This document shows positions 1-64,000 of a stretch of DNA of 64,000 bases, in pieces; the stretch's first letter is position 1, and each line of letters begins with the position of its first letter. The notes beneath the pieces are model-generated. The model was not told where the DNA came from. It did not search any database and worked only from the letters and a program-made list of their open reading frames with translations. The DNA is from Chelatococcus asaccharovorans (GTDB taxonomy: Bacteria; Pseudomonadota; Alphaproteobacteria; Rhizobiales; Beijerinckiaceae): assembly GCF_003201475.1 (NCBI RefSeq), contig NZ_QJJK01000001.1, forward strand, positions 508,501-572,500, given 5' to 3'. Made by a program: the position numbers and the translations under genes.

Positions 1-915
1 CGCGTCCGTGCTCAGTGTCCTGGTGACCGCCGAGATCTGCGGGATCAGCCTCTCGCGGTTGACCACGCGCGCCATGTTCGTGGCGAAATCCGCGTCGGTG
101 GCGAGGGCCGTCAGCCCCAACGCGCCGCACAGCTTGCGATAGAGATTGTCGTTGCCGGCCGCGATCATCAGCCAGCCATCCGACGTCTCGAAGCATTGAT
201 ACGGCACGATCTCGGCGGTGCCAGAGCCGAAGGGCCTGCGCAGTTCGCCGGACGCCTCGTAGCCCGCGAGCGGCACCGTCATCCAGGCAAGCCCGGTCTC
301 GAACAACGAGGTCGCGACGACGCGCCCCTGTCCCGTCTCCTGCCGTGCCACCAGCCCCGCCAGCAGGCCGATCACCGCCCACATGCCCGAGCCCATGTCG
401 ATCAGCGAGACGCCGACGCGCACCGGCGGCCGGTCGCCCTCGCCCGTCACGCTCATGATGCCCGTGCTCGCCTGCGCCAGCGGGTCATAGCCCGGCTTGC
501 TCGCCAAGGGGCCTGTCGCACCGAAGGCCCCGATATCGCACCAGATCAGTTCGGGCTTGCTCGCGCGCATGAGGTCGGCGGTCAGGCCGAACCTGTCGAG
601 GATGCCGGGCCGCAGATTCTGGATGACAGCATCGGCCTCCGTCAGGATGAGGCGCTTCAACGCGTCCGCCTGCGCCCCATCGGCGAAGTCGACGGCGATG
701 CCCTCCTTGCCGCGGTTGAGGCTGTGGAAGGCGCTCGCCGTGTCCTTGAAGAACGGAGGTCCCCAGCCGCGGGCATAATCCCCGCTGCCAGGGTTCTCGA
801 CCTTGATCACGCGCGCGCCGAGATCGGCGAGGATAAGCCCCGCATAGGGCGCCGCCACGCTATGGCCAAGCTCGACGACCGTGATGCCCGCCAGCGGCTT
901 GTCGACGCTGTTCAT
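1..915 (-). CDS. CaiB/BaiF family CoA-transferase (partial, C-terminus off window)
   Basis: Family III CoA-transferase that would move CoA between carboxylic acids in the cytoplasm. The translation from ATG at 915 opens with MNSVDKPLAGITVVELGHSV and continues with LGARVIKVENP and LNRGKEG, hallmarks of the CaiB/BaiF fold. A motif near residue 165 (SLIDMGSGMWAV) carries the Asp that forms the acyl intermediate in this family. About 305 codons are present; full-length members are about 380-400 aa, so the end lies beyond base 1. A GGAGG lies just upstream of the ATG. It follows the SDR gene after a 93-bp gap that contains a LacI-type palindrome. With the acyl-CoA synthetase at 8309 it suggests a CoA-thioester catabolic pathway. 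Substrate unknown. Confidence 0.93.
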   Translation of the reverse strand, partial: MNSVDKPLAGITVVELGHSVAAPYAGLILADLGARVIKVENPGSGDYARGWGPPFFKDTASAFHSLNRGKEGIAVDFADGAQADALKRLILTEADAVIQNLRPGILDRFGLTADLMRASKPELIWCDIGAFGATGPLASKPGYDPLAQASTGIMSVTGEGDRPPVRVGVSLIDMGSGMWAVIGLLAGLVARQETGQGRVVATSLFETGLAWMTVPLAGYEASGELRRPFGSGTAEIVPYQCFETSDGWLMIAAGNDNLYRKLCGALGLTALATDADFATNMARVVNRERLIPQISAVTRTLSTDA

Positions 916-960
916 ACTCACCTCCTGCAACCGCGCCGAAGCTCCGCCGCGGCGTCGCAT

Positions 961-974
961 ATGAAACGTTTCAT
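961..974. promoter_or_regulatory. LacI-type operator, perfect 14-bp palindrome (copy 1)
   Basis: ATGAAACGTTTCAT is its own reverse complement and has the central CG typical of LacI/GalR-family operators. It sits 46 bp upstream of the CaiB-type gene, in the only real gap (916-1008) of this operon. The same 14 bases plus CAAA on the right recur at 8268, in front of the divergent acyl-CoA synthetase. No LacI gene lies nearby in the window, so the regulator is elsewhere, perhaps left of base 1. Confidence 0.7.
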
Positions 975-1008
975 CAAATCGTGCATCACGCCGGTAACGT
1001 GCCACCTG

Positions 1009-1818
1009 TCAGGACTTGTCCATCGCGTTGTCGGCCACCAGCACGGCGCCATTGACGAAGCTCGCCCGGCCCGACAGCGCAAAGACGATCAGATTGGCCA
1101 GTTCCTCGGGCGTGCCCCAGCGCGTATTGCGCATCGCATTGTTCTCGGACCAGAGCCGGCGCTCGGCGTCCGCCTCCTCCGGGCTGAGCGCGCGCTTGGC
1201 GAGCTCGCGCTCCCATTTCGCGAAGCGTTCCGGCGTGGTGACGAAGCCGGGCACCACACAGTTGACCCGGATATTGTGCGGGCCGAACTCATTGGCCAGA
1301 ATCTTGGAAAAGCGGATCTCGGCCGATTTCGCCGGGCCTGTACAGGACGAGAGGAAGGGCGGCATCGTCACCATGATGCCCGTCTCGCCCGCAACATTGA
1401 CGATCGCGCCGCCATTCTGCTCGATCATGAGCGGAATGATGCGCTGGCAAATGCGGAACTGTGCGAAGAAGTTGATCGCCATGCCGTATTGCAGCTCGTC
1501 GTCGGTGACTTCGAGAAACGGTTTGTAGGTTCCGGTGCCGGCATTGTTGACGAGCATGTCGATGCGCCCGAGGCGCTCTTTGGCAACGGCCGGCAACTCT
1601 TTGATCTGCGCGAGATCGGTCACGTCGAGCGAATGCGTCTCGACCTTCACCCCGGTCGTGCTTTCGATATCCGCGCGGGCCTCCGCGAGCGCAGAGTCGC
1701 GGCGCGCGCAAATCATCACCCTGGCGCCTTCCTCGGCGAGCAGCCGTGCGGTTTCCAGGCCGATGCCCTTGCTGCCGCCCGTCACGATCGCGGTACGCCC
1801 TTCCAGTCCGAGTTTCAT
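1009..1818 (-). CDS. SDR-family protein lacking canonical catalytic Ser and Tyr
   Basis: Short-chain dehydrogenase/reductase fold, 269 aa. The cofactor motif TGGSKGIG near residue 15 and the structural NNAG motif are intact, as is the NIRVN...VPGFVTTPE C-terminal core. The active site is unusual. Aligning on the conserved Lys gives TGPAK where YxxxK is expected, so Tyr is replaced by Thr, and the beta-5 stretch reads NVAGETG where the catalytic Ser normally sits. Nucleotides were read back to confirm this. It may bind a nucleotide but use altered chemistry, or be non-catalytic. The ATG at 1818 overlaps the upstream PrpD stop by 4 bp (ATGA), so the genes are translationally coupled. Confidence 0.9.
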   Translation of the reverse strand: MKLGLEGRTAIVTGGSKGIGLETARLLAEEGARVMICARRDSALAEARADIESTTGVKVETHSLDVTDLAQIKELPAVAKERLGRIDMLVNNAGTGTYKPFLEVTDDELQYGMAINFFAQFRICQRIIPLMIEQNGGAIVNVAGETGIMVTMPPFLSSCTGPAKSAEIRFSKILANEFGPHNIRVNCVVPGFVTTPERFAKWERELAKRALSPEEADAERRLWSENNAMRNTRWGTPEELANLIVFALSGRASFVNGAVLVADNAMDKS

Positions 1819-3197
1819 GCGTGTTCTCCCTTGGCACCGCTCGTCAAGCGGTCGATCACAGTCCTGATCGGCATGCCGCCGCCATCGCGGACGGAGGCAA
1901 AGATGTCTGCGGCGAGTGCCTGACCGAGGCCGGCGGGGCGCCCGGCGCCGACGAGACGCTGCTCGAAGACGTCTGTGGCGCGCGGCTCGTCCTGGAAGAT
2001 CAGGGTCTCGGTCGAGTCCGCCGCACTGCGCCGATGAACCCGGCCATCCGCCAGTTCGACCGCGACGGTGCCGTCCATCGGCCCACCCTCGTCGTCGGGA
2101 ACCACGGTGATCGTCTCGATCAGCGCCAGGATGCGCGGATCCCGGCGGTTGTTGACGCCCATGGCGTAGTCGAGCTCGCCGTAGACCAGCATGGCGGCAA
2201 CGGCAAAAGCGGTGCTTGCCTGCGTCTGGACGGTTCGCTCGAACGGGCCTTTGAAGGACGTGCCGGGATATTCGCTGTAGGGCCGCCAGATCCGCACGGT
2301 GATGCGCCTGGCCTGCGCCAGGTCGATCCCGTCGCGATGGACGACGCGGGCGGCAATGACGGCCGCCATGTTGTCGCCTAGTGTCGCGAAGGGCTTGGCA
2401 TTGACCTCTGCCATCATTGCCGGGTCGGGATCCCGCGCCCAATGCGGCGGCGTCTCGGTCAGCCCCGCCAGCGCGCGCAGGAAGCCCTTGGCGCCCTCGA
2501 GGGCGTCGGGAGCGCCGACAACGCCCTGCGCGGCAAGCCGCGCCGCCGTCAACCCGCCTTGAGCCGCGCGGCCGTTCTGCACACGCCATTCGTCCGACCC
2601 ACAGCGGACCGGCTCGAGCGTGCCGCCGGTCGTGTTGGCCGCGATCGCGACCGCGCTCGCCGCCTTCGCGGCATCGAGGCGGAGGGCGACGGCCGCCGCC
2701 GCCGCAGCACCGATCGTCCCGAGCGTCGGGCTGGTGCGGATGCCTCGGCCGATCAGCGCGCGCGCGACGATCTCGCCGGCGCCAAGCCATTTCATCGTGG
2801 CGTAGCCCGCAACGGTGGCGCGCAGCACATCGGCAAGCGACTGGCCGAGCGCCTCGCCCAGCGCGATCGAAACCGGCGGCACGAGCGAGCCCGGATGCGA
2901 CCAGGACTCATGCTCGGTGTCATCCTGGAAATGGGCGTGAACCGCGACGCCGTTGGCGAGCACGGCCTCCGCGAGCGCGGCCCGGCTGCCATCGGCCCAG
3001 ATACGGGCCGTGCCGACGCCCTCGCCTACTGGTGTCGCCAGGGCGCGCGCGGCGGCCGCCGTGGGCTCGTCACGGGCGACGATTGCGAGGCCGAGCGCAT
3101 CGATCAGACAGATCGCCGCCTTGGAGGCGACCGGCGGCGCCAACGCGCTATCCGCGTGCCGCGCGAGAAAGGTGCCGAGGCGTTGCGTCGCATTCAT
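1815..3197 (-). CDS. MmgE/PrpD family protein
   Basis: About 460 aa, the usual length for the MmgE/PrpD (2-methylcitrate dehydratase-like) family. Family features are the N-terminal DALGLAI helix region, HAHFQDDTEHESWSHPGS (compare the family D-D-x-H-x-x-x-x-H-P pattern), and the long helical domain with LGTIGAAAAAA. Members dehydrate or isomerise substituted tricarboxylates, but many are of unknown function. The ATG at 3197 overlaps the LivF stop by one base; a GTG three bases earlier is an alternative. Its place directly behind a complete Liv transporter is repeated in the second Liv cluster (35118-36536), so the pairing of importer and PrpD looks functional. Confidence 0.9.
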   Translation of the reverse strand: MNATQRLGTFLARHADSALAPPVASKAAICLIDALGLAIVARDEPTAAAARALATPVGEGVGTARIWADGSRAALAEAVLANGVAVHAHFQDDTEHESWSHPGSLVPPVSIALGEALGQSLADVLRATVAGYATMKWLGAGEIVARALIGRGIRTSPTLGTIGAAAAAAVALRLDAAKAASAVAIAANTTGGTLEPVRCGSDEWRVQNGRAAQGGLTAARLAAQGVVGAPDALEGAKGFLRALAGLTETPPHWARDPDPAMMAEVNAKPFATLGDNMAAVIAARVVHRDGIDLAQARRITVRIWRPYSEYPGTSFKGPFERTVQTQASTAFAVAAMLVYGELDYAMGVNNRRDPRILALIETITVVPDDEGGPMDGTVAVELADGRVHRRSAADSTETLIFQDEPRATDVFEQRLVGAGRPAGLGQALAADIFASVRDGGGMPIRTVIDRLTSGAKGEHA

Positions 3198-3889
3198 CAC
3201 AGATACTCCTCAGCCAGCGCCAGATCGCGGATCTCCGCGACAGTGCCGCTGCGCCTGACCTCGCCGCCGCGCATGACATAGCCGCGGGTTGCCAGCTTCA
3301 GGGCCGGGCGGGCCATCTGCTCGGTCATCAGGATGGTGGTGCCGCGCGCCTGCATCTGGCGGACAGCTTCGCTGATGCGGGCGATCCAGACCGGGGCGAG
3401 GCCCAGGAAAGGCTCGTCGAGCAGGACGAGGTCCGGGAAGGAGCTCATGGCCCGCGCAAAGGCGACGATCTGCTGCTCGCCGCCTGAAAGCTGCCCGGCC
3501 GGCTGCGCAGCGCGCTCTTTGAGCAGCGGAAAGATGCCCGACAGCCAGTCCCAGGCTTCGCGCTGTGCCACCTTGCCGCGGCCATGGGCGCCGGTCAGCA
3601 CGTTGTCCTTGACGGACATCGTCGAAAAGACACGACGCCCTTCAGGCGAATAGCCAATTCCGGCGCGAGCCCGGCAATCGCAGGACAGCGCGCTGAGATC
3701 CCGCCCCGCGAAGCGGACGGAGCCTTTCGAGGCATTCACCAGGCCGATGACCGCGTTGATCAGGCTCGACTTTCCGGCTCCGTTGGCGCCGACGAGCAGC
3801 ACCGTCTCGCCCTTGGCGACCTCGATCGAGACGCCGCGCAACGCCATGATGCCGCCGTAGCGGACTTCGAGATTCTCGACCGCGAGCAT
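3197..3889 (-). CDS. livF: Branched-chain-type ABC transporter ATPase LivF
   Basis: Cytoplasmic ATPase of a Liv-type importer, 230 aa. It shows Walker A GANGAGKSS, the LivF-typical SPEGRRVFSTMSV loop, signature LSGGEQQ and Walker B LVLLDEPFLGLAP. The ATG at 3889 overlaps the LivG TGA by one base. It belongs to the operon SBP-livH-livM-livG-livF-prpD-SDR-caiB. The ligand is probably an organic or aromatic acid rather than leucine, given the catabolic neighbours (inference). Confidence 0.95.
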   Translation of the reverse strand: MLAVENLEVRYGGIMALRGVSIEVAKGETVLLVGANGAGKSSLINAVIGLVNASKGSVRFAGRDLSALSCDCRARAGIGYSPEGRRVFSTMSVKDNVLTGAHGRGKVAQREAWDWLSGIFPLLKERAAQPAGQLSGGEQQIVAFARAMSSFPDLVLLDEPFLGLAPVWIARISEAVRQMQARGTTILMTEQMARPALKLATRGYVMRGGEVRRSGTVAEIRDLALAEEYL

Positions 3890-4632
3890 CAGGCGACCTC
3901 CTCTTCGACGGCGCCGACATAGGCGTCGATGACGTCCTTGCGGGCGAGCACCTCGGCCGGCGGGCCGGAGGCGAGAAGGCGGCCGGCATCGAGCACGAGA
4001 ATGTTGGGGCAGAGCCGCCGGATGAGGTCCATGTCGTGCTCGACGATCAGGACACTGCAACCCAGCTCCTCGCGGGCATGGCGCACGAAGGAATCGACCC
4101 GCCCGCGCTCGCGCCCCTCCAGACCCGCGGCGGGCTCGTCGAGCAGCAGCACCTTCGGCCGCGTCACGAAGGCCAGCACGAGACCGAGCATCTTCTGCAG
4201 GCCATAGGGAAGCTTGTCGCTCTGCTCGTCCAGGCGCGGCGCGAGCTCGAACTCGTCGAGCATGCCGGTGATCGCCTGCCAGGCGGCGGAGCCACCGCCG
4301 CTGAAGGTGATGGCGCGCGCAATGTTCTCGCCGACGCTCGCCGTGCTGAAGGTGTTGGTCTGCTGGAAGCTGCGCATGATGCCGGCGCGGCTCACCGCAT
4401 GCAGCGGCTGGCCCGTCATCTCGCGCCGGCCCAGCAGAACGCGCCCGGCGGTGGGGGCGAGCTTGCCGCTGATGACATTGATCAGCGTCGTCTTGCCGGC
4501 ACCGTTGGGGCCGATCACCCCGAGCACCTCGCCCTGCGGCAGGGTGAAGCTGATCTCCTGGAAGACCTGCAGGCCGCCGAAGCGCTTGCTCAGCCCCACG
4601 ACCTCGAGCGTCTCGTGACCGGACGGGCTCAT
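3889..4632 (-). CDS. livG: Branched-chain-type ABC transporter ATPase LivG
   Basis: ATPase partner of LivF, 247 aa from ATG at 4632, which overlaps the LivM stop by 4 bp. It has Walker A GPNGAGKTT, the LivG-type RSFQQTNTF loop and Walker B VLLLDEPAAGLE. The H-loop region is IVEHDMDLI, and the C-terminal tail is VIDAYVG. The signature region reads LPYGLQKMLGL, close to the degenerate LSYGQQ form common in LivG. An upstream in-frame extension exists but lies inside livM and lacks Liv homology, so this start is preferred. Confidence 0.94.
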   Translation of the reverse strand: MSPSGHETLEVVGLSKRFGGLQVFQEISFTLPQGEVLGVIGPNGAGKTTLINVISGKLAPTAGRVLLGRREMTGQPLHAVSRAGIMRSFQQTNTFSTASVGENIARAITFSGGGSAAWQAITGMLDEFELAPRLDEQSDKLPYGLQKMLGLVLAFVTRPKVLLLDEPAAGLEGRERGRVDSFVRHAREELGCSVLIVEHDMDLIRRLCPNILVLDAGRLLASGPPAEVLARKDVIDAYVGAVEEEVA

Positions 4633-5654
4633 GACCGACCCTCCGAGGCGACCGCCAGGGGAACGGCTGCCTTGCGGTCCTCGGACGAGGTCCGCGCCGA
4701 CCGGCAGATCCACCGCCTGATGGTGCCGACGATGCCGTCGCGCGCCACCAGGACGACCGTGACGAGCAGGAAGCCGAAGAGGAACTGCGAATATTCGCCC
4801 TTGATCGCGAAGAGATCGGAGGCGAAAACCAGCACCGTCGCACCCACCACCGGCCCCAGCATCGAGCCCTTTCCGCCGATGATGGCGTAGGCGATATAAT
4901 TGACCGAGGAGAGCGGGTTGAACGAGCTCGGGTGCGCCATCAGCAGCATGTTGACGAGCGCGAACCCCGCCAGTCCCGAGACGCCGGCGGCCACGACGAA
5001 GCCCAGCGCCTTGTAATGCCAGACGACGAGGCCGAGGCTCTGCGCGAGAAGCTCGTTCTCCTCGATGGCGGCGAAATGCTGGCGGAAGCGGACCGTCAGC
5101 GCCGCGGTGACCAGGGCCGCCACGAGGGCAAGCCCGATCGTGACCTCCAGCACCGCGCGGTTGTCGGCCAGGGGAATGCCGAAGAACGTCACGATCGGGA
5201 TGCCGACAAGCCCGTTTGAGCCGCCGCTGAGCCCCGGCGTCTCAAACAGCACGAGCTGTGTGATCTCGGTCAGAACGAAGGTGACGAGCACGAAATAGAC
5301 GCCGCGCAAGCGCAGCACGAGCGCGCCGAGAGGCAAGGCAAACAACGCCGGCACCACGAAGGCGAGCGCCGCCAGCAGCACGACGTCGGTGACACCGAAG
5401 CGCAGGCCGAAGATGGCGACCGTATATCCGCCCAGTGCCATGAAGGTCGGCACCGCGAAGGTCAGCAGGTTCATGCGCAGCATGATGTAGACGCTGAACG
5501 CGGCGGTCGACGCGACCAGGACCTGGTTGGTCACCGAGAAGACGATCGGATTGGTGGCGAAGGCCGGCACCAGGAAGGTCAGCGCGATCAGGGCGACGGT
5601 CAAAGTCTCGCCGAAGCCGATGCGCTGGAAAAGCGTGGAACGATACGGGTTCAT
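4629..5654 (-). CDS. livM: Branched-chain-type ABC transporter permease LivM
   Basis: Inner-membrane permease, 341 aa, with about ten hydrophobic stretches. LivM features are the ALGGYTVAIFG segment, LRLRGVYFVLVTFVLTEI and the coupling segment GLVVWHYKALGFVVAA followed by IIGGKGSMLGPVVGA. The last 35 residues are a charged cytoplasmic tail (RSARTSSEDRK). It starts at ATG 5654, four bases after the LivH stop. Confidence 0.94.
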   Translation of the reverse strand: MNPYRSTLFQRIGFGETLTVALIALTFLVPAFATNPIVFSVTNQVLVASTAAFSVYIMLRMNLLTFAVPTFMALGGYTVAIFGLRFGVTDVVLLAALAFVVPALFALPLGALVLRLRGVYFVLVTFVLTEITQLVLFETPGLSGGSNGLVGIPIVTFFGIPLADNRAVLEVTIGLALVAALVTAALTVRFRQHFAAIEENELLAQSLGLVVWHYKALGFVVAAGVSGLAGFALVNMLLMAHPSSFNPLSSVNYIAYAIIGGKGSMLGPVVGATVLVFASDLFAIKGEYSQFLFGFLLVTVVLVARDGIVGTIRRWICRSARTSSEDRKAAVPLAVASEGRS

Positions 5655-5658
5655 GGTC

Positions 5659-6531
5659 TCAGGCTCCCCGCGCTTCGCGGCCGAACAGGCCGGACGGCCG
5701 GATGACCAGCATCAGCAGCACCAGCGTGAACAAGGCGAGCGCGCCCTTCGAACCACCCAGATAAACCGCTGAATAGGCCTCGATCAGCCCGACGATGAAG
5801 GCTGCCACCGTTGCGCCGCCGACCGAGCCGAGGCCGCCGAGGATGACGATGAGAAAGGAGGTCGCGAGCACGGGATCGCCGATATGGGGCGCGAGCGACA
5901 GGATCGGCGTCACCAGAGCCCCGGTCAGTCCGGCGAGCCCGGTCGCCAGAGCAAAAGCCAGCGGAAACAGTAGTTTGGGCCGCAATCCCTGCGCAGCCGC
6001 AACCGCCCGATCATCGGCCAAAGCCCGCAGCGCACGGCCGAAATCGGTGTGGTAGACCAGCCAGTACAGGGTCACGATCGCGACGATGCAGACGGCCAGG
6101 ACGATGAGGTTCTGAAGCGGGAAATAAAAGCCGCCTCCGCGCAGAACGCCCGTGATCGGGAACTCGAAACTCGGTGATTCAGGGCCGAAGACGACCAGGA
6201 TGCCGCTCGACATCATGAGATAGAGGCCAAGCGTCAGCATCAGGGTGGCGAGATGGTCATCGACCAGCCGTTCGAGCAGAAAGCGTTCGAAGACGTAGCC
6301 CAGCCCTGCCGTGCCCAGCGCGGCGATCACGACCGCCACGGGATAAGGCGCACCGAGATGTGTCGTCGTCGCATAGGCGATGTAGCCGCCCAGCACATAG
6401 AATCCGCCATGGGCGAAATTGACCACGCCCAGAATGCCGAAGATCAGGGTGAAGCCGAGGGCAAGCAGCGCATATTGCGCGCCCAGGCTGATGCCGATGA
6501 GGCCGGTCGCGACAAGGCCTTCCACATTCAT
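5659..6531 (-). CDS. livH: Branched-chain-type ABC transporter permease LivH
   Basis: Inner-membrane permease, 290 aa from ATG 6531. That start has a GGAG five bases upstream and gives the normal LivH N-terminus (MNVEGLVATGLIGISLGAQY). It contains the family segments LIFGILGVVNFAHGGFYVLG and IVILGGLGSVGGATVAAF, and ends RPSGLFGREARGA. The neighbouring genes are the binding protein upstream and LivM downstream. Confidence 0.94.
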   Translation of the reverse strand: MNVEGLVATGLIGISLGAQYALLALGFTLIFGILGVVNFAHGGFYVLGGYIAYATTTHLGAPYPVAVVIAALGTAGLGYVFERFLLERLVDDHLATLMLTLGLYLMMSSGILVVFGPESPSFEFPITGVLRGGGFYFPLQNLIVLAVCIVAIVTLYWLVYHTDFGRALRALADDRAVAAAQGLRPKLLFPLAFALATGLAGLTGALVTPILSLAPHIGDPVLATSFLIVILGGLGSVGGATVAAFIVGLIEAYSAVYLGGSKGALALFTLVLLMLVIRPSGLFGREARGA

Positions 6532-6722
6532 CTCCAGTTTCTTGCTTGTGCAGGCCGCAGAGGTGCACTCCGAAGCGGTCCGTCTGTTTCCAAACCCGAT
6601 GCGCGAGCACCACCTTCGAAAGAACAACCGGCCATCACGACCAAGGCGATTTGGGCACATACTGACGAGATCATGGGCATAGCTCCCCAGGCACGGCTTT
6701 CTTACTGACCTCGGGCCACCCC

Positions 6723-6756
6723 CGTCCCATCACAGGACAGGCTCGGGGATGGGACG
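6723..6756 (-). promoter_or_regulatory. Intercistronic stem-loop between binding-protein gene and livH
   Basis: CGTCCCATC at 6723-6731 pairs perfectly with GATGGGACG at 6748-6756 across a 16-nt loop. There is no T-run. It lies in the 274-bp gap after the solute-binding-protein gene. In many ABC operons a stem-loop here stabilises or terminates the abundant binding-protein message; that role is inferred. Nothing else is evident in the gap. Confidence 0.4.
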
Positions 6757-6805
6757 AACGCGAACGGCATTCGCGCTGGCGGCGCACGCCGCTGGCCAGG
6801 AGGGG

Positions 6806-7993
6806 TTATGTCTCGGTGGCCGCGTCGACCCGCTGGACGGGTTGGACCTTGCCATTGACGACAAGCCCGACACCGAAGGGGAAGGAGAGTTCCTGGTTGA
6901 CGCCGAAGAACTTCTGACCGATCCAGCCGCCGGCGCCCAAATTCGGGTCCTCGACGGGGAGCGAACGCAGCGCCGCGGCGATCTTCTGTGTGTCGGTGGC
7001 GGTTCCTGCCTTCGCGATCGCCTTGGCCACCATCCGCGCCGCAGAGACCCACTGAAAGAACAGATTGTTCTCCGGCCTTTCAGTCTTCATCAGCGTCTTG
7101 TAATCGTCGGCGATCTTGAGGACCTTTTCGTCGATGAAGACGGGCTCGTACCAGTAAAAGTCCTTCAAGACTTCGTCGCCACCGGCGACACGTGAAATCT
7201 CGCTGTAACCTGGACCGCCGAGGCGACCGATCGCCCCCTCGAAACCCGCTTGCCGCAATTGCTTGACCATGATGCCGGCATCGCCCGGCGGCGAGGATGC
7301 GAGATCCACGGCCTCGGGCTTCTGGTTCATGATCCGGGTGACGATCGGGGCGAAGTTCGTCGTGCCGCGCTGATAGTATTCCTCCGTCGCGGCGATGCCA
7401 TTTGCCTTATAGGCCTGCGCGTCAACACTGGCGATGTCGGTGCCGCCCTGGTCGTTGGGCGCAACGACGACGACGCTCTTCATGCCGAATTTTGCCTTGG
7501 CGATCTTGATGATCGGATCGGCCCAGCCCGATGGTCCCGGCCCCTGATGGAAGACGAGCGGCCATTGCGGGCCGATCGCATCCTTGGCATAGCCATTCCC
7601 CATCACCAGCATGGAATTGCGCAGGGCGATCGGCTTGATGCCGGTCAATTCCGGCGAGCCGATCGGTCCGAGGATCATCTTGACCCCTTGCCCGGCAAGA
7701 GAATTGGCGGCTGCGGCGGCGCCTTCGGCGGTATATTTGCTGTCGATCGCCACGACCGAAACGTTGGCCGGCTGGCCGTCGATCTTGATCAGCCCGTCCC
7801 GATTGGCTTCGGCGGCGACGAATTCCACCGCACCTCTGAGGGCAAGCCCCCATTGCGCCGCGGGACCCGACAGAACGCCGACGACCCCGAGCTTAACCTC
7901 GGGCGCAGCCGCGAATGCGGCCATGCGCGGCACGACCATGGCCGCGCCGACCGCGGCTCCCGACAGAATGACATTGCGTCGCGTCGTCTTCAT
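6806..7993 (-). CDS. Liv-type ABC transporter substrate-binding protein
   Basis: Periplasmic binding protein of the Peripla_BP_6 (LivJ-like) family, 395 aa. The ATG at 7993 is preceded by AGGGAGG. The N-terminus MKTTRRNVILSGAAVGAAMV is a twin-arginine type export signal with a probable cut after AFA. The mature start VKLGVVGVLSGPAAQWG is typical of the family, as are GPIGSPELTGIKP and VVVVAPNDQGGTD. It is the first gene of the transporter operon and is divergent from the acyl-CoA synthetase gene. Confidence 0.93.
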   Translation of the reverse strand: MKTTRRNVILSGAAVGAAMVVPRMAAFAAAPEVKLGVVGVLSGPAAQWGLALRGAVEFVAAEANRDGLIKIDGQPANVSVVAIDSKYTAEGAAAAANSLAGQGVKMILGPIGSPELTGIKPIALRNSMLVMGNGYAKDAIGPQWPLVFHQGPGPSGWADPIIKIAKAKFGMKSVVVVAPNDQGGTDIASVDAQAYKANGIAATEEYYQRGTTNFAPIVTRIMNQKPEAVDLASSPPGDAGIMVKQLRQAGFEGAIGRLGGPGYSEISRVAGGDEVLKDFYWYEPVFIDEKVLKIADDYKTLMKTERPENNLFFQWVSAARMVAKAIAKAGTATDTQKIAAALRSLPVEDPNLGAGGWIGQKFFGVNQELSFPFGVGLVVNGKVQPVQRVDAATET

Positions 7994-8267
7994 TGGTTCC
8001 TCCCTGCGTGATCTCTTTCGGCTCGTGTGGCCGATATTCTTAAGGTGGACAGGAACGGGCGAGACGCAGGTCCGCCGGCGCGTGCAGCGCAAGCGGTCTT
8101 CACGTCTTGCTGGAATCAGGCTTGTCCGTGCGGGTGGTGTCAGGAGCGACCGCATTCCCGCATTGGCAGAACCGAAGTTCTGCGCCCTCAATCGTCAGCA
8201 TCTCTCCCGGATCGCCTTTGCCTGGTGGCGTTGAGCCAAAAGTTATGCTGGTATGCGGGCACTGTCA

Positions 8268-8281
8268 ATGAAACGTTTCAT
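8268..8281. promoter_or_regulatory. LacI-type operator, perfect palindrome (copy 2)
   Basis: Second copy of ATGAAACGTTTCAT, again followed by CAAA, in the 315-bp divergent gap (7994-8308) between the Liv binding-protein gene and the acyl-CoA synthetase gene. It ends 27 bp before the TTG start at 8309, a position suited to repression. The rest of this gap shows no gene. The two identical sites bracket the whole region 961-8281 and argue for one shared LacI-family regulator. Confidence 0.72.
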
Positions 8282-8308
8282 CAAAAAGTGACTGATGGGA
8301 GGACACTC

Positions 8309-9868
8309 TTGAGACCGATCAGCTGGGCCGCAGAAATCGCCGTCCTGGGGCAGCGCTACGGCGACCGCGTCGCCATCGCCGACGCGACAGACACGGTCAC
8401 CTATTCCGCCCTCATGGCCAAGGCATCGGGCATCGCCCATACGCTCATGGCCGCCGGGATAGCCCCGGGCGATGCGGTTGCAACCCTGTTCCGCAACACC
8501 GCCGACGCCGCCGCCGCGATGCTCGCGGTCATGATGAGCGGCGCGGTCGAGGTGCCGATCAACCCGGCGCTGGGCGCGGCCGACCGCCTCCATTGCCACA
8601 CTGTCGCGCAGGTGCGCCTCGTGCTGACGAGCGAGGCGCTTGCGGCGGGCTGCGAGGCCGGGCTGGGGCGCGTCATCGCGGTCGATTCCATCGACGGGCG
8701 GCCCTTGCGGCCGGAAGATTTCCCCAGCGTGGCGCCAGACGCCCCGGCGCGAATCGTTTTCACGTCCGGCACGACAGGCAAGCCGAAGGGGGCGGTGCAC
8801 GCGCAGCAGGGGCGCTGGATCGCCAACCTGATGCTGCGCGCCGCCCTGCCGCATGCGCCCAACCGGGATAGCCGCGTGCTGCTGATGACGCCGTTCTCGC
8901 ACGGCACATCCCTGATGACCTTCGCCTATCTCTCCGCGGGGGCCTCCGTTGCGCTCATTGACGGTGTTGATCCCACTCTCGTCCTGCCACTGCTCGAAAG
9001 CGGGACATGCGACGCGATGTTTGCGCCGCCGACCGTCCTGGCAAAGATCGTCGATGCTGCCGACGGCCTGGTCATCACCGCTCTGCATACCATCTTCTGC
9101 GGCACGGCCGTGCTGAAGCCGACGCTTTACCGTCGTGCCAAAGCGATCTTCGGGCCGGTCGTGCGCGTCACCTACGGCAAGAGCGAGGTCTTCAATCCGA
9201 TCACCGTGCTCGAGGCCGCCGAGACCGAGGCCTGGTATGCGCAGGGCAATGGCGATGCCTGCGTCGGCTGGCCGGCGCCCGGCGTCGAGATCGCGATCCA
9301 TGACGAGAATGGTCACCCCCTCCCGCCCGGCGAAACCGGCGAGGTGATGATCCGCGCGCAGCATCTGATGACCGGCTACGTCACGACGGAGGGCTTCCGC
9401 CCGATCCGCGCGGACGGCTATCACGACACCGGGGATTTCGGTCACCTCGATGGCGATGGCAGGCTGCATCTGACCGGGCGGCTCGCCGACGTCATCAAAT
9501 CCGGCGGCTACAAGATCTCCCCGGACGAAGTGGAGCGGGAACTCGCGCCGGCGCTGCAGCCGTCGGAGATCGCCGTGGTCGGCATTCCATCCGACTACTG
9601 GGGGGAGATCGTCCTGGCGGCGGTCGAATCGCCCGCGCCCGGCTGGGAGGCGCGGCTGGAGCCGGCTCTCCAGGCGATGACGCCCTACAAGCGCCCGCGC
9701 CTCCTCATCGCCCTCGACGAATTGCCGCGCAACGGCATCGGCAAGATCATGCGCAGCACGATCCGCAGTGAGATCCTGTCGCGCTTCCGGCTGACGCAAG
9801 GTGCCTATCCGGCGCTAGAGGAACGCGCCAGCCCGTCGCGCTCCTCGCGCGCCGGTGCATTGGACTAG
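8309..9868 (+). CDS. AMP-forming acyl-CoA synthetase (AMP-binding family)
   Basis: Acid:CoA ligase of the ANL superfamily, 519 aa. It has the P-loop-like A3 motif VFTSGTTGKPKGAVH, the A5-type TYGKSEVFNP, and the A7/A8 region YHDTGDFGHLDGDG followed by GRLADVIKSGGYKISPDEVE. The C-terminal catalytic Lys lies in RNGIGKIMRS. The best start is TTG at 8309, six bases after GGGAGG; an in-frame GTG at 8288 lacks a ribosome site and abuts the operator. The stop codon TAG (9866-9868) is part of the CTAG that borders the adjacent MITE. It probably activates the acid imported by the divergent Liv system. Confidence 0.93.
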   Translation: MRPISWAAEIAVLGQRYGDRVAIADATDTVTYSALMAKASGIAHTLMAAGIAPGDAVATLFRNTADAAAAMLAVMMSGAVEVPINPALGAADRLHCHTVAQVRLVLTSEALAAGCEAGLGRVIAVDSIDGRPLRPEDFPSVAPDAPARIVFTSGTTGKPKGAVHAQQGRWIANLMLRAALPHAPNRDSRVLLMTPFSHGTSLMTFAYLSAGASVALIDGVDPTLVLPLLESGTCDAMFAPPTVLAKIVDAADGLVITALHTIFCGTAVLKPTLYRRAKAIFGPVVRVTYGKSEVFNPITVLEAAETEAWYAQGNGDACVGWPAPGVEIAIHDENGHPLPPGETGEVMIRAQHLMTGYVTTEGFRPIRADGYHDTGDFGHLDGDGRLHLTGRLADVIKSGGYKISPDEVERELAPALQPSEIAVVGIPSDYWGEIVLAAVESPAPGWEARLEPALQAMTPYKRPRLLIALDELPRNGIGKIMRSTIRSEILSRFRLTQGAYPALEERASPSRSSRAGALD

Positions 9869-10134
9869 GGTCAGGACCCATTAATCTGGTTGAAATGGTG
9901 TGAGGCCATTTGGCCGGATACAAGAAGCGGAGGTGAAGGAAGCCTTTCGGCTTTCGAGCCCTCCGCGACGCAGTTGCCGGCCAAATGGACCACATCCGAA
10001 GGACGCCGAAACGGCTGCGACCTGCGGCGTCGAGCCACTCGGCCGATGGAACCCCATCGACCTTCGCGTCTCTCCTGGCATCTCTTTGCCGTTTCAGGCG
10101 CCATTTCCATCATATTAATGGGTCCTGACCCTAG
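9865..10134. mobile_element. MITE-like element with perfect 21-bp inverted ends, CTAG-flanked
   Basis: The ends are perfect inverted repeats: 9865-9885 begins CTAGGGTCAGGACCC, and 10114-10134 ends GGGTCCTGACCCTAG. Weaker similarity continues inward for about ten more bases. Inside, CCATTTGGCCGG (about 9908) pairs with CCGGCCAAATGG (about 9979). No transposase is encoded in 270 bp. IS5-group elements favour a CTAG-like target, so the outer CTAG may be a duplicated target and this a non-autonomous IS5-type derivative (inference). The left CTAG supplies the stop codon of the upstream gene. Confidence 0.7.
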
Positions 10135-10208
10135 TGGAGCGAATTTGACATGTGAGTCTCGCCTGACATGAGGCTCCAGATCACATGTCAAACTCAGAAG
10201 CTCCACTA
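10131..10208 (-). repeat. Repeat B, copy 1 (about 78 bp palindromic)
   Basis: Runs from CTAGTGGAGCGAATTTGACA to GCTCCACTA, with terminal inverted ends TAGTGGAGC / GCTCCACTA. Its reverse complement matches 12553-12630 and 46751-46836 at most positions. It abuts the MITE through a shared CTAG. Confidence 0.8.
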
Positions 10209-10385
10209 AAACCAATAACTTGCCAATGGTTCTCGTTGCTCCGACATTGGCTCCGAGGCCCGTATCAGGCGGATGCAAATGTCGACGAACCACGAGAGCC
10301 TTGTCGAGCGAAGTGGACACCGGTTCGCGTCAAGACACGGCTTGGAAACGAAGATCGAGAGCATTGCGGTGAACCGGACTTCGCC
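10209..10385 (-). repeat. Repeat D, copy 1 (about 177 bp)
   Basis: The reverse complement of this stretch matches 12371-12552 nearly throughout. Shared blocks include CTTCGTTTCCAAGC, GCGAACCGGTGTCCAC and TGCATCCGCCTGATACGG. With repeat B it forms the left arm of an inverted repeat of about 255 bp around the amidase gene. The remaining 10386-10812 shows no gene and no clear repeat. Confidence 0.75.
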
Positions 10386-10812
10386 AGAAGGACCGCAATC
10401 CGTGGTCCCAGCATGGCGTGACTTGCCTGACGGCGGACCGGATGCGCTCGCTGTCGCTCCGCTCGAAGGGCGCGCGCGGTCGCGGCGTTTCGCTTCCCTT
10501 GTAAAACCTGCCCGATAAAGCATCCCCGCCGACGGAGATTACGACAGGCACCACGTTTCGGGACTCAATACATAGTCAACAACCAGAAGATGCCTCGCAC
10601 TCTCTCAGCATTTGAGCGAGATCAAACGCGAATTCCACGATGTAGGTATTCTGTGCAGACCGCAGGCCTCCATCAACGAGGCAAATAATGGCAATGAACG
10701 CAGTGGACTGTGATGGGCGCGCGTGCGTCGCCACCTTGTGTTGCTTCGGCGACCGATGCGTGCCGCGAATTCAGGGGCCTCGCACCGATCCCCCCACAGC
10801 GCGGAGGCGCAC

Positions 10813-12309
10813 ATGATCGACAGAAGAAGTCTCGTCAAGGGTGTCGGAGCGGCGGTTGTAGCCTCGGCGCTCGATTCTCCGGCCGCCATGGCCAAGGCCG
10901 ATGATCCGTTCAGCTATGCCTCGGTCGACACGCTCATCGGCATGTTCAAGGCCAAGAAGGCTTCGCCGGTCGATCTCCTGGAGGCGCAGATCAAGCGGAT
11001 CGAAGCTCTTAACGCAAAAGTCAATTGTATCACCGACGCGCACTTCGACGAGGCGCGCAAAGACGCGCGGGAGTCCGAGGCGCGCTACCGGCGCGGCGAG
11101 GCGAGACCGCTCGAAGGGATCACGGTCGCCATCAAGGACGAATTCGCCCGGCCGGGCTGGCGGATCACGCAAGGCTCGCTCATCTACAAGGACTCGCCCC
11201 GCGCGACGGAAAGCGCCGCCATCATCGATTTGCTCGAGGCGGCCGGCGCCGTCATGCCCATCCAGACGACAGTGCCGGAATTCTACCTCTTCATCGGTGC
11301 CTCCACCCGCGCCTGGGGCACCACCCATAATCCGTGGAACCTCGACTATTCTCCGGGCGGATCGTCGGCGGGATCGGGAGCGGCGCTGGCCGCCGGCTTC
11401 GCCACGCTTGCGCTCGGCTCGGACATGGGTGGCTCGATCCGCCTCCCCGCCTCGCAAAACGGCCTCTACGGCTTCAGGCCGACGTTCGGCCGAGTCGCAA
11501 GCGGGGAGATCCCCTATTCGACCTCTGGCCCCATGGCGCGCCGCTGCGACGATCTCGTCCATCTCCAGAACGCTATCGTCGGCCCGTCCGACAAAGTGAT
11601 GGCGGCGATCCGGCCTCGCCTCGACTATCCCGCCCGCTATGCGGACCTGTCGGGGTGGCGGATCGCGGTAGATTGGGGCGCCGGCATTGCCACCGTCATA
11701 CCATCGGTGAAGGAGGCCATGCTCAAGGGCATCGACGCGCTGCGCGCCGCGGGATGCGTCGTGGACGAGGTGGATTGCGGTTTCTCGAAGGACCAGAAGT
11801 TCGTCTACATGCGCGGGCTTTTCGCGACGTCGATCGGCACGTTGCTGGAGACCTCGAACGCCCATCGGGATCTGCTCTCGCCTTACATGGCGGAGGTGAT
11901 CGACCTCGTCGGACCCGTCGGGCCGGCGCAGGCCGAGGCAGCGGAGACCCTGCTGGAACAGCTCCACCGGCAGGTCCAGCAGCGCGTCTTCGGCAAGGGC
12001 TATCGCCTCCTGCTCATGCCCACCATCGCGACGCCGCTGGTCAAGGCCGACATGTTCAAGAGCAAGGAAGACAAGGTGGACGTGTGGGCGGGCACCGGGT
12101 TCGGATATGCGCTGACATGGCCGTGGAACCTCCTCAACCGCTACCCGGTCATGGACGTTCCGCTCGGTGTGGTTGAGGATCGGATGCCTTCGGGCATGCA
12201 GGCCATTGGCCAGACTTTCGCCGATCTCGATACGTTCCAGTTCGCGTCCAACTGGTCTCAGCTGCGCCCGCCGCTCTTCGCCGACGGGCGCTTCCCGACG
12301 TTTGCGTGA
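10813..12309 (+). CDS. Amidase signature family hydrolase, exported
   Basis: 498 aa from ATG 10813, preceded by GGAGG. The N-terminus MIDRRSLVKGVGAAVVASAL looks like a twin-arginine signal, so the enzyme probably acts in the periplasm. The Ser-cisSer-Lys triad is visible: Lys108 in GITVAIKDEF, Ser184 in SPGGSSAGSGAA and the nucleophile Ser208 in GSDMGGSIRLPAS. It hydrolyses an amide or aryl amide; the substrate cannot be told. Inverted copies of repeats B and D flank the gene on both sides, which suggests it arrived or moved as a cassette. No operon partner. Confidence 0.92.
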   Translation: MIDRRSLVKGVGAAVVASALDSPAAMAKADDPFSYASVDTLIGMFKAKKASPVDLLEAQIKRIEALNAKVNCITDAHFDEARKDARESEARYRRGEARPLEGITVAIKDEFARPGWRITQGSLIYKDSPRATESAAIIDLLEAAGAVMPIQTTVPEFYLFIGASTRAWGTTHNPWNLDYSPGGSSAGSGAALAAGFATLALGSDMGGSIRLPASQNGLYGFRPTFGRVASGEIPYSTSGPMARRCDDLVHLQNAIVGPSDKVMAAIRPRLDYPARYADLSGWRIAVDWGAGIATVIPSVKEAMLKGIDALRAAGCVVDEVDCGFSKDQKFVYMRGLFATSIGTLLETSNAHRDLLSPYMAEVIDLVGPVGPAQAEAAETLLEQLHRQVQQRVFGKGYRLLLMPTIATPLVKADMFKSKEDKVDVWAGTGFGYALTWPWNLLNRYPVMDVPLGVVEDRMPSGMQAIGQTFADLDTFQFASNWSQLRPPLFADGRFPTFA

Positions 12310-12370
12310 TGCGGCGCAAAGGCTTCTGACAAGAGGCCGACCGGCGGGTCGATCGGTCGCTCGTGCATTG

Positions 12371-12552
12371 CCGGCGAACTCCGTTTCACCGGCAATGCTC
12401 GCAATCTTCGTTTCCAAGCAGTGTCTTCATGCGAACCGGTGTCCACCTCGCTCGACAATGCTCTCGTAGTTGGACTCCGCCGTTTGCATCCGCCTGATAC
12501 GGCCTCGCAGCCAATGTCCGAGCAACGGGATCCACCAGCAAGTTAATAGTTA
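12371..12552 (+). repeat. Repeat D, copy 2
   Basis: Inverted partner of 10209-10385 on the other side of the amidase gene. The same family recurs, shortened, at 16252-16380. Confidence 0.75.
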
Positions 12553-12630
12553 TAGTGGAGCTTTTGAATTTGACATTTGTTCTGCAGCCTGATGTCAGGC
12601 GGTACTCACATGTCAAATTCGCTTCACTAG
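12553..12630 (+). repeat. Repeat B, copy 2
   Basis: TAGTGGAGC start, CTCACATGTCAAATTCGC core and CACTAG end. It is inverted relative to copy 1. It abuts repeat C, sharing the junction CTAGAGC. Confidence 0.8.
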
Positions 12631-12731
12631 AGCAAATCCGGCTTAGATGGAATCGTCTTATACCATCCAAGCCGGTGAATTTGCTCGTCAATTTGGAGCG
12701 CCGCCAAGTCCGCGACAGACGGACTTGCTCT
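12629..12731 (+). repeat. Repeat C, copy 1 (about 103 bp)
   Basis: Begins AGAGCAAATCC and ends GGACTTGCTCT, near-perfect inverted ends. The interior pair GGCTTAGATGG / CCATCCAAGCC can form a hairpin. It matches 53428-53530 in the same orientation and 16138-16240 in inverse. Copies 1 and 2 bracket the TRAP operon. Confidence 0.8.
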
Positions 12732-13060
12732 CGGATCGTGCGGACGTCGCGTGCGTCCATGATGGATGTGCGTCCAGCCGTCGCCTCAACTCCCCGAAGA
12801 TGCCAGCGGTTCAATGACCCTGACGGCAGATGATACGGCACGCCGGGGCATCGACGGACACAGGATCCGAGCCTGTTCACATATGAGGCGAAAGATGACA
12901 TCCGCGAATTGATGTGGAGCCAAGTCGGCTGATCGCGTCCGCGACTGTGATCATTTCTCATATTTTTCCGATACTTACTTCGCTCCCGATCTGCGCGCCA
13001 TCCCTTGCTTCAAGGGCTTGACTTGGCCCGCTATCTGTCGTTTGTTCACATAAGTGCATG

Positions 13061-13078
13061 AGTTCTAAAATAAGAACT
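13061..13078. promoter_or_regulatory. Inverted repeat upstream of TRAP operon (possible operator)
   Basis: AGTTCT-N6-AGAACT with an AT-only spacer, 167 bp ahead of the dctP-like start. It is the clearest symmetric site in the 513-bp gap 12732-13244, which otherwise holds no gene. A TTGACT lies at about 13018. The regulator is unknown and none is encoded beside the operon. Confidence 0.4.
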
Positions 13079-13244
13079 GATTGAGGGGTAAAGCAAAGCC
13101 AGATCGTGCCATTGTGTCCAGCAGGCGCTGGGCACGCCGAAAGTCCGACTGAGCACTGATGGCCCCTGGCGTCATGTCATCCACGATCATGTGTTCAAGG
13201 CACTTCCAGACACGAAAAAAGTCATCTCATATTGGAGACCTGAC

Positions 13245-14249
13245 GTGACTAGACGAAAGGCACTATTTACTCTGGGTATCGCCGTATTTTTATTTGCGAA
13301 TACGTATGAAAACGCGGCCTTTGCACAAGACAACTGGCGGATTGCTTCGGCGGCTCCCGCGACCGGCATACTGCGCGAACATCATGAGCGCATAGCCGCT
13401 ATTATCGGCGCCAAAAGCAATGGCGCGGTGATCTCGACCTTCCAGTATGTCGGCGGCGAGGGAGAGGCCCTTCAACAGATTGCTCGCGGACGGCTCAAAG
13501 GGGGAGTGATCTCCATGATCGCGCTGGCGGCGGTCACGCCCGAAGCCGGCGTCTTGCTCACCCCGTATCTCTGGGCATCGGAAGCAGAAGCTGAATGGGT
13601 GATCGCCGAAAAGGCCGGTCCGCGCCTGGCCGAATTGCTGGCCGAGAAGGGACTGACCTTGGTCGGTTACGCAGCAGGCGGCTGGACGAATGTGGTCGGC
13701 AAAGAGCCCTTCCTCACCCCGGCGAACGTAATCAACCGTAAGATCCGCGCATCCCCGGCACCGGCTTCGCAGTTCTTCTGGTCGGCCGTAGGGGCCAATC
13801 CGGTGCAGTTGCCGATAGGTGAAGTGTTCAGTGCTCTGGAACTCGGCGTGGTTGAGGGGGCGGATATGCCCTTCACCTTCTATGTCAGTTCACCGGCGGC
13901 GGTGTTGGCCCCGAACTATGTATTGACCCGGCACGCTTACAACTTCAGTGCGGTGGTGGTAAACAGCAAGGCCTGGAACAGTCTGAATACAGCTGCCCAA
14001 CAGAATATTCGCGATAATCTGCCCACACTGCATCAGCTCAATGAGGAATTCGCCCAAGCCGAAACACCCCTCGCAGAGACCTTCAAGTCCACGGGGGGCA
14101 AGATTTGGGACCTCAGCAAGGAGCAGAAGGCGCTGTGGTTTGATGCCGTGAGCGCCGGACAGGCCGCTTTCGTCGCGAAAGCGGGCGAAGCAGCGGTCGC
14201 GTACTACAACTTCATCCAGAAGGCGCGTGCGGAATTCGCGGCGCGGTAG
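13245..14249 (+). CDS. TRAP transporter solute-binding protein (DctP family)
   Basis: Periplasmic receptor of a TRAP importer, 334 aa from GTG 13245, which has GGAG seven bases upstream. An in-frame start at 13191 would put 18 odd residues before the signal. The signal peptide is TRRKALFTLGIAVFLFAN with cleavage near AFA-QD. The family core is RKIRASPAP, whose Arg usually clamps the ligand carboxylate, followed by GANPVQLPIGEVFSALELGV and the EGADMP segment. Genes for DctQ and DctM follow, so the system is complete. Confidence 0.92.
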   Translation: MTRRKALFTLGIAVFLFANTYENAAFAQDNWRIASAAPATGILREHHERIAAIIGAKSNGAVISTFQYVGGEGEALQQIARGRLKGGVISMIALAAVTPEAGVLLTPYLWASEAEAEWVIAEKAGPRLAELLAEKGLTLVGYAAGGWTNVVGKEPFLTPANVINRKIRASPAPASQFFWSAVGANPVQLPIGEVFSALELGVVEGADMPFTFYVSSPAAVLAPNYVLTRHAYNFSAVVVNSKAWNSLNTAAQQNIRDNLPTLHQLNEEFAQAETPLAETFKSTGGKIWDLSKEQKALWFDAVSAGQAAFVAKAGEAAVAYYNFIQKARAEFAAR

Positions 14250-14313
14250 TTGGTCTTACGGCGGCAGGGCGGAAGAAACCTATTGCTTCCACCTCAAGTC
14301 AGTGGGGGGCCGC

Positions 14314-14814
14314 ATGAACGTGGCACGTCAATATTTGCAAATCCTGTGGGTGCTTGAGAGTCTCATCGCGTCGATTGCTCTGTTCATCATCGCCGGCCTC
14401 CTTCTTGCCGATGTCGTCGGTCGTGAGTTTTTCAATCATGGTCTGTTCGGCGCCCTGCGCGGCGCGGTCTATGCCATGGCCATCTCGGGACTCCTGGGCT
14501 TCGGTCTTTGTGTCGCCAGCAACAGCCACGTCCGTATCAGCGCTTTGGACGGCATCGTGCCCATCAGCTTGCGACCGATTGTTACGCGGCTCGGCGATAT
14601 CGCTTCTGCGCTGATCTGTGCGCTGCTGGCCTACTGGGCCATACGGTTCGTCGCCGGCACCATCACGCAGAACGAAATGGCCCTGTCGCTGGGCATGCCG
14701 GTCTGGCCGTTCCAGATGGTCCTTCCTTGGATGTTCCTGTCTGCAACGAGCCGCTATGTGGTCTTCGCCATCTGGCCGCAATTGCGCCCTGAAGAACCGG
14801 CGGTGGCAGCATGA
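14314..14814 (+). CDS. TRAP transporter small permease (DctQ)
   Basis: 166 aa with four hydrophobic helices, as expected for DctQ. Landmarks are LLADVVGREFFNHGL in the first loop, the VRISAL segment and the C-terminal QMVLPWMFLSA. The ATG at 14314 has a G-rich ribosome site. The stop overlaps the dctM start by four bases (ATGA). Confidence 0.9.
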   Translation: MNVARQYLQILWVLESLIASIALFIIAGLLLADVVGREFFNHGLFGALRGAVYAMAISGLLGFGLCVASNSHVRISALDGIVPISLRPIVTRLGDIASALICALLAYWAIRFVAGTITQNEMALSLGMPVWPFQMVLPWMFLSATSRYVVFAIWPQLRPEEPAVAA

Positions 14815-16076
14815 ACGTGTTCGTTCTTGTCGCAATCTTTGTGGCCCTTACCATCCTCAGGGTGAATGTCGCCATAACGCTCGCCCTCGTGGTGGGGCTC
14901 ATCCACGTCTGGTACGCCGACAGTTCATTCGAATTCCTGCTCCAGGACTTTTGGTTCACCGTGGACCGGGAAGTCCTCCTCAGCCTGCCCATGTTCATCT
15001 TCGCCGGCGTGATCATGTCCCGCGGGTCCATCGCCGCAAGGCTCGTGCGCGTGATGAAGGCGATCACCGGTCCCGTCCCGGGCGGGCTGGGCATCGCTGC
15101 GGTGCTCACGATGGCCTTGTTCTCGGCCATTTCCGGTGCGTCGGTGGTGACTATGATGGCGGTGGGCACGCTGATGTTCCCGGCGCTCATTTCCGCCGGC
15201 TACAGCCGGTCCTATTCTCTGGGGCTGATGTGCTCGGGAGGCACGCTGGGGGTCATCATCCCGCCCTCGATACTGATGGTGCTTTACGGCGTCTCCACCG
15301 AAGTCTCGATCACGGATATGTTCAAGGCGGGCTGGGGCCCGGGCCTCACCATGGTGGCGGCTCTTTGCGCCTATACCCTCTTGCTCAACAGCCGGACACC
15401 GACGACGCCGTTCAGCGGCAAGGAGCTCCTTCAAGCGCTGCGCGACGGCATCTGGTCGATCATGATGCCCGTCATCCTGCTCGGCGGCATCTATTCGGGC
15501 CATTTTACCGTCACCGAGGCCTCCGCAATCTCACTGGGCTATGCGCTTATCATCGAGTTGCTCATTCATCGCGACCTAAAGCCACACTATATCCGTGGCA
15601 TCGCCACCGAATCCATTTCGCTAATAGGTAGTATTTTACCACTGTTGGCGGTGGCCGGCAGCCTCAATACCATCCTGGACTATCAGGGCGTCCCACAGGC
15701 CGTCGTGGCGTGGTCCAGCCAAGCCATCCATTCCCAATGGCAGCTCATGCTGGTGGTCAATTCATTGCTGGTGCTGGCCGGAGCGCTGATGGACGAAGGT
15801 TCGGCCATCGTTATTTTTGCTCCCCTGATGGCACCACTGGGCGCGGCCTACGGCTATGACCCGGTGCACTTCGCCATGATCGTCATCGTTAACCTGCAGC
15901 TCGGCTACGTCGTCCCCCCGGTCGCAATCAACCTCATCGTCGCGACCGTGGTGTTCAAGGCGTCCTTCGCCGAGGTGTGCAAGTCCGTATTGCCCTTTAT
16001 CGTCATCATGCTGGTCGTATTGCTGATCACCATCATGGTGCCGCAACTGTCCCTGGTGTTCCTCGGCCGCGGATAA
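14811..16076 (+). CDS. TRAP transporter large permease (DctM)
   Basis: 421 aa, about 12 membrane helices. DctM landmarks are LPMFIFAGVIMSRG, the AVLTMALFSAISGASVVTMM half and the IIPPSILMVLYGV segment; the second-half repeat is DEGSAIVIFAPLMAPL...GYVVPPVAINL. It uses an ion gradient to import an organic acid. A CGGGCAG / CTGCCCG pair sits just after the stop but with a 27-nt loop, so it is a poor terminator. Confidence 0.94.
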   Translation: MNVFVLVAIFVALTILRVNVAITLALVVGLIHVWYADSSFEFLLQDFWFTVDREVLLSLPMFIFAGVIMSRGSIAARLVRVMKAITGPVPGGLGIAAVLTMALFSAISGASVVTMMAVGTLMFPALISAGYSRSYSLGLMCSGGTLGVIIPPSILMVLYGVSTEVSITDMFKAGWGPGLTMVAALCAYTLLLNSRTPTTPFSGKELLQALRDGIWSIMMPVILLGGIYSGHFTVTEASAISLGYALIIELLIHRDLKPHYIRGIATESISLIGSILPLLAVAGSLNTILDYQGVPQAVVAWSSQAIHSQWQLMLVVNSLLVLAGALMDEGSAIVIFAPLMAPLGAAYGYDPVHFAMIVIVNLQLGYVVPPVAINLIVATVVFKASFAEVCKSVLPFIVIMLVVLLITIMVPQLSLVFLGRG

Positions 16077-16137
16077 CGGGCAGGGCCGATTCCGCAAGGT
16101 GCCAAGGCGGCTGCCCGATTGCAGACCGGGCCAGCCT

Positions 16138-16240
16138 AGAGCAAGTCCGTCTTTTGCGGACTTGCTCCCCTTGAAAATTGACGAGCCAATTAACCGGCTT
16201 AGATGGTATCAAACGATTCCATCTAAGCCGGATTTGCTCT
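16138..16240 (-). repeat. Repeat C, copy 2 (inverted)
   Basis: Starts AGAGCAAGTCCG and ends CCGGATTTGCTCT: the reverse of copy 1 at 12629. It closes an inverted bracket around the TRAP genes. Confidence 0.8.
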
Positions 16241-16251
16241 TCATTGCACTA

Positions 16252-16380
16252 CCAGTGAACTCCGGTTCACCGGTAATGCTCTCAATCTCTGTTCCCGCAC
16301 ATTGTCTTCACGCGAACCGGTGCCGACTTCGCTTGAAAACGCTCGCAACTTGCCGATGGCTTACGGCGCTTGCACCGGAG
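16252..16380 (+). repeat. Repeat D, copy 3 (truncated)
   Basis: Shares GTGAACTCCGGTTCACCGG-like and CACGCGAACCGGTG blocks with the copies at 10209 and 12371, in the orientation of the latter. The distal part is missing or diverged. With repeat C it fills most of the 328-bp gap between the convergent dctM and hydrolase genes. Confidence 0.6.
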
Positions 16381-16404
16381 CGCCGCCCGCCCTGCGGGGA
16401 GGTA

Positions 16405-17199
16405 TCAAAGCAACGCCAATAAAGTGTCAGCAAGCAATTGCGGATTGTCCACCATGACGTCGTGGCCCGCCTCGATCTCCACGAGATTGAAGTCCGGGTC
16501 CGCCCTGACGTGATCTAGGGAGGTTGCGAGGACTGCGCCGACCGAGCTTTGCTTGCATAGCACAAAGCTGCGGTTTGCTGGCAATCCCCCGCCGCCATAA
16601 GCTGCCGCCTGCGTATAGGTTGCAATGGGATGGGGCGTGAGACGGCTGTCAACCCATGCTGCGTCTTCGCCGACGAGGCCGAAGACGGAGGCCGGAAGCA
16701 CCGGAATGTTCCAGTCAAGAGTGGCGGCTGCCTTGGCGTTGTAGTCGTTGGCGATCTCTGGCCCAGCATGGAGCAAGATCGTCTCGCCTTCGTGCGGGAA
16801 GAAGGCATCCAGCAGCACAAGTTGCGAAACTCTCCCGGGGAGTTGCGTGGCGGCCAGCGTCACCGGGAAGCCACCATAACTGTGGCCGACCAAGACGACG
16901 TTCGTCAGTTGCTCATTCTCAATGTGCTGCACGATATCGGCGACATGCGTCTTGAGATTGATTTCACGGCGAATAAGGTGCCGACGTTCGCCAAGGCCGG
17001 TCAGGGTGGGTGTCGTCACTCGGGCGCCTGATGCTTCCAGCAACGGCCGCACACGGCTCCAGCACCATCCGCCATGCCAGGCGCCATGGACGAGTACGAA
17101 GGTGGCTTCCGGGCTGACCTCCCGTGCCATAGCAACCCCTGATGATGCGGCGGCGATCACACCGACCGCGACAGTCTCGAGAAGCCGTCTTCTATTAAT
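16405..17199 (-). CDS. Alpha/beta-fold hydrolase, probably exported; start uncertain
   Basis: Compact alpha/beta hydrolase with the EstC-like opening TFVLVHGAWHGGWCW, nucleophile Ser in GHSYGGF and C-terminal His in EAGHDVMVDNP. Ahead of the domain is an export-like segment NRRRLLETVAVGVIAAASSG ending AMA. No ATG, GTG or TTG starts it cleanly. A strong GGGAGG precedes an ATT codon at 17199, a TTG lies at 17259, and an ATG at 17130 with AGGGG five bases upstream would give a signal-less 241-aa protein. The coordinates use the 17199 option. Substrate unknown; probably an esterase or related hydrolase. It converges on the TRAP operon. Confidence 0.8.
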   Translation of the reverse strand: MNRRRLLETVAVGVIAAASSGVAMAREVSPEATFVLVHGAWHGGWCWSRVRPLLEASGARVTTPTLTGLGERRHLIRREINLKTHVADIVQHIENEQLTNVVLVGHSYGGFPVTLAATQLPGRVSQLVLLDAFFPHEGETILLHAGPEIANDYNAKAAATLDWNIPVLPASVFGLVGEDAAWVDSRLTPHPIATYTQAAAYGGGGLPANRSFVLCKQSSVGAVLATSLDHVRADPDFNLVEIEAGHDVMVDNPQLLADTLLALL

Positions 17200-17640
17200 G
17201 CCCGCCTCCCGTGCGCAAACGCAAACTAATTCATATATCAGAATAACGCCCCTGCGCAAGTCCTTGGTGGGGCGCCTCAATGCCGATTGACCTCCACGTT
17301 CCAACCCCAGCATGGTGACGGAGCCGGCGTATTCGCGCATTCCTGAGGAAGGTCGGCGCGGCGACGCGGCGCCGCATTCATGACCTGCTCCCGCAAATGC
17401 GTGCGGAAGGAGACCGGGTATCACAGGTTCCGCGGCGCTGCTGGCGGACAACGGCCGCTCAATGCAATTCGTGCATAAAGACGAATTTGGGCATGCTCCA
17501 TTGATAGTGCAGCGCAAGTCATCTGTGCGATAGCCCGACCACCATGGCTGCCAGCAAGTGCTGGCCCTGCTTAAGCTGCGTCGACTGGCAGCAAAGGAAT
17601 ATCCGCAGAGAGGATGTCGCGGCGGGTCCCTCGCGAACCT
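17200..17640. other. Non-coding gap between hydrolase and GH31 gene
   Basis: About 440 bases with no convincing gene. It includes the upstream region of the hydrolase, with an AT-richer patch around 17190-17250 that could hold its promoter, and the 3' side of the GH31 gene. No clear terminator or repeat is seen. Confidence 0.5.
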
Positions 17641-19959
17641 TCAAGACTTCAGGACGAGCCCTGCCGTTGCAAGCCGCACGCTCTGGAGGCCGACGGCCCT
17701 TACACTGATCCGCGGGAGCGCTGTCGAAGCGCTCGCTGTCAATGTAGGGCTTCCATCTTCCGGCCGGAGGCTGAGGGTGATGACATTGCCGGCCTGCCGC
17801 CAGTCAACCGTCTCCCCGTCGTCAGCATAGATGACGCCTGACGCGGTATCCGCCGAGGTCCCGAAGATCACCGCCGTCGTCTCCGCCCCTTCCGCGACAG
17901 GGATGATCGCACCCGCGCGCGCAAAAAGCGGCAGCCGCCCGAGCGGCGCCGGCACCGTCACCACGCGGCCGCCCTCCCAATGCGAATGGTCGTGCCAGTC
18001 ATACCAGCCGCCGGGATGGGCGGGGAGATAGACGTCGCGTGTCGCCGCGCCCTCCTCCAGCACGGGCGCGACGAGAAGGTCCGACCCAAGCATGAATGCA
18101 TCCTCAACGAGGCGCGCGGTGTCATCCTCCGGAAAATCCCAGAACAACGGCCGGACCGCCGGCATGTCATCGCGGGACGCGCGCCACATCTGCGTATACA
18201 TATAGGGAATGAGACTATGGCGCAGCGTGATGGCCGCGCGCACCTGCGGCAAGACTTCGGGATGCATCCACGGTGTGTTGACGGTGCCGTTGTCCTTCCA
18301 CGAATTCATCACCATACGCGGCCACAGCGCGCAGAATTCGACGAAGCGACAGAAGAGTTCCGGTCCGGGCACAGGCCCATGAAATCCTCCGACATCATGG
18401 CCGATGTTGAACAGACCCGACAGGCTCATGGCGAGCCCTTGCGTCAGGTTGAAGCGCAGCGTCTTCCATGCGGTCTCGTTGTCGCCCGTCCAGGTCTGGC
18501 CATAGCGGGCAATGCCGGCGCCGCCGGCGCGCGTGATGACATAGGGGCGTTTGCCGGGCGCATGCGCCGCCTGCACCTCATAGGCGAGCTTGTGCATAAG
18601 GAGCGCCTGTGCAGGGCGCGCCAGGCTCTGCGCGAAGGGGCGCCCGTCACCGGCGCATTCGGCATCTTCGTCCCAGATCTCGAATTCGTTGTTGTCGCTC
18701 CAAATCGAGACGACCCCATAGTCGAGAAGCTGAGTGCGGATCCCGTTCGCCCACCAGTCGCGCCCCCTGGGATTGGTGAAGTCGACGTGAAAGCCGAGCC
18801 CGTCCCAGAACTGGGCGACGGCCGGCTCGCCCGAGCTCCCGTCCATGACGAGAATGCCATCACGCTTTGCCGCGGCTATGCGGGGATGGTCGTCGAGGAG
18901 GCACGGCTTGATATTCGTCACCGGCTGCATGCCGGCCGCCTTCAACCGGGCCATGGTGGCGGCGGGATCGGGGAACTTGTCGTTGTTCCAGTTGAAGACA
19001 TAGCGGCGCGGCCCGATTGACGTATAGCCCGAGCCGAAGTGGAAGCTGTCGCAGCGGATGCCATGGGCCTTGCAGTCCGCGACGAAGGCCGAGATACGCG
19101 CGTCGGCATCGGGCGCGTCGGCGATGGCCATGCTGGTCATGGCAAAACCGAGCGACCAGCGCGGGGCGAAGGCCTGCCCCCCGGTCAGCCAGGAGAAGCG
19201 CCGCGTGACGTCGGGCACGGTCGGGCCGGCGAGGACGTAATAGTCGAGATCGCCGTCGTCGGCCTTGTAGGAGCGGAAGAGGCCATGGTAGTTGTCGATC
19301 GTACATCCGAAATCGACCTCACCCACGGCAAGATTATCATAGTATAAGCCGTGCGCGCCTGCCGGCCCATCGACGATGAAGAACGGCAGCATCTTGTAGA
19401 GCGGATCTGACAATTCCGCATCGAAGCCGCAGGGGTCGACCGCATCGATGGCAAAACGCCGCCCAGTGCGATCGAGGGGGCCCGCCTTGTCGCCCAATCC
19501 GTAGTGGCGCTCATCGGCATGTCGCGCCATGCTATGGGCAAGGGCGCCGGTCTTCCGCGAGAGGAAATAGGCCTGGGTCGGGCGATCTCTCAGGAAAGGC
19601 TCGGCCTCGCCCGCGCGCCGCCAGACGATCCCGAAGGGATTGAGCGTCACCGTGGCGGAGAGGCCCGCCGCAGCGACGACGACGGTGCCGTCCCCCTCCC
19701 TCACGGTAACGGCGGGATTGGCAAAGCCCGACAGATCATCCCTGGCGCGGCCTGCGAACGGCGGTTCCTGGCCGTTTGGCGCGATGGCCCAGCCGCGATC
19801 GAGGCGATAGCCCTCCGTGCGCTTCAATGTCACGCGGCCGATATCGGGTTCGAGGATCGCCACGCGGATCGTCGCGAGCGGCGTGGCGACGGCCCCCACC
19901 TCGAATACGGCAGCATTGCCATCCAGGCCGCGATAGCGGCCGTGCGTCAGGGCTTTCAT
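17641..19959 (-). CDS. Glycoside hydrolase family 31 alpha-glycosidase
   Basis: 772 aa. GH31 landmarks: RHYGLGDKAGPLDRTGRR near residue 150, the catalytic nucleophile Asp422 in IWSDNNEFEIW and the acid/base Asp493 in TWTGDNETAW. A C-terminal beta-sandwich region reads LVAPVLEEGAATRDVYLP. It retains an alpha-glycoside such as alpha-glucoside or alpha-xyloside. There is no signal peptide, so it is a cytoplasmic enzyme acting on sugar imported by the ABC system just upstream. It starts at ATG 19959, 18 bp after the msmX-type ATPase gene, in one operon. Confidence 0.95.
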   Translation of the reverse strand: MKALTHGRYRGLDGNAAVFEVGAVATPLATIRVAILEPDIGRVTLKRTEGYRLDRGWAIAPNGQEPPFAGRARDDLSGFANPAVTVREGDGTVVVAAAGLSATVTLNPFGIVWRRAGEAEPFLRDRPTQAYFLSRKTGALAHSMARHADERHYGLGDKAGPLDRTGRRFAIDAVDPCGFDAELSDPLYKMLPFFIVDGPAGAHGLYYDNLAVGEVDFGCTIDNYHGLFRSYKADDGDLDYYVLAGPTVPDVTRRFSWLTGGQAFAPRWSLGFAMTSMAIADAPDADARISAFVADCKAHGIRCDSFHFGSGYTSIGPRRYVFNWNNDKFPDPAATMARLKAAGMQPVTNIKPCLLDDHPRIAAAKRDGILVMDGSSGEPAVAQFWDGLGFHVDFTNPRGRDWWANGIRTQLLDYGVVSIWSDNNEFEIWDEDAECAGDGRPFAQSLARPAQALLMHKLAYEVQAAHAPGKRPYVITRAGGAGIARYGQTWTGDNETAWKTLRFNLTQGLAMSLSGLFNIGHDVGGFHGPVPGPELFCRFVEFCALWPRMVMNSWKDNGTVNTPWMHPEVLPQVRAAITLRHSLIPYMYTQMWRASRDDMPAVRPLFWDFPEDDTARLVEDAFMLGSDLLVAPVLEEGAATRDVYLPAHPGGWYDWHDHSHWEGGRVVTVPAPLGRLPLFARAGAIIPVAEGAETTAVIFGTSADTASGVIYADDGETVDWRQAGNVITLSLRPEDGSPTLTASASTALPRISVRAVGLQSVRLATAGLVLKS

Positions 19960-19977
19960 GATCGGTCTCCGGATCGG

Positions 19978-21057
19978 TCACGGCCGGGCGAGCGTTGCGC
20001 CCGCCTCGTCGAAGAAATGAAGATGCGGGGGGTCGAAGCGGATCCCGATCACCTCACCGCGCGCGAGACGCGCCTGGCCGTCCTGGCGCAGGGTGATCTG
20101 CGGCAGGCCGGGCGCGGATGCATAGACGAAGGTCTCCCCGCCGAGATGTTCGACGAGATCAACCGTCAGGGTGAGATCCGCATCGGCCTTCGCCATCACG
20201 ATATGCTCGGGACGGATTCCCAGGGTGACGGGCTTTCCCGGCGCAAGGCCCGCTGCCGGACGCTCAACCGCGATGGCGCGGCCGGCGAGATTGAGGCGCA
20301 GCGTCCCGTCATCGCCGGTCACCGTAGCCGGCAAAAGATTCATGCGCGGCGAGCCGATGAAACCCGCCACGAAGGTATTGCAGGGGCTGTTGTAGAGCTC
20401 CAACGGGGAGCCCACCTGCTCGATGCGTCCGGCCCGCAGCACGACGATCCGGTCGGCGAGGGTCATCGCCTCGACCTGGTCGTGGGTCACATAGATCATC
20501 GTGCCGCCGATCTCGGCATGGAGCGCCGCGAGCTCCTTGCGGGTGGCGACGCGCAGCTCGGCATCGAGGTTCGACAGGGGCTCGTCGAACAGAAAGATCT
20601 TGGGATCGCGCACGATGGCGCGGCCGATGGCGACGCGCTGGCGCTGCCCACCCGACAACGCCTTGGGCCGGCGCTCCAGATAGTCCGTGAGGCGCAGCAT
20701 GGTCGCGGCGCGGGTGACCCGCGCATCGATCTCGGCGGACTTCAAACCCATGTTCTCGAGCGCGAAGGCCATGTTCTTCCGGACGCTCATATGCGGATAG
20801 AGCGCGTAGGACTGGAACACCATCGCGAGGTCACGCTCGGATGCAGGGCGATCCGTCACGCGCTGGCCGTCGATATAGACCTCCCCTTCGGTCACGGTCT
20901 CCAGGCCGGCGATGACGCGCAGCAGCGTCGACTTGCCGCAACCGGACGGGCCGACGAACACGACGAATTCGCCGTCCTGCACCGCGAGATCGATGCCGTG
21001 CAGCACATCCACCGGACCGAAGGACTTGCGCGCGCCGACGAGCCTGAGTTCAGCCAT
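19978..21057 (-). CDS. Sugar ABC transporter ATPase (MalK/UgpC type)
   Basis: 359 aa. Walker A GPSGCGKST, Q-loop FQSYALYPHMSV, signature LSGGQRQRV, Walker B IFLFDEPLSNLDAELR and H-loop YVTHDQVEAM are followed by the C-terminal OB/TOBE regulatory domain with LGIRPEHI. This is the CUT1 type ATPase. It serves the two permeases upstream in the operon. Confidence 0.95.
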   Translation of the reverse strand: MAELRLVGARKSFGPVDVLHGIDLAVQDGEFVVFVGPSGCGKSTLLRVIAGLETVTEGEVYIDGQRVTDRPASERDLAMVFQSYALYPHMSVRKNMAFALENMGLKSAEIDARVTRAATMLRLTDYLERRPKALSGGQRQRVAIGRAIVRDPKIFLFDEPLSNLDAELRVATRKELAALHAEIGGTMIYVTHDQVEAMTLADRIVVLRAGRIEQVGSPLELYNSPCNTFVAGFIGSPRMNLLPATVTGDDGTLRLNLAGRAIAVERPAAGLAPGKPVTLGIRPEHIVMAKADADLTLTVDLVEHLGGETFVYASAPGLPQITLRQDGQARLARGEVIGIRFDPPHLHFFDEAGATLARP

Positions 21058-21075
21058 GAAACACGCCCTGGTTCA

Positions 21076-22170
21076 TCACTTCATCCCCGTCGAGCCGATG
21101 CCCGTCGTGATGAGGCGCTGGAGGAAGACAAAGACGAGGGTGACGGGAATGAGCGTCACCACGGTCATCGCGAGGAGATAGTGCCACTGGGTCTGCAGCT
21201 CGCCCTGGAAAGCGTTGAGGCCGATCTGGAGCGTATAGACCTCCGTCTTGGTCAAGACGGCCAGCGGCCAGAGGAACTCGTTCCAGCGCCACATGACGGA
21301 GAAGATCGCGAGCACCGACAAGGCCGGCAGCGTCAATGGCATGACGATACGCCAGTAGATCTGCCATTCGGAGGCCTTGTCCATGCGCCCCGCCTCGATC
21401 AGATCCCGCGGCAGGGTCAGCATGTATTGGCGCAGCAGGAAAACGCCGGTTGGCGTGGCCGCGCCCGGGAGGATGACCGCCCAGAGCGAATTGACCAGCC
21501 CGAGCTCCGTGACCACGAGATAGACCGGAACGAGGATGATGGTGATCGGGATCATCAGCGTGCCGATCACCGCCAGCATCGCCGCACCCTTGCCCTTGAA
21601 CTCGTAGATGGCGAGCGCATAGGCGGCCATCGAGTTGATGAGGAGCGTGATGAGCGTCGCCACCACCGTGACGAAGACCGAATTGCCGAGGAAGCGCAGG
21701 AAGGCAAATTGCGCGAGCGGCTCGGTATAGTTCTCGACCGCGAAGGCGACCTTGCGCACGGGCTCGCGCTTGTCGATCGGGATGCTGAACTCAAGCGCGG
21801 GATCCTTCGGATCCACCATCTGCGCCATGATCCCGATGCGCCGCACCTGCGCGAGCTCCCGCACGGACCCGTCCGGCAAGGTGACGCGGAACAAAGGCAG
21901 CGGCTGCGGCTGGCCGGGCACGCTGACCTCCTGCTGCGCGAAGGGCAGGAAGGACGGCGGAAATTCAAGAAGCGCGCTTTGCGTCTTGAAGGACGACAGG
22001 ACGAGCCACGCCACCGGGCCGAACATCAGGAGGACGCCCAGCGCGAGATAGGCGTAGGCCGCGATATCCGTCCAGTGGAGCGGAGCGCCGCGACCGCCAC
22101 GGCGCTGGCCCGCGAGCCTGGCGAGGGAGAGCCTTGCGAGGGAGAGCCTGCCGAGAGATAGGGAGGCCAT
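21076..22170 (-). CDS. Carbohydrate ABC transporter permease (MalG type)
   Basis: 364 aa inner-membrane permease with the EAA loop EAGRMDKASEWQIYWRIVMP. A large periplasmic loop follows the first helix (about residues 65-150). The N-terminus is odd: it repeats a five-residue SLARL unit about three times, encoded by imperfect 15-bp tandem repeats near 22115-22165. The ATG at 22170 follows the partner permease stop by one base and has GGGAGG-like sequence close by. Confidence 0.94.
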   Translation of the reverse strand: MASLSLGRLSLARLSLARLAGQRRGGRGAPLHWTDIAAYAYLALGVLLMFGPVAWLVLSSFKTQSALLEFPPSFLPFAQQEVSVPGQPQPLPLFRVTLPDGSVRELAQVRRIGIMAQMVDPKDPALEFSIPIDKREPVRKVAFAVENYTEPLAQFAFLRFLGNSVFVTVVATLITLLINSMAAYALAIYEFKGKGAAMLAVIGTLMIPITIILVPVYLVVTELGLVNSLWAVILPGAATPTGVFLLRQYMLTLPRDLIEAGRMDKASEWQIYWRIVMPLTLPALSVLAIFSVMWRWNEFLWPLAVLTKTEVYTLQIGLNAFQGELQTQWHYLLAMTVVTLIPVTLVFVFLQRLITTGIGSTGMK

Positions 22171-22171
22171 C

Positions 22172-23215
22172 TCAGCTCTCCTTCCGGCGCGCGAGGGCGA
22201 GCTGTGCGAGGGTCAGCAGGAACAGGACGAGCCCGAGCACGACCGAGGCCGCCGCGGCAAGGCCGAAGTTCTGGACCTGGTTGGCGAAGGCCGTCTCATA
22301 GATGTATTGCACCACCATCAAGGTTGCCGTGCCCGGCCCGCCGCCGGTGAGGACGAAGACCTCGTCGAAGGTCTGCACGCCCTTGATGAGCGCGAGCACG
22401 ATCACGACGATCATGTTGGGCCACAGAAGCGGCAGCGTAATGCGGCGGAAGACGCGCCAGCGCGGCGTCGCGTCCATTTCCGCCGCCTCGTAGAGATCCG
22501 CCGGGATCGCCTGGAGGCCGGCGAGAAGGATCAGGGTGTAGAAGCCCATATGGGCCCAAACCGAGACGAAGACCGCCCAGAACATCGCCCAGCTCGGGTC
22601 GATGAAGAACAGGACCTTCTGGCCGCCCAGCGTCGTGATGGCTGCATTGAGGAGCCCGTCGCGCTGCAGGATCCATTTCCAGATCAGCGCAACGACGACG
22701 GGCGACAGCAAGACGGGGAAGAAATACACCGCGCGGAAGAAACCGCGCCCCCTGATCTTCATGTTGAGCACGAGGGCCGTGACCAGGGAGAACAGCACCA
22801 TCGCCGAGACCTGGAACAGGACGAACTTCGCCGTATTGGCAACACCACGCCAGAAATGGTCCTCGCGGCAGGAATTGGGGTCGAGATAGGAGCCGCAATC
22901 GAAGAGATAGGCATATTGCCCGGCCCCGACATAGGGACGCTCGGAGGGAAACAGCGCCGGCCCGCCGGTCACCGAGAAGACGATATTGATGGCGATCGGC
23001 AGGAAGACGAACAGGCCGAAGACAACGAAATTCGGGACGAGGAAGACGTAGGGCATACGTCCTGCGCCGATGAGGCGCTGACACGCCTGCATCGGTCCGT
23101 CGAGAAGACGCATGGGGAGCGCGGCGAGCGCGCCGGCGACCGCGCCGAGCGCGGCCCCGACCCGGCCGCGCAGACCTATCCTCTCCCCGGAGGGCACTGA
23201 CGTCTCCACTGCCAC
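22172..23215 (-). CDS. Carbohydrate ABC transporter permease (MalF type)
   Basis: 347 aa with six or so helices and the EAA loop YEAAEMDATPRWRVFRRITLP. It starts with GTG at 23215, six bases after the binding-protein stop. The N-terminal 50 residues are an Ala/Arg-rich cytoplasmic stretch before the PYVFLVPNFVVFGLFVFLP helix. A cysteine pair in the first periplasmic loop (FDCGS...NSCRED) may form a disulfide. Confidence 0.94.
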   Translation of the reverse strand: MAVETSVPSGERIGLRGRVGAALGAVAGALAALPMRLLDGPMQACQRLIGAGRMPYVFLVPNFVVFGLFVFLPIAINIVFSVTGGPALFPSERPYVGAGQYAYLFDCGSYLDPNSCREDHFWRGVANTAKFVLFQVSAMVLFSLVTALVLNMKIRGRGFFRAVYFFPVLLSPVVVALIWKWILQRDGLLNAAITTLGGQKVLFFIDPSWAMFWAVFVSVWAHMGFYTLILLAGLQAIPADLYEAAEMDATPRWRVFRRITLPLLWPNMIVVIVLALIKGVQTFDEVFVLTGGGPGTATLMVVQYIYETAFANQVQNFGLAAAASVVLGLVLFLLTLAQLALARRKES

Positions 23216-23221
23216 GCCGCG

Positions 23222-24502
23222 TTACTTCTTCGCGCGTTCTGCGATCTGCTGCGCGACATCGGACGTGATGCGCTTGTAGGCTTCGTCGAGCGTCGTCTCC
23301 CCGGCGATCGCCTGGCCGAGCCGGCTGATCACCGCATTGAAGATGATGCGGCTATTGGTATAGCCCTGCGTGCGGTAAGCGAGCGGCGAGATCTCGCTGG
23401 CACTTGCCGTAAAGGTCTTCAATGCGGCAGCAGCCTGCGGGCTTGCGGAGGGATAGGCGACGCCCTTCTTCGCCAGCCCCAGATGGCCGGGAACGAACAG
23501 CGTGCGTGAATAGAACTCGGACAGGACAGGCTCGCTCGCCAGATAGTCCATCAGCCGGGCGACTTCCTTGGGATGCTGCGTCGATTTGAAGGCGACCAGT
23601 GCTGCGCCACCCGGCATGCTGCTGCAGCCGCCGGGGCCGCAAGGGTTCGGCACCACGATCCAGTCGAAGGCGTTACCGACCGTCTTGTCGAACTGGCTCG
23701 TCTGCCAGGACCCGGACAGGTACAGCACGACCTGGGCGTTCTTGAACTCGTCGTTGGCGCCGCGATAGGCGGTGCCGGAGACCGAGCCCCACAGCTCCTT
23801 CGACATCACGCCGGAGGCGTGCCAATCATAGACGAGCTGAGCGGCGCGCTTGAAGCCCTCGTCCACCACCTCGGGCTCGCCGTTTGCGCCGAACACCTTG
23901 GTGCCCTGCGACATCGCCAGCGAATAGAAGCGGTGGCCGGAGCGGTCGAGCGCGATGGGGAACGGCACCTGCACCTTGGCGGCCACCTCCTTCGTCGCCT
24001 TGGCCCAATCCTCCCAGGTGGCCTTGGCGCCGGGCATGGGCACCTTGGCCTGATCGAACAGGGTCTTGTTGACGAAGGGGCCGGTCACCGTGAGCTGCGT
24101 CATGAAGCCGGGTATAGACTGCGTATCGCCGGCAGGACGCATCCACTCCAGGAACGGGCCGAAATTCTGCTCCCAATAGGCTGCATCCTTCAGATGCGGT
24201 CGCATGTCGAGATAATAGCGCGACAGACCGCCGATATCGACGACGCGCGCGATATCCGGCCCCTGCCCGGAGGCCACCTGCACGGGCAGATTCTCATTGA
24301 TCGCCTTGAACGGCACCTGGTCGAGAACGACCTTGACGTCCTTGTTCTGCTCTTCGAAACGCTTGAGCAGATCCGCCATCACCTCGCCTTCGTTGCCATC
24401 GGAATACCAGGTCATCCGGATGGTCGCAGTCTCGGCCCGGGCAGGTCCCCAGATCGCAGCGGCGGAGAGCAATGCCAACATGAGGGGTTTGAATAAGCGC
24501 AT
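23222..24502 (-). CDS. Sugar ABC transporter substrate-binding protein
   Basis: 426 aa, CUT1-type extracellular binding protein (SBP_bac_1). The signal peptide MRLFKPLMLALLSAAAIWGPARA is followed by mature ETATIRMTWYSDG. The receptor core includes GQGPDIARVVDIG and AQVVLYLSGSWQ. Two cysteines close together (NPCGPGGCSS) may be paired in the periplasm. It starts at ATG 24502, first gene of the operon SBP-permease-permease-ATPase-GH31, downstream of a perfect LacI operator. Confidence 0.94.
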   Translation of the reverse strand: MRLFKPLMLALLSAAAIWGPARAETATIRMTWYSDGNEGEVMADLLKRFEEQNKDVKVVLDQVPFKAINENLPVQVASGQGPDIARVVDIGGLSRYYLDMRPHLKDAAYWEQNFGPFLEWMRPAGDTQSIPGFMTQLTVTGPFVNKTLFDQAKVPMPGAKATWEDWAKATKEVAAKVQVPFPIALDRSGHRFYSLAMSQGTKVFGANGEPEVVDEGFKRAAQLVYDWHASGVMSKELWGSVSGTAYRGANDEFKNAQVVLYLSGSWQTSQFDKTVGNAFDWIVVPNPCGPGGCSSMPGGAALVAFKSTQHPKEVARLMDYLASEPVLSEFYSRTLFVPGHLGLAKKGVAYPSASPQAAAALKTFTASASEISPLAYRTQGYTNSRIIFNAVISRLGQAIAGETTLDEAYKRITSDVAQQIAERAKK

Positions 24503-24630
24503 GGTCGTTCGTTCCTCCCTATCGCCCGTTCGGCGGCGAGCCGCTTTGCGAAGCACTCCCGCGCCGGCTGCCGTGGGCAGATCCGGATGTGGAAAACTGC
24601 TTCGGGCCATTCCTTGGCCTCTCTTTCTCA

Positions 24631-24650
24631 TTTGGCAAACGTTTGCCAAA
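24631..24650. promoter_or_regulatory. LacI-family operator, perfect 20-bp palindrome
   Basis: TTTGGCAAACGTTTGCCAAA is a perfect palindrome with central CG. On the minus strand a consensus TTGACA (24658-24653) precedes it with two bases between, so the site fills the -35 to -10 spacer of the sugar operon promoter. The adjacent divergent gene (24730) is a LacI repressor, the obvious ligand-responsive regulator; it would also control itself. Confidence 0.88.
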
Positions 24651-24729
24651 GCTGTCAATGGCTCCTTTGCGCACTCGACAAGCGCTGGCGTCGATGAAAC
24701 AAGAGATTCATAGACATTCGAGCGGGATA

Positions 24730-25710
24730 ATGCCGGAAGACGTTTCACTGACGACGGTCGCAGCCAGAGCCGGCGTGTCGATTTCCACGGTCTCGCGGAT
24801 CGTCAACGGCGAAACACGACGCGCATCCGCCGCGACGATCGCCCGCGTCCGCGATGCCATCGAGGCCGTCGGCTATCGGCCGAACCCGGTCGGGCGTGCC
24901 CTCAGACGGCGCCAGAGCCAGGTCGTCGGCATGTTGGTCGCCAATCTCGATAATCCGGCCATGGCCACCATCGCCTCCTCGACCGAGGCGGCGCTGCGGA
25001 GCGCGGGCTATGTCATGATGCTCTGCGATACGCATGACCGCGCCGATCTCCAGGACGATTATCTGAGCGCGTTGCGCGCGCAGCTCGTCCGCGGCTTCGT
25101 CATGGTCGCGTCCGTGCCCAGCAAGGGCCTGGCGGACCTCTCGGCAGAGGGGGCGCCCATGGTCTTCGTGACGCGCCGGGCGCCCGCCGGGCGCGGCCCC
25201 TTCGTCGGGATCGACGATCGCGCTGCAGGGGCCGCAGTCGCGGACCGCTTCATCGACGAGGGCCGGCGTGCCCCGGCGGTTGCCTTTCCGCAACAGGGCT
25301 CATCGGCGACCCGGGACCGCGTCTTAGGCTTCCTTGCGCGGCTGGCCGAACGCGGACGGCCGGCCGCCTCGGTCATCCAGGGCGAGGGATCGGGCCTGTC
25401 GCACCTGCAGGTGGGCTACGAAGCGGCGGAAAAGATCTTCTCGGCCGGCGACAAGCCGGACGCGATCCTGTGCGTGAGCGACCAGATCGCTTATGGCGTG
25501 CGCCGGCGCGCGCTGGAGCGCGGGCTCGACGTGCCCGGCGACTGCTCGCTCGTCAGCATCGACGGGAGCCCGCTCAACAAATGGGTCGCGCCCTGGCTGG
25601 TCTCAGTAGAGATCCCTTATATCGCCTATGGGCAGGAAGTCCTCGCCAGCCTCAATGCCATCTGGACCGGCTCGGCAAGCATGGACCGCCTGCTTCCCTA
25701 TCGCTTCTGA
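24730..25710 (+). CDS. LacI-family transcriptional repressor of the GH31 sugar locus
   Basis: 326 aa from ATG 24730. The N-terminal helix-turn-helix is VSLTTVAARAGVSISTVSRIVNG, with the hinge YRPNPVGRALRRRQS. The effector domain is the periplasmic-binding-protein fold (VVGMLVANLDNPAMATI, CVSDQIAYGVRRRA). An earlier in-frame ATG at 24694 is possible but adds 12 residues before the usual N-terminus. It is divergent from the ABC/GH31 operon and separated from it by the 20-bp operator. Confidence 0.93.
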   Translation: MPEDVSLTTVAARAGVSISTVSRIVNGETRRASAATIARVRDAIEAVGYRPNPVGRALRRRQSQVVGMLVANLDNPAMATIASSTEAALRSAGYVMMLCDTHDRADLQDDYLSALRAQLVRGFVMVASVPSKGLADLSAEGAPMVFVTRRAPAGRGPFVGIDDRAAGAAVADRFIDEGRRAPAVAFPQQGSSATRDRVLGFLARLAERGRPAASVIQGEGSGLSHLQVGYEAAEKIFSAGDKPDAILCVSDQIAYGVRRRALERGLDVPGDCSLVSIDGSPLNKWVAPWLVSVEIPYIAYGQEVLASLNAIWTGSASMDRLLPYRF

Positions 25711-25795
25711 CGGGCCGCCCGCAGCGCCTCACGGAATGGCCGCCAGCGACTCGCTCTCCGTTGACCCGCGGCGCGGCGCGCGAAAATTTCGGGCG

Positions 25796-26191
25796 CTACT
25801 TCCGGTATTGCGCGTCGGTCACATGCTCCATCCAGTCCACAGCCGTGCCGTTGCGCTTTTCCTGGATGGCGATGTGGCTCATGGCCGTCGTCGGCGTGGC
25901 GCCGTGCCAGTGCTTTTCGCCCGGCGGAAACCAGACCACATCACCCGGCCGGATCTCCTCGATCGGGCCGCCCTCGCGCTGCGCCCAGCCACAGCCGGAC
26001 ACGACGATCAGCGTCTGTCCGAGCGGATGCGTATGCCAGGCCGTCCGCGCACCAGGCTCGAAGGTGACGAGGGCGCCTGCGACACGCGCCGGCTCCGGCG
26101 CGTCGAGAAGGGGATCAATACGAACCGCTCCCGTGAAATATTCCGCCGGCCCCCGTCCCGAGGGTCGCGATCCGTTCCGCGCGATGTCCAT
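25796..26191 (-). CDS. Cupin-domain protein
   Basis: 131 aa single-cupin protein. The metal-binding motif 1 reads [20 protein letters not shown], and motif 2 is [17 protein letters not shown]. The opening [18 protein letters not shown] resembles the cupins of the mandelonitrile-lyase-like / carboxymuconolactone-decarboxylase-associated group. The function within the cluster is unknown. It is the last gene of the minus-strand run, separated by 178 bp from the racemase-fold genes, and converges on the LacI gene at 24730. Confidence 0.88.
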
Positions 26192-26369
26192 GTCACGTCT
26201 CCTCGCTGTCCTGCACCATCGAAACTGGCATGACCGCCCGCTCGCAACAGACGGTTTCACATCGTCTCGATGCGCTCCACGGTTTCCAACCCGGCGATAA
26301 CGCGCTCGAGCGCCCTCGCCTCATCCGACTGCTCGGTCATGACGGGCTGGAGCTGGCCGTTCAGCCCGA

Positions 26370-27050
26370 TCACGCCCCCTCTCCCGCGGCGATGAGCTTG
26401 GCGATCAGCTCCGGCTTGCGCGCCTGCGGCACGGGATAGGTGCGGCGGCTCTGCCCAAGGCCGAGGCCGAGGAAGCTCTCCGCCAGCATCACGGCGAGCG
26501 AGGCAGGCTCCACCACCGGCACAGGCAGCGCCGCCGCGAGCCGCGCCGCCATGTCCGGGGACACAGGCTCCCCAAGCACGAGCACCTCGGCGCCGTCCTC
26601 CTCGATCGCGACTTTGGCGGCGGTCAGGATGGCGCCCTCGGTTGCCGTTTCCGCATAGGCGCGCACGCCGGTGCATTGAGCGGTGAGGCCGTATTCCTGC
26701 ACGAGCTTCTTGGCGCGGGTATAACCCGCCGGCGGCGCGATGATGCCGAACTGCGCGCCGAGGGTCAGCGCATAGAGCATCGCGCTGCGACCCGCCGCGA
26801 CCACGGGAATGTCGAGCACGGAACGCAGCGCATTGGCGCCGAAATCGCCAAACTCACCGACGCAGACGGCGCTGAAGCCTTCCGCCTCCGCGTTCTGTCC
26901 GGCGGCGAGCACGGCGAGATCGGCGAGGGTCCAGTCATGGGCGCTGATCGGCGCGGCCGGGATGCCCGGCGCGACACGGAGCTCGACCTCGGCCTCGCCG
27001 CTGAGGGGAGCGGCGCGATCGGCGGCGACAATCATCAGGATGCGGGACAT
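26370..27050 (-). CDS. Asp/Glu/hydantoin racemase-fold protein, catalytic cysteines absent
   Basis: 226 aa. The fold is recognisable from NAEAEGFSAVCVGEFGDFGA, LRSVLDIPVVAAGRSAMLYA and the C-terminal LPVPVVEPASLAVMLAESFL. The two Cys positions that perform racemisation in the family align with Glu (VGEFGD and VLGEPVSPD). It therefore probably is not a standard racemase. It is a diverged paralogue of the adjacent gene 27061-27819, from which it is separated by 10 bp. Start ATG 27050. Role unknown; perhaps an isomerase, decarboxylase-like or structural partner. Confidence 0.82.
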   Translation of the reverse strand: MSRILMIVAADRAAPLSGEAEVELRVAPGIPAAPISAHDWTLADLAVLAAGQNAEAEGFSAVCVGEFGDFGANALRSVLDIPVVAAGRSAMLYALTLGAQFGIIAPPAGYTRAKKLVQEYGLTAQCTGVRAYAETATEGAILTAAKVAIEEDGAEVLVLGEPVSPDMAARLAAALPVPVVEPASLAVMLAESFLGLGLGQSRRTYPVPQARKPELIAKLIAAGEGA

Positions 27051-27060
27051 CGCTCTCTCC

Positions 27061-27819
27061 TCAGACACGCGCCGCGGCGTCGCCCATGGCGGCGAGGCGC
27101 GCGGTCGCGGGCGCGGCCGGCGACGGGAAGGTGACGCGACTGTGGCTGAGCTTCAGCCGGATCGCGGTTTCCGCCAGGCGGTAGGTCAGCGGCCCCGGAT
27201 TGATAATCGGCACCGGCAGGCGCGCGGCGAGATAGGCATGGGCCTCGTGCATCGTGGTGGAACCGAGGATGATGACATCGGCGCCGTCCTCCTCGATGCA
27301 ACGCATCGCCGCCTCGTGGAGTGCCGGGAAGAACTCGTCCTCCTTGCCGGCGAGCAGGCTCTGGTTGTTGGGCTGCAGGCCGGCGGAGCGCACCGAGGCG
27401 CATTTGGCGCCAAGGCCGAGCTCGGCCAGCGTCTTGGCATAGAGATGGCGCCAGCGGTCCCACATGGCAAGGATAGAGAAGCGGTCGCCCAGCATGAGCG
27501 CGGTGAGCATGGCATGGCGGCCCGCCCCGATCACCGGGATGTTGAGCACGGAGCGCAGTGGCGCCATGCCGGAATCGCTGACGGTGTCGATGCAGACCGC
27601 ATCATAGCCGTCGGCCTCCGCCTGAAGGCCCGCTTCGAGCATGCCGACATCGGCGAGCACGGAATCCTGCTGGCTGACGTAGTTGACGGGCGCGATGCGC
27701 ACCGGCTTGAAGTCGAATGCGATATCCGGGCCGAGCTTCACGGCGCCGAGCTGCGCCTTGCGCTTCTCGAGATTGTCCGCATCCATCGGAAACGGCACGA
27801 TCACCAGTACCCTGGCCAT
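27061..27819 (-). CDS. Asp/Glu racemase family protein with TVSDSG and LGSTTMH motifs
   Basis: 252 aa from ATG 27819. Family core: EADGYDAVCIDTVSDSGMA, LRSVLNIPVIGAGRHAMLTA and ADVIILGSTTMHEAHAYLA, ending LPVPIINPGPLTYRLAE. At the canonical catalytic positions it has Thr and Ser instead of Cys. The TVSDSG / LGSTTM pattern itself looks like a conserved subfamily rather than random loss (inference). It precedes its paralogue and follows the flavoprotein gene after 21 bp. Confidence 0.85.
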   Translation of the reverse strand: MARVLVIVPFPMDADNLEKRKAQLGAVKLGPDIAFDFKPVRIAPVNYVSQQDSVLADVGMLEAGLQAEADGYDAVCIDTVSDSGMAPLRSVLNIPVIGAGRHAMLTALMLGDRFSILAMWDRWRHLYAKTLAELGLGAKCASVRSAGLQPNNQSLLAGKEDEFFPALHEAAMRCIEEDGADVIILGSTTMHEAHAYLAARLPVPIINPGPLTYRLAETAIRLKLSHSRVTFPSPAAPATARLAAMGDAAARV

Positions 27820-27840
27820 GGTGGACTGATCTCCCTGCAA

Positions 27841-29235
27841 TTATGACGAGAGCCGCGCCGCGCCCGCGCCCGCGAAGCGGCCGAGCACGACGGCGGTCAG
27901 AAGGCCGTTGCCGCCGAGATAGCCCCAGGACGAGGGGCCCGAGAGGCCACGGGCGGCACCGCCGGCGGCAAAGAGATTGGGCAGGCGCACGCCATCGCGG
28001 CCGAGCACGCGCGCCTCCGTGTCGACCGCGAGCCCGCCCTGCGTGTGGAAGAGCGCGCCACGCACTTTCGCCGCGAGATAGGGCGCCTTAAGCGGCGGAT
28101 TGTCCGTGAAGTCGCGGCCGAAGGGGTCCGATGCCTCACCCGCCGCATAGGAGGAAACCTCCGCGAAACGCGCTTCGAGGGCCGCGCGCGGCACGCCGAT
28201 GGCGTCGGCCAGTTCACCAACAGTCTCGGCCGTCACGACGGCGTCTTTCTCCAAGACGCGGTGATAGTCCTGGAAGGTGAGCGCCGGCTCCTCGCAGCGC
28301 CGGTCGTAGATCGTCCAGGCCGTCCCCTCGGGCTGGGCCAGCACGGCGGAGGCCTGTTCGGAATAGCCGCTCATCTCGTTCGAGAAGCGCTCGCCGTCGC
28401 GGTTGACCTGGAAGCCGCCGCGGATCACGAGTGCCCATGTCAGCGGCAGTTTCGGGCCGTTGGCGACGCAGTGGCCCTGATAACTGCCGAGATCGGCCTG
28501 CGCGGCGCCCAGGGCATCGCCCCAGTCGAGCGCCTCGCCGCGGCTGCCGTCATGGCCGCAATAGACGGCGTCGGCCATCTCGGGGATGTGCCGGGCGACG
28601 ACGGCGGGATCGGCGCCGTAGCCGCCCGTCGCCAGAACCAGCGCCCGGCAGCCGATGATGCGCTCTGCGCCGTCGGCGTCCCGGTAGCCGACCGCCGTCA
28701 CGCGGCGGTCAGCGTCGGCATAGAGCGTCTCGACCGTCGCGGAGGTGATGAGGGTGGCGCCGGCCTTGCGGGCCGCCGCCAGCAACCCCTCCTCCATCTC
28801 GGTACCCGTCCGGCTCTTCGGCACGTGGTAGCGATGGCGAGAATGGCCGGGATAGAGGATATCGTCGAGCAGCTCGAAGCCGAGGCCGTGGCTGTCGGCC
28901 AGCCATTCCACGGCAGGGCCCGAGGCCGCCGTGACGGCGCGCGCCAGAGCCTCATCAGTCCGGCCCTTGGCCTTCTTCAGGATGTCGGCGAGAAAGAGTT
29001 CGGGACTGTCCGCGATGCCCTTCTCGCGCTGGAAACGCGTGCCCGCACCGGGCAGCATGCCGAGCGTCAGCGCAGTGTTGCCGGAGGGCACCGCGTCGCG
29101 CTCCAGAACGGTAACCGATGCGCCGGCATCGCGCGCCGCCAGGGCGGCGCACAGCCCGGCCGCGCCGGCCCCGATGATGACGACATCAGCCGTTGTGGAC
29201 GCCGTGGCCTCGCCGGCGGGGCGAACCTGCGCCAT
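27841..29235 (-). CDS. FAD-dependent oxidoreductase, fumarate-reductase/ketosteroid-dehydrogenase type (paralogue 1)
   Basis: 464 aa. The FAD-binding Rossmann motif DVVIIGAGAAGLCAALAARDAG sits near the N-terminus, LVLATGGYG in the middle and a C-terminal FAD loop HTQGGLAVDTEARVLG...LPNLFAAGGAARG. In fumarate reductases two Arg grip the dicarboxylate; here the matching places read SGYSEQASA and PSSWGYLGGN without those Arg, so the substrate is probably not fumarate. It would oxidise or reduce a C-C bond next to a carbonyl. It is a close paralogue of the divergent gene 45326-46753 at the other end of the cluster. Confidence 0.9.
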   Translation of the reverse strand: MAQVRPAGEATASTTADVVIIGAGAAGLCAALAARDAGASVTVLERDAVPSGNTALTLGMLPGAGTRFQREKGIADSPELFLADILKKAKGRTDEALARAVTAASGPAVEWLADSHGLGFELLDDILYPGHSRHRYHVPKSRTGTEMEEGLLAAARKAGATLITSATVETLYADADRRVTAVGYRDADGAERIIGCRALVLATGGYGADPAVVARHIPEMADAVYCGHDGSRGEALDWGDALGAAQADLGSYQGHCVANGPKLPLTWALVIRGGFQVNRDGERFSNEMSGYSEQASAVLAQPEGTAWTIYDRRCEEPALTFQDYHRVLEKDAVVTAETVGELADAIGVPRAALEARFAEVSSYAAGEASDPFGRDFTDNPPLKAPYLAAKVRGALFHTQGGLAVDTEARVLGRDGVRLPNLFAAGGAARGLSGPSSWGYLGGNGLLTAVVLGRFAGAGAARLSS

Positions 29236-29239
29236 GGCC

Positions 29240-29731
29240 TTACCAGCTCACCTGTTCGGCGATCACCGGCCCGGCCAGGCGGAAGCGGTCGATGAAGCGC
29301 TTGCCGCTGGCGAGCGTCCCATGGCCGAAGACGAGGCTGCCGTCGTCCGTCAGGGCTTCCACGAAGCTCTCATAGCGCTTGCCCGCCTGCTGCGCAGCCG
29401 CCAGGGCATCCACAAGGCCCGTGCCACGCCCCTCGCTATCGACGGCGACGAAATCCTCCGTCACCAGCGTCGAAGCCGCGGCGGCATCGCCCTTGGCGAG
29501 CGATTCCGCGAGTTGGGCCGCGACCTCGGTGGCCGGCGGCAGCGGCGGACCGGGCACGCGCGAGACGCCGCCGCGGGCATAGGCGCTCGGCGAGACCTCG
29601 CGCAGGATGGTGACGACGCCGTCCGGCGGCGCGGCCATCACGGAGCGCACGACGCGCGTCATGCCCTTCAGCAGCCGCGCCTTGGTGGCGGCGTCATAGC
29701 CTTCGATGACGGTTGTTTCGACGACGGGCAT
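29240..29731 (-). CDS. Fusion of 4-oxalocrotonate tautomerase-like and NTF2/SnoaL-like domains
   Basis: 163 aa. Residues 1-60 (MPVVETTVIEGYDAATKARL ... VTILREVSPSAYARGG) look like a 4-OT tautomerase: the N-terminal Pro, free after Met removal, and the family spacing are present. Residues about 70-163 (AAQLAESLAKGDAAAASTLV ... FGHGTLASGKRFIDRF) look like an NTF2/SnoaL-type cone domain. The fusion is uncommon. The gene ends 4 bp before the flavoprotein start, suggesting joint action, perhaps keto-enol shuffling of its substrate or product (inference). Confidence 0.78.
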   Translation of the reverse strand: MPVVETTVIEGYDAATKARLLKGMTRVVRSVMAAPPDGVVTILREVSPSAYARGGVSRVPGPPLPPATEVAAQLAESLAKGDAAAASTLVTEDFVAVDSEGRGTGLVDALAAAQQAGKRYESFVEALTDDGSLVFGHGTLASGKRFIDRFRLAGPVIAEQVSW

Positions 29732-29809
29732 CCATGGCCTCCCGATTGATCCTGGGGGTGCCGGCCACGGGCGCGGCCGGCGCTGGTATTCACGAAGTAG
29801 CCGCGGCGC

Positions 29810-30424
29810 TCAGGCGGCCGCGATCTCGTCGATCATCTCGGCGATGGTCGCGACGCGGCACACCGGCTTCAAAGCGGCGATCGCCGTCTCGTGGGTTGCC
29901 GTGTTGAAGGCCGCCGAGCCATCCGAGAGCACCACCGTCGCGAAGTCGCGCACATGCGAATCGCGCACCGTCGAGGCGACGCCGCCATTGGTGACGATGC
30001 CGCCGATGATGAGCTTCTCGATGCCGCATTTGCGCAGCACCCACTCCATCCGGGTCATGTAGAAGGCGGAATAGGCGATCTTCTCGACGGTGAGATCGGC
30101 CGGTTGCAGTTCGTCCACGAGGCTGTGGCCCCAGGCGCCGGGCAGGAAATCACCCTTCTTGAGGAAGGGGCGCAGCTCCTTCAGATGCGGCGAGATCAGG
30201 GGCTCGCCGCCCTTGGCCGGCACCAGCGTGAACTGCGTGGAGACGAACCACCCGCCCTTCTGGCGCAGGAGGTCGGCCAGCGGCTTGATGCGCGCCGGCA
30301 GCGCCGCGATCTCAGGCGCGCCCTGGCCTGCCCGGCCATAGGCCCCATCCGGATGGATGAAGTCGTTCTGCAGGTCGACCGTCAGCAGGGCCGTCTTCGA
30401 CAGCGGGATCTCCGCGTGACTCAT
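29810..30424 (-). CDS. Isochorismatase-fold hydrolase with Gly in place of catalytic Cys
   Basis: 204 aa. The Asp of the triad (Asp17, LLTVDLQNDF) and the Lys (Lys115, TVEKIAYSAFYM) are present. The third residue, usually Cys in TNVCV, is Gly148 in IVTNGGVAST (codon GGC). Amidases and carbamoylases of this fold need the Cys; true isochorismatases such as PhzD/EntB have Gly here and cleave a vinyl ether through the Asp. So this may hydrolyse an enol ether or activated bond rather than an amide. ATG at 30424 overlaps the HyuA stop by four bases. Confidence 0.88.
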   Translation of the reverse strand: MSHAEIPLSKTALLTVDLQNDFIHPDGAYGRAGQGAPEIAALPARIKPLADLLRQKGGWFVSTQFTLVPAKGGEPLISPHLKELRPFLKKGDFLPGAWGHSLVDELQPADLTVEKIAYSAFYMTRMEWVLRKCGIEKLIIGGIVTNGGVASTVRDSHVRDFATVVLSDGSAAFNTATHETAIAALKPVCRVATIAEMIDEIAAA

Positions 30425-32511
30425 GATGCGCGCTCCACGATGACGTTGCCATAATCGTCGATGCGCGCCGTGAGGTCGGGATCGACCACCGTCGTCGCAT
30501 CGGGCTGCTCGAGGATGGCGGGGCCGCGCACCACGGTGCCGACCGGCAGGTCGAGGCGGGCGTAGATCGCCGCCTCATGCCAGGCGCCGTCGAACCACAC
30601 ATTGCGGTGGCCGAGATGCGCCTTGTCGAGGCTCGCGTCGCCGCTCGGCCGGAGCGCCGCGAGGTCGAAGCGCGGACGACGGCCGATGGCGGCGGTGCGC
30701 AGGTTGACGATGCGCGCCGGCACGCCGTTGAGGAGGCGGCTGAAGGAATTGCGGTAGGCCTCCTCGAAGGCTGTGCGGATGACGGCCTCCGTCACGCCGG
30801 TCGTGCCGTTCGCAATGGTCACCGGCAGCGGCACCGAGACGGTGTGCGTCTGGCCGACATAATGCATGTCGAGCTCGAACAGCACGTCGATGCGATCGAC
30901 CGCAAGGCCCGCCGCCTCGACGACAGCCCGCGCCTCTTCCGCCTCGGCGACCATCCGCTTGTCGAGCGCGGCGGCGTCGATGCCCTCGAGGCTCAGGTTC
31001 ACGGTCTGCACCTGGTCATGCCGGATATCGGCGATGACGCAGCCGAGCGCCGAGGTCACGCCGGGATAGCGCGGCACGAGCGCGGCCTTGAGGCCGACGT
31101 CCTTGATCAGCGCGCCGACATGCAGCGCCCCGCCGCCGCCGAAGGGCACGGCGGCGAACTTGGCCGGATCATGCCCGCGCTCGATGGACACGAGGCGAAT
31201 GGCGCCGGCCATCTTGGCATCGGCGATACGGACGATCGCCTCGGCCGCCACCATCACATCGAGGCCGAGGGGCTTCGCCACATGCTCATCGATGGCGGCG
31301 CGCGCGGCCTCGATGTCGAGGCGCTTCAGCATGCCGCCGATCGGCCGGTCGGAATTGATGCGCCCGAGCACGACATTGGCGTCTGTCAGGGTCGGCCGGG
31401 TGTTGCCCTGCCCGTAGCAGACGGGACCCGGCCGCGAGCCGGCGCTTTCCGGGCCGACCTGCAGCATGCCGCCGGCATCGACATGGGCGATGGAGCCGCC
31501 GCCGGCGCCGATCGTCGTGATCTCGATCATCGGCGTGCGGATGACGAGGCCGAAATCGATGGTGGTCTGCGCGGCGAGCGCCGTCTTGCCGCCGACCACG
31601 AGCGAGACGTCGAAGGACGTGCCGCCGAGATCGCCGGTGATGACATTGGGGAAGCCGGCCGCCTCCGAAATCGCCGCCGCGGCGATGACGCCGGCCGCGG
31701 GACCGGAGAGCGCGGTGCGCACCGGCAGGCGGCGCGCCGTCTCGGTGGACATGACGCCGCCGTTCGACTGCACGATATGGAAGCGTCCGCCGAAGCCCTC
31801 GGATTGCAGGGCATCGTCGAGCTTGGCGAGATAGCTGCCGACCACCGGCTGCAGATAGGCATTGAGTGCCGTCGTCGAGGTGCGCTCGAACTCGCGGATT
31901 TCCGGCAGGATCTGGCTGGAACAGGCGACATTGCCGTTCGGCCAGACTTCGGACGCGATGGCGAGTGCCTTCTGCTCGTTCTCGGGGTTGGCATAGGCGT
32001 TGACGAAGACGATGGCGAGCGCCTCGCAGCCCGCGGCGACGAGCTCCAGCGCCGCCTCGCGCACGGCATCCTCGTCGAGCGCCTCGCGGATGGTGCCGTC
32101 GGCGAGCGTCCGCTCGTTGACCTCAAGCCGCAGATCACGGTCGATCACGGGCACAAAATCGCCCCACAGGCCCCAGGTATGGCGCCGGTCGCGGCGGCGC
32201 ATCTCGAGCACGTCGCGGAAACCCTTGGTGGTGATGAGGCCGCAGCGCGCGCCCTTGCGCTCCAGGAGCGCATTGGTGCCGACCGTGGTCCCGTGCACGA
32301 CCGACGTGAGATCGGCGATCGCGCCGAAGACCTTCAGGCCGTTGAGGAAGCCGACCGCCTCGTCACCCCGGTTGGAGGGCACCTTGGCGGTGCGGAAGGC
32401 CTTGGCCGGCTCGTCATAGAAGAACAGATCGGTGAAGGTTCCGCCGACGTCGACGCCGACGATGCGCCCTTCGCGGTTCTTGACTGGCGCGTTCTTGACA
32501 GGCGCGTTCAT
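30421..32511 (-). CDS. hyuA: Hydantoinase/oxoprolinase subunit A (HyuA family)
   Basis: 696 aa. The ATPase-fold phosphate motif is GVDVGGTFTDLFFYDE, followed by VVHGTTVGTNALLERKGA, SGPAAGVIAAAAISEAAG, DLGGTSFDVSLVV and GAGGGSIA. With HyuB it forms an ATP-dependent cyclic amide (oxoprolinase, hydantoinase) or ketone-carboxylating enzyme. The first 11 residues repeat (NAPVKNAPVKN) because of a 15-bp tandem duplication at 32476-32505. ATG at 32511 overlaps the HyuB stop by four bases. Confidence 0.94.
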   Translation of the reverse strand: MNAPVKNAPVKNREGRIVGVDVGGTFTDLFFYDEPAKAFRTAKVPSNRGDEAVGFLNGLKVFGAIADLTSVVHGTTVGTNALLERKGARCGLITTKGFRDVLEMRRRDRRHTWGLWGDFVPVIDRDLRLEVNERTLADGTIREALDEDAVREAALELVAAGCEALAIVFVNAYANPENEQKALAIASEVWPNGNVACSSQILPEIREFERTSTTALNAYLQPVVGSYLAKLDDALQSEGFGGRFHIVQSNGGVMSTETARRLPVRTALSGPAAGVIAAAAISEAAGFPNVITGDLGGTSFDVSLVVGGKTALAAQTTIDFGLVIRTPMIEITTIGAGGGSIAHVDAGGMLQVGPESAGSRPGPVCYGQGNTRPTLTDANVVLGRINSDRPIGGMLKRLDIEAARAAIDEHVAKPLGLDVMVAAEAIVRIADAKMAGAIRLVSIERGHDPAKFAAVPFGGGGALHVGALIKDVGLKAALVPRYPGVTSALGCVIADIRHDQVQTVNLSLEGIDAAALDKRMVAEAEEARAVVEAAGLAVDRIDVLFELDMHYVGQTHTVSVPLPVTIANGTTGVTEAVIRTAFEEAYRNSFSRLLNGVPARIVNLRTAAIGRRPRFDLAALRPSGDASLDKAHLGHRNVWFDGAWHEAAIYARLDLPVGTVVRGPAILEQPDATTVVDPDLTARIDDYGNVIVERAS

Positions 32512-34241
32512 GCCGCGGCTCCCTTGCGGAGGCTGGCCGTCGCCGCCTCGTCGAGTTCTCCGTCGTCGCTCACGGCGACCCCATAATCCCGGCGCGCGCT
32601 TTCCGCGCTGATGTAGCCGAGGCGCACGTCCCGCGCGACGAGCGAGGCCGCACGCGCCAGCGGACTGCCCCAGCCGCCGCCGCCCGGCGTCTGCAGCTTC
32701 ACGGCGCGCCCGGTCGGCACCGGCACGCCGGTGACCTTGGAGACGAGCGGCGGCGAATGTTCGCCGTCCTCAGCCTCCCAGGTGAAGCGGTTGAGCCCGG
32801 CCGGCCCACCCCCGCGCACGCCGAAGGGCGCCACCTTGCCGCGCTCGCCAAGCAGGAACACCTCCGCATCAGACAGTGCCTCCACCTCATAGATCGCGCC
32901 GAGACCGCCGCGGTGGGTGCCGGGGCCGGCCGAATCCGGCCGAAGCGCCCATTGCCGGAACATCACGGGATAGCTCGCCTCGAGAATTTCGAGCGGCGGG
33001 ATCGTCGCCGTCGAGATCGGGTTGTTGGCGTGGTTGAGGCCATCCGTTTCCGGGTTGCCGCCCATGCCGCCGCCGAAGAAGGAGAACATCACCCAGCGGT
33101 CGCCATTGGCGCGATGGCCGGCGAAGGAGAGCGCGTTGATGGTGCCGAAGGGCGCGGCGGTCGCGCGCTCCGGATCGGCCTTCGCCAGCGCGCCGAGCAC
33201 AACGCCGATGAGGCGCAGGATGGTCTCGGTGTAGCCGGCCATCGGCTTCGGGGCGGTGGCGCCGAGCAAGGTGGTCGGCGGGATGACGAAATCGATCGGC
33301 CTGAGGCAGCCGGCATTGGCCGGCACATCCGTGAAGATGTGCTTCAGCGCCACGTAGCAGGCGGCCGCCGTCGTCGCGTAGGAAATGTTGATCGGCCCCT
33401 GCGCCGGCGGCGACGAGCGCGAGAAATCAAGCGTCATCGTCTCGCCGGCGATGGTGAGATCGAGCGCGACGGTCAGCATGTCGTCGGTGATGCCGTCGTT
33501 GTCGAGCACGTCCTCGAAGGAATAGCGGCCGTCCGGCAGGGCGCGGATGGCGCTGCGCATCAGGGCTTCGGCGCGATCGGAGAAGGCCTCGAAGGCGGCC
33601 GATACGGTCGCCGGGCTGTATTCGTCGAGAAGCGACTCGAAGCGGCGCTGGCCGAGATCGAGCGCGTTGAGCTGGCCGTTGAGATCGCCCCAGTTCGAGG
33701 TCGGTACGCGCGAATTCGCGGCGAGCAGATCGACGATATCCTGGTTCAGCTTGCCGGCGGAGAACAGCTTGACCGGCGGGAAGCGCACGCCCTCCTGAAA
33801 GCTTTCGGTCGCCTTGGGATTATAGCCGCCCGGCACGTTGCCGCCGATATCGAGCCAATGGCCGGCGGAGGCGAGCCAGCAGAACAGCTCGCCGCTGCGG
33901 AAGATCGGCCGCACGAGGCGGAAGTCGTTGAGATGGGTGCCGCCCACATAGGGGTCATTGAACAGGAAGGTGTCGCCCTCCTCAAGGCCGCCCTCGCGCG
34001 CCACCTTGTCGATCACCGCCTTGACCGCGAAGGCCATGGCGCCGACGAAGATGGGCAGGCCGTTGGTGCCCTGCACCAGCGTCGCGCCGGTGGTCGCGTG
34101 GTAGAGCCCGTGGCAGGCATCGCGCGCCTCGGCGATGATCGGGTTGAACGCCGAGCGATACAGCGTGGCGTCCATCTCGTCGGCGATCTGCTCCAGGCGC
34201 CCCTTGAGCACGGCAAGGGTGACAGGATCGATACTGGTCAT
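32508..34241 (-). CDS. hyuB: Hydantoinase/oxoprolinase subunit B (HyuB family)
   Basis: 577 aa. Family landmarks: DPVTLAVLKGRLEQIADEMD at the N-terminus, SEAR-like IIAEARDACHGLY, FLFNDPYVGGTHLNDFRLV, and the C-terminal GAGTHRGGLGAIYE-type glycine-rich stretch and LQTPGGGGWGSPL. It is the partner of HyuA directly downstream. Start ATG 34241 overlaps the end of the lyase gene by four bases. Confidence 0.94.
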   Translation of the reverse strand: MTSIDPVTLAVLKGRLEQIADEMDATLYRSAFNPIIAEARDACHGLYHATTGATLVQGTNGLPIFVGAMAFAVKAVIDKVAREGGLEEGDTFLFNDPYVGGTHLNDFRLVRPIFRSGELFCWLASAGHWLDIGGNVPGGYNPKATESFQEGVRFPPVKLFSAGKLNQDIVDLLAANSRVPTSNWGDLNGQLNALDLGQRRFESLLDEYSPATVSAAFEAFSDRAEALMRSAIRALPDGRYSFEDVLDNDGITDDMLTVALDLTIAGETMTLDFSRSSPPAQGPINISYATTAAACYVALKHIFTDVPANAGCLRPIDFVIPPTTLLGATAPKPMAGYTETILRLIGVVLGALAKADPERATAAPFGTINALSFAGHRANGDRWVMFSFFGGGMGGNPETDGLNHANNPISTATIPPLEILEASYPVMFRQWALRPDSAGPGTHRGGLGAIYEVEALSDAEVFLLGERGKVAPFGVRGGGPAGLNRFTWEAEDGEHSPPLVSKVTGVPVPTGRAVKLQTPGGGGWGSPLARAASLVARDVRLGYISAESARRDYGVAVSDDGELDEAATASLRKGAAA

Positions 34242-35116
34242 GCCCCGGGTCCCTTCTTGAAGTCCTCGTAGGTGCGGCCGAGCGCCAGCAGCTCCGGCGT
34301 GCCGATCAACGCGTTGAGGGCGTTGAAATCGAACATCCGCTCCTTGAACGGATCGTTCGTGCCATGGGCCTTCAGCGAGCCGTAATAATCCTGCGCGGCG
34401 CGGGCGAGCGCGCGCACGATGCCGCCGGGGAAGATCACGATCTTGAAGCCGAGAGCGCCGAGTTCGTCGGCGCTGGCGAGCGGTGTGTCGCCGCCTTCCA
34501 CCATATTGGCGAGCAGTGGCAGCGTGCCGCCGAGCGCGCCGGTCACGGCCACGAGCTGCTCCTTGGAGCGCGGCGCCTCGACGAAGAGCACGTCAGCGCC
34601 GGCCTCGGCATAGAGATGCGCGCGTTCGAGCGCGCTCTCGAGCCCCTCGACCGCCACTGCGTCCGTGCGCGCGACGATCAGCGTGTCTTCACTGTCGCGC
34701 GCATCGACGGCGGCCTTGACCTTGCCGGCCATCTCGCCGGCGCTGACCAGGCTCTTGTCCTGCAGATGACCGCAGCGCTTCGGCAGCGTCTGGTCCTCGA
34801 GCTGGATGGCCGTGGCGCCGGCCCGCTCGAACAGGCGCACGGTGCGCTGCACATTGAGGGCGTTGCCGTAGCCGTTGTCGGCGTCGACGATCAGCGGGGT
34901 CGGCACGCGATCCCGCACGAGGGTGATGACGTCGGCCACCTCATTCATCGAGACGAGCCCGATGTCCGAGCGCCCCAGGCGCGTATAGGCGATCGCCGCG
35001 CCGGACAGATAAAGCGCCTCGAAACCGGCCGCCGCGGCGATCGATGCGGTGAGCGCATCATAGATCCCGGGGGCGACCACCGGGCCGCTCTTGGTCAATC
35101 GTTGTTTCAGACTCAT
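34238..35116 (-). CDS. Isocitrate lyase/PEP mutase superfamily lyase
   Basis: 292 aa. Metal-binding DADNGYGN, LEDQTLPKRCGH (the KxCGH motif typical of C-C lyases such as methylisocitrate lyase and 2,3-dimethylmalate lyase), IVARTDA and VEAP. The Cys in KRCGH argues for a lyase rather than a mutase. It would split a substituted malate or isocitrate into pyruvate or a similar keto acid plus an acid. In this cluster the LeuCD-like hydratase could make such a substrate (inference). Confidence 0.9.
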   Translation of the reverse strand: MSLKQRLTKSGPVVAPGIYDALTASIAAAAGFEALYLSGAAIAYTRLGRSDIGLVSMNEVADVITLVRDRVPTPLIVDADNGYGNALNVQRTVRLFERAGATAIQLEDQTLPKRCGHLQDKSLVSAGEMAGKVKAAVDARDSEDTLIVARTDAVAVEGLESALERAHLYAEAGADVLFVEAPRSKEQLVAVTGALGGTLPLLANMVEGGDTPLASADELGALGFKIVIFPGGIVRALARAAQDYYGSLKAHGTNDPFKERMFDFNALNALIGTPELLALGRTYEDFKKGPGA

Positions 35117-35117
35117 C

Positions 35118-36536
35118 TCAATGATCCTCGAGCGCCGGCTCCGCGAGCAGCGCGTCCAAATCCGTCAGGCTGGTCATCTCATCGAGCCCGTCGATCGCCT
35201 GCCGGATGCGGTTTGCATGGCTCTCGCCCCAGACCGGCACGGCGAGTTCCATGAATTTCGCGACAACCTCATCCGGCCCATAGGGATCGACCGCGTCACC
35301 ACGGTTGGTGAAGGTCTCGCCCGCGAGCACACGGCCGTCGGCGAGGCGGATGGTGACGCGCGCCGGGCGCTTGTCCGGCAGCATGGCGCTCATCGCCGGG
35401 TCCTCGTCGACCTTCACGCGCTTGGCGAGCGCGACGATGCGGGCGTCGCCCAGGGCCGGCGCGCGGAAGGCCGGCACGGAGGCGCTGCCATGGGCGATCG
35501 TGGTCGCGACGGCGAAGGGCAGCGAGAATTTCGCGGCGAGCATGTTGGCGGGCTCCTGCCCGTCGAGTTGCGCCGCCCAGACATAGGTCACCACGTCGAT
35601 GCCGGTGATCTCGGCCGGATCGATTGGGCCATGCGCGGCGAGCAGCTTCGCCACCACGTCGAGCGCCCCGTGAGTGAAGCGGCAGGCGGCGTGACGCTTG
35701 AAATAGTTGCGCTGGATTTCCCAGCGGGCACCGAGCTCCTCCACCATCACGTCGGGGTTGAAGCCCTCCGCGAGGATGCCGCTGTAGACGGTCCGCACGC
35801 CGTCGATCTCGCCGGTGAAGCCGCTCGCCACCAGATCCCAGGCGGAAAGGCCGTTGCGGGCGGAGAAGCCGGCGAAGCTGTTGCGCACGGTGGCGCCTTC
35901 GAGCATGGCGCGCAGGCTCGCGCCGATGCTGAGCGTCGAGGCGACATTGATGGTCTCGACGAGCGCGTCGGTGTCGGCGCCGTCCAGATAGGCCGTCGCG
36001 AAGGCAGCCCCCACGGTGCCCCAGGTGCCATGGGGATGCACGGTCGGGCGCAGGCGCGAGGCCGCGCCGACCCGCGCGCCCACCTCATAGCCGAGAATGA
36101 AGGCGAGCAGGAAATCCCGGCCATTGACCTCGGCGAGCGGCCGCGCGGCGAGCGCCGCCGGCAGGACGTGGATGCCGGGATGGCCGCGGGCGAAGGAATT
36201 GCCCTCGTCGAGTTCCAGCATGGTGCCGGCCACGCCGTTGGCGAAAGCCGCATCATCGGCGCGCAGGCGGCGCCCGGCGCCGATGGCGGCGACGCCTTCC
36301 TGTCCGCCCCGGCGCGCAAGACGCGCCACCAGCGCATGTGTTTCGGGCTCCTGCATGCCCGCCGCGACCGCGCCGATGCAATCGAGCAGCACCAGTTTGG
36401 CCTGGGCGACGAGCGCCGCGTCGAGATCGTCGAAATCAAGCGCCCTAGCGAATTCCGCGAAACAGATGAGCCAGGCCGGTTGCGGCTCGGCCAGCAGGAC
36501 CGAGGCCGGCACAACGTTTGGGGTCACGATGCCCAT
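35118..36536 (-). CDS. MmgE/PrpD family protein
   Basis: 472 aa, ATG at 36536. Landmarks: LLDCIGAVAAG, GVAGTMLELDEGNSFARGHPG (the D-x-x-x-x-x-x-x-H-P motif), HPHGTWGTVGAAFATAYL and KRHAACRFTHGALD. It is a 2-methylcitrate-dehydratase-like dehydratase or isomerase. It sits between the second Liv transporter and the ICL-family lyase, the same relation to a transporter as the PrpD at 1815. Only one base separates its stop from the lyase start. Confidence 0.92.
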   Translation of the reverse strand: MGIVTPNVVPASVLLAEPQPAWLICFAEFARALDFDDLDAALVAQAKLVLLDCIGAVAAGMQEPETHALVARLARRGGQEGVAAIGAGRRLRADDAAFANGVAGTMLELDEGNSFARGHPGIHVLPAALAARPLAEVNGRDFLLAFILGYEVGARVGAASRLRPTVHPHGTWGTVGAAFATAYLDGADTDALVETINVASTLSIGASLRAMLEGATVRNSFAGFSARNGLSAWDLVASGFTGEIDGVRTVYSGILAEGFNPDVMVEELGARWEIQRNYFKRHAACRFTHGALDVVAKLLAAHGPIDPAEITGIDVVTYVWAAQLDGQEPANMLAAKFSLPFAVATTIAHGSASVPAFRAPALGDARIVALAKRVKVDEDPAMSAMLPDKRPARVTIRLADGRVLAGETFTNRGDAVDPYGPDEVVAKFMELAVPVWGESHANRIRQAIDGLDEMTSLTDLDALLAEPALEDH

Positions 36537-36547
36537 TTGGCTTTTCC

Positions 36548-37249
36548 TTACAATCCGAGATAGGCGCGTTTGAGCTCGGGATCGCTCGCGATGCTTTCAG
36601 CCGTCCCCGCCATGGTGACGATGCCGTTCTCGATGATGTAGGCGCGTTGCGCGATTTCCAGCGACTGCACCACGTTCTGCTCGACCAGCATGATCGGCAT
36701 GCCATCCGCATTGAGCTTGCGGATCAGCGTGAACATCTCCTCGACGAGGAGCGGCGACAGGCCGAGCGAGGGCTCGTCCAGGATGAGCAAACGCGGTTCC
36801 GCCATCATGCCACGGCCGATGGCGACCATCTGCTGCTCGCCGCCGGAGAGTGTGCCGGCCGCCTGGCCCATGCGCTCGCGCAGACGCGGGAAGGTCTCGA
36901 AGACGCGCTCCAGATTGCGGGCCCGGTTGTTTTTCGCGCGACGGTAGCTGCCGAGCTCCAGATTTTCACGCACATTCATGTTCGGGAAAATCTTGCGGCC
37001 TTCGGGCACATGGATCAGCCCGGCCTCGACGATCGCGGTGGAAGCGGCGCCCATCAGGGAACGGCCTTCGAATGTGATCGATCCGGCGCGGGGCGTGAGA
37101 ACGCCGGAGAGCACATGATTCAGCGTCGTCTTGCCGACGCCGTTGGAGCCGAGCACCGCGACGATCTCGCCGCTGTGCACGGCGATATCGATGCCGCGCA
37201 GCACCTCGACCTCGCCGTAGCCGGCGCGCAGACCGGAGATCTCAAGCAT
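36548..37249 (-). CDS. livF: Branched-chain-type ABC transporter ATPase LivF (second system)
   Basis: 233 aa. Walker A GSNGVGKTT, LIHVPEGRKIFPNMNVRENL, signature LSGGEQQM and Walker B LLILDEPSLGLSP are all as in LivF. The start at ATG 37249 overlaps the LivG end by eight bases. Confidence 0.95.
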   Translation of the reverse strand: MLEISGLRAGYGEVEVLRGIDIAVHSGEIVAVLGSNGVGKTTLNHVLSGVLTPRAGSITFEGRSLMGAASTAIVEAGLIHVPEGRKIFPNMNVRENLELGSYRRAKNNRARNLERVFETFPRLRERMGQAAGTLSGGEQQMVAIGRGMMAEPRLLILDEPSLGLSPLLVEEMFTLIRKLNADGMPIMLVEQNVVQSLEIAQRAYIIENGIVTMAGTAESIASDPELKRAYLGL

Positions 37250-37988
37250 GGGACGCCTCCTCGGCACGCAGACGGTCGGCCGCGCCCTTGCCGAGATAGG
37301 CCTCGACCACATGCGGATCGACGCAGACCTCGCGCGGCGTGCCCTGGGCGATCATCTTGCCCTGCGCCAGGACATAGACCTCGTCGCAGAGGTTCATCAC
37401 CGCCTGCATGACATGCTCGATCATCAGGATCGTCACGCCCTCGTCGCGGATGGCGCGAATGACCGGCACGATGTCGCGAATTTCCGATGGGTTGAGGCCC
37501 GCCAGCACCTCGTCCAGCAGCAGGAGCTTCGGCTCGGTCGCCAAGGCCCGCGCCAGTTCGAGCCGCTTGCGGCCGGCGACCGTGAGGCTCGACGCCTGCT
37601 TGTCGAGATCGCCGCCGAGGCCGACCCGCCTTGCCACGGCCTCCGCCTTCGCGTGAGCCTCCGCCGCGCGCGCATGGCGCAGATAGGCGCCGACAGCGAT
37701 ATTCTCGCGCACGTCGAGGCCGGCGAAGGGCTGCACGATCTGGAAGGTGCGGGCGATGCCGAGTTTCGCCCGCTCATGCGCCGGCAGCGGCGTGATATCG
37801 CTGCCCTCGAAAATGACACGCCCGGCGGTCGGATCGAGAAAGCCGGCGATGATGGCGAACAGCGTGGTCTTGCCCGCGCCGTTCGGGCCGATGAGCCCGA
37901 CGATGCGGCCCTTGTCGACCTTGAGGGAGGCGCCGCCGACGGCGGTGAGCCCGCCGAAGCGCATCGTGATATCCTTGACCTCGAGCAT
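37242..37988 (-). CDS. livG: Branched-chain-type ABC transporter ATPase LivG (second system)
   Basis: 248 aa. Walker A GPNGAGKTT, ARTFQIVQPFAGLDVRENI, signature variant LTVAGRKRLELARAL, Walker B LLLLDEVLAGLNPSEI and IEHVMQAVMNLCDEV. The glutamate of Walker B is present (LDE). ATG at 37988 overlaps the LivM TGA by one base; a GTG at 37991 is possible. Confidence 0.94.
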   Translation of the reverse strand: MLEVKDITMRFGGLTAVGGASLKVDKGRIVGLIGPNGAGKTTLFAIIAGFLDPTAGRVIFEGSDITPLPAHERAKLGIARTFQIVQPFAGLDVRENIAVGAYLRHARAAEAHAKAEAVARRVGLGGDLDKQASSLTVAGRKRLELARALATEPKLLLLDEVLAGLNPSEIRDIVPVIRAIRDEGVTILMIEHVMQAVMNLCDEVYVLAQGKMIAQGTPREVCVDPHVVEAYLGKGAADRLRAEEASHA

Positions 37989-38971
37989 CACGCGGTCTCC
38001 TCGGCGGTTTTAGCCACGGGCTGCGACCGGAAGCGGAGTTTGCGCAGGAGGCCGAGCACACCGCCCGGCGCGAAGGCGACGACCAGGATCAGCACCGCCC
38101 CATAGGCGGCGAGATCGATGCCCGGCACGCGCCCCGCGAGAAGCTTGCTTGCCTCGCCGAGCCCATGCAGCGTGAAGGCGCCGATGATCGGCCCGAGCAC
38201 GAGGCCGCGGCCGCCGACCATCGGCGCGAGCAGCGCCTCGACCGAGATCCACAGGCCATAGGCGATATTGGCATCGATATAGAGGAAATATTGGAGATAG
38301 AGGCAGCCGGCGACCGCCGTCAGCGCCGCCGACACGGTGATCGCCTTCAGCTTGACGGAGAGCACGTCCACGCCGAGGGCGCGCGCCGCCTCCTCGTTTT
38401 CGCGCACGGCGACGAGTTGCGCGCCGAAGCGAGAGTTGGCGATCATCTGGGAGACGATGAGCCCGACCGCCACGAAGCCGAGGGCGAGCCAGAGGAAGGC
38501 CGCGCGGCTGGTGAACTGCATGTTCCAGAAACCGACGTCCAGTTTCATCAGCAGGCCGGCGGCGCCGCCCGTGAAGCCGGCGGCATTGGCGAGAATGCGC
38601 AGCACCTCGGCGAAGGCGAGCGTGACGAGCGCGAAATAGGAGCCACGCAGCCCGGCCCGGAAGGACAGGAAGCCGATGATCCAGCCGACCGCCGCGCCTG
38701 CGGCGACCGCGACGGCCGTCGCCACCCAGGCATTGATGCCGAAGCGCACCTGCAGGATGGCCGAGACATAGGCGCCGGTGCCGAAGAAGGCTGCATGGCC
38801 GAAGGAGGATTGCCCGCCGACGCCGCCGAGAAGGTTCCAGCCCTGCGCCGCCAGCGTGATGATGAGCACGAAGACGACGAAGTTGAGCACGACGTTCGAT
38901 GTCACCGCGAAAGGCAGCAGCGCCAGGACCGCGAGGACGAGAAGGATGGGAAGATAGCCGCGTCGCGTCAT
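37988..38971 (-). CDS. livM: Branched-chain-type ABC transporter permease LivM (second system)
   Basis: 327 aa with about ten hydrophobic stretches. LivM motifs: LAAQGWNLLGGVGGQSSFGH, GTGAYVSAIL, FRAGLRGSYFALVTLAFAEV and a coupling loop GVDVLSVKLKAITVSA. ATG 38971 overlaps the LivH stop by four bases. Confidence 0.94.
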   Translation of the reverse strand: MTRRGYLPILLVLAVLALLPFAVTSNVVLNFVVFVLIITLAAQGWNLLGGVGGQSSFGHAAFFGTGAYVSAILQVRFGINAWVATAVAVAAGAAVGWIIGFLSFRAGLRGSYFALVTLAFAEVLRILANAAGFTGGAAGLLMKLDVGFWNMQFTSRAAFLWLALGFVAVGLIVSQMIANSRFGAQLVAVRENEEAARALGVDVLSVKLKAITVSAALTAVAGCLYLQYFLYIDANIAYGLWISVEALLAPMVGGRGLVLGPIIGAFTLHGLGEASKLLAGRVPGIDLAAYGAVLILVVAFAPGGVLGLLRKLRFRSQPVAKTAEETA

Positions 38972-39840
38972 GCCCGTGCTCCGAACAGACCGGTGGGCCG
39001 GAACAGCAGCACCAGGATGAAGATGATGAAGATGCCGATCTGGCCGAGGCTTTCGCCCAGGAACAGGCCGCAGAGGCTTTCCACGACACCGATGAAGAGC
39101 CCGCCGATGAGCGCCCCGGTGATCGAGCCCATGCCGCCGAGAACGACGATGGTGAAGGCGACGAGCACGAAGGCACCGCCGACGCGCGGATTGACGTAGA
39201 AGGTCGGCATCAGCAGGCAGGCGGCGATGGCGAGCGTGGCGCAGCCGATGCCGAAGGTCACCGCGAAGACATGGCTGACGTTGATGCCGACGAGGCGCGC
39301 GCCGAGCTTTTCCTTGGCGACGGCGCGGATGGCCTTGCCGGTATCGGTGGCTGCAAGCAGCAGCCATAGGAGGCCCGTGACGACAACCGCCCCGAGGAAG
39401 CCGAAGAGCCGCGCCTGCGAGATGAGCAGGGGGCCGACCTCAAACACGTTGAACGAATAATCCGTCATGAGTGAGCGCGTATCGGACCGGAAGCCGGCGA
39501 GCAGCGCATTCTCGATGACGATGGAAAGCCCGAGCGTGATGAGCAGGATATTGCCATCGTCGCCATGGCTCGCCGGGCCGATGACGAAGCGCTGAACGGC
39601 ATAGCCGATCGCAAAGAAGATCAGGGTGAGCGGCAGGATCGCCAGATAGGGGTCCAGGCCGAGAAAGGTATTGGCCAGCCAGACGGCGAACATCGCGCAG
39701 GTGAGGAAGGCCCCATGCGCGAAGTTGATGATGTGCAGGACGCCATACACCAGCGTCAGACCCAGCGCGATCAGCGCATAGACCGCACCGGTCAGAAGGC
39801 CATTGAGCATGGCTTCCGCGACGATGGGAAGGGAGTACAT
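38968..39840 (-). CDS. livH: Branched-chain-type ABC transporter permease LivH (second system)
   Basis: 290 aa. LivH motifs: NGLLTGAVYALIALGLTLVY, LHIINFAHGAFL, and VVLGGMGSITGALIGGLFIG, ending FRPTGLFGARA. ATG at 39840 is chosen; a TTG six codons upstream is an alternative. Confidence 0.93.
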   Translation of the reverse strand: MYSLPIVAEAMLNGLLTGAVYALIALGLTLVYGVLHIINFAHGAFLTCAMFAVWLANTFLGLDPYLAILPLTLIFFAIGYAVQRFVIGPASHGDDGNILLITLGLSIVIENALLAGFRSDTRSLMTDYSFNVFEVGPLLISQARLFGFLGAVVVTGLLWLLLAATDTGKAIRAVAKEKLGARLVGINVSHVFAVTFGIGCATLAIAACLLMPTFYVNPRVGGAFVLVAFTIVVLGGMGSITGALIGGLFIGVVESLCGLFLGESLGQIGIFIIFILVLLFRPTGLFGARA

Positions 39841-39907
39841 CGAGCGATCCGCTTGCAAATACGGGAGGAGCGGGCGGCGCCCGCGAAGGCGCCGCCCGGC
39901 GGGAAGA

Positions 39908-41131
39908 TCAACCCCGGACGGGGAAGATCGGCTTGGCGTCCGAGAAGGCCTCGGGATAGACCACCCGGATCGTCGCCTTCTGCACCTGGGTCGACACCGG
40001 CGCCGCGCCCTGGTTCTGGCCGCCCACGAATTTCGTCGGCCCGTAGGGCATCAGGTGCTTGTCGTAGGTGGAAGCGGCGATGGAATCGATCAGCTTGGCG
40101 CGATCGGCAGAGCCCGCGCGCTCGATGGCATCGGCCAGCAGCATGACGCAGGAGTAGTTGAGCGGGGTGTTGTAGTTCCACTGCTTGCCGGCATCGACGA
40201 CCCGCTTCTGCAGCTCGGCATTCTTCGGGTTGCGCGGGTCCTGCCAATGGTTGACGTCCATGATGTTCTCGGCCGCTTCCGGGAACTCCTTGACGAAGCG
40301 CATGTTCGAGGCCGCGCCGTTGAGCACGGCATAGACGGCCTTGGGCCGCACGCGCTGCTGCTGCATGGTGCGCGCCAGGAGCACCGTCTCGCCGTAGTAG
40401 GTGCTCGGGATGACGAGATCCGGGTTGAGCGAACGCAGGCGCAGCGCGACGTTGGACAGGTCGCGCGAAGGCGTCGGGATGGCGATGGTCTCGGCAATCT
40501 CGAAGCCGTGCTTCGGCAATTCGGTCTGCATCAGCTTGGCGAGGCCGGAACCGAACAGGCCGTCCTCGTGGACGAGCGCAATGGTCTTGGCGGGCTTGCC
40601 GGCGGCCTCGTTGATGCGCACCAGGTTCTGGATGGCGGCCTGGGTGCAGATCGCGAAGCCCGGCGCGAAGCGGAAGGTGTTCTTCAGCCCGCGCTGGATG
40701 ATCTGATCGGACACGCCGACGTCGACGATATAGGGCAGGTCATAGCGCGCGGCGGCCTGGGTCGCCGCGAGGCAGATCGGGCTCGCGAAACCGCCGACGA
40801 TGGCCGCAACGCCTTCGCTCTGCATGCGCTCGACTTCCTGCACGCCCGCCTCCGGATTGGAGCGCGCATCGCCGAACACCATCTCGATCTTGGCACCACC
40901 GAGCGCCTTGATACCGCCCGCCGCGTTGATATCGGCGATCGCAAGTTCGGCACCCGTGCGCCCGAACTCACCATCCATGGCGAGCGCGCCCGTCACCGGC
41001 TGCAGGATGCCGACTTTCACCGCCGGCGGCTCGGCCGCCCGCAGCACCGACGGTGCGGCGATGGCAGCAGCAGCGGCGATCCCCCCCTTGAGAGCGCCAC
41101 GGCGGCTCACTGGTTTCATGAACAGGGTCAT
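39908..41131 (-). CDS. Liv-type ABC transporter substrate-binding protein (second system)
   Basis: 407 aa. Twin-arginine type signal KPVSRRGALKGGIAAAAAIA with cleavage near LRAAE. The mature start is VKVGILQPVTGALAMDG, with VGGFASPICLAATQAA and KTIALVHEDGLFGSG, all LivJ-like. ATG 41131 lies seven bases after GGAG. It follows gntR in the same direction, so regulator and transporter may share a transcript. Note SPICL and FAICTQ cysteines in the receptor domain. Confidence 0.93.
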   Translation of the reverse strand: MTLFMKPVSRRGALKGGIAAAAAIAAPSVLRAAEPPAVKVGILQPVTGALAMDGEFGRTGAELAIADINAAGGIKALGGAKIEMVFGDARSNPEAGVQEVERMQSEGVAAIVGGFASPICLAATQAAARYDLPYIVDVGVSDQIIQRGLKNTFRFAPGFAICTQAAIQNLVRINEAAGKPAKTIALVHEDGLFGSGLAKLMQTELPKHGFEIAETIAIPTPSRDLSNVALRLRSLNPDLVIPSTYYGETVLLARTMQQQRVRPKAVYAVLNGAASNMRFVKEFPEAAENIMDVNHWQDPRNPKNAELQKRVVDAGKQWNYNTPLNYSCVMLLADAIERAGSADRAKLIDSIAASTYDKHLMPYGPTKFVGGQNQGAAPVSTQVQKATIRVVYPEAFSDAKPIFPVRG

Positions 41132-41218
41132 CACAAATCTCCTCTGACAACCGCCCCCTCGGTGGCGGCCTCCTTGCTTTTGGTGACATCGTTCACAACC
41201 GGCGGGCGGTTGCGATCC

Positions 41219-42079
41219 TCAGGCCTTCGTCCTGCGCGGCACATCCCCCCGCCGCATCTGGGGGTTCGATTCCGGCCGCGCCGAGGCTTCATTGCGCGGC
41301 TTTGCATCACCTTTCCGCGCACGCTCGACGGGCGTCCAGGACCGTGAATTGCCAGCCCCCGTGCGCACCAGATCCATCTGGAACGAATAGCGATCCGGCC
41401 GGTAGAAGGCGTGCAGATGCTCGATGCCCTGGCCGGACGGGGCGTAGACGACGCGCGTCAGGGCAAGAAGGGCTGCGCCGATCTCGAGCCCCAGCGCCTC
41501 GGCGATGTCCGGCCCGGCGAGCGTCGCGCCGATCGTCTGGCTGGCGCGTTCGGCCACGAGCCCGGAGCGCTCCAGCAGTTCGAGCAGCGGTTTCGACGCC
41601 AGATCCGCCTCCGAATAGGACACGCCGATACGTTCCGGCACATGCGTCACGAGATAGGAGAAGGGCTGCCCGTCGATGACGCGCAGGCGCACCGAACGCT
41701 GCACCCGCTCGCCAGCTTCCAGGCGCAGCGCTTCGGCGAGGACGGGAGTCGGCGGGACATAGCCGAAGGACAGAAGCTTGACCTCGGTGCGCCGCCCCAT
41801 CTCCACGAGATGGGACAACAGGTTCGAGAAATCGGCCGTGACGGGGAAATTCGCCTTGCTGCCGTTGACGAAGGTGCCGGAGCCGGGGCGGCGCTCGATG
41901 AGACCCTCATTGGCAAGCTTGTCGAGGGCGCGACGCACGGTGACGCGGGACACGCCATGCTGCTCGGCAAGGGTGGGCTCGCTGGGCAGGCGGCTTTGCG
42001 GACGCTCCTCGCCACTGACGATGCGGTCACGCAACAGCAAATAGAGTCTGCGCGCCTTTAAAGGCTCGACGCTCGACAT
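41219..42079 (-). CDS. GntR-family regulator with UTRA domain (HutC type)
   Basis: 286 aa. The winged-helix N-terminus reads YLLLRDRIVSGEERPQSRLP ... VSRVTVRRALDKLANEGLIE with RRPGSGTFV, then a UTRA effector domain (FGYVPPTPVLAEALRLEAGE ... RSVRLRVIDGQPF ... YRPDRYSFQMDL). It is likely the local regulator of the 26-47 kb cluster. An inverted repeat sits 28-43 bp upstream of its start. The last about 35 residues are basic and outside the normal domain. Confidence 0.93.
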   Translation of the reverse strand: MSSVEPLKARRLYLLLRDRIVSGEERPQSRLPSEPTLAEQHGVSRVTVRRALDKLANEGLIERRPGSGTFVNGSKANFPVTADFSNLLSHLVEMGRRTEVKLLSFGYVPPTPVLAEALRLEAGERVQRSVRLRVIDGQPFSYLVTHVPERIGVSYSEADLASKPLLELLERSGLVAERASQTIGATLAGPDIAEALGLEIGAALLALTRVVYAPSGQGIEHLHAFYRPDRYSFQMDLVRTGAGNSRSWTPVERARKGDAKPRNEASARPESNPQMRRGDVPRRTKA

Positions 42080-42106
42080 CCCGCCCCTCTTTCTGTTCTA
42101 TATCAG

Positions 42107-42122
42107 ATACAGAAACCTGTAT
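42107..42122. promoter_or_regulatory. Candidate GntR operator, ATACAG-N4-CTGTAT
   Basis: ATACAGAAACCTGTAT is a perfect 6-4-6 inverted repeat in the 92-bp AT-rich gap directly upstream of gntR. The eight bases CTGTATTA at its right side recur, inverted, as TAATACAG at 45258-45265 in the leuC/flavoprotein divergent promoter region. Placement suggests autoregulation plus control of the cluster. Confidence 0.6.
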
Positions 42123-42171
42123 TATTCATGACACGTCTCTGCGGCCTGTCAAGCGCGGCAAAGTGGCCTTT

Positions 42172-43143
42172 TCATAAGACGCGGCCCAGATCCGGATGTA
42201 CCAGCAAGGGCCGGCCGATCGCCACGAGATCGGCGTGGCCTTCACCCAGGATGTCCTCGACCTGAGCCTTTGTCCTGATATTACCCACGGCAATCACCGG
42301 CACCTTGATCCTCTCGCGGATGGTCCGCGCGAAGCCGACCTGGTAGCCCGGCCCGGCATTCGGTGGCGGCTCAGGCGAGAGACCGCCGGACGACACATGC
42401 ACGGCATCGAGGCCAAGCGGCACCAGCCTCTCCAGCGCCGCGGCGACCCTATCGGCGGTCAGCCCGCCTGGCTGATAATCGCTCGCCGACACCCGGATGG
42501 TGACGGGTACGTCGCGCCCCACCGCTTCCCGCACCGCGCGAATGACATCGGCGATGATGCGGCTGCGCCCTTCGAGATCCCCGCCGTAGGCATCGGTACG
42601 GGTGTTGGACAGCGGCGAGAGGAACTGATGCAGCAGGTAACCATGGGCCGCGTGCAGCTCCAAACCGTCGAAACCTGCGGCAAGCGCCCGGCGGGCCGCC
42701 GTGGCAAAAGCCATGACGACACGGGTGATATCGTCGCGGCTCATGGCCTCCGGCATGCCGTAGTCGTCGTCATGGGGAATGGCGCTCGGCGCGATCAGCC
42801 GGGAGCCCGGATGCGGGCGGGACTTCCGGCCGCCATGGCTCAGTTGCATGATGATCGGAACGCCCTCGGCCTTGACCGCCGCAGCGATCGCCGCGACCGG
42901 CGCCATATGGGCGTCACTGAACAGGCCGATGTCATCAGCCATCAGCCGCCCTTCCGGCGCGACCGCCGTCGACTCGATGATGACAAGCCCGACCCCGCCT
43001 CGCGCCCGCCGCGCATAGTGATGCACGTGATAGTCCGTCGCGAAGGCCTCCGCCGTGCCCTGATACTGCTGCATCGGCGGCATGACGATGCGGTTCTTGA
43101 GCGTGAGCCCGCCGATGGTGAAGGGCGTGGAGGCGAGGCTCAT
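42172..43143 (-). CDS. NADH:flavin oxidoreductase (old yellow enzyme family)
   Basis: 323 aa FMN-dependent ene-reductase fold. Landmarks: FTIGGLTLKNRIVMPPMQQY, IMQLSHGGRKS, LELHAAHGYLLHQFLSPLSN with the paired His ligands for an activated carbonyl, NTRTDAYGGDLEGRSR, and VGNIRTKAQVEDIL with GRPLLVHPDL. It would reduce an activated C=C or dealkylate. It starts at ATG 43143, one base after the LeuD-like stop, so it is in the same operon as the hydratase. Confidence 0.93.
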   Translation of the reverse strand: MSLASTPFTIGGLTLKNRIVMPPMQQYQGTAEAFATDYHVHHYARRARGGVGLVIIESTAVAPEGRLMADDIGLFSDAHMAPVAAIAAAVKAEGVPIIMQLSHGGRKSRPHPGSRLIAPSAIPHDDDYGMPEAMSRDDITRVVMAFATAARRALAAGFDGLELHAAHGYLLHQFLSPLSNTRTDAYGGDLEGRSRIIADVIRAVREAVGRDVPVTIRVSASDYQPGGLTADRVAAALERLVPLGLDAVHVSSGGLSPEPPPNAGPGYQVGFARTIRERIKVPVIAVGNIRTKAQVEDILGEGHADLVAIGRPLLVHPDLGRVL

Positions 43144-43144
43144 T

Positions 43145-43762
43145 TCAACCACCCCGCCGCGGCATGGCCCAGGGCCGAGCCTGCACATCGGCCGCGACAA
43201 AAGCCTTGATGGCATCCGCCTGGCTCATCGTGAGGTCGATGTCGTCCCAGCCGTTGAGGAGCTTGGTGCGCCACACCGGGTCAACCGTGAAGGGCACACT
43301 GAGATTGCCGACCACGATGCGGCAATCCTCCAGATCGACCAGCATGTCGTGCGCGCCGTCCTCCAGCGCCGCGATGAGGCTCTCGCCATCGGCCTCCGTG
43401 ACCTTGGCCGGCAGGAGGCCGTTGTTCACCGCATTGGAGGCGAAGATGTCGCCGAAGCTCGGCGCGATGACGCAGCGGATCCCGTAGTCCACAAGCGCAT
43501 AGACCGCCGCCTCGCGGGAGGAGCCGCTGCCGAAGTTGCGCCTCGCGACGATGACCTGCGCGCCGGCCCGTTCCGGCGCATTCAGAGGGAAGTCCGGCCG
43601 CGGCGCGCCCGCCTCGTCGAAGCGCAGGTCGTGCAGGAGAAAGCCGCCATAGCCCTCGGCGCGCGAACGCTTCATGAAACGGGCCGGAATGAGCTGGTCG
43701 GTGTCGACGCTCGACAGCGGCAGCGGGCAGGCCATGCCGTTCAGCTTGGTGAAGGCCTCCAT
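43145..43762 (-). CDS. 3-isopropylmalate dehydratase small subunit paralogue (LeuD-like)
   Basis: 205 aa aconitase swivel domain: SVDTDQLIPARF, NFGSGSSREAAVYALVDYG, IAPSFGDIFASNAVNNGLLP. It pairs with the LeuC-like protein, whose stop overlaps this start by one base. No leuB or leuA is nearby and the genes lie in a catabolic operon, so the pair probably hydrates a substituted maleate (citraconate- or dimethylmaleate-like) rather than making leucine (inference). Confidence 0.92.
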   Translation of the reverse strand: MEAFTKLNGMACPLPLSSVDTDQLIPARFMKRSRAEGYGGFLLHDLRFDEAGAPRPDFPLNAPERAGAQVIVARRNFGSGSSREAAVYALVDYGIRCVIAPSFGDIFASNAVNNGLLPAKVTEADGESLIAALEDGAHDMLVDLEDCRIVVGNLSVPFTVDPVWRTKLLNGWDDIDLTMSQADAIKAFVAADVQARPWAMPRRGG

Positions 43763-45180
43763 CAGTTGCGCCCCTTCAAAAGCGGACGCATGTCCGTGAG
43801 ATGGCCGGTGACAGCCGCCGCCGCGGCCATGGCGGGCGACATGAGATGGGTGCGGGAGCCCGGCCCCTGGCGGCCGCGGAAATTGCGGTTGGTGGTCGAG
43901 GCGCAGCGCTCGCCCGGCGCAACGAGGTCGCCGTTCATGCCGACGCACATCGAACAGCCGGAATCGACCCATTCGAGGCCCGCCGCGGTGAAGATGCGGT
44001 CGAGGCCTTCCTCCTCCGCCTGGCGCTTCACCTGCGCGGAGCCCGGCGAGACGAGGCCCGGGACCTGCGCCTTGCGGCCGGCGAGCACGGCGGCTGCGGC
44101 GCGCATGTCCTCGATACGGCTGTTGGTGCAGGAGCCGATGAAGATGCGGTCCACCCGGATATCGGTGAGCTTCTGCCCTGGCTTCAGGCCCATATAGTCG
44201 ATGGCGTCGCGAATATGCGCCGCGCGGCCGGGGTCACCCGCCTTGTCCGGGTCCGGCACGGCCATGGTGATGGGGAGCGCATCCTCGGGGCTCGTGCCCC
44301 AGGTCACGATCGGCGCGATCCCGGACCCGTCGAGGCTCACTTCCTTGTCGAAGACCGCGTCGGCATCGCTGGCGAGCGCCAGCCAGTCGGCAGCGGCGCG
44401 GTCGAAATCCGCACCCTGGGGCGCGAAGGGGCGGCCCCGGAGATAGGCGATGGTCGTCTCGTCCGGCGCGACCATGCCGCAGCGCCCGCCCGCCTCGATG
44501 GACAGGTTGCAGAGCGTGAGGCGCCCTTCCATCGACAACGCCCGAACCGACGAGCCGGCATATTCCATGGCGTGACCCGCCGCTCCGTCGGCGCCGATGG
44601 CCGCGATGATCGACAGGGCGATATCCTTGGCGACGATGCCGGGCGCGAGTTTGCCATCCACATTGATGCGCATGCGCTTCGGGCGCTTCTGCCACAGGGT
44701 CTGGGTCATCAGCACATGCGCCACCTCGGATGCGCCGATGCCGAAGGCGAGAGCGCCGAACGCCCCGTGGGTCGCCGTGTGGCTGTCGCCGCAGACGATG
44801 GTGAGGCCCGGCAGGGTCAGCCCCTGCTCCGGCCCGACCACATGGACGATGCCCTGGCCGGGATCATCAAGGCCGAACAGCTTGAGATGATGGCGGGATG
44901 CATTGCCGCGCAGCCGCTCGATCATGTCGCGGATCGCCGGATCGATCTTGGCGAGGTCGCGGACGCGCGTGGGGACATAGTGGTCTTCGATGCCGAAGGT
45001 GAGATCCGGCCGCGCCACCTCGGCGCCGCGCCCCTTCAGCTTGTCGAAGGCATGGAAGGAGCCTTCATGCAGGAAATGCCGGTCGATCCAGAGGAGGTTC
45101 TGTCCATCCTCACGCTGAACGACGACATGCGCATCCCAGACCTTGTCGAATAATGCGCGCGGGCCCGCGACCAATGCCAT
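43762..45180 (-). CDS. 3-isopropylmalate dehydratase large subunit paralogue (LeuC-like)
   Basis: 472 aa from ATG 45180. Aconitase-family [4Fe-4S] enzyme: VCGDSHTATHGAFGALAFGI, ATMLEYAGSSVRALSMEGR-like AMEYAGSSVRALSMEG, FIGSCTNSRIEDMRAAA (first Fe-S Cys) and DSGCSMCVGMN (second and third Cys). All three cluster ligands are present, so it should be active. First gene of the leuC-leuD-OYE operon, divergent from the flavoprotein at 45326. Confidence 0.93.
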   Translation of the reverse strand: MALVAGPRALFDKVWDAHVVVQREDGQNLLWIDRHFLHEGSFHAFDKLKGRGAEVARPDLTFGIEDHYVPTRVRDLAKIDPAIRDMIERLRGNASRHHLKLFGLDDPGQGIVHVVGPEQGLTLPGLTIVCGDSHTATHGAFGALAFGIGASEVAHVLMTQTLWQKRPKRMRINVDGKLAPGIVAKDIALSIIAAIGADGAAGHAMEYAGSSVRALSMEGRLTLCNLSIEAGGRCGMVAPDETTIAYLRGRPFAPQGADFDRAAADWLALASDADAVFDKEVSLDGSGIAPIVTWGTSPEDALPITMAVPDPDKAGDPGRAAHIRDAIDYMGLKPGQKLTDIRVDRIFIGSCTNSRIEDMRAAAAVLAGRKAQVPGLVSPGSAQVKRQAEEEGLDRIFTAAGLEWVDSGCSMCVGMNGDLVAPGERCASTTNRNFRGRQGPGSRTHLMSPAMAAAAAVTGHLTDMRPLLKGRN

Positions 45181-45257
45181 CGGCCTTGTTCCTTGTTGCC
45201 TCTCCTTGATGAAGGTTACGCCCAACTGGCCTTCCAAGGCAAATCTTGTTTTAATTC

Positions 45258-45265
45258 TAATACAG
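45258..45265. promoter_or_regulatory. Possible GntR half-site in divergent promoter region
   Basis: TAATACAG in an AT-rich patch (45241-45280) of the 145-bp gap between the divergent leuC-like and flavoprotein genes. It is the reverse complement of CTGTATTA at the gntR operator. The second half is poorly kept, so support is limited. Confidence 0.35.
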
Positions 45266-45325
45266 ATTTATATCGCATAAATGGGACAGCTAAGTGTGTG
45301 ACCAGACGGTGCAGGGAGGCTTTCC

Positions 45326-46753
45326 GTGAGTGAAGTGATCCGTGACGGCGACAAGACCTTCGCGTTCGCCGTACCCGTCGTCGTCATCGGTGCCGGCGCC
45401 GCCGGCCTCATCGCCGCGCTCGCCGCCCGGGAGGCCGGCGCGGACGTGCTGGTCCTCGAACGCGACGCCCTCCCCCGCGGTTCGACCGCGCTGTCCGCCG
45501 GCCTTATTCCCGCCGCCGGCACCCGCTGGCAGAAGGACGCCGGCATCACCGACAGCCCAGAGGTCTTCGCCGCCGACGTCATGGCGAAGGCCAAGAACGA
45601 GCCGGACCCCGGCCTCGTCGCGCTGGTCACCCGAGAAGCCGGCCCCACCATCGAATGGCTCGGCACCACCTATGGCCTGCCCTTCTCCGTGATCGCCGAC
45701 TTCAGCTATCCCGGCCACAGCGCGCGGCGCATGCATGGCCTGCCGACCCGCTCCGGCGAGGAACTGATCGACGCCCTGCGGGGCGCCGCCGAGAACGCCG
45801 GCATCGACATTCTCTGCGAGGCCCATGTCACGACGCTCTTCGCCGACGCCGACAACCGCGTCACCGGCCTCGCCTTCGTGAGGCCTGACGGCTCGCGCGA
45901 CGAGGTCGGCTGCGACCAGCTCATTCTCGCCTGCAACGGCTACGGCGGGAATAAAGATCTCGTGAAGGCGCATATTCCGTCCCTCGCCGAGGCGCTCTAT
46001 TTCGGCCATGAGGGCAACAAGGGCGACGCGCTCCTGTGGGGCGAGGCGCTCGGCGCGGCCACCCGCCACCTCTCCGGCCATCAGGGCCACGGCTCCGTCG
46101 CCTATCCCGCCGGCATCCTCATCAGCTGGGCGACGATCAGCGAGGGCGGCGTCCAGGTGAACCTGGCGGGCGAGCGCTTCTGCGACGAATCCCGCGGCTA
46201 TTCCGAGCAGGCGGCCGAAGTTCTGGCGCAGCCGCAGGGTCTTGCCTGGACGGTCTTCGACCACCGCATCGCCGCCATCACCCGCCAGTTCGAGGACTAC
46301 AAGCGCGCCGAGGCCATGGGCGCGATCGTCACCGCCGACGACTGGCCGACCTTGGCCGCGCGCATGGGCGTGCCGGCCGAGGCGCTTACGGCGACGATGA
46401 CCGCAACCGCGGAGGCCAAGGCCGCAAGCACCCGCACAGCCGGCGCGCGCGATGCCTTCGGCCGGGACTTCACCGGCGTACCGCAGCTCTCGGCGCCCTA
46501 TTGCGCGGTGAAGGTGACCGGCGCGCTCTTCCATACCCAGGGCGGACTGGTGGTGGACGACGAAGCCCGGGTCCTCGACAGCGCCGGCCGTCCCCTGCCG
46601 AACCTCTTTGCCGCGGGCGGCGCCGCCTGCGGCGTCTCCGGCGCGAAGGCCGCCGGCTACCTCTCCGGCAACGGCCTCCTCACCGCCGTCACCCTCGGCC
46701 GCGTCGCGGGCCGGGCTGCGGGGGAGAAGATAGCGGGCGGCGGGGCCGGCTAG
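45326..46753 (+). CDS. FAD-dependent oxidoreductase, fumarate-reductase/ketosteroid-dehydrogenase type (paralogue 2)
   Basis: 475 aa from GTG 45326, six bases after GGGAGG. FAD motif VVVIGAGAAGLIAALAAREAG, ILACNGYGG, and the C-terminal HTQGGLVVDDEARVLDSAG with LPNLFAAGGAACGVSG and GYLSGNGLLTAVTLGR. It is plainly paralogous to 27841-29235. The dicarboxylate-clamping Arg of fumarate reductases are again missing (RGYSEQAAE). Its TAG stop (46751-46753) is the first three bases of a repeat B copy. Confidence 0.91.
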   Translation: MSEVIRDGDKTFAFAVPVVVIGAGAAGLIAALAAREAGADVLVLERDALPRGSTALSAGLIPAAGTRWQKDAGITDSPEVFAADVMAKAKNEPDPGLVALVTREAGPTIEWLGTTYGLPFSVIADFSYPGHSARRMHGLPTRSGEELIDALRGAAENAGIDILCEAHVTTLFADADNRVTGLAFVRPDGSRDEVGCDQLILACNGYGGNKDLVKAHIPSLAEALYFGHEGNKGDALLWGEALGAATRHLSGHQGHGSVAYPAGILISWATISEGGVQVNLAGERFCDESRGYSEQAAEVLAQPQGLAWTVFDHRIAAITRQFEDYKRAEAMGAIVTADDWPTLAARMGVPAEALTATMTATAEAKAASTRTAGARDAFGRDFTGVPQLSAPYCAVKVTGALFHTQGGLVVDDEARVLDSAGRPLPNLFAAGGAACGVSGAKAAGYLSGNGLLTAVTLGRVAGRAAGEKIAGGGAG

Positions 46754-46836
46754 TGGTTCTATTTGATTTTTGAATTTTACATTTGATCTGGAGCCTGATG
46801 TGAGGCGGGACTCACATGTCAAATTCGCTCCACTAG
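46751..46836 (+). repeat. Repeat B, copy 3
   Basis: Starts TAGTGG at the flavoprotein stop codon and ends CTCCACTAG. The interior GGAGCCTGATGTGAGGCGGG and CTCACATGTCAAATTCGC match the copies at 10131 and 12553. Confidence 0.8.
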
Positions 46837-46961
46837 ACGGACGACGTCCGCGGCATTTTGCATCTTGGGCGTTGCAGTTCGGCCGCAAGAAACGGATATC
46901 GTCGCGCCTGTGATCGCGGCATATCTCCGGGCAGTTGCCCCGTTCGCGCGAGAGTGCGCCG

Positions 46962-47025
46962 TGGCAAGACTGCGCCATGGCAAGACTGCGCTAAGGATTG
47001 CGTGCGCTAAGGATTGCGTGGCGCC
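46962..47025 (+). repeat. Four 16-bp tandem repeats upstream of DMT transporter
   Basis: Units are TGGCAAGACTGCGCCA, TGGCAAGACTGCGCTA, AGGATTGCGTGCGCTA and AGGATTGCGTGGCGCC, at exact 16-bp spacing. Units 1 and 2 are near identical, as are 3 and 4. The array ends 20 bp before the transporter start. The rest of the gap 46837-46961 shows nothing clear. Confidence 0.75.
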
Positions 47026-47044
47026 ACTGGTCGGAGGACGGTCG

Positions 47045-47995
47045 ATGTCGGTATCCCCATCTGCCAATCGCGCCATGACGTGGCGGGAATGGGCCATGCT
47101 CATCGCCCTGTCGGCCCTGTGGGGCGGATCGTTCTTCTTCAATGCCGTCGCGGTCAAGGAGTTACCGGTCTTCACGGTCGTCGTCGCCCGTGTCGGGCTG
47201 GCGGCCATCATTCTGCTCACGGTCCTCAGGATGATGGGCCAACCCATGCCCACAAGCCGCCGCATCTGGGCGGCCTTCTTCGGCATGGGCCTCCTCAATA
47301 ATGCCATCCCGTTCTCGCTGATCGTCTGGGGCCAGCAGCAGATCGCGTCCGGGGCCGCCTCGATCCTCAACGCCTCGACGCCGTTGTTCACGGTCCTCTT
47401 CGCGCACGTCCTGACGACCGACGAGAAGCTGACCGGCAACCGGCTTCTCGGCGTCCTCATCGGCTTCCTGGGCGTCGCCGTCATGGTCGGCTTCGATGCC
47501 CTCTCGACGCTGGGCGGGCATGTCGCGGCACAACTTATGTGCCTTGCCGCCGCGATATCCTATGCCCTCGCCGGCATCTTCGGGCGCCGCTTCCATGCCA
47601 TGGGGGTCGCGCCCATGGTGACTGCGGCGGGCCAAGTGACCGCGTCGAGCCTCATGCTCATCCCCGTCATGCTGATCGTCGATCGCCCATGGACGCTGCC
47701 GATGCCGAGCCTCGAGGCGATCGGCGCCCTCATCGGCGTGGCGGCTCTGTCAACGGCGCTCGGCTATGTGCTCTTCTTCCGCATCCTCGCCACGGCCGGC
47801 GCCACCAACCTCTTGCTGGTGACCTTCCTCATTCCCGTCAGCGCGATCCTGCTCGGCGTCCTTGTCCTGAACGAGACGCTCATGCCGAAGCAGCTCGCCG
47901 GCATGGCGCTGATCAGCCTCGGGCTCGCCGCCATCGACGGCCGTCCCTGGCGTCTGCTTCACCGCCAGATCACCGCCGCGGTCGGGAGGGCCTAG
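47045..47995 (+). CDS. EamA/DMT-family transporter
   Basis: 316 aa with ten predicted helices in two EamA halves. N-terminal WREWAMLIALSALWGGSFFF and the family start of half two QLMCLAAAISYALAGIFGRR are typical, as is LNASTPLFTVLFAHVLTTDEKLT. It probably exports a metabolite. The ATG at 47045 has GGAGG seven bases upstream. Not clearly part of either neighbouring operon. Confidence 0.92.
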   Translation: MSVSPSANRAMTWREWAMLIALSALWGGSFFFNAVAVKELPVFTVVVARVGLAAIILLTVLRMMGQPMPTSRRIWAAFFGMGLLNNAIPFSLIVWGQQQIASGAASILNASTPLFTVLFAHVLTTDEKLTGNRLLGVLIGFLGVAVMVGFDALSTLGGHVAAQLMCLAAAISYALAGIFGRRFHAMGVAPMVTAAGQVTASSLMLIPVMLIVDRPWTLPMPSLEAIGALIGVAALSTALGYVLFFRILATAGATNLLLVTFLIPVSAILLGVLVLNETLMPKQLAGMALISLGLAAIDGRPWRLLHRQITAAVGRA

Positions 47996-48186
47996 CGGAG
48001 CCCCGGCCTCCCGCGCCCCTCGGGGGGTGGCGCGTGGGTCGTGCCGGCCTATGCAGGCCGCGCACATCCGTCCTTCGGCGCTCCCTTGACTTCCGGCGCG
48101 AACAGGCCAACGTTAAGCCCATGATCACCACGGGCGCCATTCTCTTCGTCAATTTTCATCGGGTTTGCCCGATCGCGGGCCTTTAG

Positions 48187-48224
48187 CCCCCGAGCTCGGC
48201 CCCGTGCGCCCCGAGCTCCGGGGG
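48187..48224. terminator. Strong GC stem-loop between DMT gene and rnk
   Basis: CCCCCGAGCTCGG pairs with CCGAGCTCCGGGGG (one bulged base) across an 11-nt loop. No T-run follows, so it is at best a weak intrinsic terminator or an attenuator. It lies in the 377-bp gap 47996-48372, which holds no other gene or clear promoter. Confidence 0.4.
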
Positions 48225-48372
48225 CGCGTTGACGCAACCGCCATCGCGGTGGCCGGTCACAGAACAGGCGCTCTTCCCTTTCCCCCCTGTCGAACCGGAT
48301 TGTCCACGGCGCGCCGTGCGCGGGCCCGCGTTTCGACTTGGAAACCCTCCAGCCACAGGATCCTTAAGCCCG

Positions 48373-48789
48373 ATGTCCAGCACGCAAGCCAAGAAGCGAC
48401 GCAAGCCCAAGATTGTCGTGAGCGAGGCGGAATACGATCGTCTCGTCGGCCTCGCGACGGCTGCGCTCGACCGTATCCCCGAGGTCGCAGAAGAGCTCCT
48501 CGCCGAAATGGACCGCGCCTCTGTGGTGGCCGAGAAGTCCGTGCCGCGCAACGCGGTCAGGATGGGATCGACCGTGGAGTACCAGACGGCCGACGGTGAA
48601 AAGCGCCGCGTGACGCTGGTCTATCCCGGCGACGCGAACATCGCCGACGGTAAGATCTCGATCATGACCCCCATCGGCACGGCCCTGATCGGTCTGTCGC
48701 CCGGCCAGTCGATCAACTGGATCGCCCGCGATGGACGCCAGCATGAACTGACGGTCGTCGCCGTCGAGCAACCCGCCACGACATCGTAA
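48373..48789 (+). CDS. rnk: Regulator of nucleoside diphosphate kinase / GreA-C domain protein (Rnk-like)
   Basis: 138 aa. A basic N-terminus (KKRRKPKIVVSEAEYDRL) with a short coiled-coil region is followed by a GreA/GreB C-terminal-like domain (GSTVEYQTADGEKRRVTLVY ... GKISIMTPIGTALIGLSPGQ). Rnk family proteins bind RNA polymerase in the secondary channel region. The start is ATG 48373, without a strong ribosome site. It stands alone. Confidence 0.88.
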   Translation: MSSTQAKKRRKPKIVVSEAEYDRLVGLATAALDRIPEVAEELLAEMDRASVVAEKSVPRNAVRMGSTVEYQTADGEKRRVTLVYPGDANIADGKISIMTPIGTALIGLSPGQSINWIARDGRQHELTVVAVEQPATTS

Positions 48790-48874
48790 TGGCGGTGCGG
48801 CCCGGCCGCGCTACCCGTCCGCCCGTCGCGGACCACATGGCTCGGCATTCGCCAAAGGTCGACCGAATGCTGTC

Positions 48875-48900
48875 TTGACGCCCGATGCAATCGATTACAT
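48875..48900 (+). promoter_or_regulatory. Promoter -35 with overlapping LacI-type operator for sugar ABC operon
   Basis: TTGACG at 48875-48880 is followed by ATGCAATCGATTACAT at 48885-48900, a near-palindrome (one mismatched pair) with central CG. It lies 46-61 bp upstream of the binding-protein start at 48946. The lacI-type gene at 53551 at the end of the operon is the likely regulator. Confidence 0.65.
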
Positions 48901-48945
48901 CCTTCCCCGACAGGTTCCGCAGTGAACACGATCGGGGAGGAAACG

Positions 48946-49998
48946 ATGATGAAAAGAACCGCTACGCGCCGGGCCGTTCTCGGCGCCGCTGCCTTGCTCG
49001 CGGCAGGCGGCTTGGTTGCCTTCGGTGGCACCGCCCAAGCCCAGCAATCCTTCAAGATCGGGCTGTCGAACGGCTGGGTTGGCAGCGAATGGCGCACCCA
49101 GATGATCGAGGAGGCGCAGGCCGCCGCCGCGGCCTGGAAGGCCAAGGGCGTCAATGTCGAGGTGGTGGTGCAAAGCGCAACCGTCGATGTGCAGGGGCAG
49201 ATCGGCCATGTGCGCAACTTCATCAACCAGGGCGTCAATGCCATCATCATCAACCCGAACAGCCCGACGGCCTTCGACCCCGTCTTCGCGCAGGCGAAGG
49301 CGCGCAACATCCTGGTGGTCTCGACGGACGCGGAGGTGTCCTCCAAGGACGCGATCTATGTCGGCATCGACCAGAAGGACTGGGCGGTGAAATCGGCCGA
49401 GTGGCTCGCCAAGACGCTCGGCAACAAGGGCAATGTCGTCACCATCAACGGCATCGCCGGCCACCCCGCCAATGAGATGCGCGTCGCGGGCTATCGCGAG
49501 GTCTTCGCCAAGCATCCCGACATCAAGCTGCTGAACCAGGCCAATGCGGACTGGGACCAGGCCAAGGGTCAGCAGGTGATGCAGAATCTCCTCGCCACCT
49601 ATCCCAATATCAACGGCGTCTGGGTGCAGGACGGCATGGCCGACGGCGCCTGGCGCGCCATCGAGGCCGCGGGCAAGAAGGATCAGATCGCCGCGACCGG
49701 CGAGATCCGCAAGGACTTTCTGACGCGCTGGTCGGAGCAGAAGCTCAATTCCGGCGCCTCCGTGAACCCGCCCGGCGTCATGGCCTCGGCGCTCAACGTC
49801 GCCGTGCATCGCCTGATGGGCAAGGAATTCAAGGACGGCATCTTCAAGGGCCAGTACGGCAACGCCATCTATATCCCGATCCCCTTCGTGGATAACAGCA
49901 ACCTCGCGCAGGCGCTGAAACAGGCGGAAGGCAAGCCGGGCTACTGGTCGGTCACGGCGGTCGTCACGCCCGAAGAAGCCCAGCAGTATTTCAAATAG
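48946..49998 (+). CDS. Sugar ABC transporter substrate-binding protein (ribose/inositol type)
   Basis: 350 aa, Peripla_BP_4 (RbsB-like) receptor. The start at ATG 48946 follows GGGGAGG by five bases. Signal: MMKRTATRRAVLGAAALLAA with cleavage near TAQAQ. The mature part is FKIGLSNGWVGSEWRTQMI, then FINQGVNAIIINPNSPTAFD and VSTDAEVSS. CUT2 class. First gene of the operon with an RbsA-type ATPase and two RbsC-type permeases. Confidence 0.94.
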   Translation: MMKRTATRRAVLGAAALLAAGGLVAFGGTAQAQQSFKIGLSNGWVGSEWRTQMIEEAQAAAAAWKAKGVNVEVVVQSATVDVQGQIGHVRNFINQGVNAIIINPNSPTAFDPVFAQAKARNILVVSTDAEVSSKDAIYVGIDQKDWAVKSAEWLAKTLGNKGNVVTINGIAGHPANEMRVAGYREVFAKHPDIKLLNQANADWDQAKGQQVMQNLLATYPNINGVWVQDGMADGAWRAIEAAGKKDQIAATGEIRKDFLTRWSEQKLNSGASVNPPGVMASALNVAVHRLMGKEFKDGIFKGQYGNAIYIPIPFVDNSNLAQALKQAEGKPGYWSVTAVVTPEEAQQYFK

Positions 49999-50000
49999 CC

Positions 50001-51542
50001 ATGACGCCGGGAGAGGCCGCGACCGCGGCAGGCGGGCAAGACGCGGCGCTTCTCGATGCCCAGGGTGTCGGCAAGCGCTTCGGCGCGGTCGTCGCCCTGT
50101 CGGACGGGCGTTTGCGGGTCGAGGCGGGCGAGATCCACGCCCTCCTCGGCGCCAACGGCTGCGGCAAGTCCACACTCTGCAAGGTCATCGCCGGCACGGT
50201 GGCTCCCGATTCCGGCACCATCGCCGTCGGCGGCGACGTGGTTCAGTTCCGCAATCCGCGCGATGCCGAACAGGCCGGCATCGCCTTGTTCTACCAGGAG
50301 CTCAGCCTGATCCCGCAATTGAGCGTCGCGGCCAATATCGGCCTCGGCCGCGAGCCGCGCACGGGCCTCGGCTTCGTCGATCGCCGCCGGCTCAATAGCG
50401 AGGCGGAGGCTCTGATCGCGCTGTTCGCCGGCGTCGCGGGGGCGGAGCTGAAGCCTGAGGCCATCGTTGCCGACCTGACGCCGGACCTGCGGCAGATCGT
50501 CGAGATCCTCAAAGTCCTCGCGCGGCGCCCGCGCCTCATCATTCTCGATGAGGCAACGGCTGCCCTCGACGGGCGCCAGTCTGCCCGCCTGTTCGAGATC
50601 CTGCGCGCGCGCAAGGCCGAGGGCGTCTCCACGCTGATGATTTCCCACCGCCTCGACGAGGTCTTCGCGGTGTCAGACCGCATCACGGTGATGCGCGGCG
50701 GCGCAACCGTGGCGCAGCTCGTCACCGCCGGGACAAACCGTGACCAGGTGGTCCGCCACATGGTCGGCGATGCGCGCATCCATCCCGTCACCAGCCAGCG
50801 TATGCCCCCGGCCCTGGCGGAGCCGCGCCTCACGGCGCAGGGCGTGCGCAATGCGCGGGTCCACGACGTGTCCCTTTCGCTCCGGCCGGGGGAGATCGTC
50901 GGCCTCGGCGGCCTGCAGGGGCAAGGGCAGTCGGCGCTGCTGCAGGGCCTGTTCGGCGCCCTGCCCTTCACAGCTGGGCGCGTCACCATTGCCGGCGAGA
51001 CGGTCGCCCTCACCCGCACGGCCGATGCCATCCGGCGCGGCCTCGCCTATGTCTCCGGCGATCGCGGGCGGGATGCGGCGCTCACCGGCCGCTCCATCTT
51101 CGAGAATCTGGTGGCCGCGCTTCTCGTGCGCGAAAAACGCCGGTTGGTGCGGCCGTCCGAGCTCGATCCGCTGGCGACGCGCCATGCCGACAGCCTGAAC
51201 ACCCAATATGCCGGGCTCGATGCCCCCATCGGCACGCTCTCCGGCGGCAACCAGCAGAAGATCTTTATCGCCCGCTGGCTCGCCACCGGCCCGCGCGTGC
51301 TCCTGCTCGACGACCCGACGAAGGGCATCGACCTCGCCGCCAAGGGCGATCTCCTCGCCATCATGCGCAAGCTTGCCGACGAAGGCGCCAGCATCCTCAT
51401 CTATTCCTCGGAAGATGCCGAACTCATCGAATGGTGCGACCGCGTGCTGGTGTTCAACAGCGGACGGATCGTCACCGAGCTCGCCGGGCCGACCTTGGAC
51501 CATTTCCACCTCGCCCGCGCCGCCTATGGAGAGGCGGCATGA
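50001..51542 (+). CDS. Sugar ABC transporter ATPase (RbsA/MglA type, double domain)
   Basis: 513 aa with two ABC domains. Domain 1: Walker A GANGCGKST, Walker B LIILDEATAALDG, but its signature is LTPDLRQIVE in place of LSxGQ. Domain 2: degenerate Walker A GLQGQGQSALL with intact LSGGNQQK and VLLLDDPTKGID. Loss of one site each is usual in the CUT2 class, though the domain 1 signature here is more worn than in E. coli RbsA. The ATG is three bases after the binding-protein stop. Confidence 0.93.
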   Translation: MTPGEAATAAGGQDAALLDAQGVGKRFGAVVALSDGRLRVEAGEIHALLGANGCGKSTLCKVIAGTVAPDSGTIAVGGDVVQFRNPRDAEQAGIALFYQELSLIPQLSVAANIGLGREPRTGLGFVDRRRLNSEAEALIALFAGVAGAELKPEAIVADLTPDLRQIVEILKVLARRPRLIILDEATAALDGRQSARLFEILRARKAEGVSTLMISHRLDEVFAVSDRITVMRGGATVAQLVTAGTNRDQVVRHMVGDARIHPVTSQRMPPALAEPRLTAQGVRNARVHDVSLSLRPGEIVGLGGLQGQGQSALLQGLFGALPFTAGRVTIAGETVALTRTADAIRRGLAYVSGDRGRDAALTGRSIFENLVAALLVREKRRLVRPSELDPLATRHADSLNTQYAGLDAPIGTLSGGNQQKIFIARWLATGPRVLLLDDPTKGIDLAAKGDLLAIMRKLADEGASILIYSSEDAELIEWCDRVLVFNSGRIVTELAGPTLDHFHLARAAYGEAA

Positions 51543-52480
51543 GCGCGGTTGTCCGCTCCCGCCCCTGGCTACTGACGCTCATCGCGCTTGCCGTGCTGGT
51601 CGCCGTCAATACGGCGCTGCAGCCGAGCTTTGTCCAGCCCGCGGTGCTGCAATCCAATCTCACCACCTTCCTGCCGCTGACCCTTGTCGCCATCGGCCAG
51701 ACCTATGTGGTCATGGGCGGCGACATCGACCTTTCGGTGGGCGCGATCGCGGCGCTCGTGAATGTGGTCACCGTCAGCGCCATCGCGGCGGTCGGCGGTG
51801 ACGGGCTCACGCCCATCATCGCCGGGCTCGCCGCGGGCCTCGCCACGGCCGTCGTCTGCGGCGTCATCAACGGCGTTCTCGTAGCCGTGCTCAGGCTGCA
51901 GGCCATCGTCACCACCTTCGCCACCGGCATCGTCTTCGCCGGCACCGCCCTGTTCGTCCTTCCGCAGGCGGGCCTGCCGGTTCCGGAGGCCTTCTGGCGC
52001 AGCTATGGCGCGACGCTCATCGGCCTGCCCGTGGTGCTGTGGATCCTCCTCGCCGGCCTCGCCTTTGCGCTATTCCTCGGACGCAGGCCCTTCGTGGCCC
52101 ATCTCACGGCGGTCGGCGGCAGCCGCGTCGGCGCCTTCCAGACGGGCCTCAGCCTGTCGCGCGTGCGCATCGGCGCCTTCGTCCTGTCCGCGCTCTTCGC
52201 GGGCTTCGCCGCCCTGTGCCTCACCGGCGAGACGGCGAGCGGCGACCCGCTGCTTGGCCAGAGCCTCGCTTTGTCGTCGATCTCAGCGGTGGTGCTCGGC
52301 GGAACCGCCCTCTCCGGCGGCTCAGGCGGGCCGGTCGGCTCCATCCTCGGCGCGCTCGTCCTGGGCATGATCGGCAATGTCATCTTCTTCGCCGGCCTGC
52401 CCTTCGCCTGGCAGACGCTGGTGCAGGGGCTGATCGTGCTCGCCGCGCTCGCCGGCGGTGTGCTGGTGACACGCCGATGA
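51539..52480 (+). CDS. Sugar ABC transporter permease (RbsC type) 1
   Basis: 313 aa, hydrophobic throughout. RbsC family landmarks: GQTYVVMGGDIDLSVGAIAAL, VCGVINGVLVAVLRLQAIVTT, and SSISAVVLGGTALSGGSGGP. Start ATG 51539 overlaps the ATPase stop (ATGA). With the next permease it likely forms a heterodimeric channel. Confidence 0.94.
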   Translation: MSAVVRSRPWLLTLIALAVLVAVNTALQPSFVQPAVLQSNLTTFLPLTLVAIGQTYVVMGGDIDLSVGAIAALVNVVTVSAIAAVGGDGLTPIIAGLAAGLATAVVCGVINGVLVAVLRLQAIVTTFATGIVFAGTALFVLPQAGLPVPEAFWRSYGATLIGLPVVLWILLAGLAFALFLGRRPFVAHLTAVGGSRVGAFQTGLSLSRVRIGAFVLSALFAGFAALCLTGETASGDPLLGQSLALSSISAVVLGGTALSGGSGGPVGSILGALVLGMIGNVIFFAGLPFAWQTLVQGLIVLAALAGGVLVTRR

Positions 52481-53430
52481 CGCTGCGATCCGGCCTCACC
52501 AATCCCCTGACGCTGGCGGCCATCGCCATCCTCGCCCTGCTCGCCGTCGGCGAGACCCTGTCACCCGGCTTCGCGCGCGGCGACCAGATCGTCCGGCTGC
52601 TCACCGTCGCCGCGATCCTCGGCATCGTCGCCGCCGGGCAGAACCTCGTCATTCTCGGCGGGCGCGAAGGCATCGATCTCTCGGTCGGCCCGATGATCTC
52701 GCTCGGCGCCGTCATCGCCGGCAACATCATGGCTGGAGCCAATGCGGCGATCCTGCCGGCCATCCTCGCGGCGACGGCGGTGACCTTCCTCATCGGCATC
52801 GTCAACGGGCTCGGCGTCACGCTGGTGCGCATTCCCCCGCTTGTCATGACGCTCGGCATGACGGCGATCGTCCAGGGCGGGCTCGTCGTCTATTCGCAGG
52901 GCATCCCTTCCGGCAACGCGGCGCCGGCACTGATGGCCTTCATCAACCGCCCGCTCGTCCTCGGGTTGCCCGGCATCCTCTTCGTCTGGGCAATCATCGC
53001 CGTTGGCCTCACCTTTCTCTTGCGGCGCACCGCCTTCGGCTATGCGGTCTATGCCATCGGCGCCAACGAACGGGCGGCGATGCTGGTCGGCCTGCCGGTG
53101 AACCGCATCCGCTGCCTGCTCTACGGCCTGTCCGGCTTCTTCGCCGGCCTCACGGGCGTCTGCGTCATCGGCTATACCGGCAATTCCTTCATCAGCGTCG
53201 GTGATCAGTATGTGCTGTCGTCGATCATCGCCGTGGTCATCGGCGGCACATCGCTCGCCGGTGGCGCGGGCGGCTACATCGGCACTGTCCTCGGCGCGGT
53301 GGCACTCGTGCTGCTGCAGAGCGTCCTGACGACATTGCAGCTCGAAAACTACGGCCGGCAGATCATCTTCGGCATGACGCTCCTTGTGCTCATGCTGCTC
53401 TACGGGCGCCAGGGCCGTCTGCGCGTTTAG
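52477..53430 (+). CDS. Sugar ABC transporter permease (RbsC type) 2
   Basis: 317 aa. GQNLVILGGREGIDLSVGPM, IGIVNGLGVTLVRIPPLVMT, and SSIIAVVIGGTSLAGGAGGY define the family. ATG 52477 overlaps the first permease stop by four bases. The TAG stop (53428-53430) is also the first three bases of a repeat C copy. Confidence 0.94.
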   Translation: MTLRSGLTNPLTLAAIAILALLAVGETLSPGFARGDQIVRLLTVAAILGIVAAGQNLVILGGREGIDLSVGPMISLGAVIAGNIMAGANAAILPAILAATAVTFLIGIVNGLGVTLVRIPPLVMTLGMTAIVQGGLVVYSQGIPSGNAAPALMAFINRPLVLGLPGILFVWAIIAVGLTFLLRRTAFGYAVYAIGANERAAMLVGLPVNRIRCLLYGLSGFFAGLTGVCVIGYTGNSFISVGDQYVLSSIIAVVIGGTSLAGGAGGYIGTVLGAVALVLLQSVLTTLQLENYGRQIIFGMTLLVLMLLYGRQGRLRV

Positions 53431-53530
53431 AGCAAATCCAGCTTGGATGGAATCGTCTAATTCCATCCAAGTCGTTGAATTTGCTCGTTAATTTGTGATT
53501 GGAGCAAGTCCGCAACAGACGGACTTGCTC
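53428..53530 (+). repeat. Repeat C, copy 3
   Basis: Runs from TAGAGCAAATCC at the permease stop codon to GGACTTGCTC. Same orientation as copy 1 at 12629. GCTTGGATGG / CCATCCAAG can form a hairpin between the permease and lacI genes, perhaps ending transcription in part. Confidence 0.8.
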
Positions 53531-53550
53531 GAGAGGACAACGGGCTCGCC

Positions 53551-54603
53551 ATGGCCACACCGACCCTTGCAACCGTTGCGAAACTCGCGGGCGTTTCCAC
53601 CGCCACGGTGTCGCGCGCGCTGCAACGGCCGGACAAGGTGCAGCCGGAGACCCGCCGGCGCATCATGGAGGCGGTGGCGGCGACGGGCTTCGTGCCCAAT
53701 TCCCAGGCGCGAAACCTGCGCAGCCGGGCAAGCCGCACCGTCATCCTCCTGGTACGCGACATCTCCAACCCGTTCTATCTGGAGATCTACAAGGGCGTGG
53801 AGGAAGCGGCCGTCGAGGCCGGCTACAGCGTGCTGATGGGCGATGCCCGCGACGACGACCAGCGCATCCAGCACTATGTCGACACCGTGCGCGCCCGCCA
53901 CGCCGACGGCCTCATCCTGATGATCGGTCGCTTCCCCGAGGCGCTGAAGGCGGAGATCCCGCGCCTGCCGCCGATCGTCATCGCGCTCGAGACCTTCCCC
54001 GACATCGCCTTGCCGACGGTCAGGATCGACAATATCGCCGCCTCCCGCGAGGCCGTGAACCATCTCATCGGCCTTGGCCACAGGCGTATCGCCCATATCA
54101 CCGGCCCGATGCCGGAGCGACTGGCCCTCGACAGGCTGGCCGGCTATCGCGCCGCCTTGGCCGAGCATGGCATTGGCGAGGACGAGGCCCTCGTCCTCAA
54201 CGGGGATTTCAGCCTCGCCGCAGGCCGTCGCGCCGTGCGGCGGCTGTTCGAGACGGATACCGCCTTCACCGCGATCTTCGCCGCCAGTGACCAGATGGCC
54301 GTGGGCGCGATCAGTGAGCTCCGGGCACGCGGACACCACGTACCGGCCGACATCTCCGTGGTCGGTTTCGATGATATCGTTCTAGCCGATGCCTTCGAAC
54401 CGCCGTTGACGACCGTGCATCAGCCGCGTTTCGCAATCGGCCGGCAGGCCATGGCGCAAATGATCGCGATGCTCTCGAACAAGGCGCCCGCGACGACGCC
54501 GGATATCCTCATGGAAACGCGGCTGATCATCCGGGGCTCGACCGGTCCCAGACACGGCGTCGCAAGGCGCTCACGCCTGCGGGGACACGTATCATCCGCA
54601 TGA
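53551..54603 (+). CDS. LacI-family regulator of the CUT2 sugar locus
   Basis: 350 aa. HTH: PTLATVAKLAGVSTATVSRA, hinge FVPNSQARNLRSRAS, effector domain VILLVRDISNPFYLEIYKGV, IAHITGPM and ASDQMAVGAISELR, VVGFDDI. ATG at 53551 has only a weak GAGAGG upstream. It lies inside the sugar operon, between the permease and the catabolic genes. A LacI-type near-palindrome at 48885 is the expected target. A short basic C-terminal tail (RRSRLRGH) is extra. Confidence 0.93.
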   Translation: MATPTLATVAKLAGVSTATVSRALQRPDKVQPETRRRIMEAVAATGFVPNSQARNLRSRASRTVILLVRDISNPFYLEIYKGVEEAAVEAGYSVLMGDARDDDQRIQHYVDTVRARHADGLILMIGRFPEALKAEIPRLPPIVIALETFPDIALPTVRIDNIAASREAVNHLIGLGHRRIAHITGPMPERLALDRLAGYRAALAEHGIGEDEALVLNGDFSLAAGRRAVRRLFETDTAFTAIFAASDQMAVGAISELRARGHHVPADISVVGFDDIVLADAFEPPLTTVHQPRFAIGRQAMAQMIAMLSNKAPATTPDILMETRLIIRGSTGPRHGVARRSRLRGHVSSA

Positions 54604-54659
54604 AGGAAGCCGGCCAATAATCGGGCTGACCGCCCGTTCCAACGCAGGAGGACGACATC

Positions 54660-55709
54660 ATGAAGGGTCCCGCCATCTTTCTTGCCCAGTTCGTCGACGA
54701 CAGTCCGCCTTTCAACACGCTCGACGGCCTCGCCGGCTGGGCGGCCGGCCATGGCTATGCCGGTGTGCAGATGCCGACGAAGGACGCCGCCATCTTCGAT
54801 CTGGAGAAGGCCGCCGAGTCGCAGGCCTATTGCGACGACATCCGCGCGCGCCTCGACAAGCACGGCCTCGTCGTCACCGAGCTGTCGACCCATCTGCAGG
54901 GCCAGCTCGTCGCGGTCCACCCGGCCTACGACCTGATGTTCGACGCCTTCGCCCCGCCGGAGGTGCGCGGCAAGCCGGAGGCACGCCAGGCCTGGGCCGT
55001 CGAGCAGCTCAAGCTCGCTGCCAAGGCCTCGCGCCATCTGGGGCTCGATGCCCACGCCACCTTCTCCGGGGCGCTGGCCTGGCCCTATATGTATCCCTGG
55101 CCGCAGCGCCCCAACGGCCTCGTGGAAGAGGCGTTCGCGGAACTCGGGCGCCGCTGGAAGCCCATCCTCGACGCCTTCGAGGAGGCCGGCGTCGATCTCG
55201 CCTATGAGATCCATCCGGGTGAGGACCTGCATGACGGCATCACCTTCGAGCGCTTCCTGGAGGCGGTCGGCAACCACCCGCGCGCCTCGATCCTCTACGA
55301 TCCCTCGCATTTCGTGCTGCAGGCGCTCGATTATCTCGCCTTCATCGACATCTACCACGCGCGCATCCGCGCCTTTCACGTGAAAGATGCCGAGTTCAAC
55401 CCGACCGGCCGCTCCGGCGTCTACGGCGGCTACCAGGGCTGGGTGGAGCGTCCCGGCCGGTTCCGCTCGCCGGGCGACGGGCAGGTGGATTTCGCCGCGA
55501 TCTTCTCGAAGCTCGCCCAATACAACTACGAGGGCTGGGCCGTCGTCGAATGGGAATGCGCCTTGAAGGACCCGGAACAGGGGGCCTCCGAAGGTGCGCC
55601 TTTCATTCTGAGCCACATGATCAAGCGCTCTGAGCGCATGTTCGACGACTTCGCGGCCAGTCAGAGCGACAAGGCCACCAACCGCAAGCTCCTGGGGCTG
55701 AAGCCATGA
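54660..55709 (+). CDS. Sugar phosphate isomerase/epimerase (xylose-isomerase-like TIM barrel)
   Basis: 349 aa. AP endonuclease 2 / IolE-like TIM barrel: LAGWAAGHGYAGVQMP, VVTELSTHLQGQLVAVHP, LAYEIHPGEDLHDG, ILYDPSHFVLQ, IRAFHVKDAEF and WAVVEWEC supply the metal-binding Glu, Asp and His residues. It acts on the imported sugar or cyclitol. Its last four bases overlap the next gene. Ribosome site AGGAGG at about 54646. Confidence 0.93.
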   Translation: MKGPAIFLAQFVDDSPPFNTLDGLAGWAAGHGYAGVQMPTKDAAIFDLEKAAESQAYCDDIRARLDKHGLVVTELSTHLQGQLVAVHPAYDLMFDAFAPPEVRGKPEARQAWAVEQLKLAAKASRHLGLDAHATFSGALAWPYMYPWPQRPNGLVEEAFAELGRRWKPILDAFEEAGVDLAYEIHPGEDLHDGITFERFLEAVGNHPRASILYDPSHFVLQALDYLAFIDIYHARIRAFHVKDAEFNPTGRSGVYGGYQGWVERPGRFRSPGDGQVDFAAIFSKLAQYNYEGWAVVEWECALKDPEQGASEGAPFILSHMIKRSERMFDDFAASQSDKATNRKLLGLKP

Positions 55710-56890
55710 TTGACGCGACGGACAAAACACCATCGGCCGCAGCCCCCCGGCGCATCCGCCTCGGCATGGTCGGCGGCGGCGAAGGCGCCTTCATCGGCGC
55801 CGTCCACCGCATGGCGGCACGCCTCGATGGGGATTACGAGCTCGTCGCGGGGACGCTCTCCTCGACGCCTGAGAAATCGCTGCGATCAGGCGCGGCGCTC
55901 GGGCTCGATCCGGCACGCAGCTATCCCGACTTCGCGACCATGGCAAAAGCGGAGGCCGCAAGGCCGGACGGCATCGACGCCGTCTCGATCGTCACGCCGA
56001 ACCACCGGCATGCACCGGCGGCGCTCGCCTTCCTGGAGCAGGGCATCCATGTCATCTGCGACAAGCCGCTGGCGACGAGCCTCGCGGAAGCGCGGGCGTT
56101 GCGGGAGGCCGCCGCGAAAAGCGGGGTGATCTTCGCCGTCACCTACAATTATTCCGGCTACCCCATGGTGCGGCAAGCGCGCGCCATGATCGCCGCCGGG
56201 GAGATCGGCGCAGTCCGGGTCATCCAGGTTGAATATGCCCAGGACTGGCTGAGCGAGCCGGTCGAGCAGACCGGCCAGAAGCAGGCGGCCTGGCGCACGG
56301 ACCCGGCGCAGTCCGGCGCCGGCGGTGCCATCGGCGATATCGGCACGCATGCCTATCAACTCGCCCATTTCATGAGCGGTCTCGATCCTGTCGCCCTGAG
56401 CGCGGAACTGACCAGCTTCGTCCCCGGCCGGCGGCTTGACGACAATGTCCAGGTCAACCTGCGCTATGCCGGCGGCGCGCGCGGCACGCTCTGGGCGAGC
56501 CAGGTCGCGCCCGGCAACGAAAACGGCCTGCGTATCCGCATCTATGGCGAAAAAGGCGGACTGGAATGGGCGCAGGAGCATCCCAACCAGCTCAGATGGT
56601 CGCCGCTCGGCGAGGCGCCGCGCATCATCGCGCGCGGCGCAGCGGGGGCGAATGCGTCGGCCGCGCGGGTGACGCGCGTGCCGTCCGGCCATCCGGAAGG
56701 CTATCTGGAGGCCTTCGCGACCATTTATACGGAGGTGGCGCGCGCCATCCGTGCGCGGCAGGCGGGCGCTGCCCTGCCCGCCGAGGTGGACTTTCCAACG
56801 ATCGCCGACGGCTTTGCGGGGATGGCCTTCATCGAGGCCGCGATTGCCTCGTCACGCGACGACGGGCGCTGGACGACGATCGCGACGTAA
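55706..56890 (+). CDS. Gfo/Idh/MocA family oxidoreductase
   Basis: 394 aa. Rossmann motif IRLGMVGGGEGAFIGAVHRM, AVSIVTPNHRHAPAALAFLE, and HVICDKPLATSLAEARAL with the EKP-like DKP motif; the His/Lys region is GAIGDIGTHAYQLAHFMSG. It is an NAD(P)-dependent sugar or inositol dehydrogenase. It is coupled to the isomerase by a 4-bp overlap; oxidation then isomerisation is the usual order for this gene pair. Confidence 0.94.
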   Translation: MIDATDKTPSAAAPRRIRLGMVGGGEGAFIGAVHRMAARLDGDYELVAGTLSSTPEKSLRSGAALGLDPARSYPDFATMAKAEAARPDGIDAVSIVTPNHRHAPAALAFLEQGIHVICDKPLATSLAEARALREAAAKSGVIFAVTYNYSGYPMVRQARAMIAAGEIGAVRVIQVEYAQDWLSEPVEQTGQKQAAWRTDPAQSGAGGAIGDIGTHAYQLAHFMSGLDPVALSAELTSFVPGRRLDDNVQVNLRYAGGARGTLWASQVAPGNENGLRIRIYGEKGGLEWAQEHPNQLRWSPLGEAPRIIARGAAGANASAARVTRVPSGHPEGYLEAFATIYTEVARAIRARQAGAALPAEVDFPTIADGFAGMAFIEAAIASSRDDGRWTTIAT

Positions 56891-57080
56891 CGCTGAGAGG
56901 TCGGCAGGCCAGCGGAGCAGAGGGCCGAGGGAGCAACGGGCCAAGGGAGCAGCGCTTGGCACCGCACGTCTGACATAGCGGCAGGGCCCCGTCAGCTTCG
57001 CCCCCCTGGAACGTTCGCCACGCCCCGGCGGTTAACGCTGGACCCCCGTGTGTGACACGAGCCGCGGAGAGGAGGGCAGG

Positions 57081-57419
57081 ATGTCCGAACCGCAAGGAAG
57101 CCAGGGCCCGCGCCCGCAAGCCGACTTCGGCAGAACCGGCGTCACGATGCTTGGGGCGGCGGTTTTCTTACTCGCCGCCAATTTCGGCATGGAGGGGCCC
57201 GCTGCGGCCAGCCAGCCGAGGGCGGCGATATCCGAGCCGAGCAGCGAGGTCGTGCTGATCCAGACCCAAAAGAACAAGAAGAAGAAAAAGGTCTACCGCA
57301 ACCGCCAGGCCGTGCCGCAACAATGCCGGCCGTGGTGCCCACGTGACACGAATCCGTGCGACCCGCCGGATTTCAAGATTGCGGACGGGCGTTGCGACTG
57401 GCGCGACGAGTTCTGGTAA
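57081..57419 (+). CDS. Small membrane-anchored or exported protein, basic, Cys-containing
   Basis: 112 aa hypothetical from ATG 57081, preceded by GGAGG. It has one hydrophobic segment (VTMLGAAVFLLAANFGM, about residues 21-37), then IQTQKNKKKKKVYRNRQAV with six Lys in seven residues, and four Cys in the last 45 residues (QQCRPWCPRD, NPCDPP, GRCDWRDEFW). This suggests an anchored periplasmic tail with disulfides or metal. Not recognised. The 190-bp gap before it (56891-57080) shows nothing clear. Confidence 0.75.
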   Translation: MSEPQGSQGPRPQADFGRTGVTMLGAAVFLLAANFGMEGPAAASQPRAAISEPSSEVVLIQTQKNKKKKKVYRNRQAVPQQCRPWCPRDTNPCDPPDFKIADGRCDWRDEFW

Positions 57420-57422
57420 ACC

Positions 57423-57454
57423 GCTCGCTGGCCTCTAAACTCAAGCCAGCGAGC
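57423..57454. terminator. Bidirectional-type terminator stem-loop
   Basis: GCTCGCTGGC (57423-57432) pairs perfectly with GCCAGCGAGC (57445-57454) over a 12-nt loop, placed exactly between two convergent genes. T-tracts are weak on both sides. Confidence 0.55.
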
Positions 57455-57506
57455 TTCATAACCGGTATGCCGGGCTACCCCATGCCGAGGCGGCACGGCC
57501 GTCGCG

Positions 57507-57875
57507 TCAGCGCATGATCATGCGCGGGCGGACACGCTCGACGATGACCTCGCGGCGCGGCGCCATGGTGCGGGAGCGCGGTGACGACATCTGGGGAACG
57601 GAAATTGACAGCCGAGGACGGGCCGTGGCCGCCTTGAAGGCAATGGCCTGCTCGCGGACCTCGTCCTCGCTGCATCCCATGAGACCTGCGGCGATGCTGA
57701 CCCGATCTTCGAAGCGATCGGCCAGATCCATCGCAGCCTCGAAAGCTTCCCGAATGGTCGGCGGCTCATGCCGAGGACGCAAAATGCGCGGGGGCTGCTC
57801 TGTTCTCGCTCTCAACGATCCTACTCCGAAACGTTCATTCCTTCGTCCTCGCCAAGGCGGCGATGACCGACTCAT
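57507..57875 (-). CDS. Hypothetical basic protein
   Basis: About 122 aa using ATG 57875. The middle is a soluble helical segment (PTIREAFEAAMDLADRFEDR, then LMGCSEDEVREQAIAF), and the C-terminus is Arg-rich (RPRLSISVPQMSSPRSRTMAPRRE). The amphipathic helices and normal codon choice support this strand over the overlapping plus-strand frame. No family recognised. Upstream (57876-58141) holds no other gene. Confidence 0.55.
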   Translation of the reverse strand: MSRSSPPWRGRRNERFGVGSLRARTEQPPRILRPRHEPPTIREAFEAAMDLADRFEDRVSIAAGLMGCSEDEVREQAIAFKAATARPRLSISVPQMSSPRSRTMAPRREVIVERVRPRMIMR

Positions 57876-58141
57876 CTTTAATGCTGCGACGCACAAACTT
57901 CCAGTGCGTTGCAGCACCAATCGGCCTTTTTTCGCGACGAAGGGCTTAAAAACGCATGAAATCGGGCTTTTGACGGGCAGGGTTGCACCTCATGCATGGC
58001 CGAGCACAACCTCGCCTTGGACATCATCTTTTACTGCACCGCAAAAATCCTTCCGGCTTGACCGTGGCGACCGATCACCGCATGGATGCCGGAAGGCCTC
58101 GCACGGCAAGGACGACCGGTCAGCATGGGGATGGATGAGTG

Positions 58142-59356
58142 ATGACAGCGACTTCGGGACATCAGACACAGGACGCGGCCCTGCGCAGCCGGGTCACGCT
58201 CGCATCCACTCTCCCCGATGATGCGGGCAAGGCCGCCCTGGCCGGACGCGTCTTCCGTCCTGATGTGGGCGGCCCATCCGTCGTCGCCGTTCGCGACGGC
58301 CAGCTCGTCGACATCACGGCCGAATTTCCGACCATGCGCGACCTGTGCGAGGCACCGGACCCTGCAGCGGCTCTGCGCCAGGCCGATGGCGAGCCGCTCG
58401 GGCCGCTCGACGTCGTGCTCGCCAACACCCTGCCGGACGAGCGCGACCCGTCCGCGCCGTGGCTCATCGCTCCCATCGACCTGCAGGCCATCAAGGCCGC
58501 CGGCGTCACCTTTGCCGTATCGATGCTGGAACGCGTCATCGAGGAGCGTGCGCGCGGCGACGCCAATGCCGCCGCCGCCATCCGCGCCGAGATCGTGGGC
58601 CTGGTGGGCGACGATTTCGCCAAGCTGAAGCCCGGCTCCCCGGAAGCCATGCGCCTCAAGGAGGTGCTCATCGCGCAGGGCGCGTGGAGCCAGTATCTGG
58701 AGGTCGGCATCGGCCCGGATGCGGAGATCTTCACCAAGGCCCAGCCGCTGTCGGCCGTCGGCACCGGCATGGATGCCGGCATCCACCCCATGTCCACCTG
58801 GAACAATCCGGAGCCGGAGGTGGTGCTGGCGGTGGCCTCCACCGGCCGCATCGTCGGCGCGACGCTCGGCAACGACGTCAACCTGCGCGACGTCGAGGGC
58901 CGCTCCGCGCTTCTCCTCTCAAAGGCCAAGGACAACAACGCGAGCTGCGCGATAGGGCCGTTCCTGCGCTTCTTCGACAATGACTTCACCCTGGACGATA
59001 TCCGCCGCATGGACGTCACGCTGACCGTTGAAGGGCCGGAAGGCTTCCGGCTCGACGGCTTCTCGACCATCGCGAAGATCAGCCGCGATCCCGCCGATCT
59101 CGTCGGGCAGATGCTCGGCAAGCATCACCATTACCCCGACGGCGCCGTGCTCTTCCTCGGCACGCTCTTCGCACCGGTCGAAGACCGCGACGCGCCCGGC
59201 AAGGGCTTCACCCACAAGCAGGACGACATCGTCACCATCGCCACCCCGCAGCTCGGCCGGCTCGTCAACCGCATCCGCCATACGGATCGCTGCGAGCCCT
59301 GGAGCTTCGGTTTTGCCGACCTGATGCGCAATCTCGCCGGACGCGGGCTCCTGTAG
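58142..59356 (+). CDS. Fumarylacetoacetate hydrolase (FAH) family protein
   Basis: 404 aa. C-terminal FAH fold: NNPEPEVVLAVASTGRIVGA, TLGNDVNLRDVEGRSALLLS, KAKDNNASCAIGP; Glu, Asp and Lys here are the usual metal and catalytic residues. The N-terminal 150 residues are a separate region (RVFRPDVGGPSVVAVRDGQL ... LLANTLPDE-like). Related enzymes include 2-keto-3-deoxy-sugar-acid dehydratases and diketo hydrolases, so a role in sugar-acid breakdown is plausible. Start ATG 58142; a GTG at 58139 is an alternative. Confidence 0.9.
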   Translation: MTATSGHQTQDAALRSRVTLASTLPDDAGKAALAGRVFRPDVGGPSVVAVRDGQLVDITAEFPTMRDLCEAPDPAAALRQADGEPLGPLDVVLANTLPDERDPSAPWLIAPIDLQAIKAAGVTFAVSMLERVIEERARGDANAAAAIRAEIVGLVGDDFAKLKPGSPEAMRLKEVLIAQGAWSQYLEVGIGPDAEIFTKAQPLSAVGTGMDAGIHPMSTWNNPEPEVVLAVASTGRIVGATLGNDVNLRDVEGRSALLLSKAKDNNASCAIGPFLRFFDNDFTLDDIRRMDVTLTVEGPEGFRLDGFSTIAKISRDPADLVGQMLGKHHHYPDGAVLFLGTLFAPVEDRDAPGKGFTHKQDDIVTIATPQLGRLVNRIRHTDRCEPWSFGFADLMRNLAGRGLL

Positions 59357-59383
59357 AGGCCGCGCCGAACCGGACAGTCCCCC

Positions 59384-60193
59384 TCAAAGGTCCGCATAGG
59401 CGGGTGTCGACGTGCTCGGCACCCAGTTTCGAAGGCGCATCAGACCGCCCTTCATGCAACCTCGGAGACCTGTGGCCGTGCAGGCGACAATTCCAGCCAT
59501 GACGCTACGGGACATCGTTCCGGGGGAGTGCACGAGGTAGGTGTATCCGGCTCCGAGTGCGGTGACCAAAGCGTCTACGACCCCGGCGGCCATGCCCCAC
59601 AGGACCGTTGTGCAGCCGACGCCTGCCGGCGGCTGCGGCCATTCCAGCTGTTGATCGTAGCGATTCATCGCAAAATGCGCGACCGCCGATGCGGCACAGG
59701 TCGCGCCCAATTCGATCACGACAAAGACGGCCATCGATGCCCCTGCGGGGAAAAAGACCGCGATGAGCACCGCCTTCGCCGTCTCCGTCAAAAGGGAGAC
59801 GCCGAACATGATGCGGTCGACCGGAACATTGGGACATGGCAGCGGACGATCCCTCGGTAGCATCAGGGATGACATCCGATCGGTGATGGGCGTGATCAAC
59901 CCGGCCTCAGCGCTTCCCCAGAGCGGCTGCACCGCCATGCGCCCGAGCGTACGGCCGATGAGCTTGATCCCGTCGCCGCCCTGGAACGCAAGTCGAGCAC
60001 CAATATCGCCTCCGCCTATAACCACCGCCGTGCCGGCCGCCGAGGATAACGCAAGCGGCACGGCTTTCGCCAAGGCATCGCGAATCTGCAGGGCAAGAAT
60101 GCTCCCCGCCCCACCCTGCCGAACATCGATAGCTCCGTAAGATACCGACGAACCCTGTTGATATAAAATAGGGATATGAATTTCATCAATCAT
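59384..60193 (-). CDS. Unrecognised glycine/alanine-rich protein with hydrophobic segments
   Basis: 269 aa. Hydrophobic stretches near FGVSLLTETAKAVLIAVFF and MAVFVVIELGATCAASAVAH, plus VLWGMAAGVVDALVTALGAG, suggest membrane insertion or a translocated protein. The N-terminus (MIDEIHIPILYQQGSSVSYG) is less biased than its neighbours. No known domain is visible. Its upstream region is strikingly AT-rich. It could be a horizontally acquired or secreted effector-like protein, but nothing proves this. Confidence 0.7.
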   Translation of the reverse strand: MIDEIHIPILYQQGSSVSYGAIDVRQGGAGSILALQIRDALAKAVPLALSSAAGTAVVIGGGDIGARLAFQGGDGIKLIGRTLGRMAVQPLWGSAEAGLITPITDRMSSLMLPRDRPLPCPNVPVDRIMFGVSLLTETAKAVLIAVFFPAGASMAVFVVIELGATCAASAVAHFAMNRYDQQLEWPQPPAGVGCTTVLWGMAAGVVDALVTALGAGYTYLVHSPGTMSRSVMAGIVACTATGLRGCMKGGLMRLRNWVPSTSTPAYADL

Positions 60194-60323
60194 AATAAGA
60201 ACCGTATTCCAAATTAGACCATAAGTTTTCAGAAAAATTTAGCACGGACTATGATATTTTTTACTTAAATTTTCAAAAATATACTTATATGCGAAGAATT
60301 CGACTGATAGATTTGCACAAGAC
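60194..60323. other. AT-rich intergenic tract
   Basis: 130 bp with long A and T runs (for example AATTTTCAAAAATATAC), far from the bulk composition. It lies between two minus-strand genes and probably holds the promoter of the unrecognised gene at 59384-60193; it may be a xenogeneic-silencer-type target or an insertion scar. Confidence 0.6.
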
Positions 60324-61229
60324 CTATATGTCAGGCTTGACGCATTGCGCGAGAAGCCATTCCCGAAAAGCGACAACCGCCGGGCGCTCCGCTTTTTCTT
60401 CCGGGTAGACCAGATAGTAAGCCTCACTGCTCATCAACGGGCGCTCGAAAGGCACGGCGAGCGCCCCTGACCGGATCTCATCTTCAACCAGGAAATGCGG
60501 AACGATGGCGGCGCCGAGGCCGGCACAGGCAGCCTGCGCGACCATGGCGAACTGTTCGAAGCGCGGCCCCATCACCGCGCTCTCCGTCGGCAGGCCCTGC
60601 GCCTGCAGCCAGTTCTTCCAGGCATGCGGGCGCGTCGCCTGCTGCAGCAGGGGCACGTTCAAGAGATCGGCAGGTTCCCGCAGACGGAAGCGCGCGATCA
60701 TTTCCGGGCTCGCGACCGGGACGATGACCTCGCCCATCAGGCGGTGCAGCCGCGCGCCCGGCCAGATCGGATCGCCGAAATGGATCGCCGCATCGAGCCC
60801 CTCAGGTTTGAAGTCGAAGGGTACAAGGCGCGTCGCGAAATTGACGGTGACGCCGGGATAGGTCTGGAAGAAGCCGGGAAGGCGGGGAATGAGCCAGCGC
60901 GTGCCGAAAGTGGGCAGGATGGCGAGATTCAAGACGCCGCCCGTGCCACGGAATGCCATGGCATTGATGGTTGCCGCCGACAACTGCCGGAGACTGTCGC
61001 GGATGTCGGCGGCATAAGCCGCGCCTGCGGGCGTGAGCATGACCCGCTGGCGCACGCGCTCGAACAGCTTGAGGCCGAGTTGATCCTCGATCAGCGCCAC
61101 CTGGCGGCTGACCGCCCCCTGGGTGAGATTGAGCTCCTCCGCCGCCTTGGTGAAACTGCCGTGGCGCGCGGCTGCCTCGAAGGCGGTCAGCGCCGCGAGC
61201 GGGGGGATCGAGAGGCGATGTTTGTGCAT
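60324..61229 (-). CDS. LysR-family regulator (GcvA-like)
   Basis: 301 aa. N-terminal HTH: LAALTAFEAAARHGSFTKAA, LNLTQGAVSRQVALIEDQLG, LFERVRQRVMLTPAG; a substrate-binding effector domain follows with GLDAAIHFGDPIWPG and CAGLGAAIVPHFLVEDE. Divergent from the ALDH7 gene, so probably its regulator. ATG 61229. Confidence 0.94.
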   Translation of the reverse strand: MHKHRLSIPPLAALTAFEAAARHGSFTKAAEELNLTQGAVSRQVALIEDQLGLKLFERVRQRVMLTPAGAAYAADIRDSLRQLSAATINAMAFRGTGGVLNLAILPTFGTRWLIPRLPGFFQTYPGVTVNFATRLVPFDFKPEGLDAAIHFGDPIWPGARLHRLMGEVIVPVASPEMIARFRLREPADLLNVPLLQQATRPHAWKNWLQAQGLPTESAVMGPRFEQFAMVAQAACAGLGAAIVPHFLVEDEIRSGALAVPFERPLMSSEAYYLVYPEEKAERPAVVAFREWLLAQCVKPDI

Positions 61230-61454
61230 GGCGCGACCTTACAACGGATCGAGATCATTCCAAGCGTTCATGACTTGGTGAGAACATATCGGTTGAAAGG
61301 CAGGCCGCACATCGGCATTGTCCGCGAGACTGGCGCAATGTGCCGTGCCGCTTGAGGTGATTTTCGCTGACATGGCTCGCATGTCTTGTCGCCCGCCAGC
61401 CGCGGGGGTGGTCTTAACCGGTCGCCCTTCGATTGAGCGATGATGAAGCCGCAA

Positions 61455-61478
61455 CGGCGCCTTGGTCACAAGGCGCCG
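61455..61478 (+). promoter_or_regulatory. Perfect 10-bp hairpin in ALDH7 leader
   Basis: CGGCGCCTTG-GTCA-CAAGGCGCCG, 30 bp before the ALDH7 start. It could act as an RNA attenuator, ribosome-site mask or DNA binding site. No T-run follows. The remainder of 61230-61508 should contain the divergent promoters. Confidence 0.5.
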
Positions 61479-61508
61479 CTATGCGCGTGACACAAGATTG
61501 GACAAACG

Positions 61509-63077
61509 ATGCCCGCAGCGATCCCGACGGTGAAAGACGAAGCGCTTGCCATCCTGAAAGGCCTTGGTGTCGCCGACAGCGCCTATGCCGCCTCCGGGCT
61601 CGACGCACGCTCGCCGATCACCGGTGAGACCGTCGCGGTGCTGCGCGAGGACGACAGGGCATCGACGGCAGCCGCCATCGGCAGGGCGGATGAAGCCTTC
61701 AAGGTCTGGCGTAGCGTCCCGGCCCCGCGGCGCGGCGAACTGGTGCGCCTCCTCGGCGAGGAATTGCGCGCCGCCAAGGCCGACCTCGGCCGCCTCGTCA
61801 CCATTGAGGCCGGCAAGATCACGTCCGAGGGCCTCGGCGAGGTCCAGGAGATGATCGACATCTGCGATTTCGCCGTCGGCCTCTCGCGCCAGCTCTACGG
61901 CCTGACGATCGCCACCGAGCGCCCGGACCACCGCATGATGGAGACCTGGCACCCGCTCGGCGTCTGCGGCGTCATCTCGGCCTTCAACTTCCCCGTCGCC
62001 GTCTGGTCGTGGAACGCGGCGCTCGCCTTCGTCTGCGGTGATTCCGTGGTCTGGAAGCCCTCGGAGAAGACCCCGCTGACGGCACTCGCCGTCGCGGCCA
62101 TCTTCAACCGCGCCGCGAAGCGCTTCGGCGAGGTCCCGGCCGGCCTGCTCGAAGTCATCGTCGGAGGTCGCGAGGCCGGCGAGGCCCTGGTCGAGGACGC
62201 CCGCGTGCCGATCGTCTCCGCGACGGGCTCCACCGCCATGGGCCGCAAGGTCGGCCCCAAGCTTGCCGAGCGCTTCGCCCGCGCCATTCTGGAGCTCGGC
62301 GGCAACAACGCCGCCATCGTGGCGCCGACGGCCGATCTCGACCTCGCCCTGCGCGGCATCGCCTTCGCGGCCATGGGGACTGCCGGCCAGCGCTGCACGA
62401 CGCTGCGCCGCCTGTTCGTTCACGACAGCGTCTATGACGCGCTCGTGCCGCGTCTCGCCAAGGTCTATGCAACCGTCTCCATCGGCGATCCGCGCACCGC
62501 GGGCACACTCGTCGGCCCGCTGATCGACAAGGCTGCCTTCGACGGCATGGAGAAGGCGCTCGCCGAGGTGACGGCGCTCGGCGCCACCGTGCATGGCGGC
62601 GGCCGCCGGGAGATCGGCGGGGCGGACGCCTGGTATGCCGCGCCGGCGCTCGTCGAGATGCCGTCCCAGGCCGGCCCGATGCTCCACGAGACCTTCGCGC
62701 CGATCCTCTATGTCGTCCGCTACACCGATTTCGACGACGCCCTCGCGCTGCACAATGCAGTCGGGGCTGGGCTGTCGTCCTCCATCTTCACGCTCGACCT
62801 GCGCGAGGCCGAACGCTTCGTCTCCGTCGCGGGATCGGATTGCGGCATCGCCAACGTCAATATCGGCCCCTCGGGCGCGGAAATCGGGGGCGCCTTCGGC
62901 GGCGAAAAGGAGACCGGCGGCGGCCGCGAGGCCGGCTCCGATGCCTGGAAGGCCTATATGCGCCGCGCGACCAACACCATCAACTACGGCACGACCCTGC
63001 CCCTGGCCCAGGGCGTGACCTTCGACGTGGATGCGTCAGCCGAAAAGCTCCGCCCCACCCACCCCATCGTGATCTGA
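61509..63077 (+). CDS. amaB: ALDH7-type aldehyde dehydrogenase (L-aminoadipate-semialdehyde / piperideine-6-carboxylate dehydrogenase)
   Basis: 522 aa. NAD(P)-dependent oxidation of an aldehyde to an acid. Catalytic Cys296 in GTAGQRCTTLRR, general base Glu262 in ILELGGNNAAIV, and the family-specific tail GGAFGGEKETGGGREAGSDA plus YMRRATNTINYG identify ALDH7 (antiquitin). These enzymes convert aminoadipate semialdehyde to aminoadipate in lysine catabolism. The next gene, glutaryl-CoA dehydrogenase, supports a lysine/pipecolate to glutaryl-CoA route. The gene symbol follows the Pseudomonas usage and is tentative. Confidence 0.9.
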   Translation: MPAAIPTVKDEALAILKGLGVADSAYAASGLDARSPITGETVAVLREDDRASTAAAIGRADEAFKVWRSVPAPRRGELVRLLGEELRAAKADLGRLVTIEAGKITSEGLGEVQEMIDICDFAVGLSRQLYGLTIATERPDHRMMETWHPLGVCGVISAFNFPVAVWSWNAALAFVCGDSVVWKPSEKTPLTALAVAAIFNRAAKRFGEVPAGLLEVIVGGREAGEALVEDARVPIVSATGSTAMGRKVGPKLAERFARAILELGGNNAAIVAPTADLDLALRGIAFAAMGTAGQRCTTLRRLFVHDSVYDALVPRLAKVYATVSIGDPRTAGTLVGPLIDKAAFDGMEKALAEVTALGATVHGGGRREIGGADAWYAAPALVEMPSQAGPMLHETFAPILYVVRYTDFDDALALHNAVGAGLSSSIFTLDLREAERFVSVAGSDCGIANVNIGPSGAEIGGAFGGEKETGGGREAGSDAWKAYMRRATNTINYGTTLPLAQGVTFDVDASAEKLRPTHPIVI

Positions 63078-63089
63078 CGAGGCGTAACA

Positions 63090-64000
63090 ATGAGCGACAA
63101 GAAGGGCTCCTTCGACTGGGCCGATCCGTTCCTGATCGACAGCCAGCTGACCGATGACGAGCGGATGATCCGCGATACGGCGCAGGCTTACGCGCAGGAG
63201 AAGCTCCAGCCGCGCATCCTGGAAGCCTATGCCCATGAGAAGACCGACCGCGAAATCTTCAACGAGATGGGCGAGCTCGGCCTGCTCGGCGTGACCCTGC
63301 CGGAAGAATACGGCTGCGCCGCTGCGTCCTATGTCTCCTACGGGCTCGTGGCCCGCGAGGTGGAGCGTGTCGATTCCGGCTATCGCTCCATGATGAGCGT
63401 GCAGTCCTCGCTCGTGATGTACCCGATCTATGCCTATGGCTCCGAGGAACAGCGCAAGCGCTACCTGCCGAAGCTCGCCTCGGGCGAGTGGGTCGGCTGC
63501 TTCGGCCTGACCGAGCCGGACGCCGGCTCCGACCCGGGCGGCATGACCACCCGCGCCGAAAAGATCGACGGCGGCTATCGGCTGATCGGCACGAAGATGT
63601 GGATCTCCAATTCGCCGATCGCTGATGTCTTCGTGGTCTGGGCGAAATCCGCCGCCCATGAGGGCCAGATCCGCGGCTTCGTGCTGGAAAAGGGCCTGAA
63701 GGGGCTTTCCGCGCCGAAGATCGGCGGCAAGCTGTCGCTGCGCGCCTCCATCACCGGCGAGATCGTCATGGACGGCGTCGAGGTGCCGGAAAGCGCGCTT
63801 CTTCCGAACGTATCCGGCCTGAAGGGGCCGTTCGGCTGCCTCAACCGCGCCCGCTACGGCATCTCCTGGGGCGTGCTTGGCGCCGCCGAGGACTGCTGGC
63901 ACCGCGCCCGCCAGTACACGCTGGACCGCAAGCAGTTCGGCCGGCCGCTCGCCGCCACCCAGCTCGTCCAGAAGAAGCTCGCCGACATGCAGACCGAGAT
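63090..64000 (+). CDS. gcdH: Glutaryl-CoA dehydrogenase (partial, runs off window)
   Basis: About 303 codons from ATG 63090. Acyl-CoA dehydrogenase fold with the GcdH pattern: [100 protein letters not shown] and [20 protein letters not shown]. Full length is about 395-405 aa, so the catalytic Glu lies beyond 64000. It makes crotonyl-CoA from glutaryl-CoA. Twelve bases separate it from the ALDH7 stop, so one operon. Confidence 0.95.

Follow-up and report, generated by a model that had tools for sequence, protein, structure and literature searches.

The region at positions 26370-46753 of the window, the whole 64-kb stretch of DNA analysed here, carries a conserved gene set that stays together in many marine and soil proteobacteria, probably for the uptake and breakdown of a nitrogen-containing ring compound. 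We give about even chances to the narrower reading that it is one catabolic regulon with a conserved core that would open a nitrogen ring and end in pyruvate (or another 2-oxo acid) plus an acid. The gene set, its conservation, the exchange of its parts and the conserved active-site residues were established by computation. All families named in an earlier note on this DNA are recovered by Pfam (Table 1), and many ends of the minus-strand genes touch or overlap their neighbours; the description in that note needs one correction, in that fadB, the sole plus-strand gene of the set, is divergent from leuC.

Table 1. Genes and predicted operators of the region, with window positions, strand and supporting matches.
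Feature	Positions	Strand	Evidence
Racemase-fold protein 1, peripheral	26370..27068	-	PF01177, E 3.6e-20
Racemase-fold protein 2, peripheral	27061..27840	-	PF01177, E 5.3e-29
FadA, fumarate-reductase-like flavoprotein, peripheral	27841..29235	-	FAD_binding_2 PF00890, E 7.4e-51
Tautomerase-SnoaL fusion, core	29240..29731	-	PF01361 above cut-off; SnoaL/DUF4440 sub-threshold
Isochorismatase-fold protein, Gly replacing catalytic Cys, core	29810..30424	-	PF00857
HyuA, ATP-binding subunit, core	30421..32511	-	Pfam
HyuB, metal-binding subunit, core	32508..34241	-	PF02538, E 2.3e-172
PrpB/petal-death-protein-like C-C lyase (PEP mutase/ICL family), core	34238..35116	-	PF13714
MmgE/PrpD-family protein, peripheral	35118..36536	-	PF03972, PF19305
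Liv-type ABC importer: LivF, LivG, LivM, LivH and binding protein	36548..41134	-	Pfam
GntR/UTRA regulator, core	41219..42079	-	PF00392 and PF07702, both above cut-off
Predicted operator upstream of gntR	42094..42111	.	Operator model score 13.8, rank 2 of 64 kb
Second predicted operator upstream of gntR	42118..42135	.	Score 12.5, rank 3 of 64 kb
Old yellow enzyme (OYE), NamA-like, peripheral	42172..~43128	-	PF00724; ORF opens at 43215, family match starts at ~43128
LeuD-like small subunit, core	43145..43762	-	TIGR00171, 180.9 bits; substrate loop ARFMKR
LeuC-like large subunit, core	43762..~45180	-	TIGR00170, 661.9 bits; start read from sequence, ORF opens at 45237
Predicted operator, leuC/fadB divergent gap	45247..45264	.	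Score 16.3, rank 1 of 64 kb
FadB, fumarate-reductase-like flavoprotein, core	45326..46753	+	PF00890

Near-complete gene order, at 53-99% identity, recurs in three genomes of the same genus, in Microvirga guangxiensis and in an Afifella sp., at whose locus oye found no match, and a smaller core is found again in distant Alpha- and Gammaproteobacteria and in some Beta records, which argues that the grouping is not due to chance. This core consists of the GntR/UTRA regulator, the tautomerase-SnoaL fusion, the HyuAB ring opener, the isochorismatase-fold protein, the PrpB-like lyase, an aconitase-type hydratase and FadB. With the fusion as anchor, at least four of the six other core functions are present in 43 of 47 loci with full flanks (ring opener 44, lyase 44, hydratase 42). 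Among all 80 fusion-anchored loci, many of them cut by contig ends, the lyase is present in 70, hyuB in 65, leuC-like in 64, gntR in 60, leuD-like in 58, hyuA in 50, isoch in 49 and fadB in 46; the counts for the peripheral genes are 10 for rac2, 9 for prpD, 3 for fadA, 2 for rac1 and 0 for oye. A check anchored on the lyase, and thus independent of the fusion, places ring opener and hydratase beside it in 12 of the 20 regions read, and in three of the 20 a lyase orthologue (61-63% identity) stands without the cluster. The earlier note would have been contradicted by homologues never being co-located elsewhere; they are co-located in the relatives as well as in fusion- and lyase-anchored loci. 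Its placing of all named enzymes in one pathway is not supported: most core-holding loci lack PrpD, FadA, OYE and both racemase-fold proteins.

Parts of the locus are exchanged in place: LeuCD for HacAB-like subunits, Liv for TRAP and, in some loci, HyuAB with the isochorismatase-fold protein for PuuE-like CE4 hydrolases with a thiol isochorismatase. HyuAB (65 loci) and CE4 (7 loci) never occur together among the 80 loci, and in locus L273 isoX7-ce4a-ce4b occupies the slot of hyuB-hyuA-isoch of other Liv/HacAB operons. In the variant locus L284, isoch is separated from leuC by genes for an acyl-CoA dehydrogenase and a CoA-transferase, and in another genome a separate operon, TctC-HacA-HacB-lyase(61%)-GntR, stands alone. 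The window's own genome also encodes a 77%-identical lyase paralogue outside the cluster (L160/L169); as a clue to the substrate this locus was set aside, as it holds different enzymes and names no substrate, and the same applies to L159.

One regulon, as the earlier note had proposed, is supported by the predicted operators, as a model trained on distant loci and then run over the window lands in both expected gaps, leuC/fadB and oye/gntR, with the first three ranks of the 64 kb. The leuC/fadB site scores above all 100 shuffles, and the second oye/gntR site, taken by itself, lies below 13.0, the 95% level of best-of-window shuffle scores. Of 77 loci, 31 have a site upstream of the fusion, against a mean of 0.57 and at most 3 in 500 shuffles. 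These results strongly suggest the operator. By itself, the loose operator pattern does not reach significance in the window (three matches, a number reached by 7 of 100 shuffles), is not enriched genome-wide (13 matches versus 17 in the reversed control) and does not occur in HacAB-type loci (0/23); promoter and terminator scans gave no excess over shuffles (1 vs 2.0 and 9 vs 8.5, respectively).

With respect to the ring opener, HyuA displays the motifs DxGGTxTD, DxGGT and GxxPGP (D21-D28, D294-T298 and G358-P363; at least 97% of 50 aligned), which PMC8453981 gives as ATP motifs of HyuAB-family enzymes. In HyuB the Asp-His-Asp-His metal site D41, H103, D106 and H128, matched to CapB by motif spacing rather than by alignment, stays the same in at least 97% of 65 aligned sequences. 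Among curated models those of caprolactamase (NF050156, NF050157) come closest, with scores of 533 (CapA) and 330.5 (CapB) bits against cut-offs of 1000. The isochorismatase-fold protein retains D17 and K115 of the thiol-amidase Asp-Lys-Cys triad and has Gly148 at the Cys position (each conserved in 97% or more of the 46 aligned sequences); as the Cys nucleophile is absent, a plain amidase role is doubtful, and the candidate function of plain half-amidase was discarded. Judged by sequence, an ordinary thiol half-amidase is thus missing from the HyuAB loci, which counts against the flow proposed below. The CE4/PuuE fold of the replacing hydrolases takes in cyclic imidases, according to PMC9304392, and the exchange lends indirect support to a cyclic imide as substrate.

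Several of these proteins might instead belong to a hydantoin or ureide pathway, in which HyuAB or a PuuE-like enzyme opens the ring, the isochorismatase-fold protein decarbamoylates, the racemase-fold proteins set the stereochemistry and the resulting amino acid undergoes oxidation and cleavage. We consider this unlikely, even though PuuE is an allantoinase, the thiol isochorismatase found in CE4 loci comes closest to N-carbamoylsarcosine amidohydrolase, and racemase-fold protein 2 to the allantoin and hydantoin racemases (nearest solved structure allantoin racemase, E 6.7e-15). Racemases of this fold have a two-Cys motif, the second Cys of which is missing from both racemase-fold proteins. 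Protein 1, 37% identical to protein 2, has Cys at residues 69 and 132, and protein 2 keeps Cys83 and has GSTT at 193-196 (9 aligned). Furthermore, the racemase-fold proteins are missing from most of the 80 loci, the cluster isochorismatase-fold protein has no Cys, and an amino acid would have no obvious need for a hydro-lyase and a 2-alkylmalate-type lyase.

An accidental assembly of two or more unrelated small pathways under one regulator and importer, with no single substrate, is quite improbable. It would account for genus g323, where hyuBA-isoch-leuCD lies at a second locus with its own GntR, apart from lyase and fadB, and for the variation of prpD, fadA, the racemases and oye independently of the core; against it stand the joint retention of the core in many lineages, enzyme replacement in place and the common predicted operators in both gaps. 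Among these varying genes, the PrpD-family protein has B. subtilis IRG1 and IDS-epimerase as nearest solved relatives and passes no equivalog model as a 2-methylcitrate dehydratase; its sole NCBIfam match, NF042438, gives 34.8 bits (cut-off 950).

That HyuAB is an ATP-dependent carboxylase (cf. acetone and acetophenone carboxylases) of a non-nitrogen substrate, with the Cys-less isochorismatase-fold protein hydrolysing an enol ether, is very doubtful: the ATP and metal motifs are common to carboxylases and hydrolases according to PMC8453981, but CapA and CapB, though below their cut-offs, outrank the acetophenone carboxylase subunits, and HyuAB is replaced by CE4 hydrolases, not by another carboxylase. 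The Gly at the Cys position fits such an enol-ether role; true isochorismatases have Gly there. Creatinine/N-methylhydantoin (hydro-lyase and lyase left unexplained), ergothioneine, vitamin B6 and nicotinate (key families not seen in the cluster) and homarine (a literature search returned nothing with this gene set) were set aside as routes.

Returning to the nitrogen-ring regulon, the lyase has the catalytic loop KRCGH in 65 of 66 aligned sequences. In alignments with solved lyases its pocket is mixed: it keeps the pyruvate-pocket Pro of PrpB, and the other side is as in petal death protein, whose motifs NMVEGG and F-V/I-EAP it resembles; the PrpB model TIGR02317 gives 284.2 bits (cut-off 354.4).

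The LeuC- and LeuD-like subunits pass the isopropylmalate isomerase models (cut-offs 560.25 and 116.25 bits, respectively), and the same genome encodes another LeuC, 57% identical to the cluster protein, and a LeuD with a QYLKT loop. Instead of the housekeeping substrate loop [FY]LK the LeuD-like subunit of the cluster has a Met-containing loop. Met is found in 58 of 60 cluster small subunits (Leu in the other two) and in 14 of 17 lyase-anchored ones (Leu in three), versus Leu, as FLK or YLK, in 30 of 30 housekeeping LeuD. The Met loop is not exclusive to the cluster: it occurs in two of four HacB-like controls over cut-off with a readable loop, one of which, L232, has no lyase nearby.

FadB, 51.5% identical to FadA, aligns with fumarate reductases and keeps the Arg/His core (H255, R284, H403), and scores 248.1 bits against the 285.45 of the flavocytochrome c fumarate reductase model TIGR01813. 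Tyr445 replaces the other active-site Arg, which we take to be the second-carboxylate binder of fumarate reductases, so that a dicarboxylate substrate is not assured. In the tautomerase-SnoaL fusion Met1-Pro2 is invariant in 38 aligned sequences, and the AlphaFold2 model (mean pLDDT 95.3) displays two successive domains.

From these features we infer every reaction and the substrate class of the following pathway. A GntR/UTRA repressor would bind the TGTATTA-N4-TAATACA-like operator and run the whole regulon, and the importer would bring in a carboxylated compound. ATP-dependent HyuAB and the Cys-less isochorismatase-fold protein, in other lineages PuuE-like CE4 hydrolases and a thiol isochorismatase, would open a nitrogen ring; a five-membered one of imide, lactam or hydantoin-like type is the most likely. 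FadB may then desaturate an alkylsuccinate-type acid, with the fusion adjusting the double bond, upon which the LeuCD-like hydro-lyase would hydrate the alkylmaleate-type product and the lyase cleave the alkylmalate, releasing pyruvate (or another 2-oxo acid) together with a carboxylic acid. The peripheral proteins of Table 1 (PrpD, FadA, OYE and the racemase-fold pair) would form a lineage-specific side branch with regulator, importer and lyase in common. The order of opening, redox, hydration and cleavage, already put forward in the earlier note, is supported by the conserved core, the lyase pocket residues and locus L284.

A highly speculative extension is an undescribed, widespread proteobacterial route for alkyl five-ring imides from chlorophyll, bilin and haem breakdown, such as hematinic acid or its dihydro form, with HyuAB/CE4 opening, desaturation, hydration by a re-specialised LeuCD or HacAB and a final cleavage that yields pyruvate and an acid, and with opener, hydratase and importer independently replaced by unrelated enzymes. 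Literature searches on hematinic acid and maleimide gave no catabolic pathway, and full-text searches gave at most unrelated or enzyme-level papers and no pathway with this gene set; in that sense alone can the set be called unprecedented, and it is itself widespread. If correct, the proposal would define a catabolic module carried by many marine bacteria (Ruegeria, Sulfitobacter, Roseibium, Stappia and others), account for a class of leucine-pathway paralogues that are repeatedly misannotated, and exemplify how enzymes around a single pathway are replaced independently. The conserved predicted operator and the importers provide direct handles on substrate identity.

Among known systems, HyuAB shares two subunits, ATP motifs and the Asp-His-Asp-His site with CapAB and other HyuAB-family enzymes as described in PMC8453981, and differs from caprolactamase CapAB in scoring well below its model cut-offs. 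The CE4/PuuE-like opener of 7 of the 80 loci resembles the HxnM-HxnN imidase and amidase of Aspergillus nidulans, whereas the window's opener is HyuAB with an isochorismatase-fold partner devoid of the amidase Cys; hydratase and lyase are absent from the fungal imide route as described in PMC9304392. The lyase shares fold and KRCGH loop with PrpB and petal death protein, the Pro pocket with the former and motifs with the latter, and is set apart from PrpB by its sub-threshold score and mixed pocket. In the nicotinate fermentation of Eubacterium barkeri, 2,3-dimethylmaleate hydratase DmdAB precedes 2,3-dimethylmalate lyase. Unlike that route, the cluster has no annotated B12 mutase or methylitaconate isomerase family and a front end of HyuAB, isochorismatase fold, FadB and tautomerase-SnoaL fusion; like it, the cluster combines an aconitase-type hydro-lyase with a subsequent lyase of the ICL/PEP-mutase family, which would release pyruvate and an acid.

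With respect to gene content, every gene family that the earlier note had named in the cluster (26370..46753), which it took for one catabolic regulon, was recovered at its place with Pfam. The minus-strand run starts with leuC at about 45180 and ends with the first racemase-fold gene at 26370, and touching or overlapping ends are common among the cluster genes. Beyond fadB an EamA-family gene is found, and both flanks carry sugar importers with LacI regulators, unrelated to the cluster. Between the binding-protein gene and that for LivH lies a GC-rich inverted repeat (39858-39908); it has no T run in the stretch read and may be an element for mRNA processing or attenuation.

Cluster-end genes and predicted operator sites (positions in the window)
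Feature	Position	Strand	Remark
fadB	45326-46753	+	divergent from the minus-strand run
cupin gene	25796-26260		next after the rac1 end of the cluster
predicted operator	45247		score 16.3, rank 1 of 64 kb
predicted operator	42094		score 13.8, rank 2 of 64 kb
predicted operator	42118		score 12.5, rank 3 of 64 kb

The tautomerase-SnoaL fusion, which has the invariant N-terminal Pro after Met and a confident two-domain predicted model, served as the anchor for conservation and is present in 9 of the 248 genomes of the family and 17 of the 397 of the order, both counts including the own genome. Nearly the whole cluster recurs in the same order in three genomes of the same genus, in Microvirga guangxiensis of the same family and in Afifella sp. 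of the same order. In these five a second gene of the MmgE/PrpD family, with 35-38% identity to prpD, lies just past rac1 and precedes the cupin gene where the latter was seen; as the window has just a short gap at that place (26203-26370), the gene has probably been lost.

In the named-genome scan for the fusion, the best 80 of 192 relatives were taken and the best match counted per place. Among these 80 loci the core is represented by the lyase in 70, hyuB in 65, the leuC-like gene in 64, gntR in 60, the leuD-like gene in 58, hyuA in 50, the isochorismatase in 49 and fadB in 46; Liv genes occur in 19-27, and of the periphery rac2 occurs in 10, prpD in 9, fadA in 3, rac1 in 2 and oye in none. 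Homologues never co-located elsewhere, which the earlier note had named as counting against a single regulon, are not what emerged: under identity thresholds at least four of six core functions lie together in 43 of the 47 loci that span 20 kb or more, with fewer than two in three (L072, L088, L138). The loci are mostly alphaproteobacterial, with six from Gammaproteobacteria (L075, L097, L114, L121, L144, L146) and one Burkholderiaceae record (L089); L149, labelled Flavobacteriia (unverified organism), is probably contamination, since its contig number and length match those of the Roseobacter record L148. A pair of octopine-dehydrogenase-like and 3-hydroxyacyl-CoA-dehydrogenase-like genes lies near the fusion in L088, L104, L108, L115, L123, L125, L137 and L147, in L088 and L104 without the remaining cluster.

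The window's genome (7.25 Mb, 40 contigs) holds 13 MmgE/PrpD matches, 20 HyuA matches, of which the last is partial, and, outside the cluster, a LeuC and a LeuD of their own. Two of the further MmgE/PrpD genes lie inside the window (about 2463-3185) and just outside it (contig C1, 504560-505270). The HyuA of distant clusters is 57-87% identical to that of the window, compared with 42-43% for the closest full paralogue in the own genome, which argues that distant clusters carry orthologues and not chance neighbours.

A check anchored on the lyase (matches at E up to 1e-90), independent of the fusion anchor, gave matches in 38 of 289 class genomes, the own included, and ring opener and hydratase both lie by the lyase in 12 of the 20 regions read at length. 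L267, ending at a contig end, has the isochorismatase and fadB, L275 a hydratase and no ring opener, and L272, L278 and L281 neither by the lyase. The remaining three (L264-L266), from one genus, show the window layout minus hyuAB, isochorismatase and leuCD, L266 having no tautomerase match and a short fadA match; in all three genomes hyuB (66%) and the leuC-like gene (67-68%) are located elsewhere. The two second loci read in this genus (L284, L285) contain another GntR gene, hyuB, hyuA, isochorismatase, leuC and leuD, and the gene order of L284 suits a desaturation step, as genes for a family III CoA-transferase and an acyl-CoA dehydrogenase sit between isochorismatase and leuC. The own genome has a lyase paralogue (77% identity) on contig C10 (L160/L169) near another Liv importer, with a luciferase-like monooxygenase, an AMP-binding enzyme, a GMC oxidoreductase, a Cys-bearing isochorismatase, an amidohydrolase, a GntR/UTRA regulator and an operator-like site.

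A TGTAT-N8-ATACA-like palindrome was seen on inspection in the gaps of relatives, and a weight matrix was built on 20 distinct sites that precede the fusion in loci L072-L148, window and near relatives excluded. Against the best scores of 100 block shuffles (mean 7.7, 95% level 13.0, maximum 15.1), site 45247, in the leuC/fadB gap, beats all, 42094 exceeds the 95% level and 42118 falls below it; rank 4, in the oye/gntR gap like 42094 and 42118, scores 7.9 and rank 5 4.3. The positions of the three sites add weight to their scores, and predicted sites also fall into these gaps in the genus-mates, Microvirga and Afifella. Of 77 other loci, 31 have a site no more than 120 bases ahead of the fusion (500 shuffles: mean 0.57, maximum 3), namely 26 of 39 LeuCD-type, 0 of 23 HacAB-type and 5 of 15 remaining loci. 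The loose pattern on its own speaks against such a signal: it gave 3 matches in the window, a number reached in 7 of 100 shuffles, and no enrichment in the whole genome (13 matches, the reversed control 17). Neither the promoter nor the terminator scan showed an excess. As no predicted site precedes the binding-protein gene, gntR to rac1 would be transcribed from the gntR promoter.

Ring opener and importer are replaceable. Across the 80 loci (the best of 192 relatives), 65 have HyuAB, 7 have PuuE-like CE4 hydrolases, 8 lack the two and none combines them; the importer is Liv in 21 and TRAP in 32, with neither seen in 27. The isochorismatase of CE4 loci retains Cys, with N-carbamoylsarcosine amidohydrolase closest among the top solved matches. 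In L273 (gntR-sbp-Liv-hacA-hacB-lyase-isoX7-ce4a-ce4b-fadB), isoX7-ce4a-ce4b occupies the slot of hyuB-hyuA-isochorismatase in the Stappiaceae-type order. The cyclic imidase HxnM is related to the CE4/PuuE-like fold, according to PMC9304392.

The small-subunit loop of the hydratase was readable in 60 small subunits from the 80 loci (the best of 192 relatives), one spurious match of 61 being removed, and carries Met at the housekeeping-LeuD Leu position in 58 (FMS or FMK in LeuD-type, YMK, YMS or YMR in HacB-type), the exceptions being L105 (FLR) and L110 (YLK); Leu is found in 30 of 30 housekeeping LeuD. In the lyase-anchored set YLK occurs in 3 of 17 (L246, L248, L263). In the HacB-type control, which is thin, the loop could be read in four loci scoring over the cut-off: two have Leu and two Met, and of the Met cases L233 adjoins a 61% lyase and L232 is without one. 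In the L233 operon, TctC-HacA-HacB-lyase-GntR, hydratase and lyase form a pair on their own, preceded by a binding protein of the tricarboxylate type.

In the lyase, KRCGH is retained together with the Pro of the pyruvate pocket of PrpB, the remaining pocket being as in petal death protein. FadB retains one His, the catalytic Arg and a further His of fumarate reductases, but Tyr445 stands in place of the carboxylate-binding Arg, and Trp-Ala replaces a Glu-Thr pair. Asp, Lys and Gly are the active-site residues of the isochorismatase-fold protein, the pattern of true isochorismatases, because of which it should not be a thiol amidase. Rac1 and rac2 lack the second Cys of the two-Cys racemase motif. 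The family's ATP motifs are retained in HyuA and its metal motifs in HyuB, as defined in PMC8453981.

The simplest flow would start with substrate import and ring opening, continue with desaturation and double-bond adjustment, and end with hydration and cleavage to pyruvate and an acid. The step order of the earlier note was nearly the same; added to it are the division into core and periphery, the operator, the enzyme and importer replacements and the evidence from active-site residues. Five-ring imides are favoured as the substrate class, as two unrelated ring openers occupy one slot and hydratase and alkylmalate lyase need a C4 diacid; the weakest point is nitrogen release in HyuAB loci. 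Full-text searches of mainly open-access papers turned up no description of the gene set, in line with the earlier note, which knew of no described pathway with this combination. The enzyme families are already known; it is their combination and wide conservation that appear undescribed.
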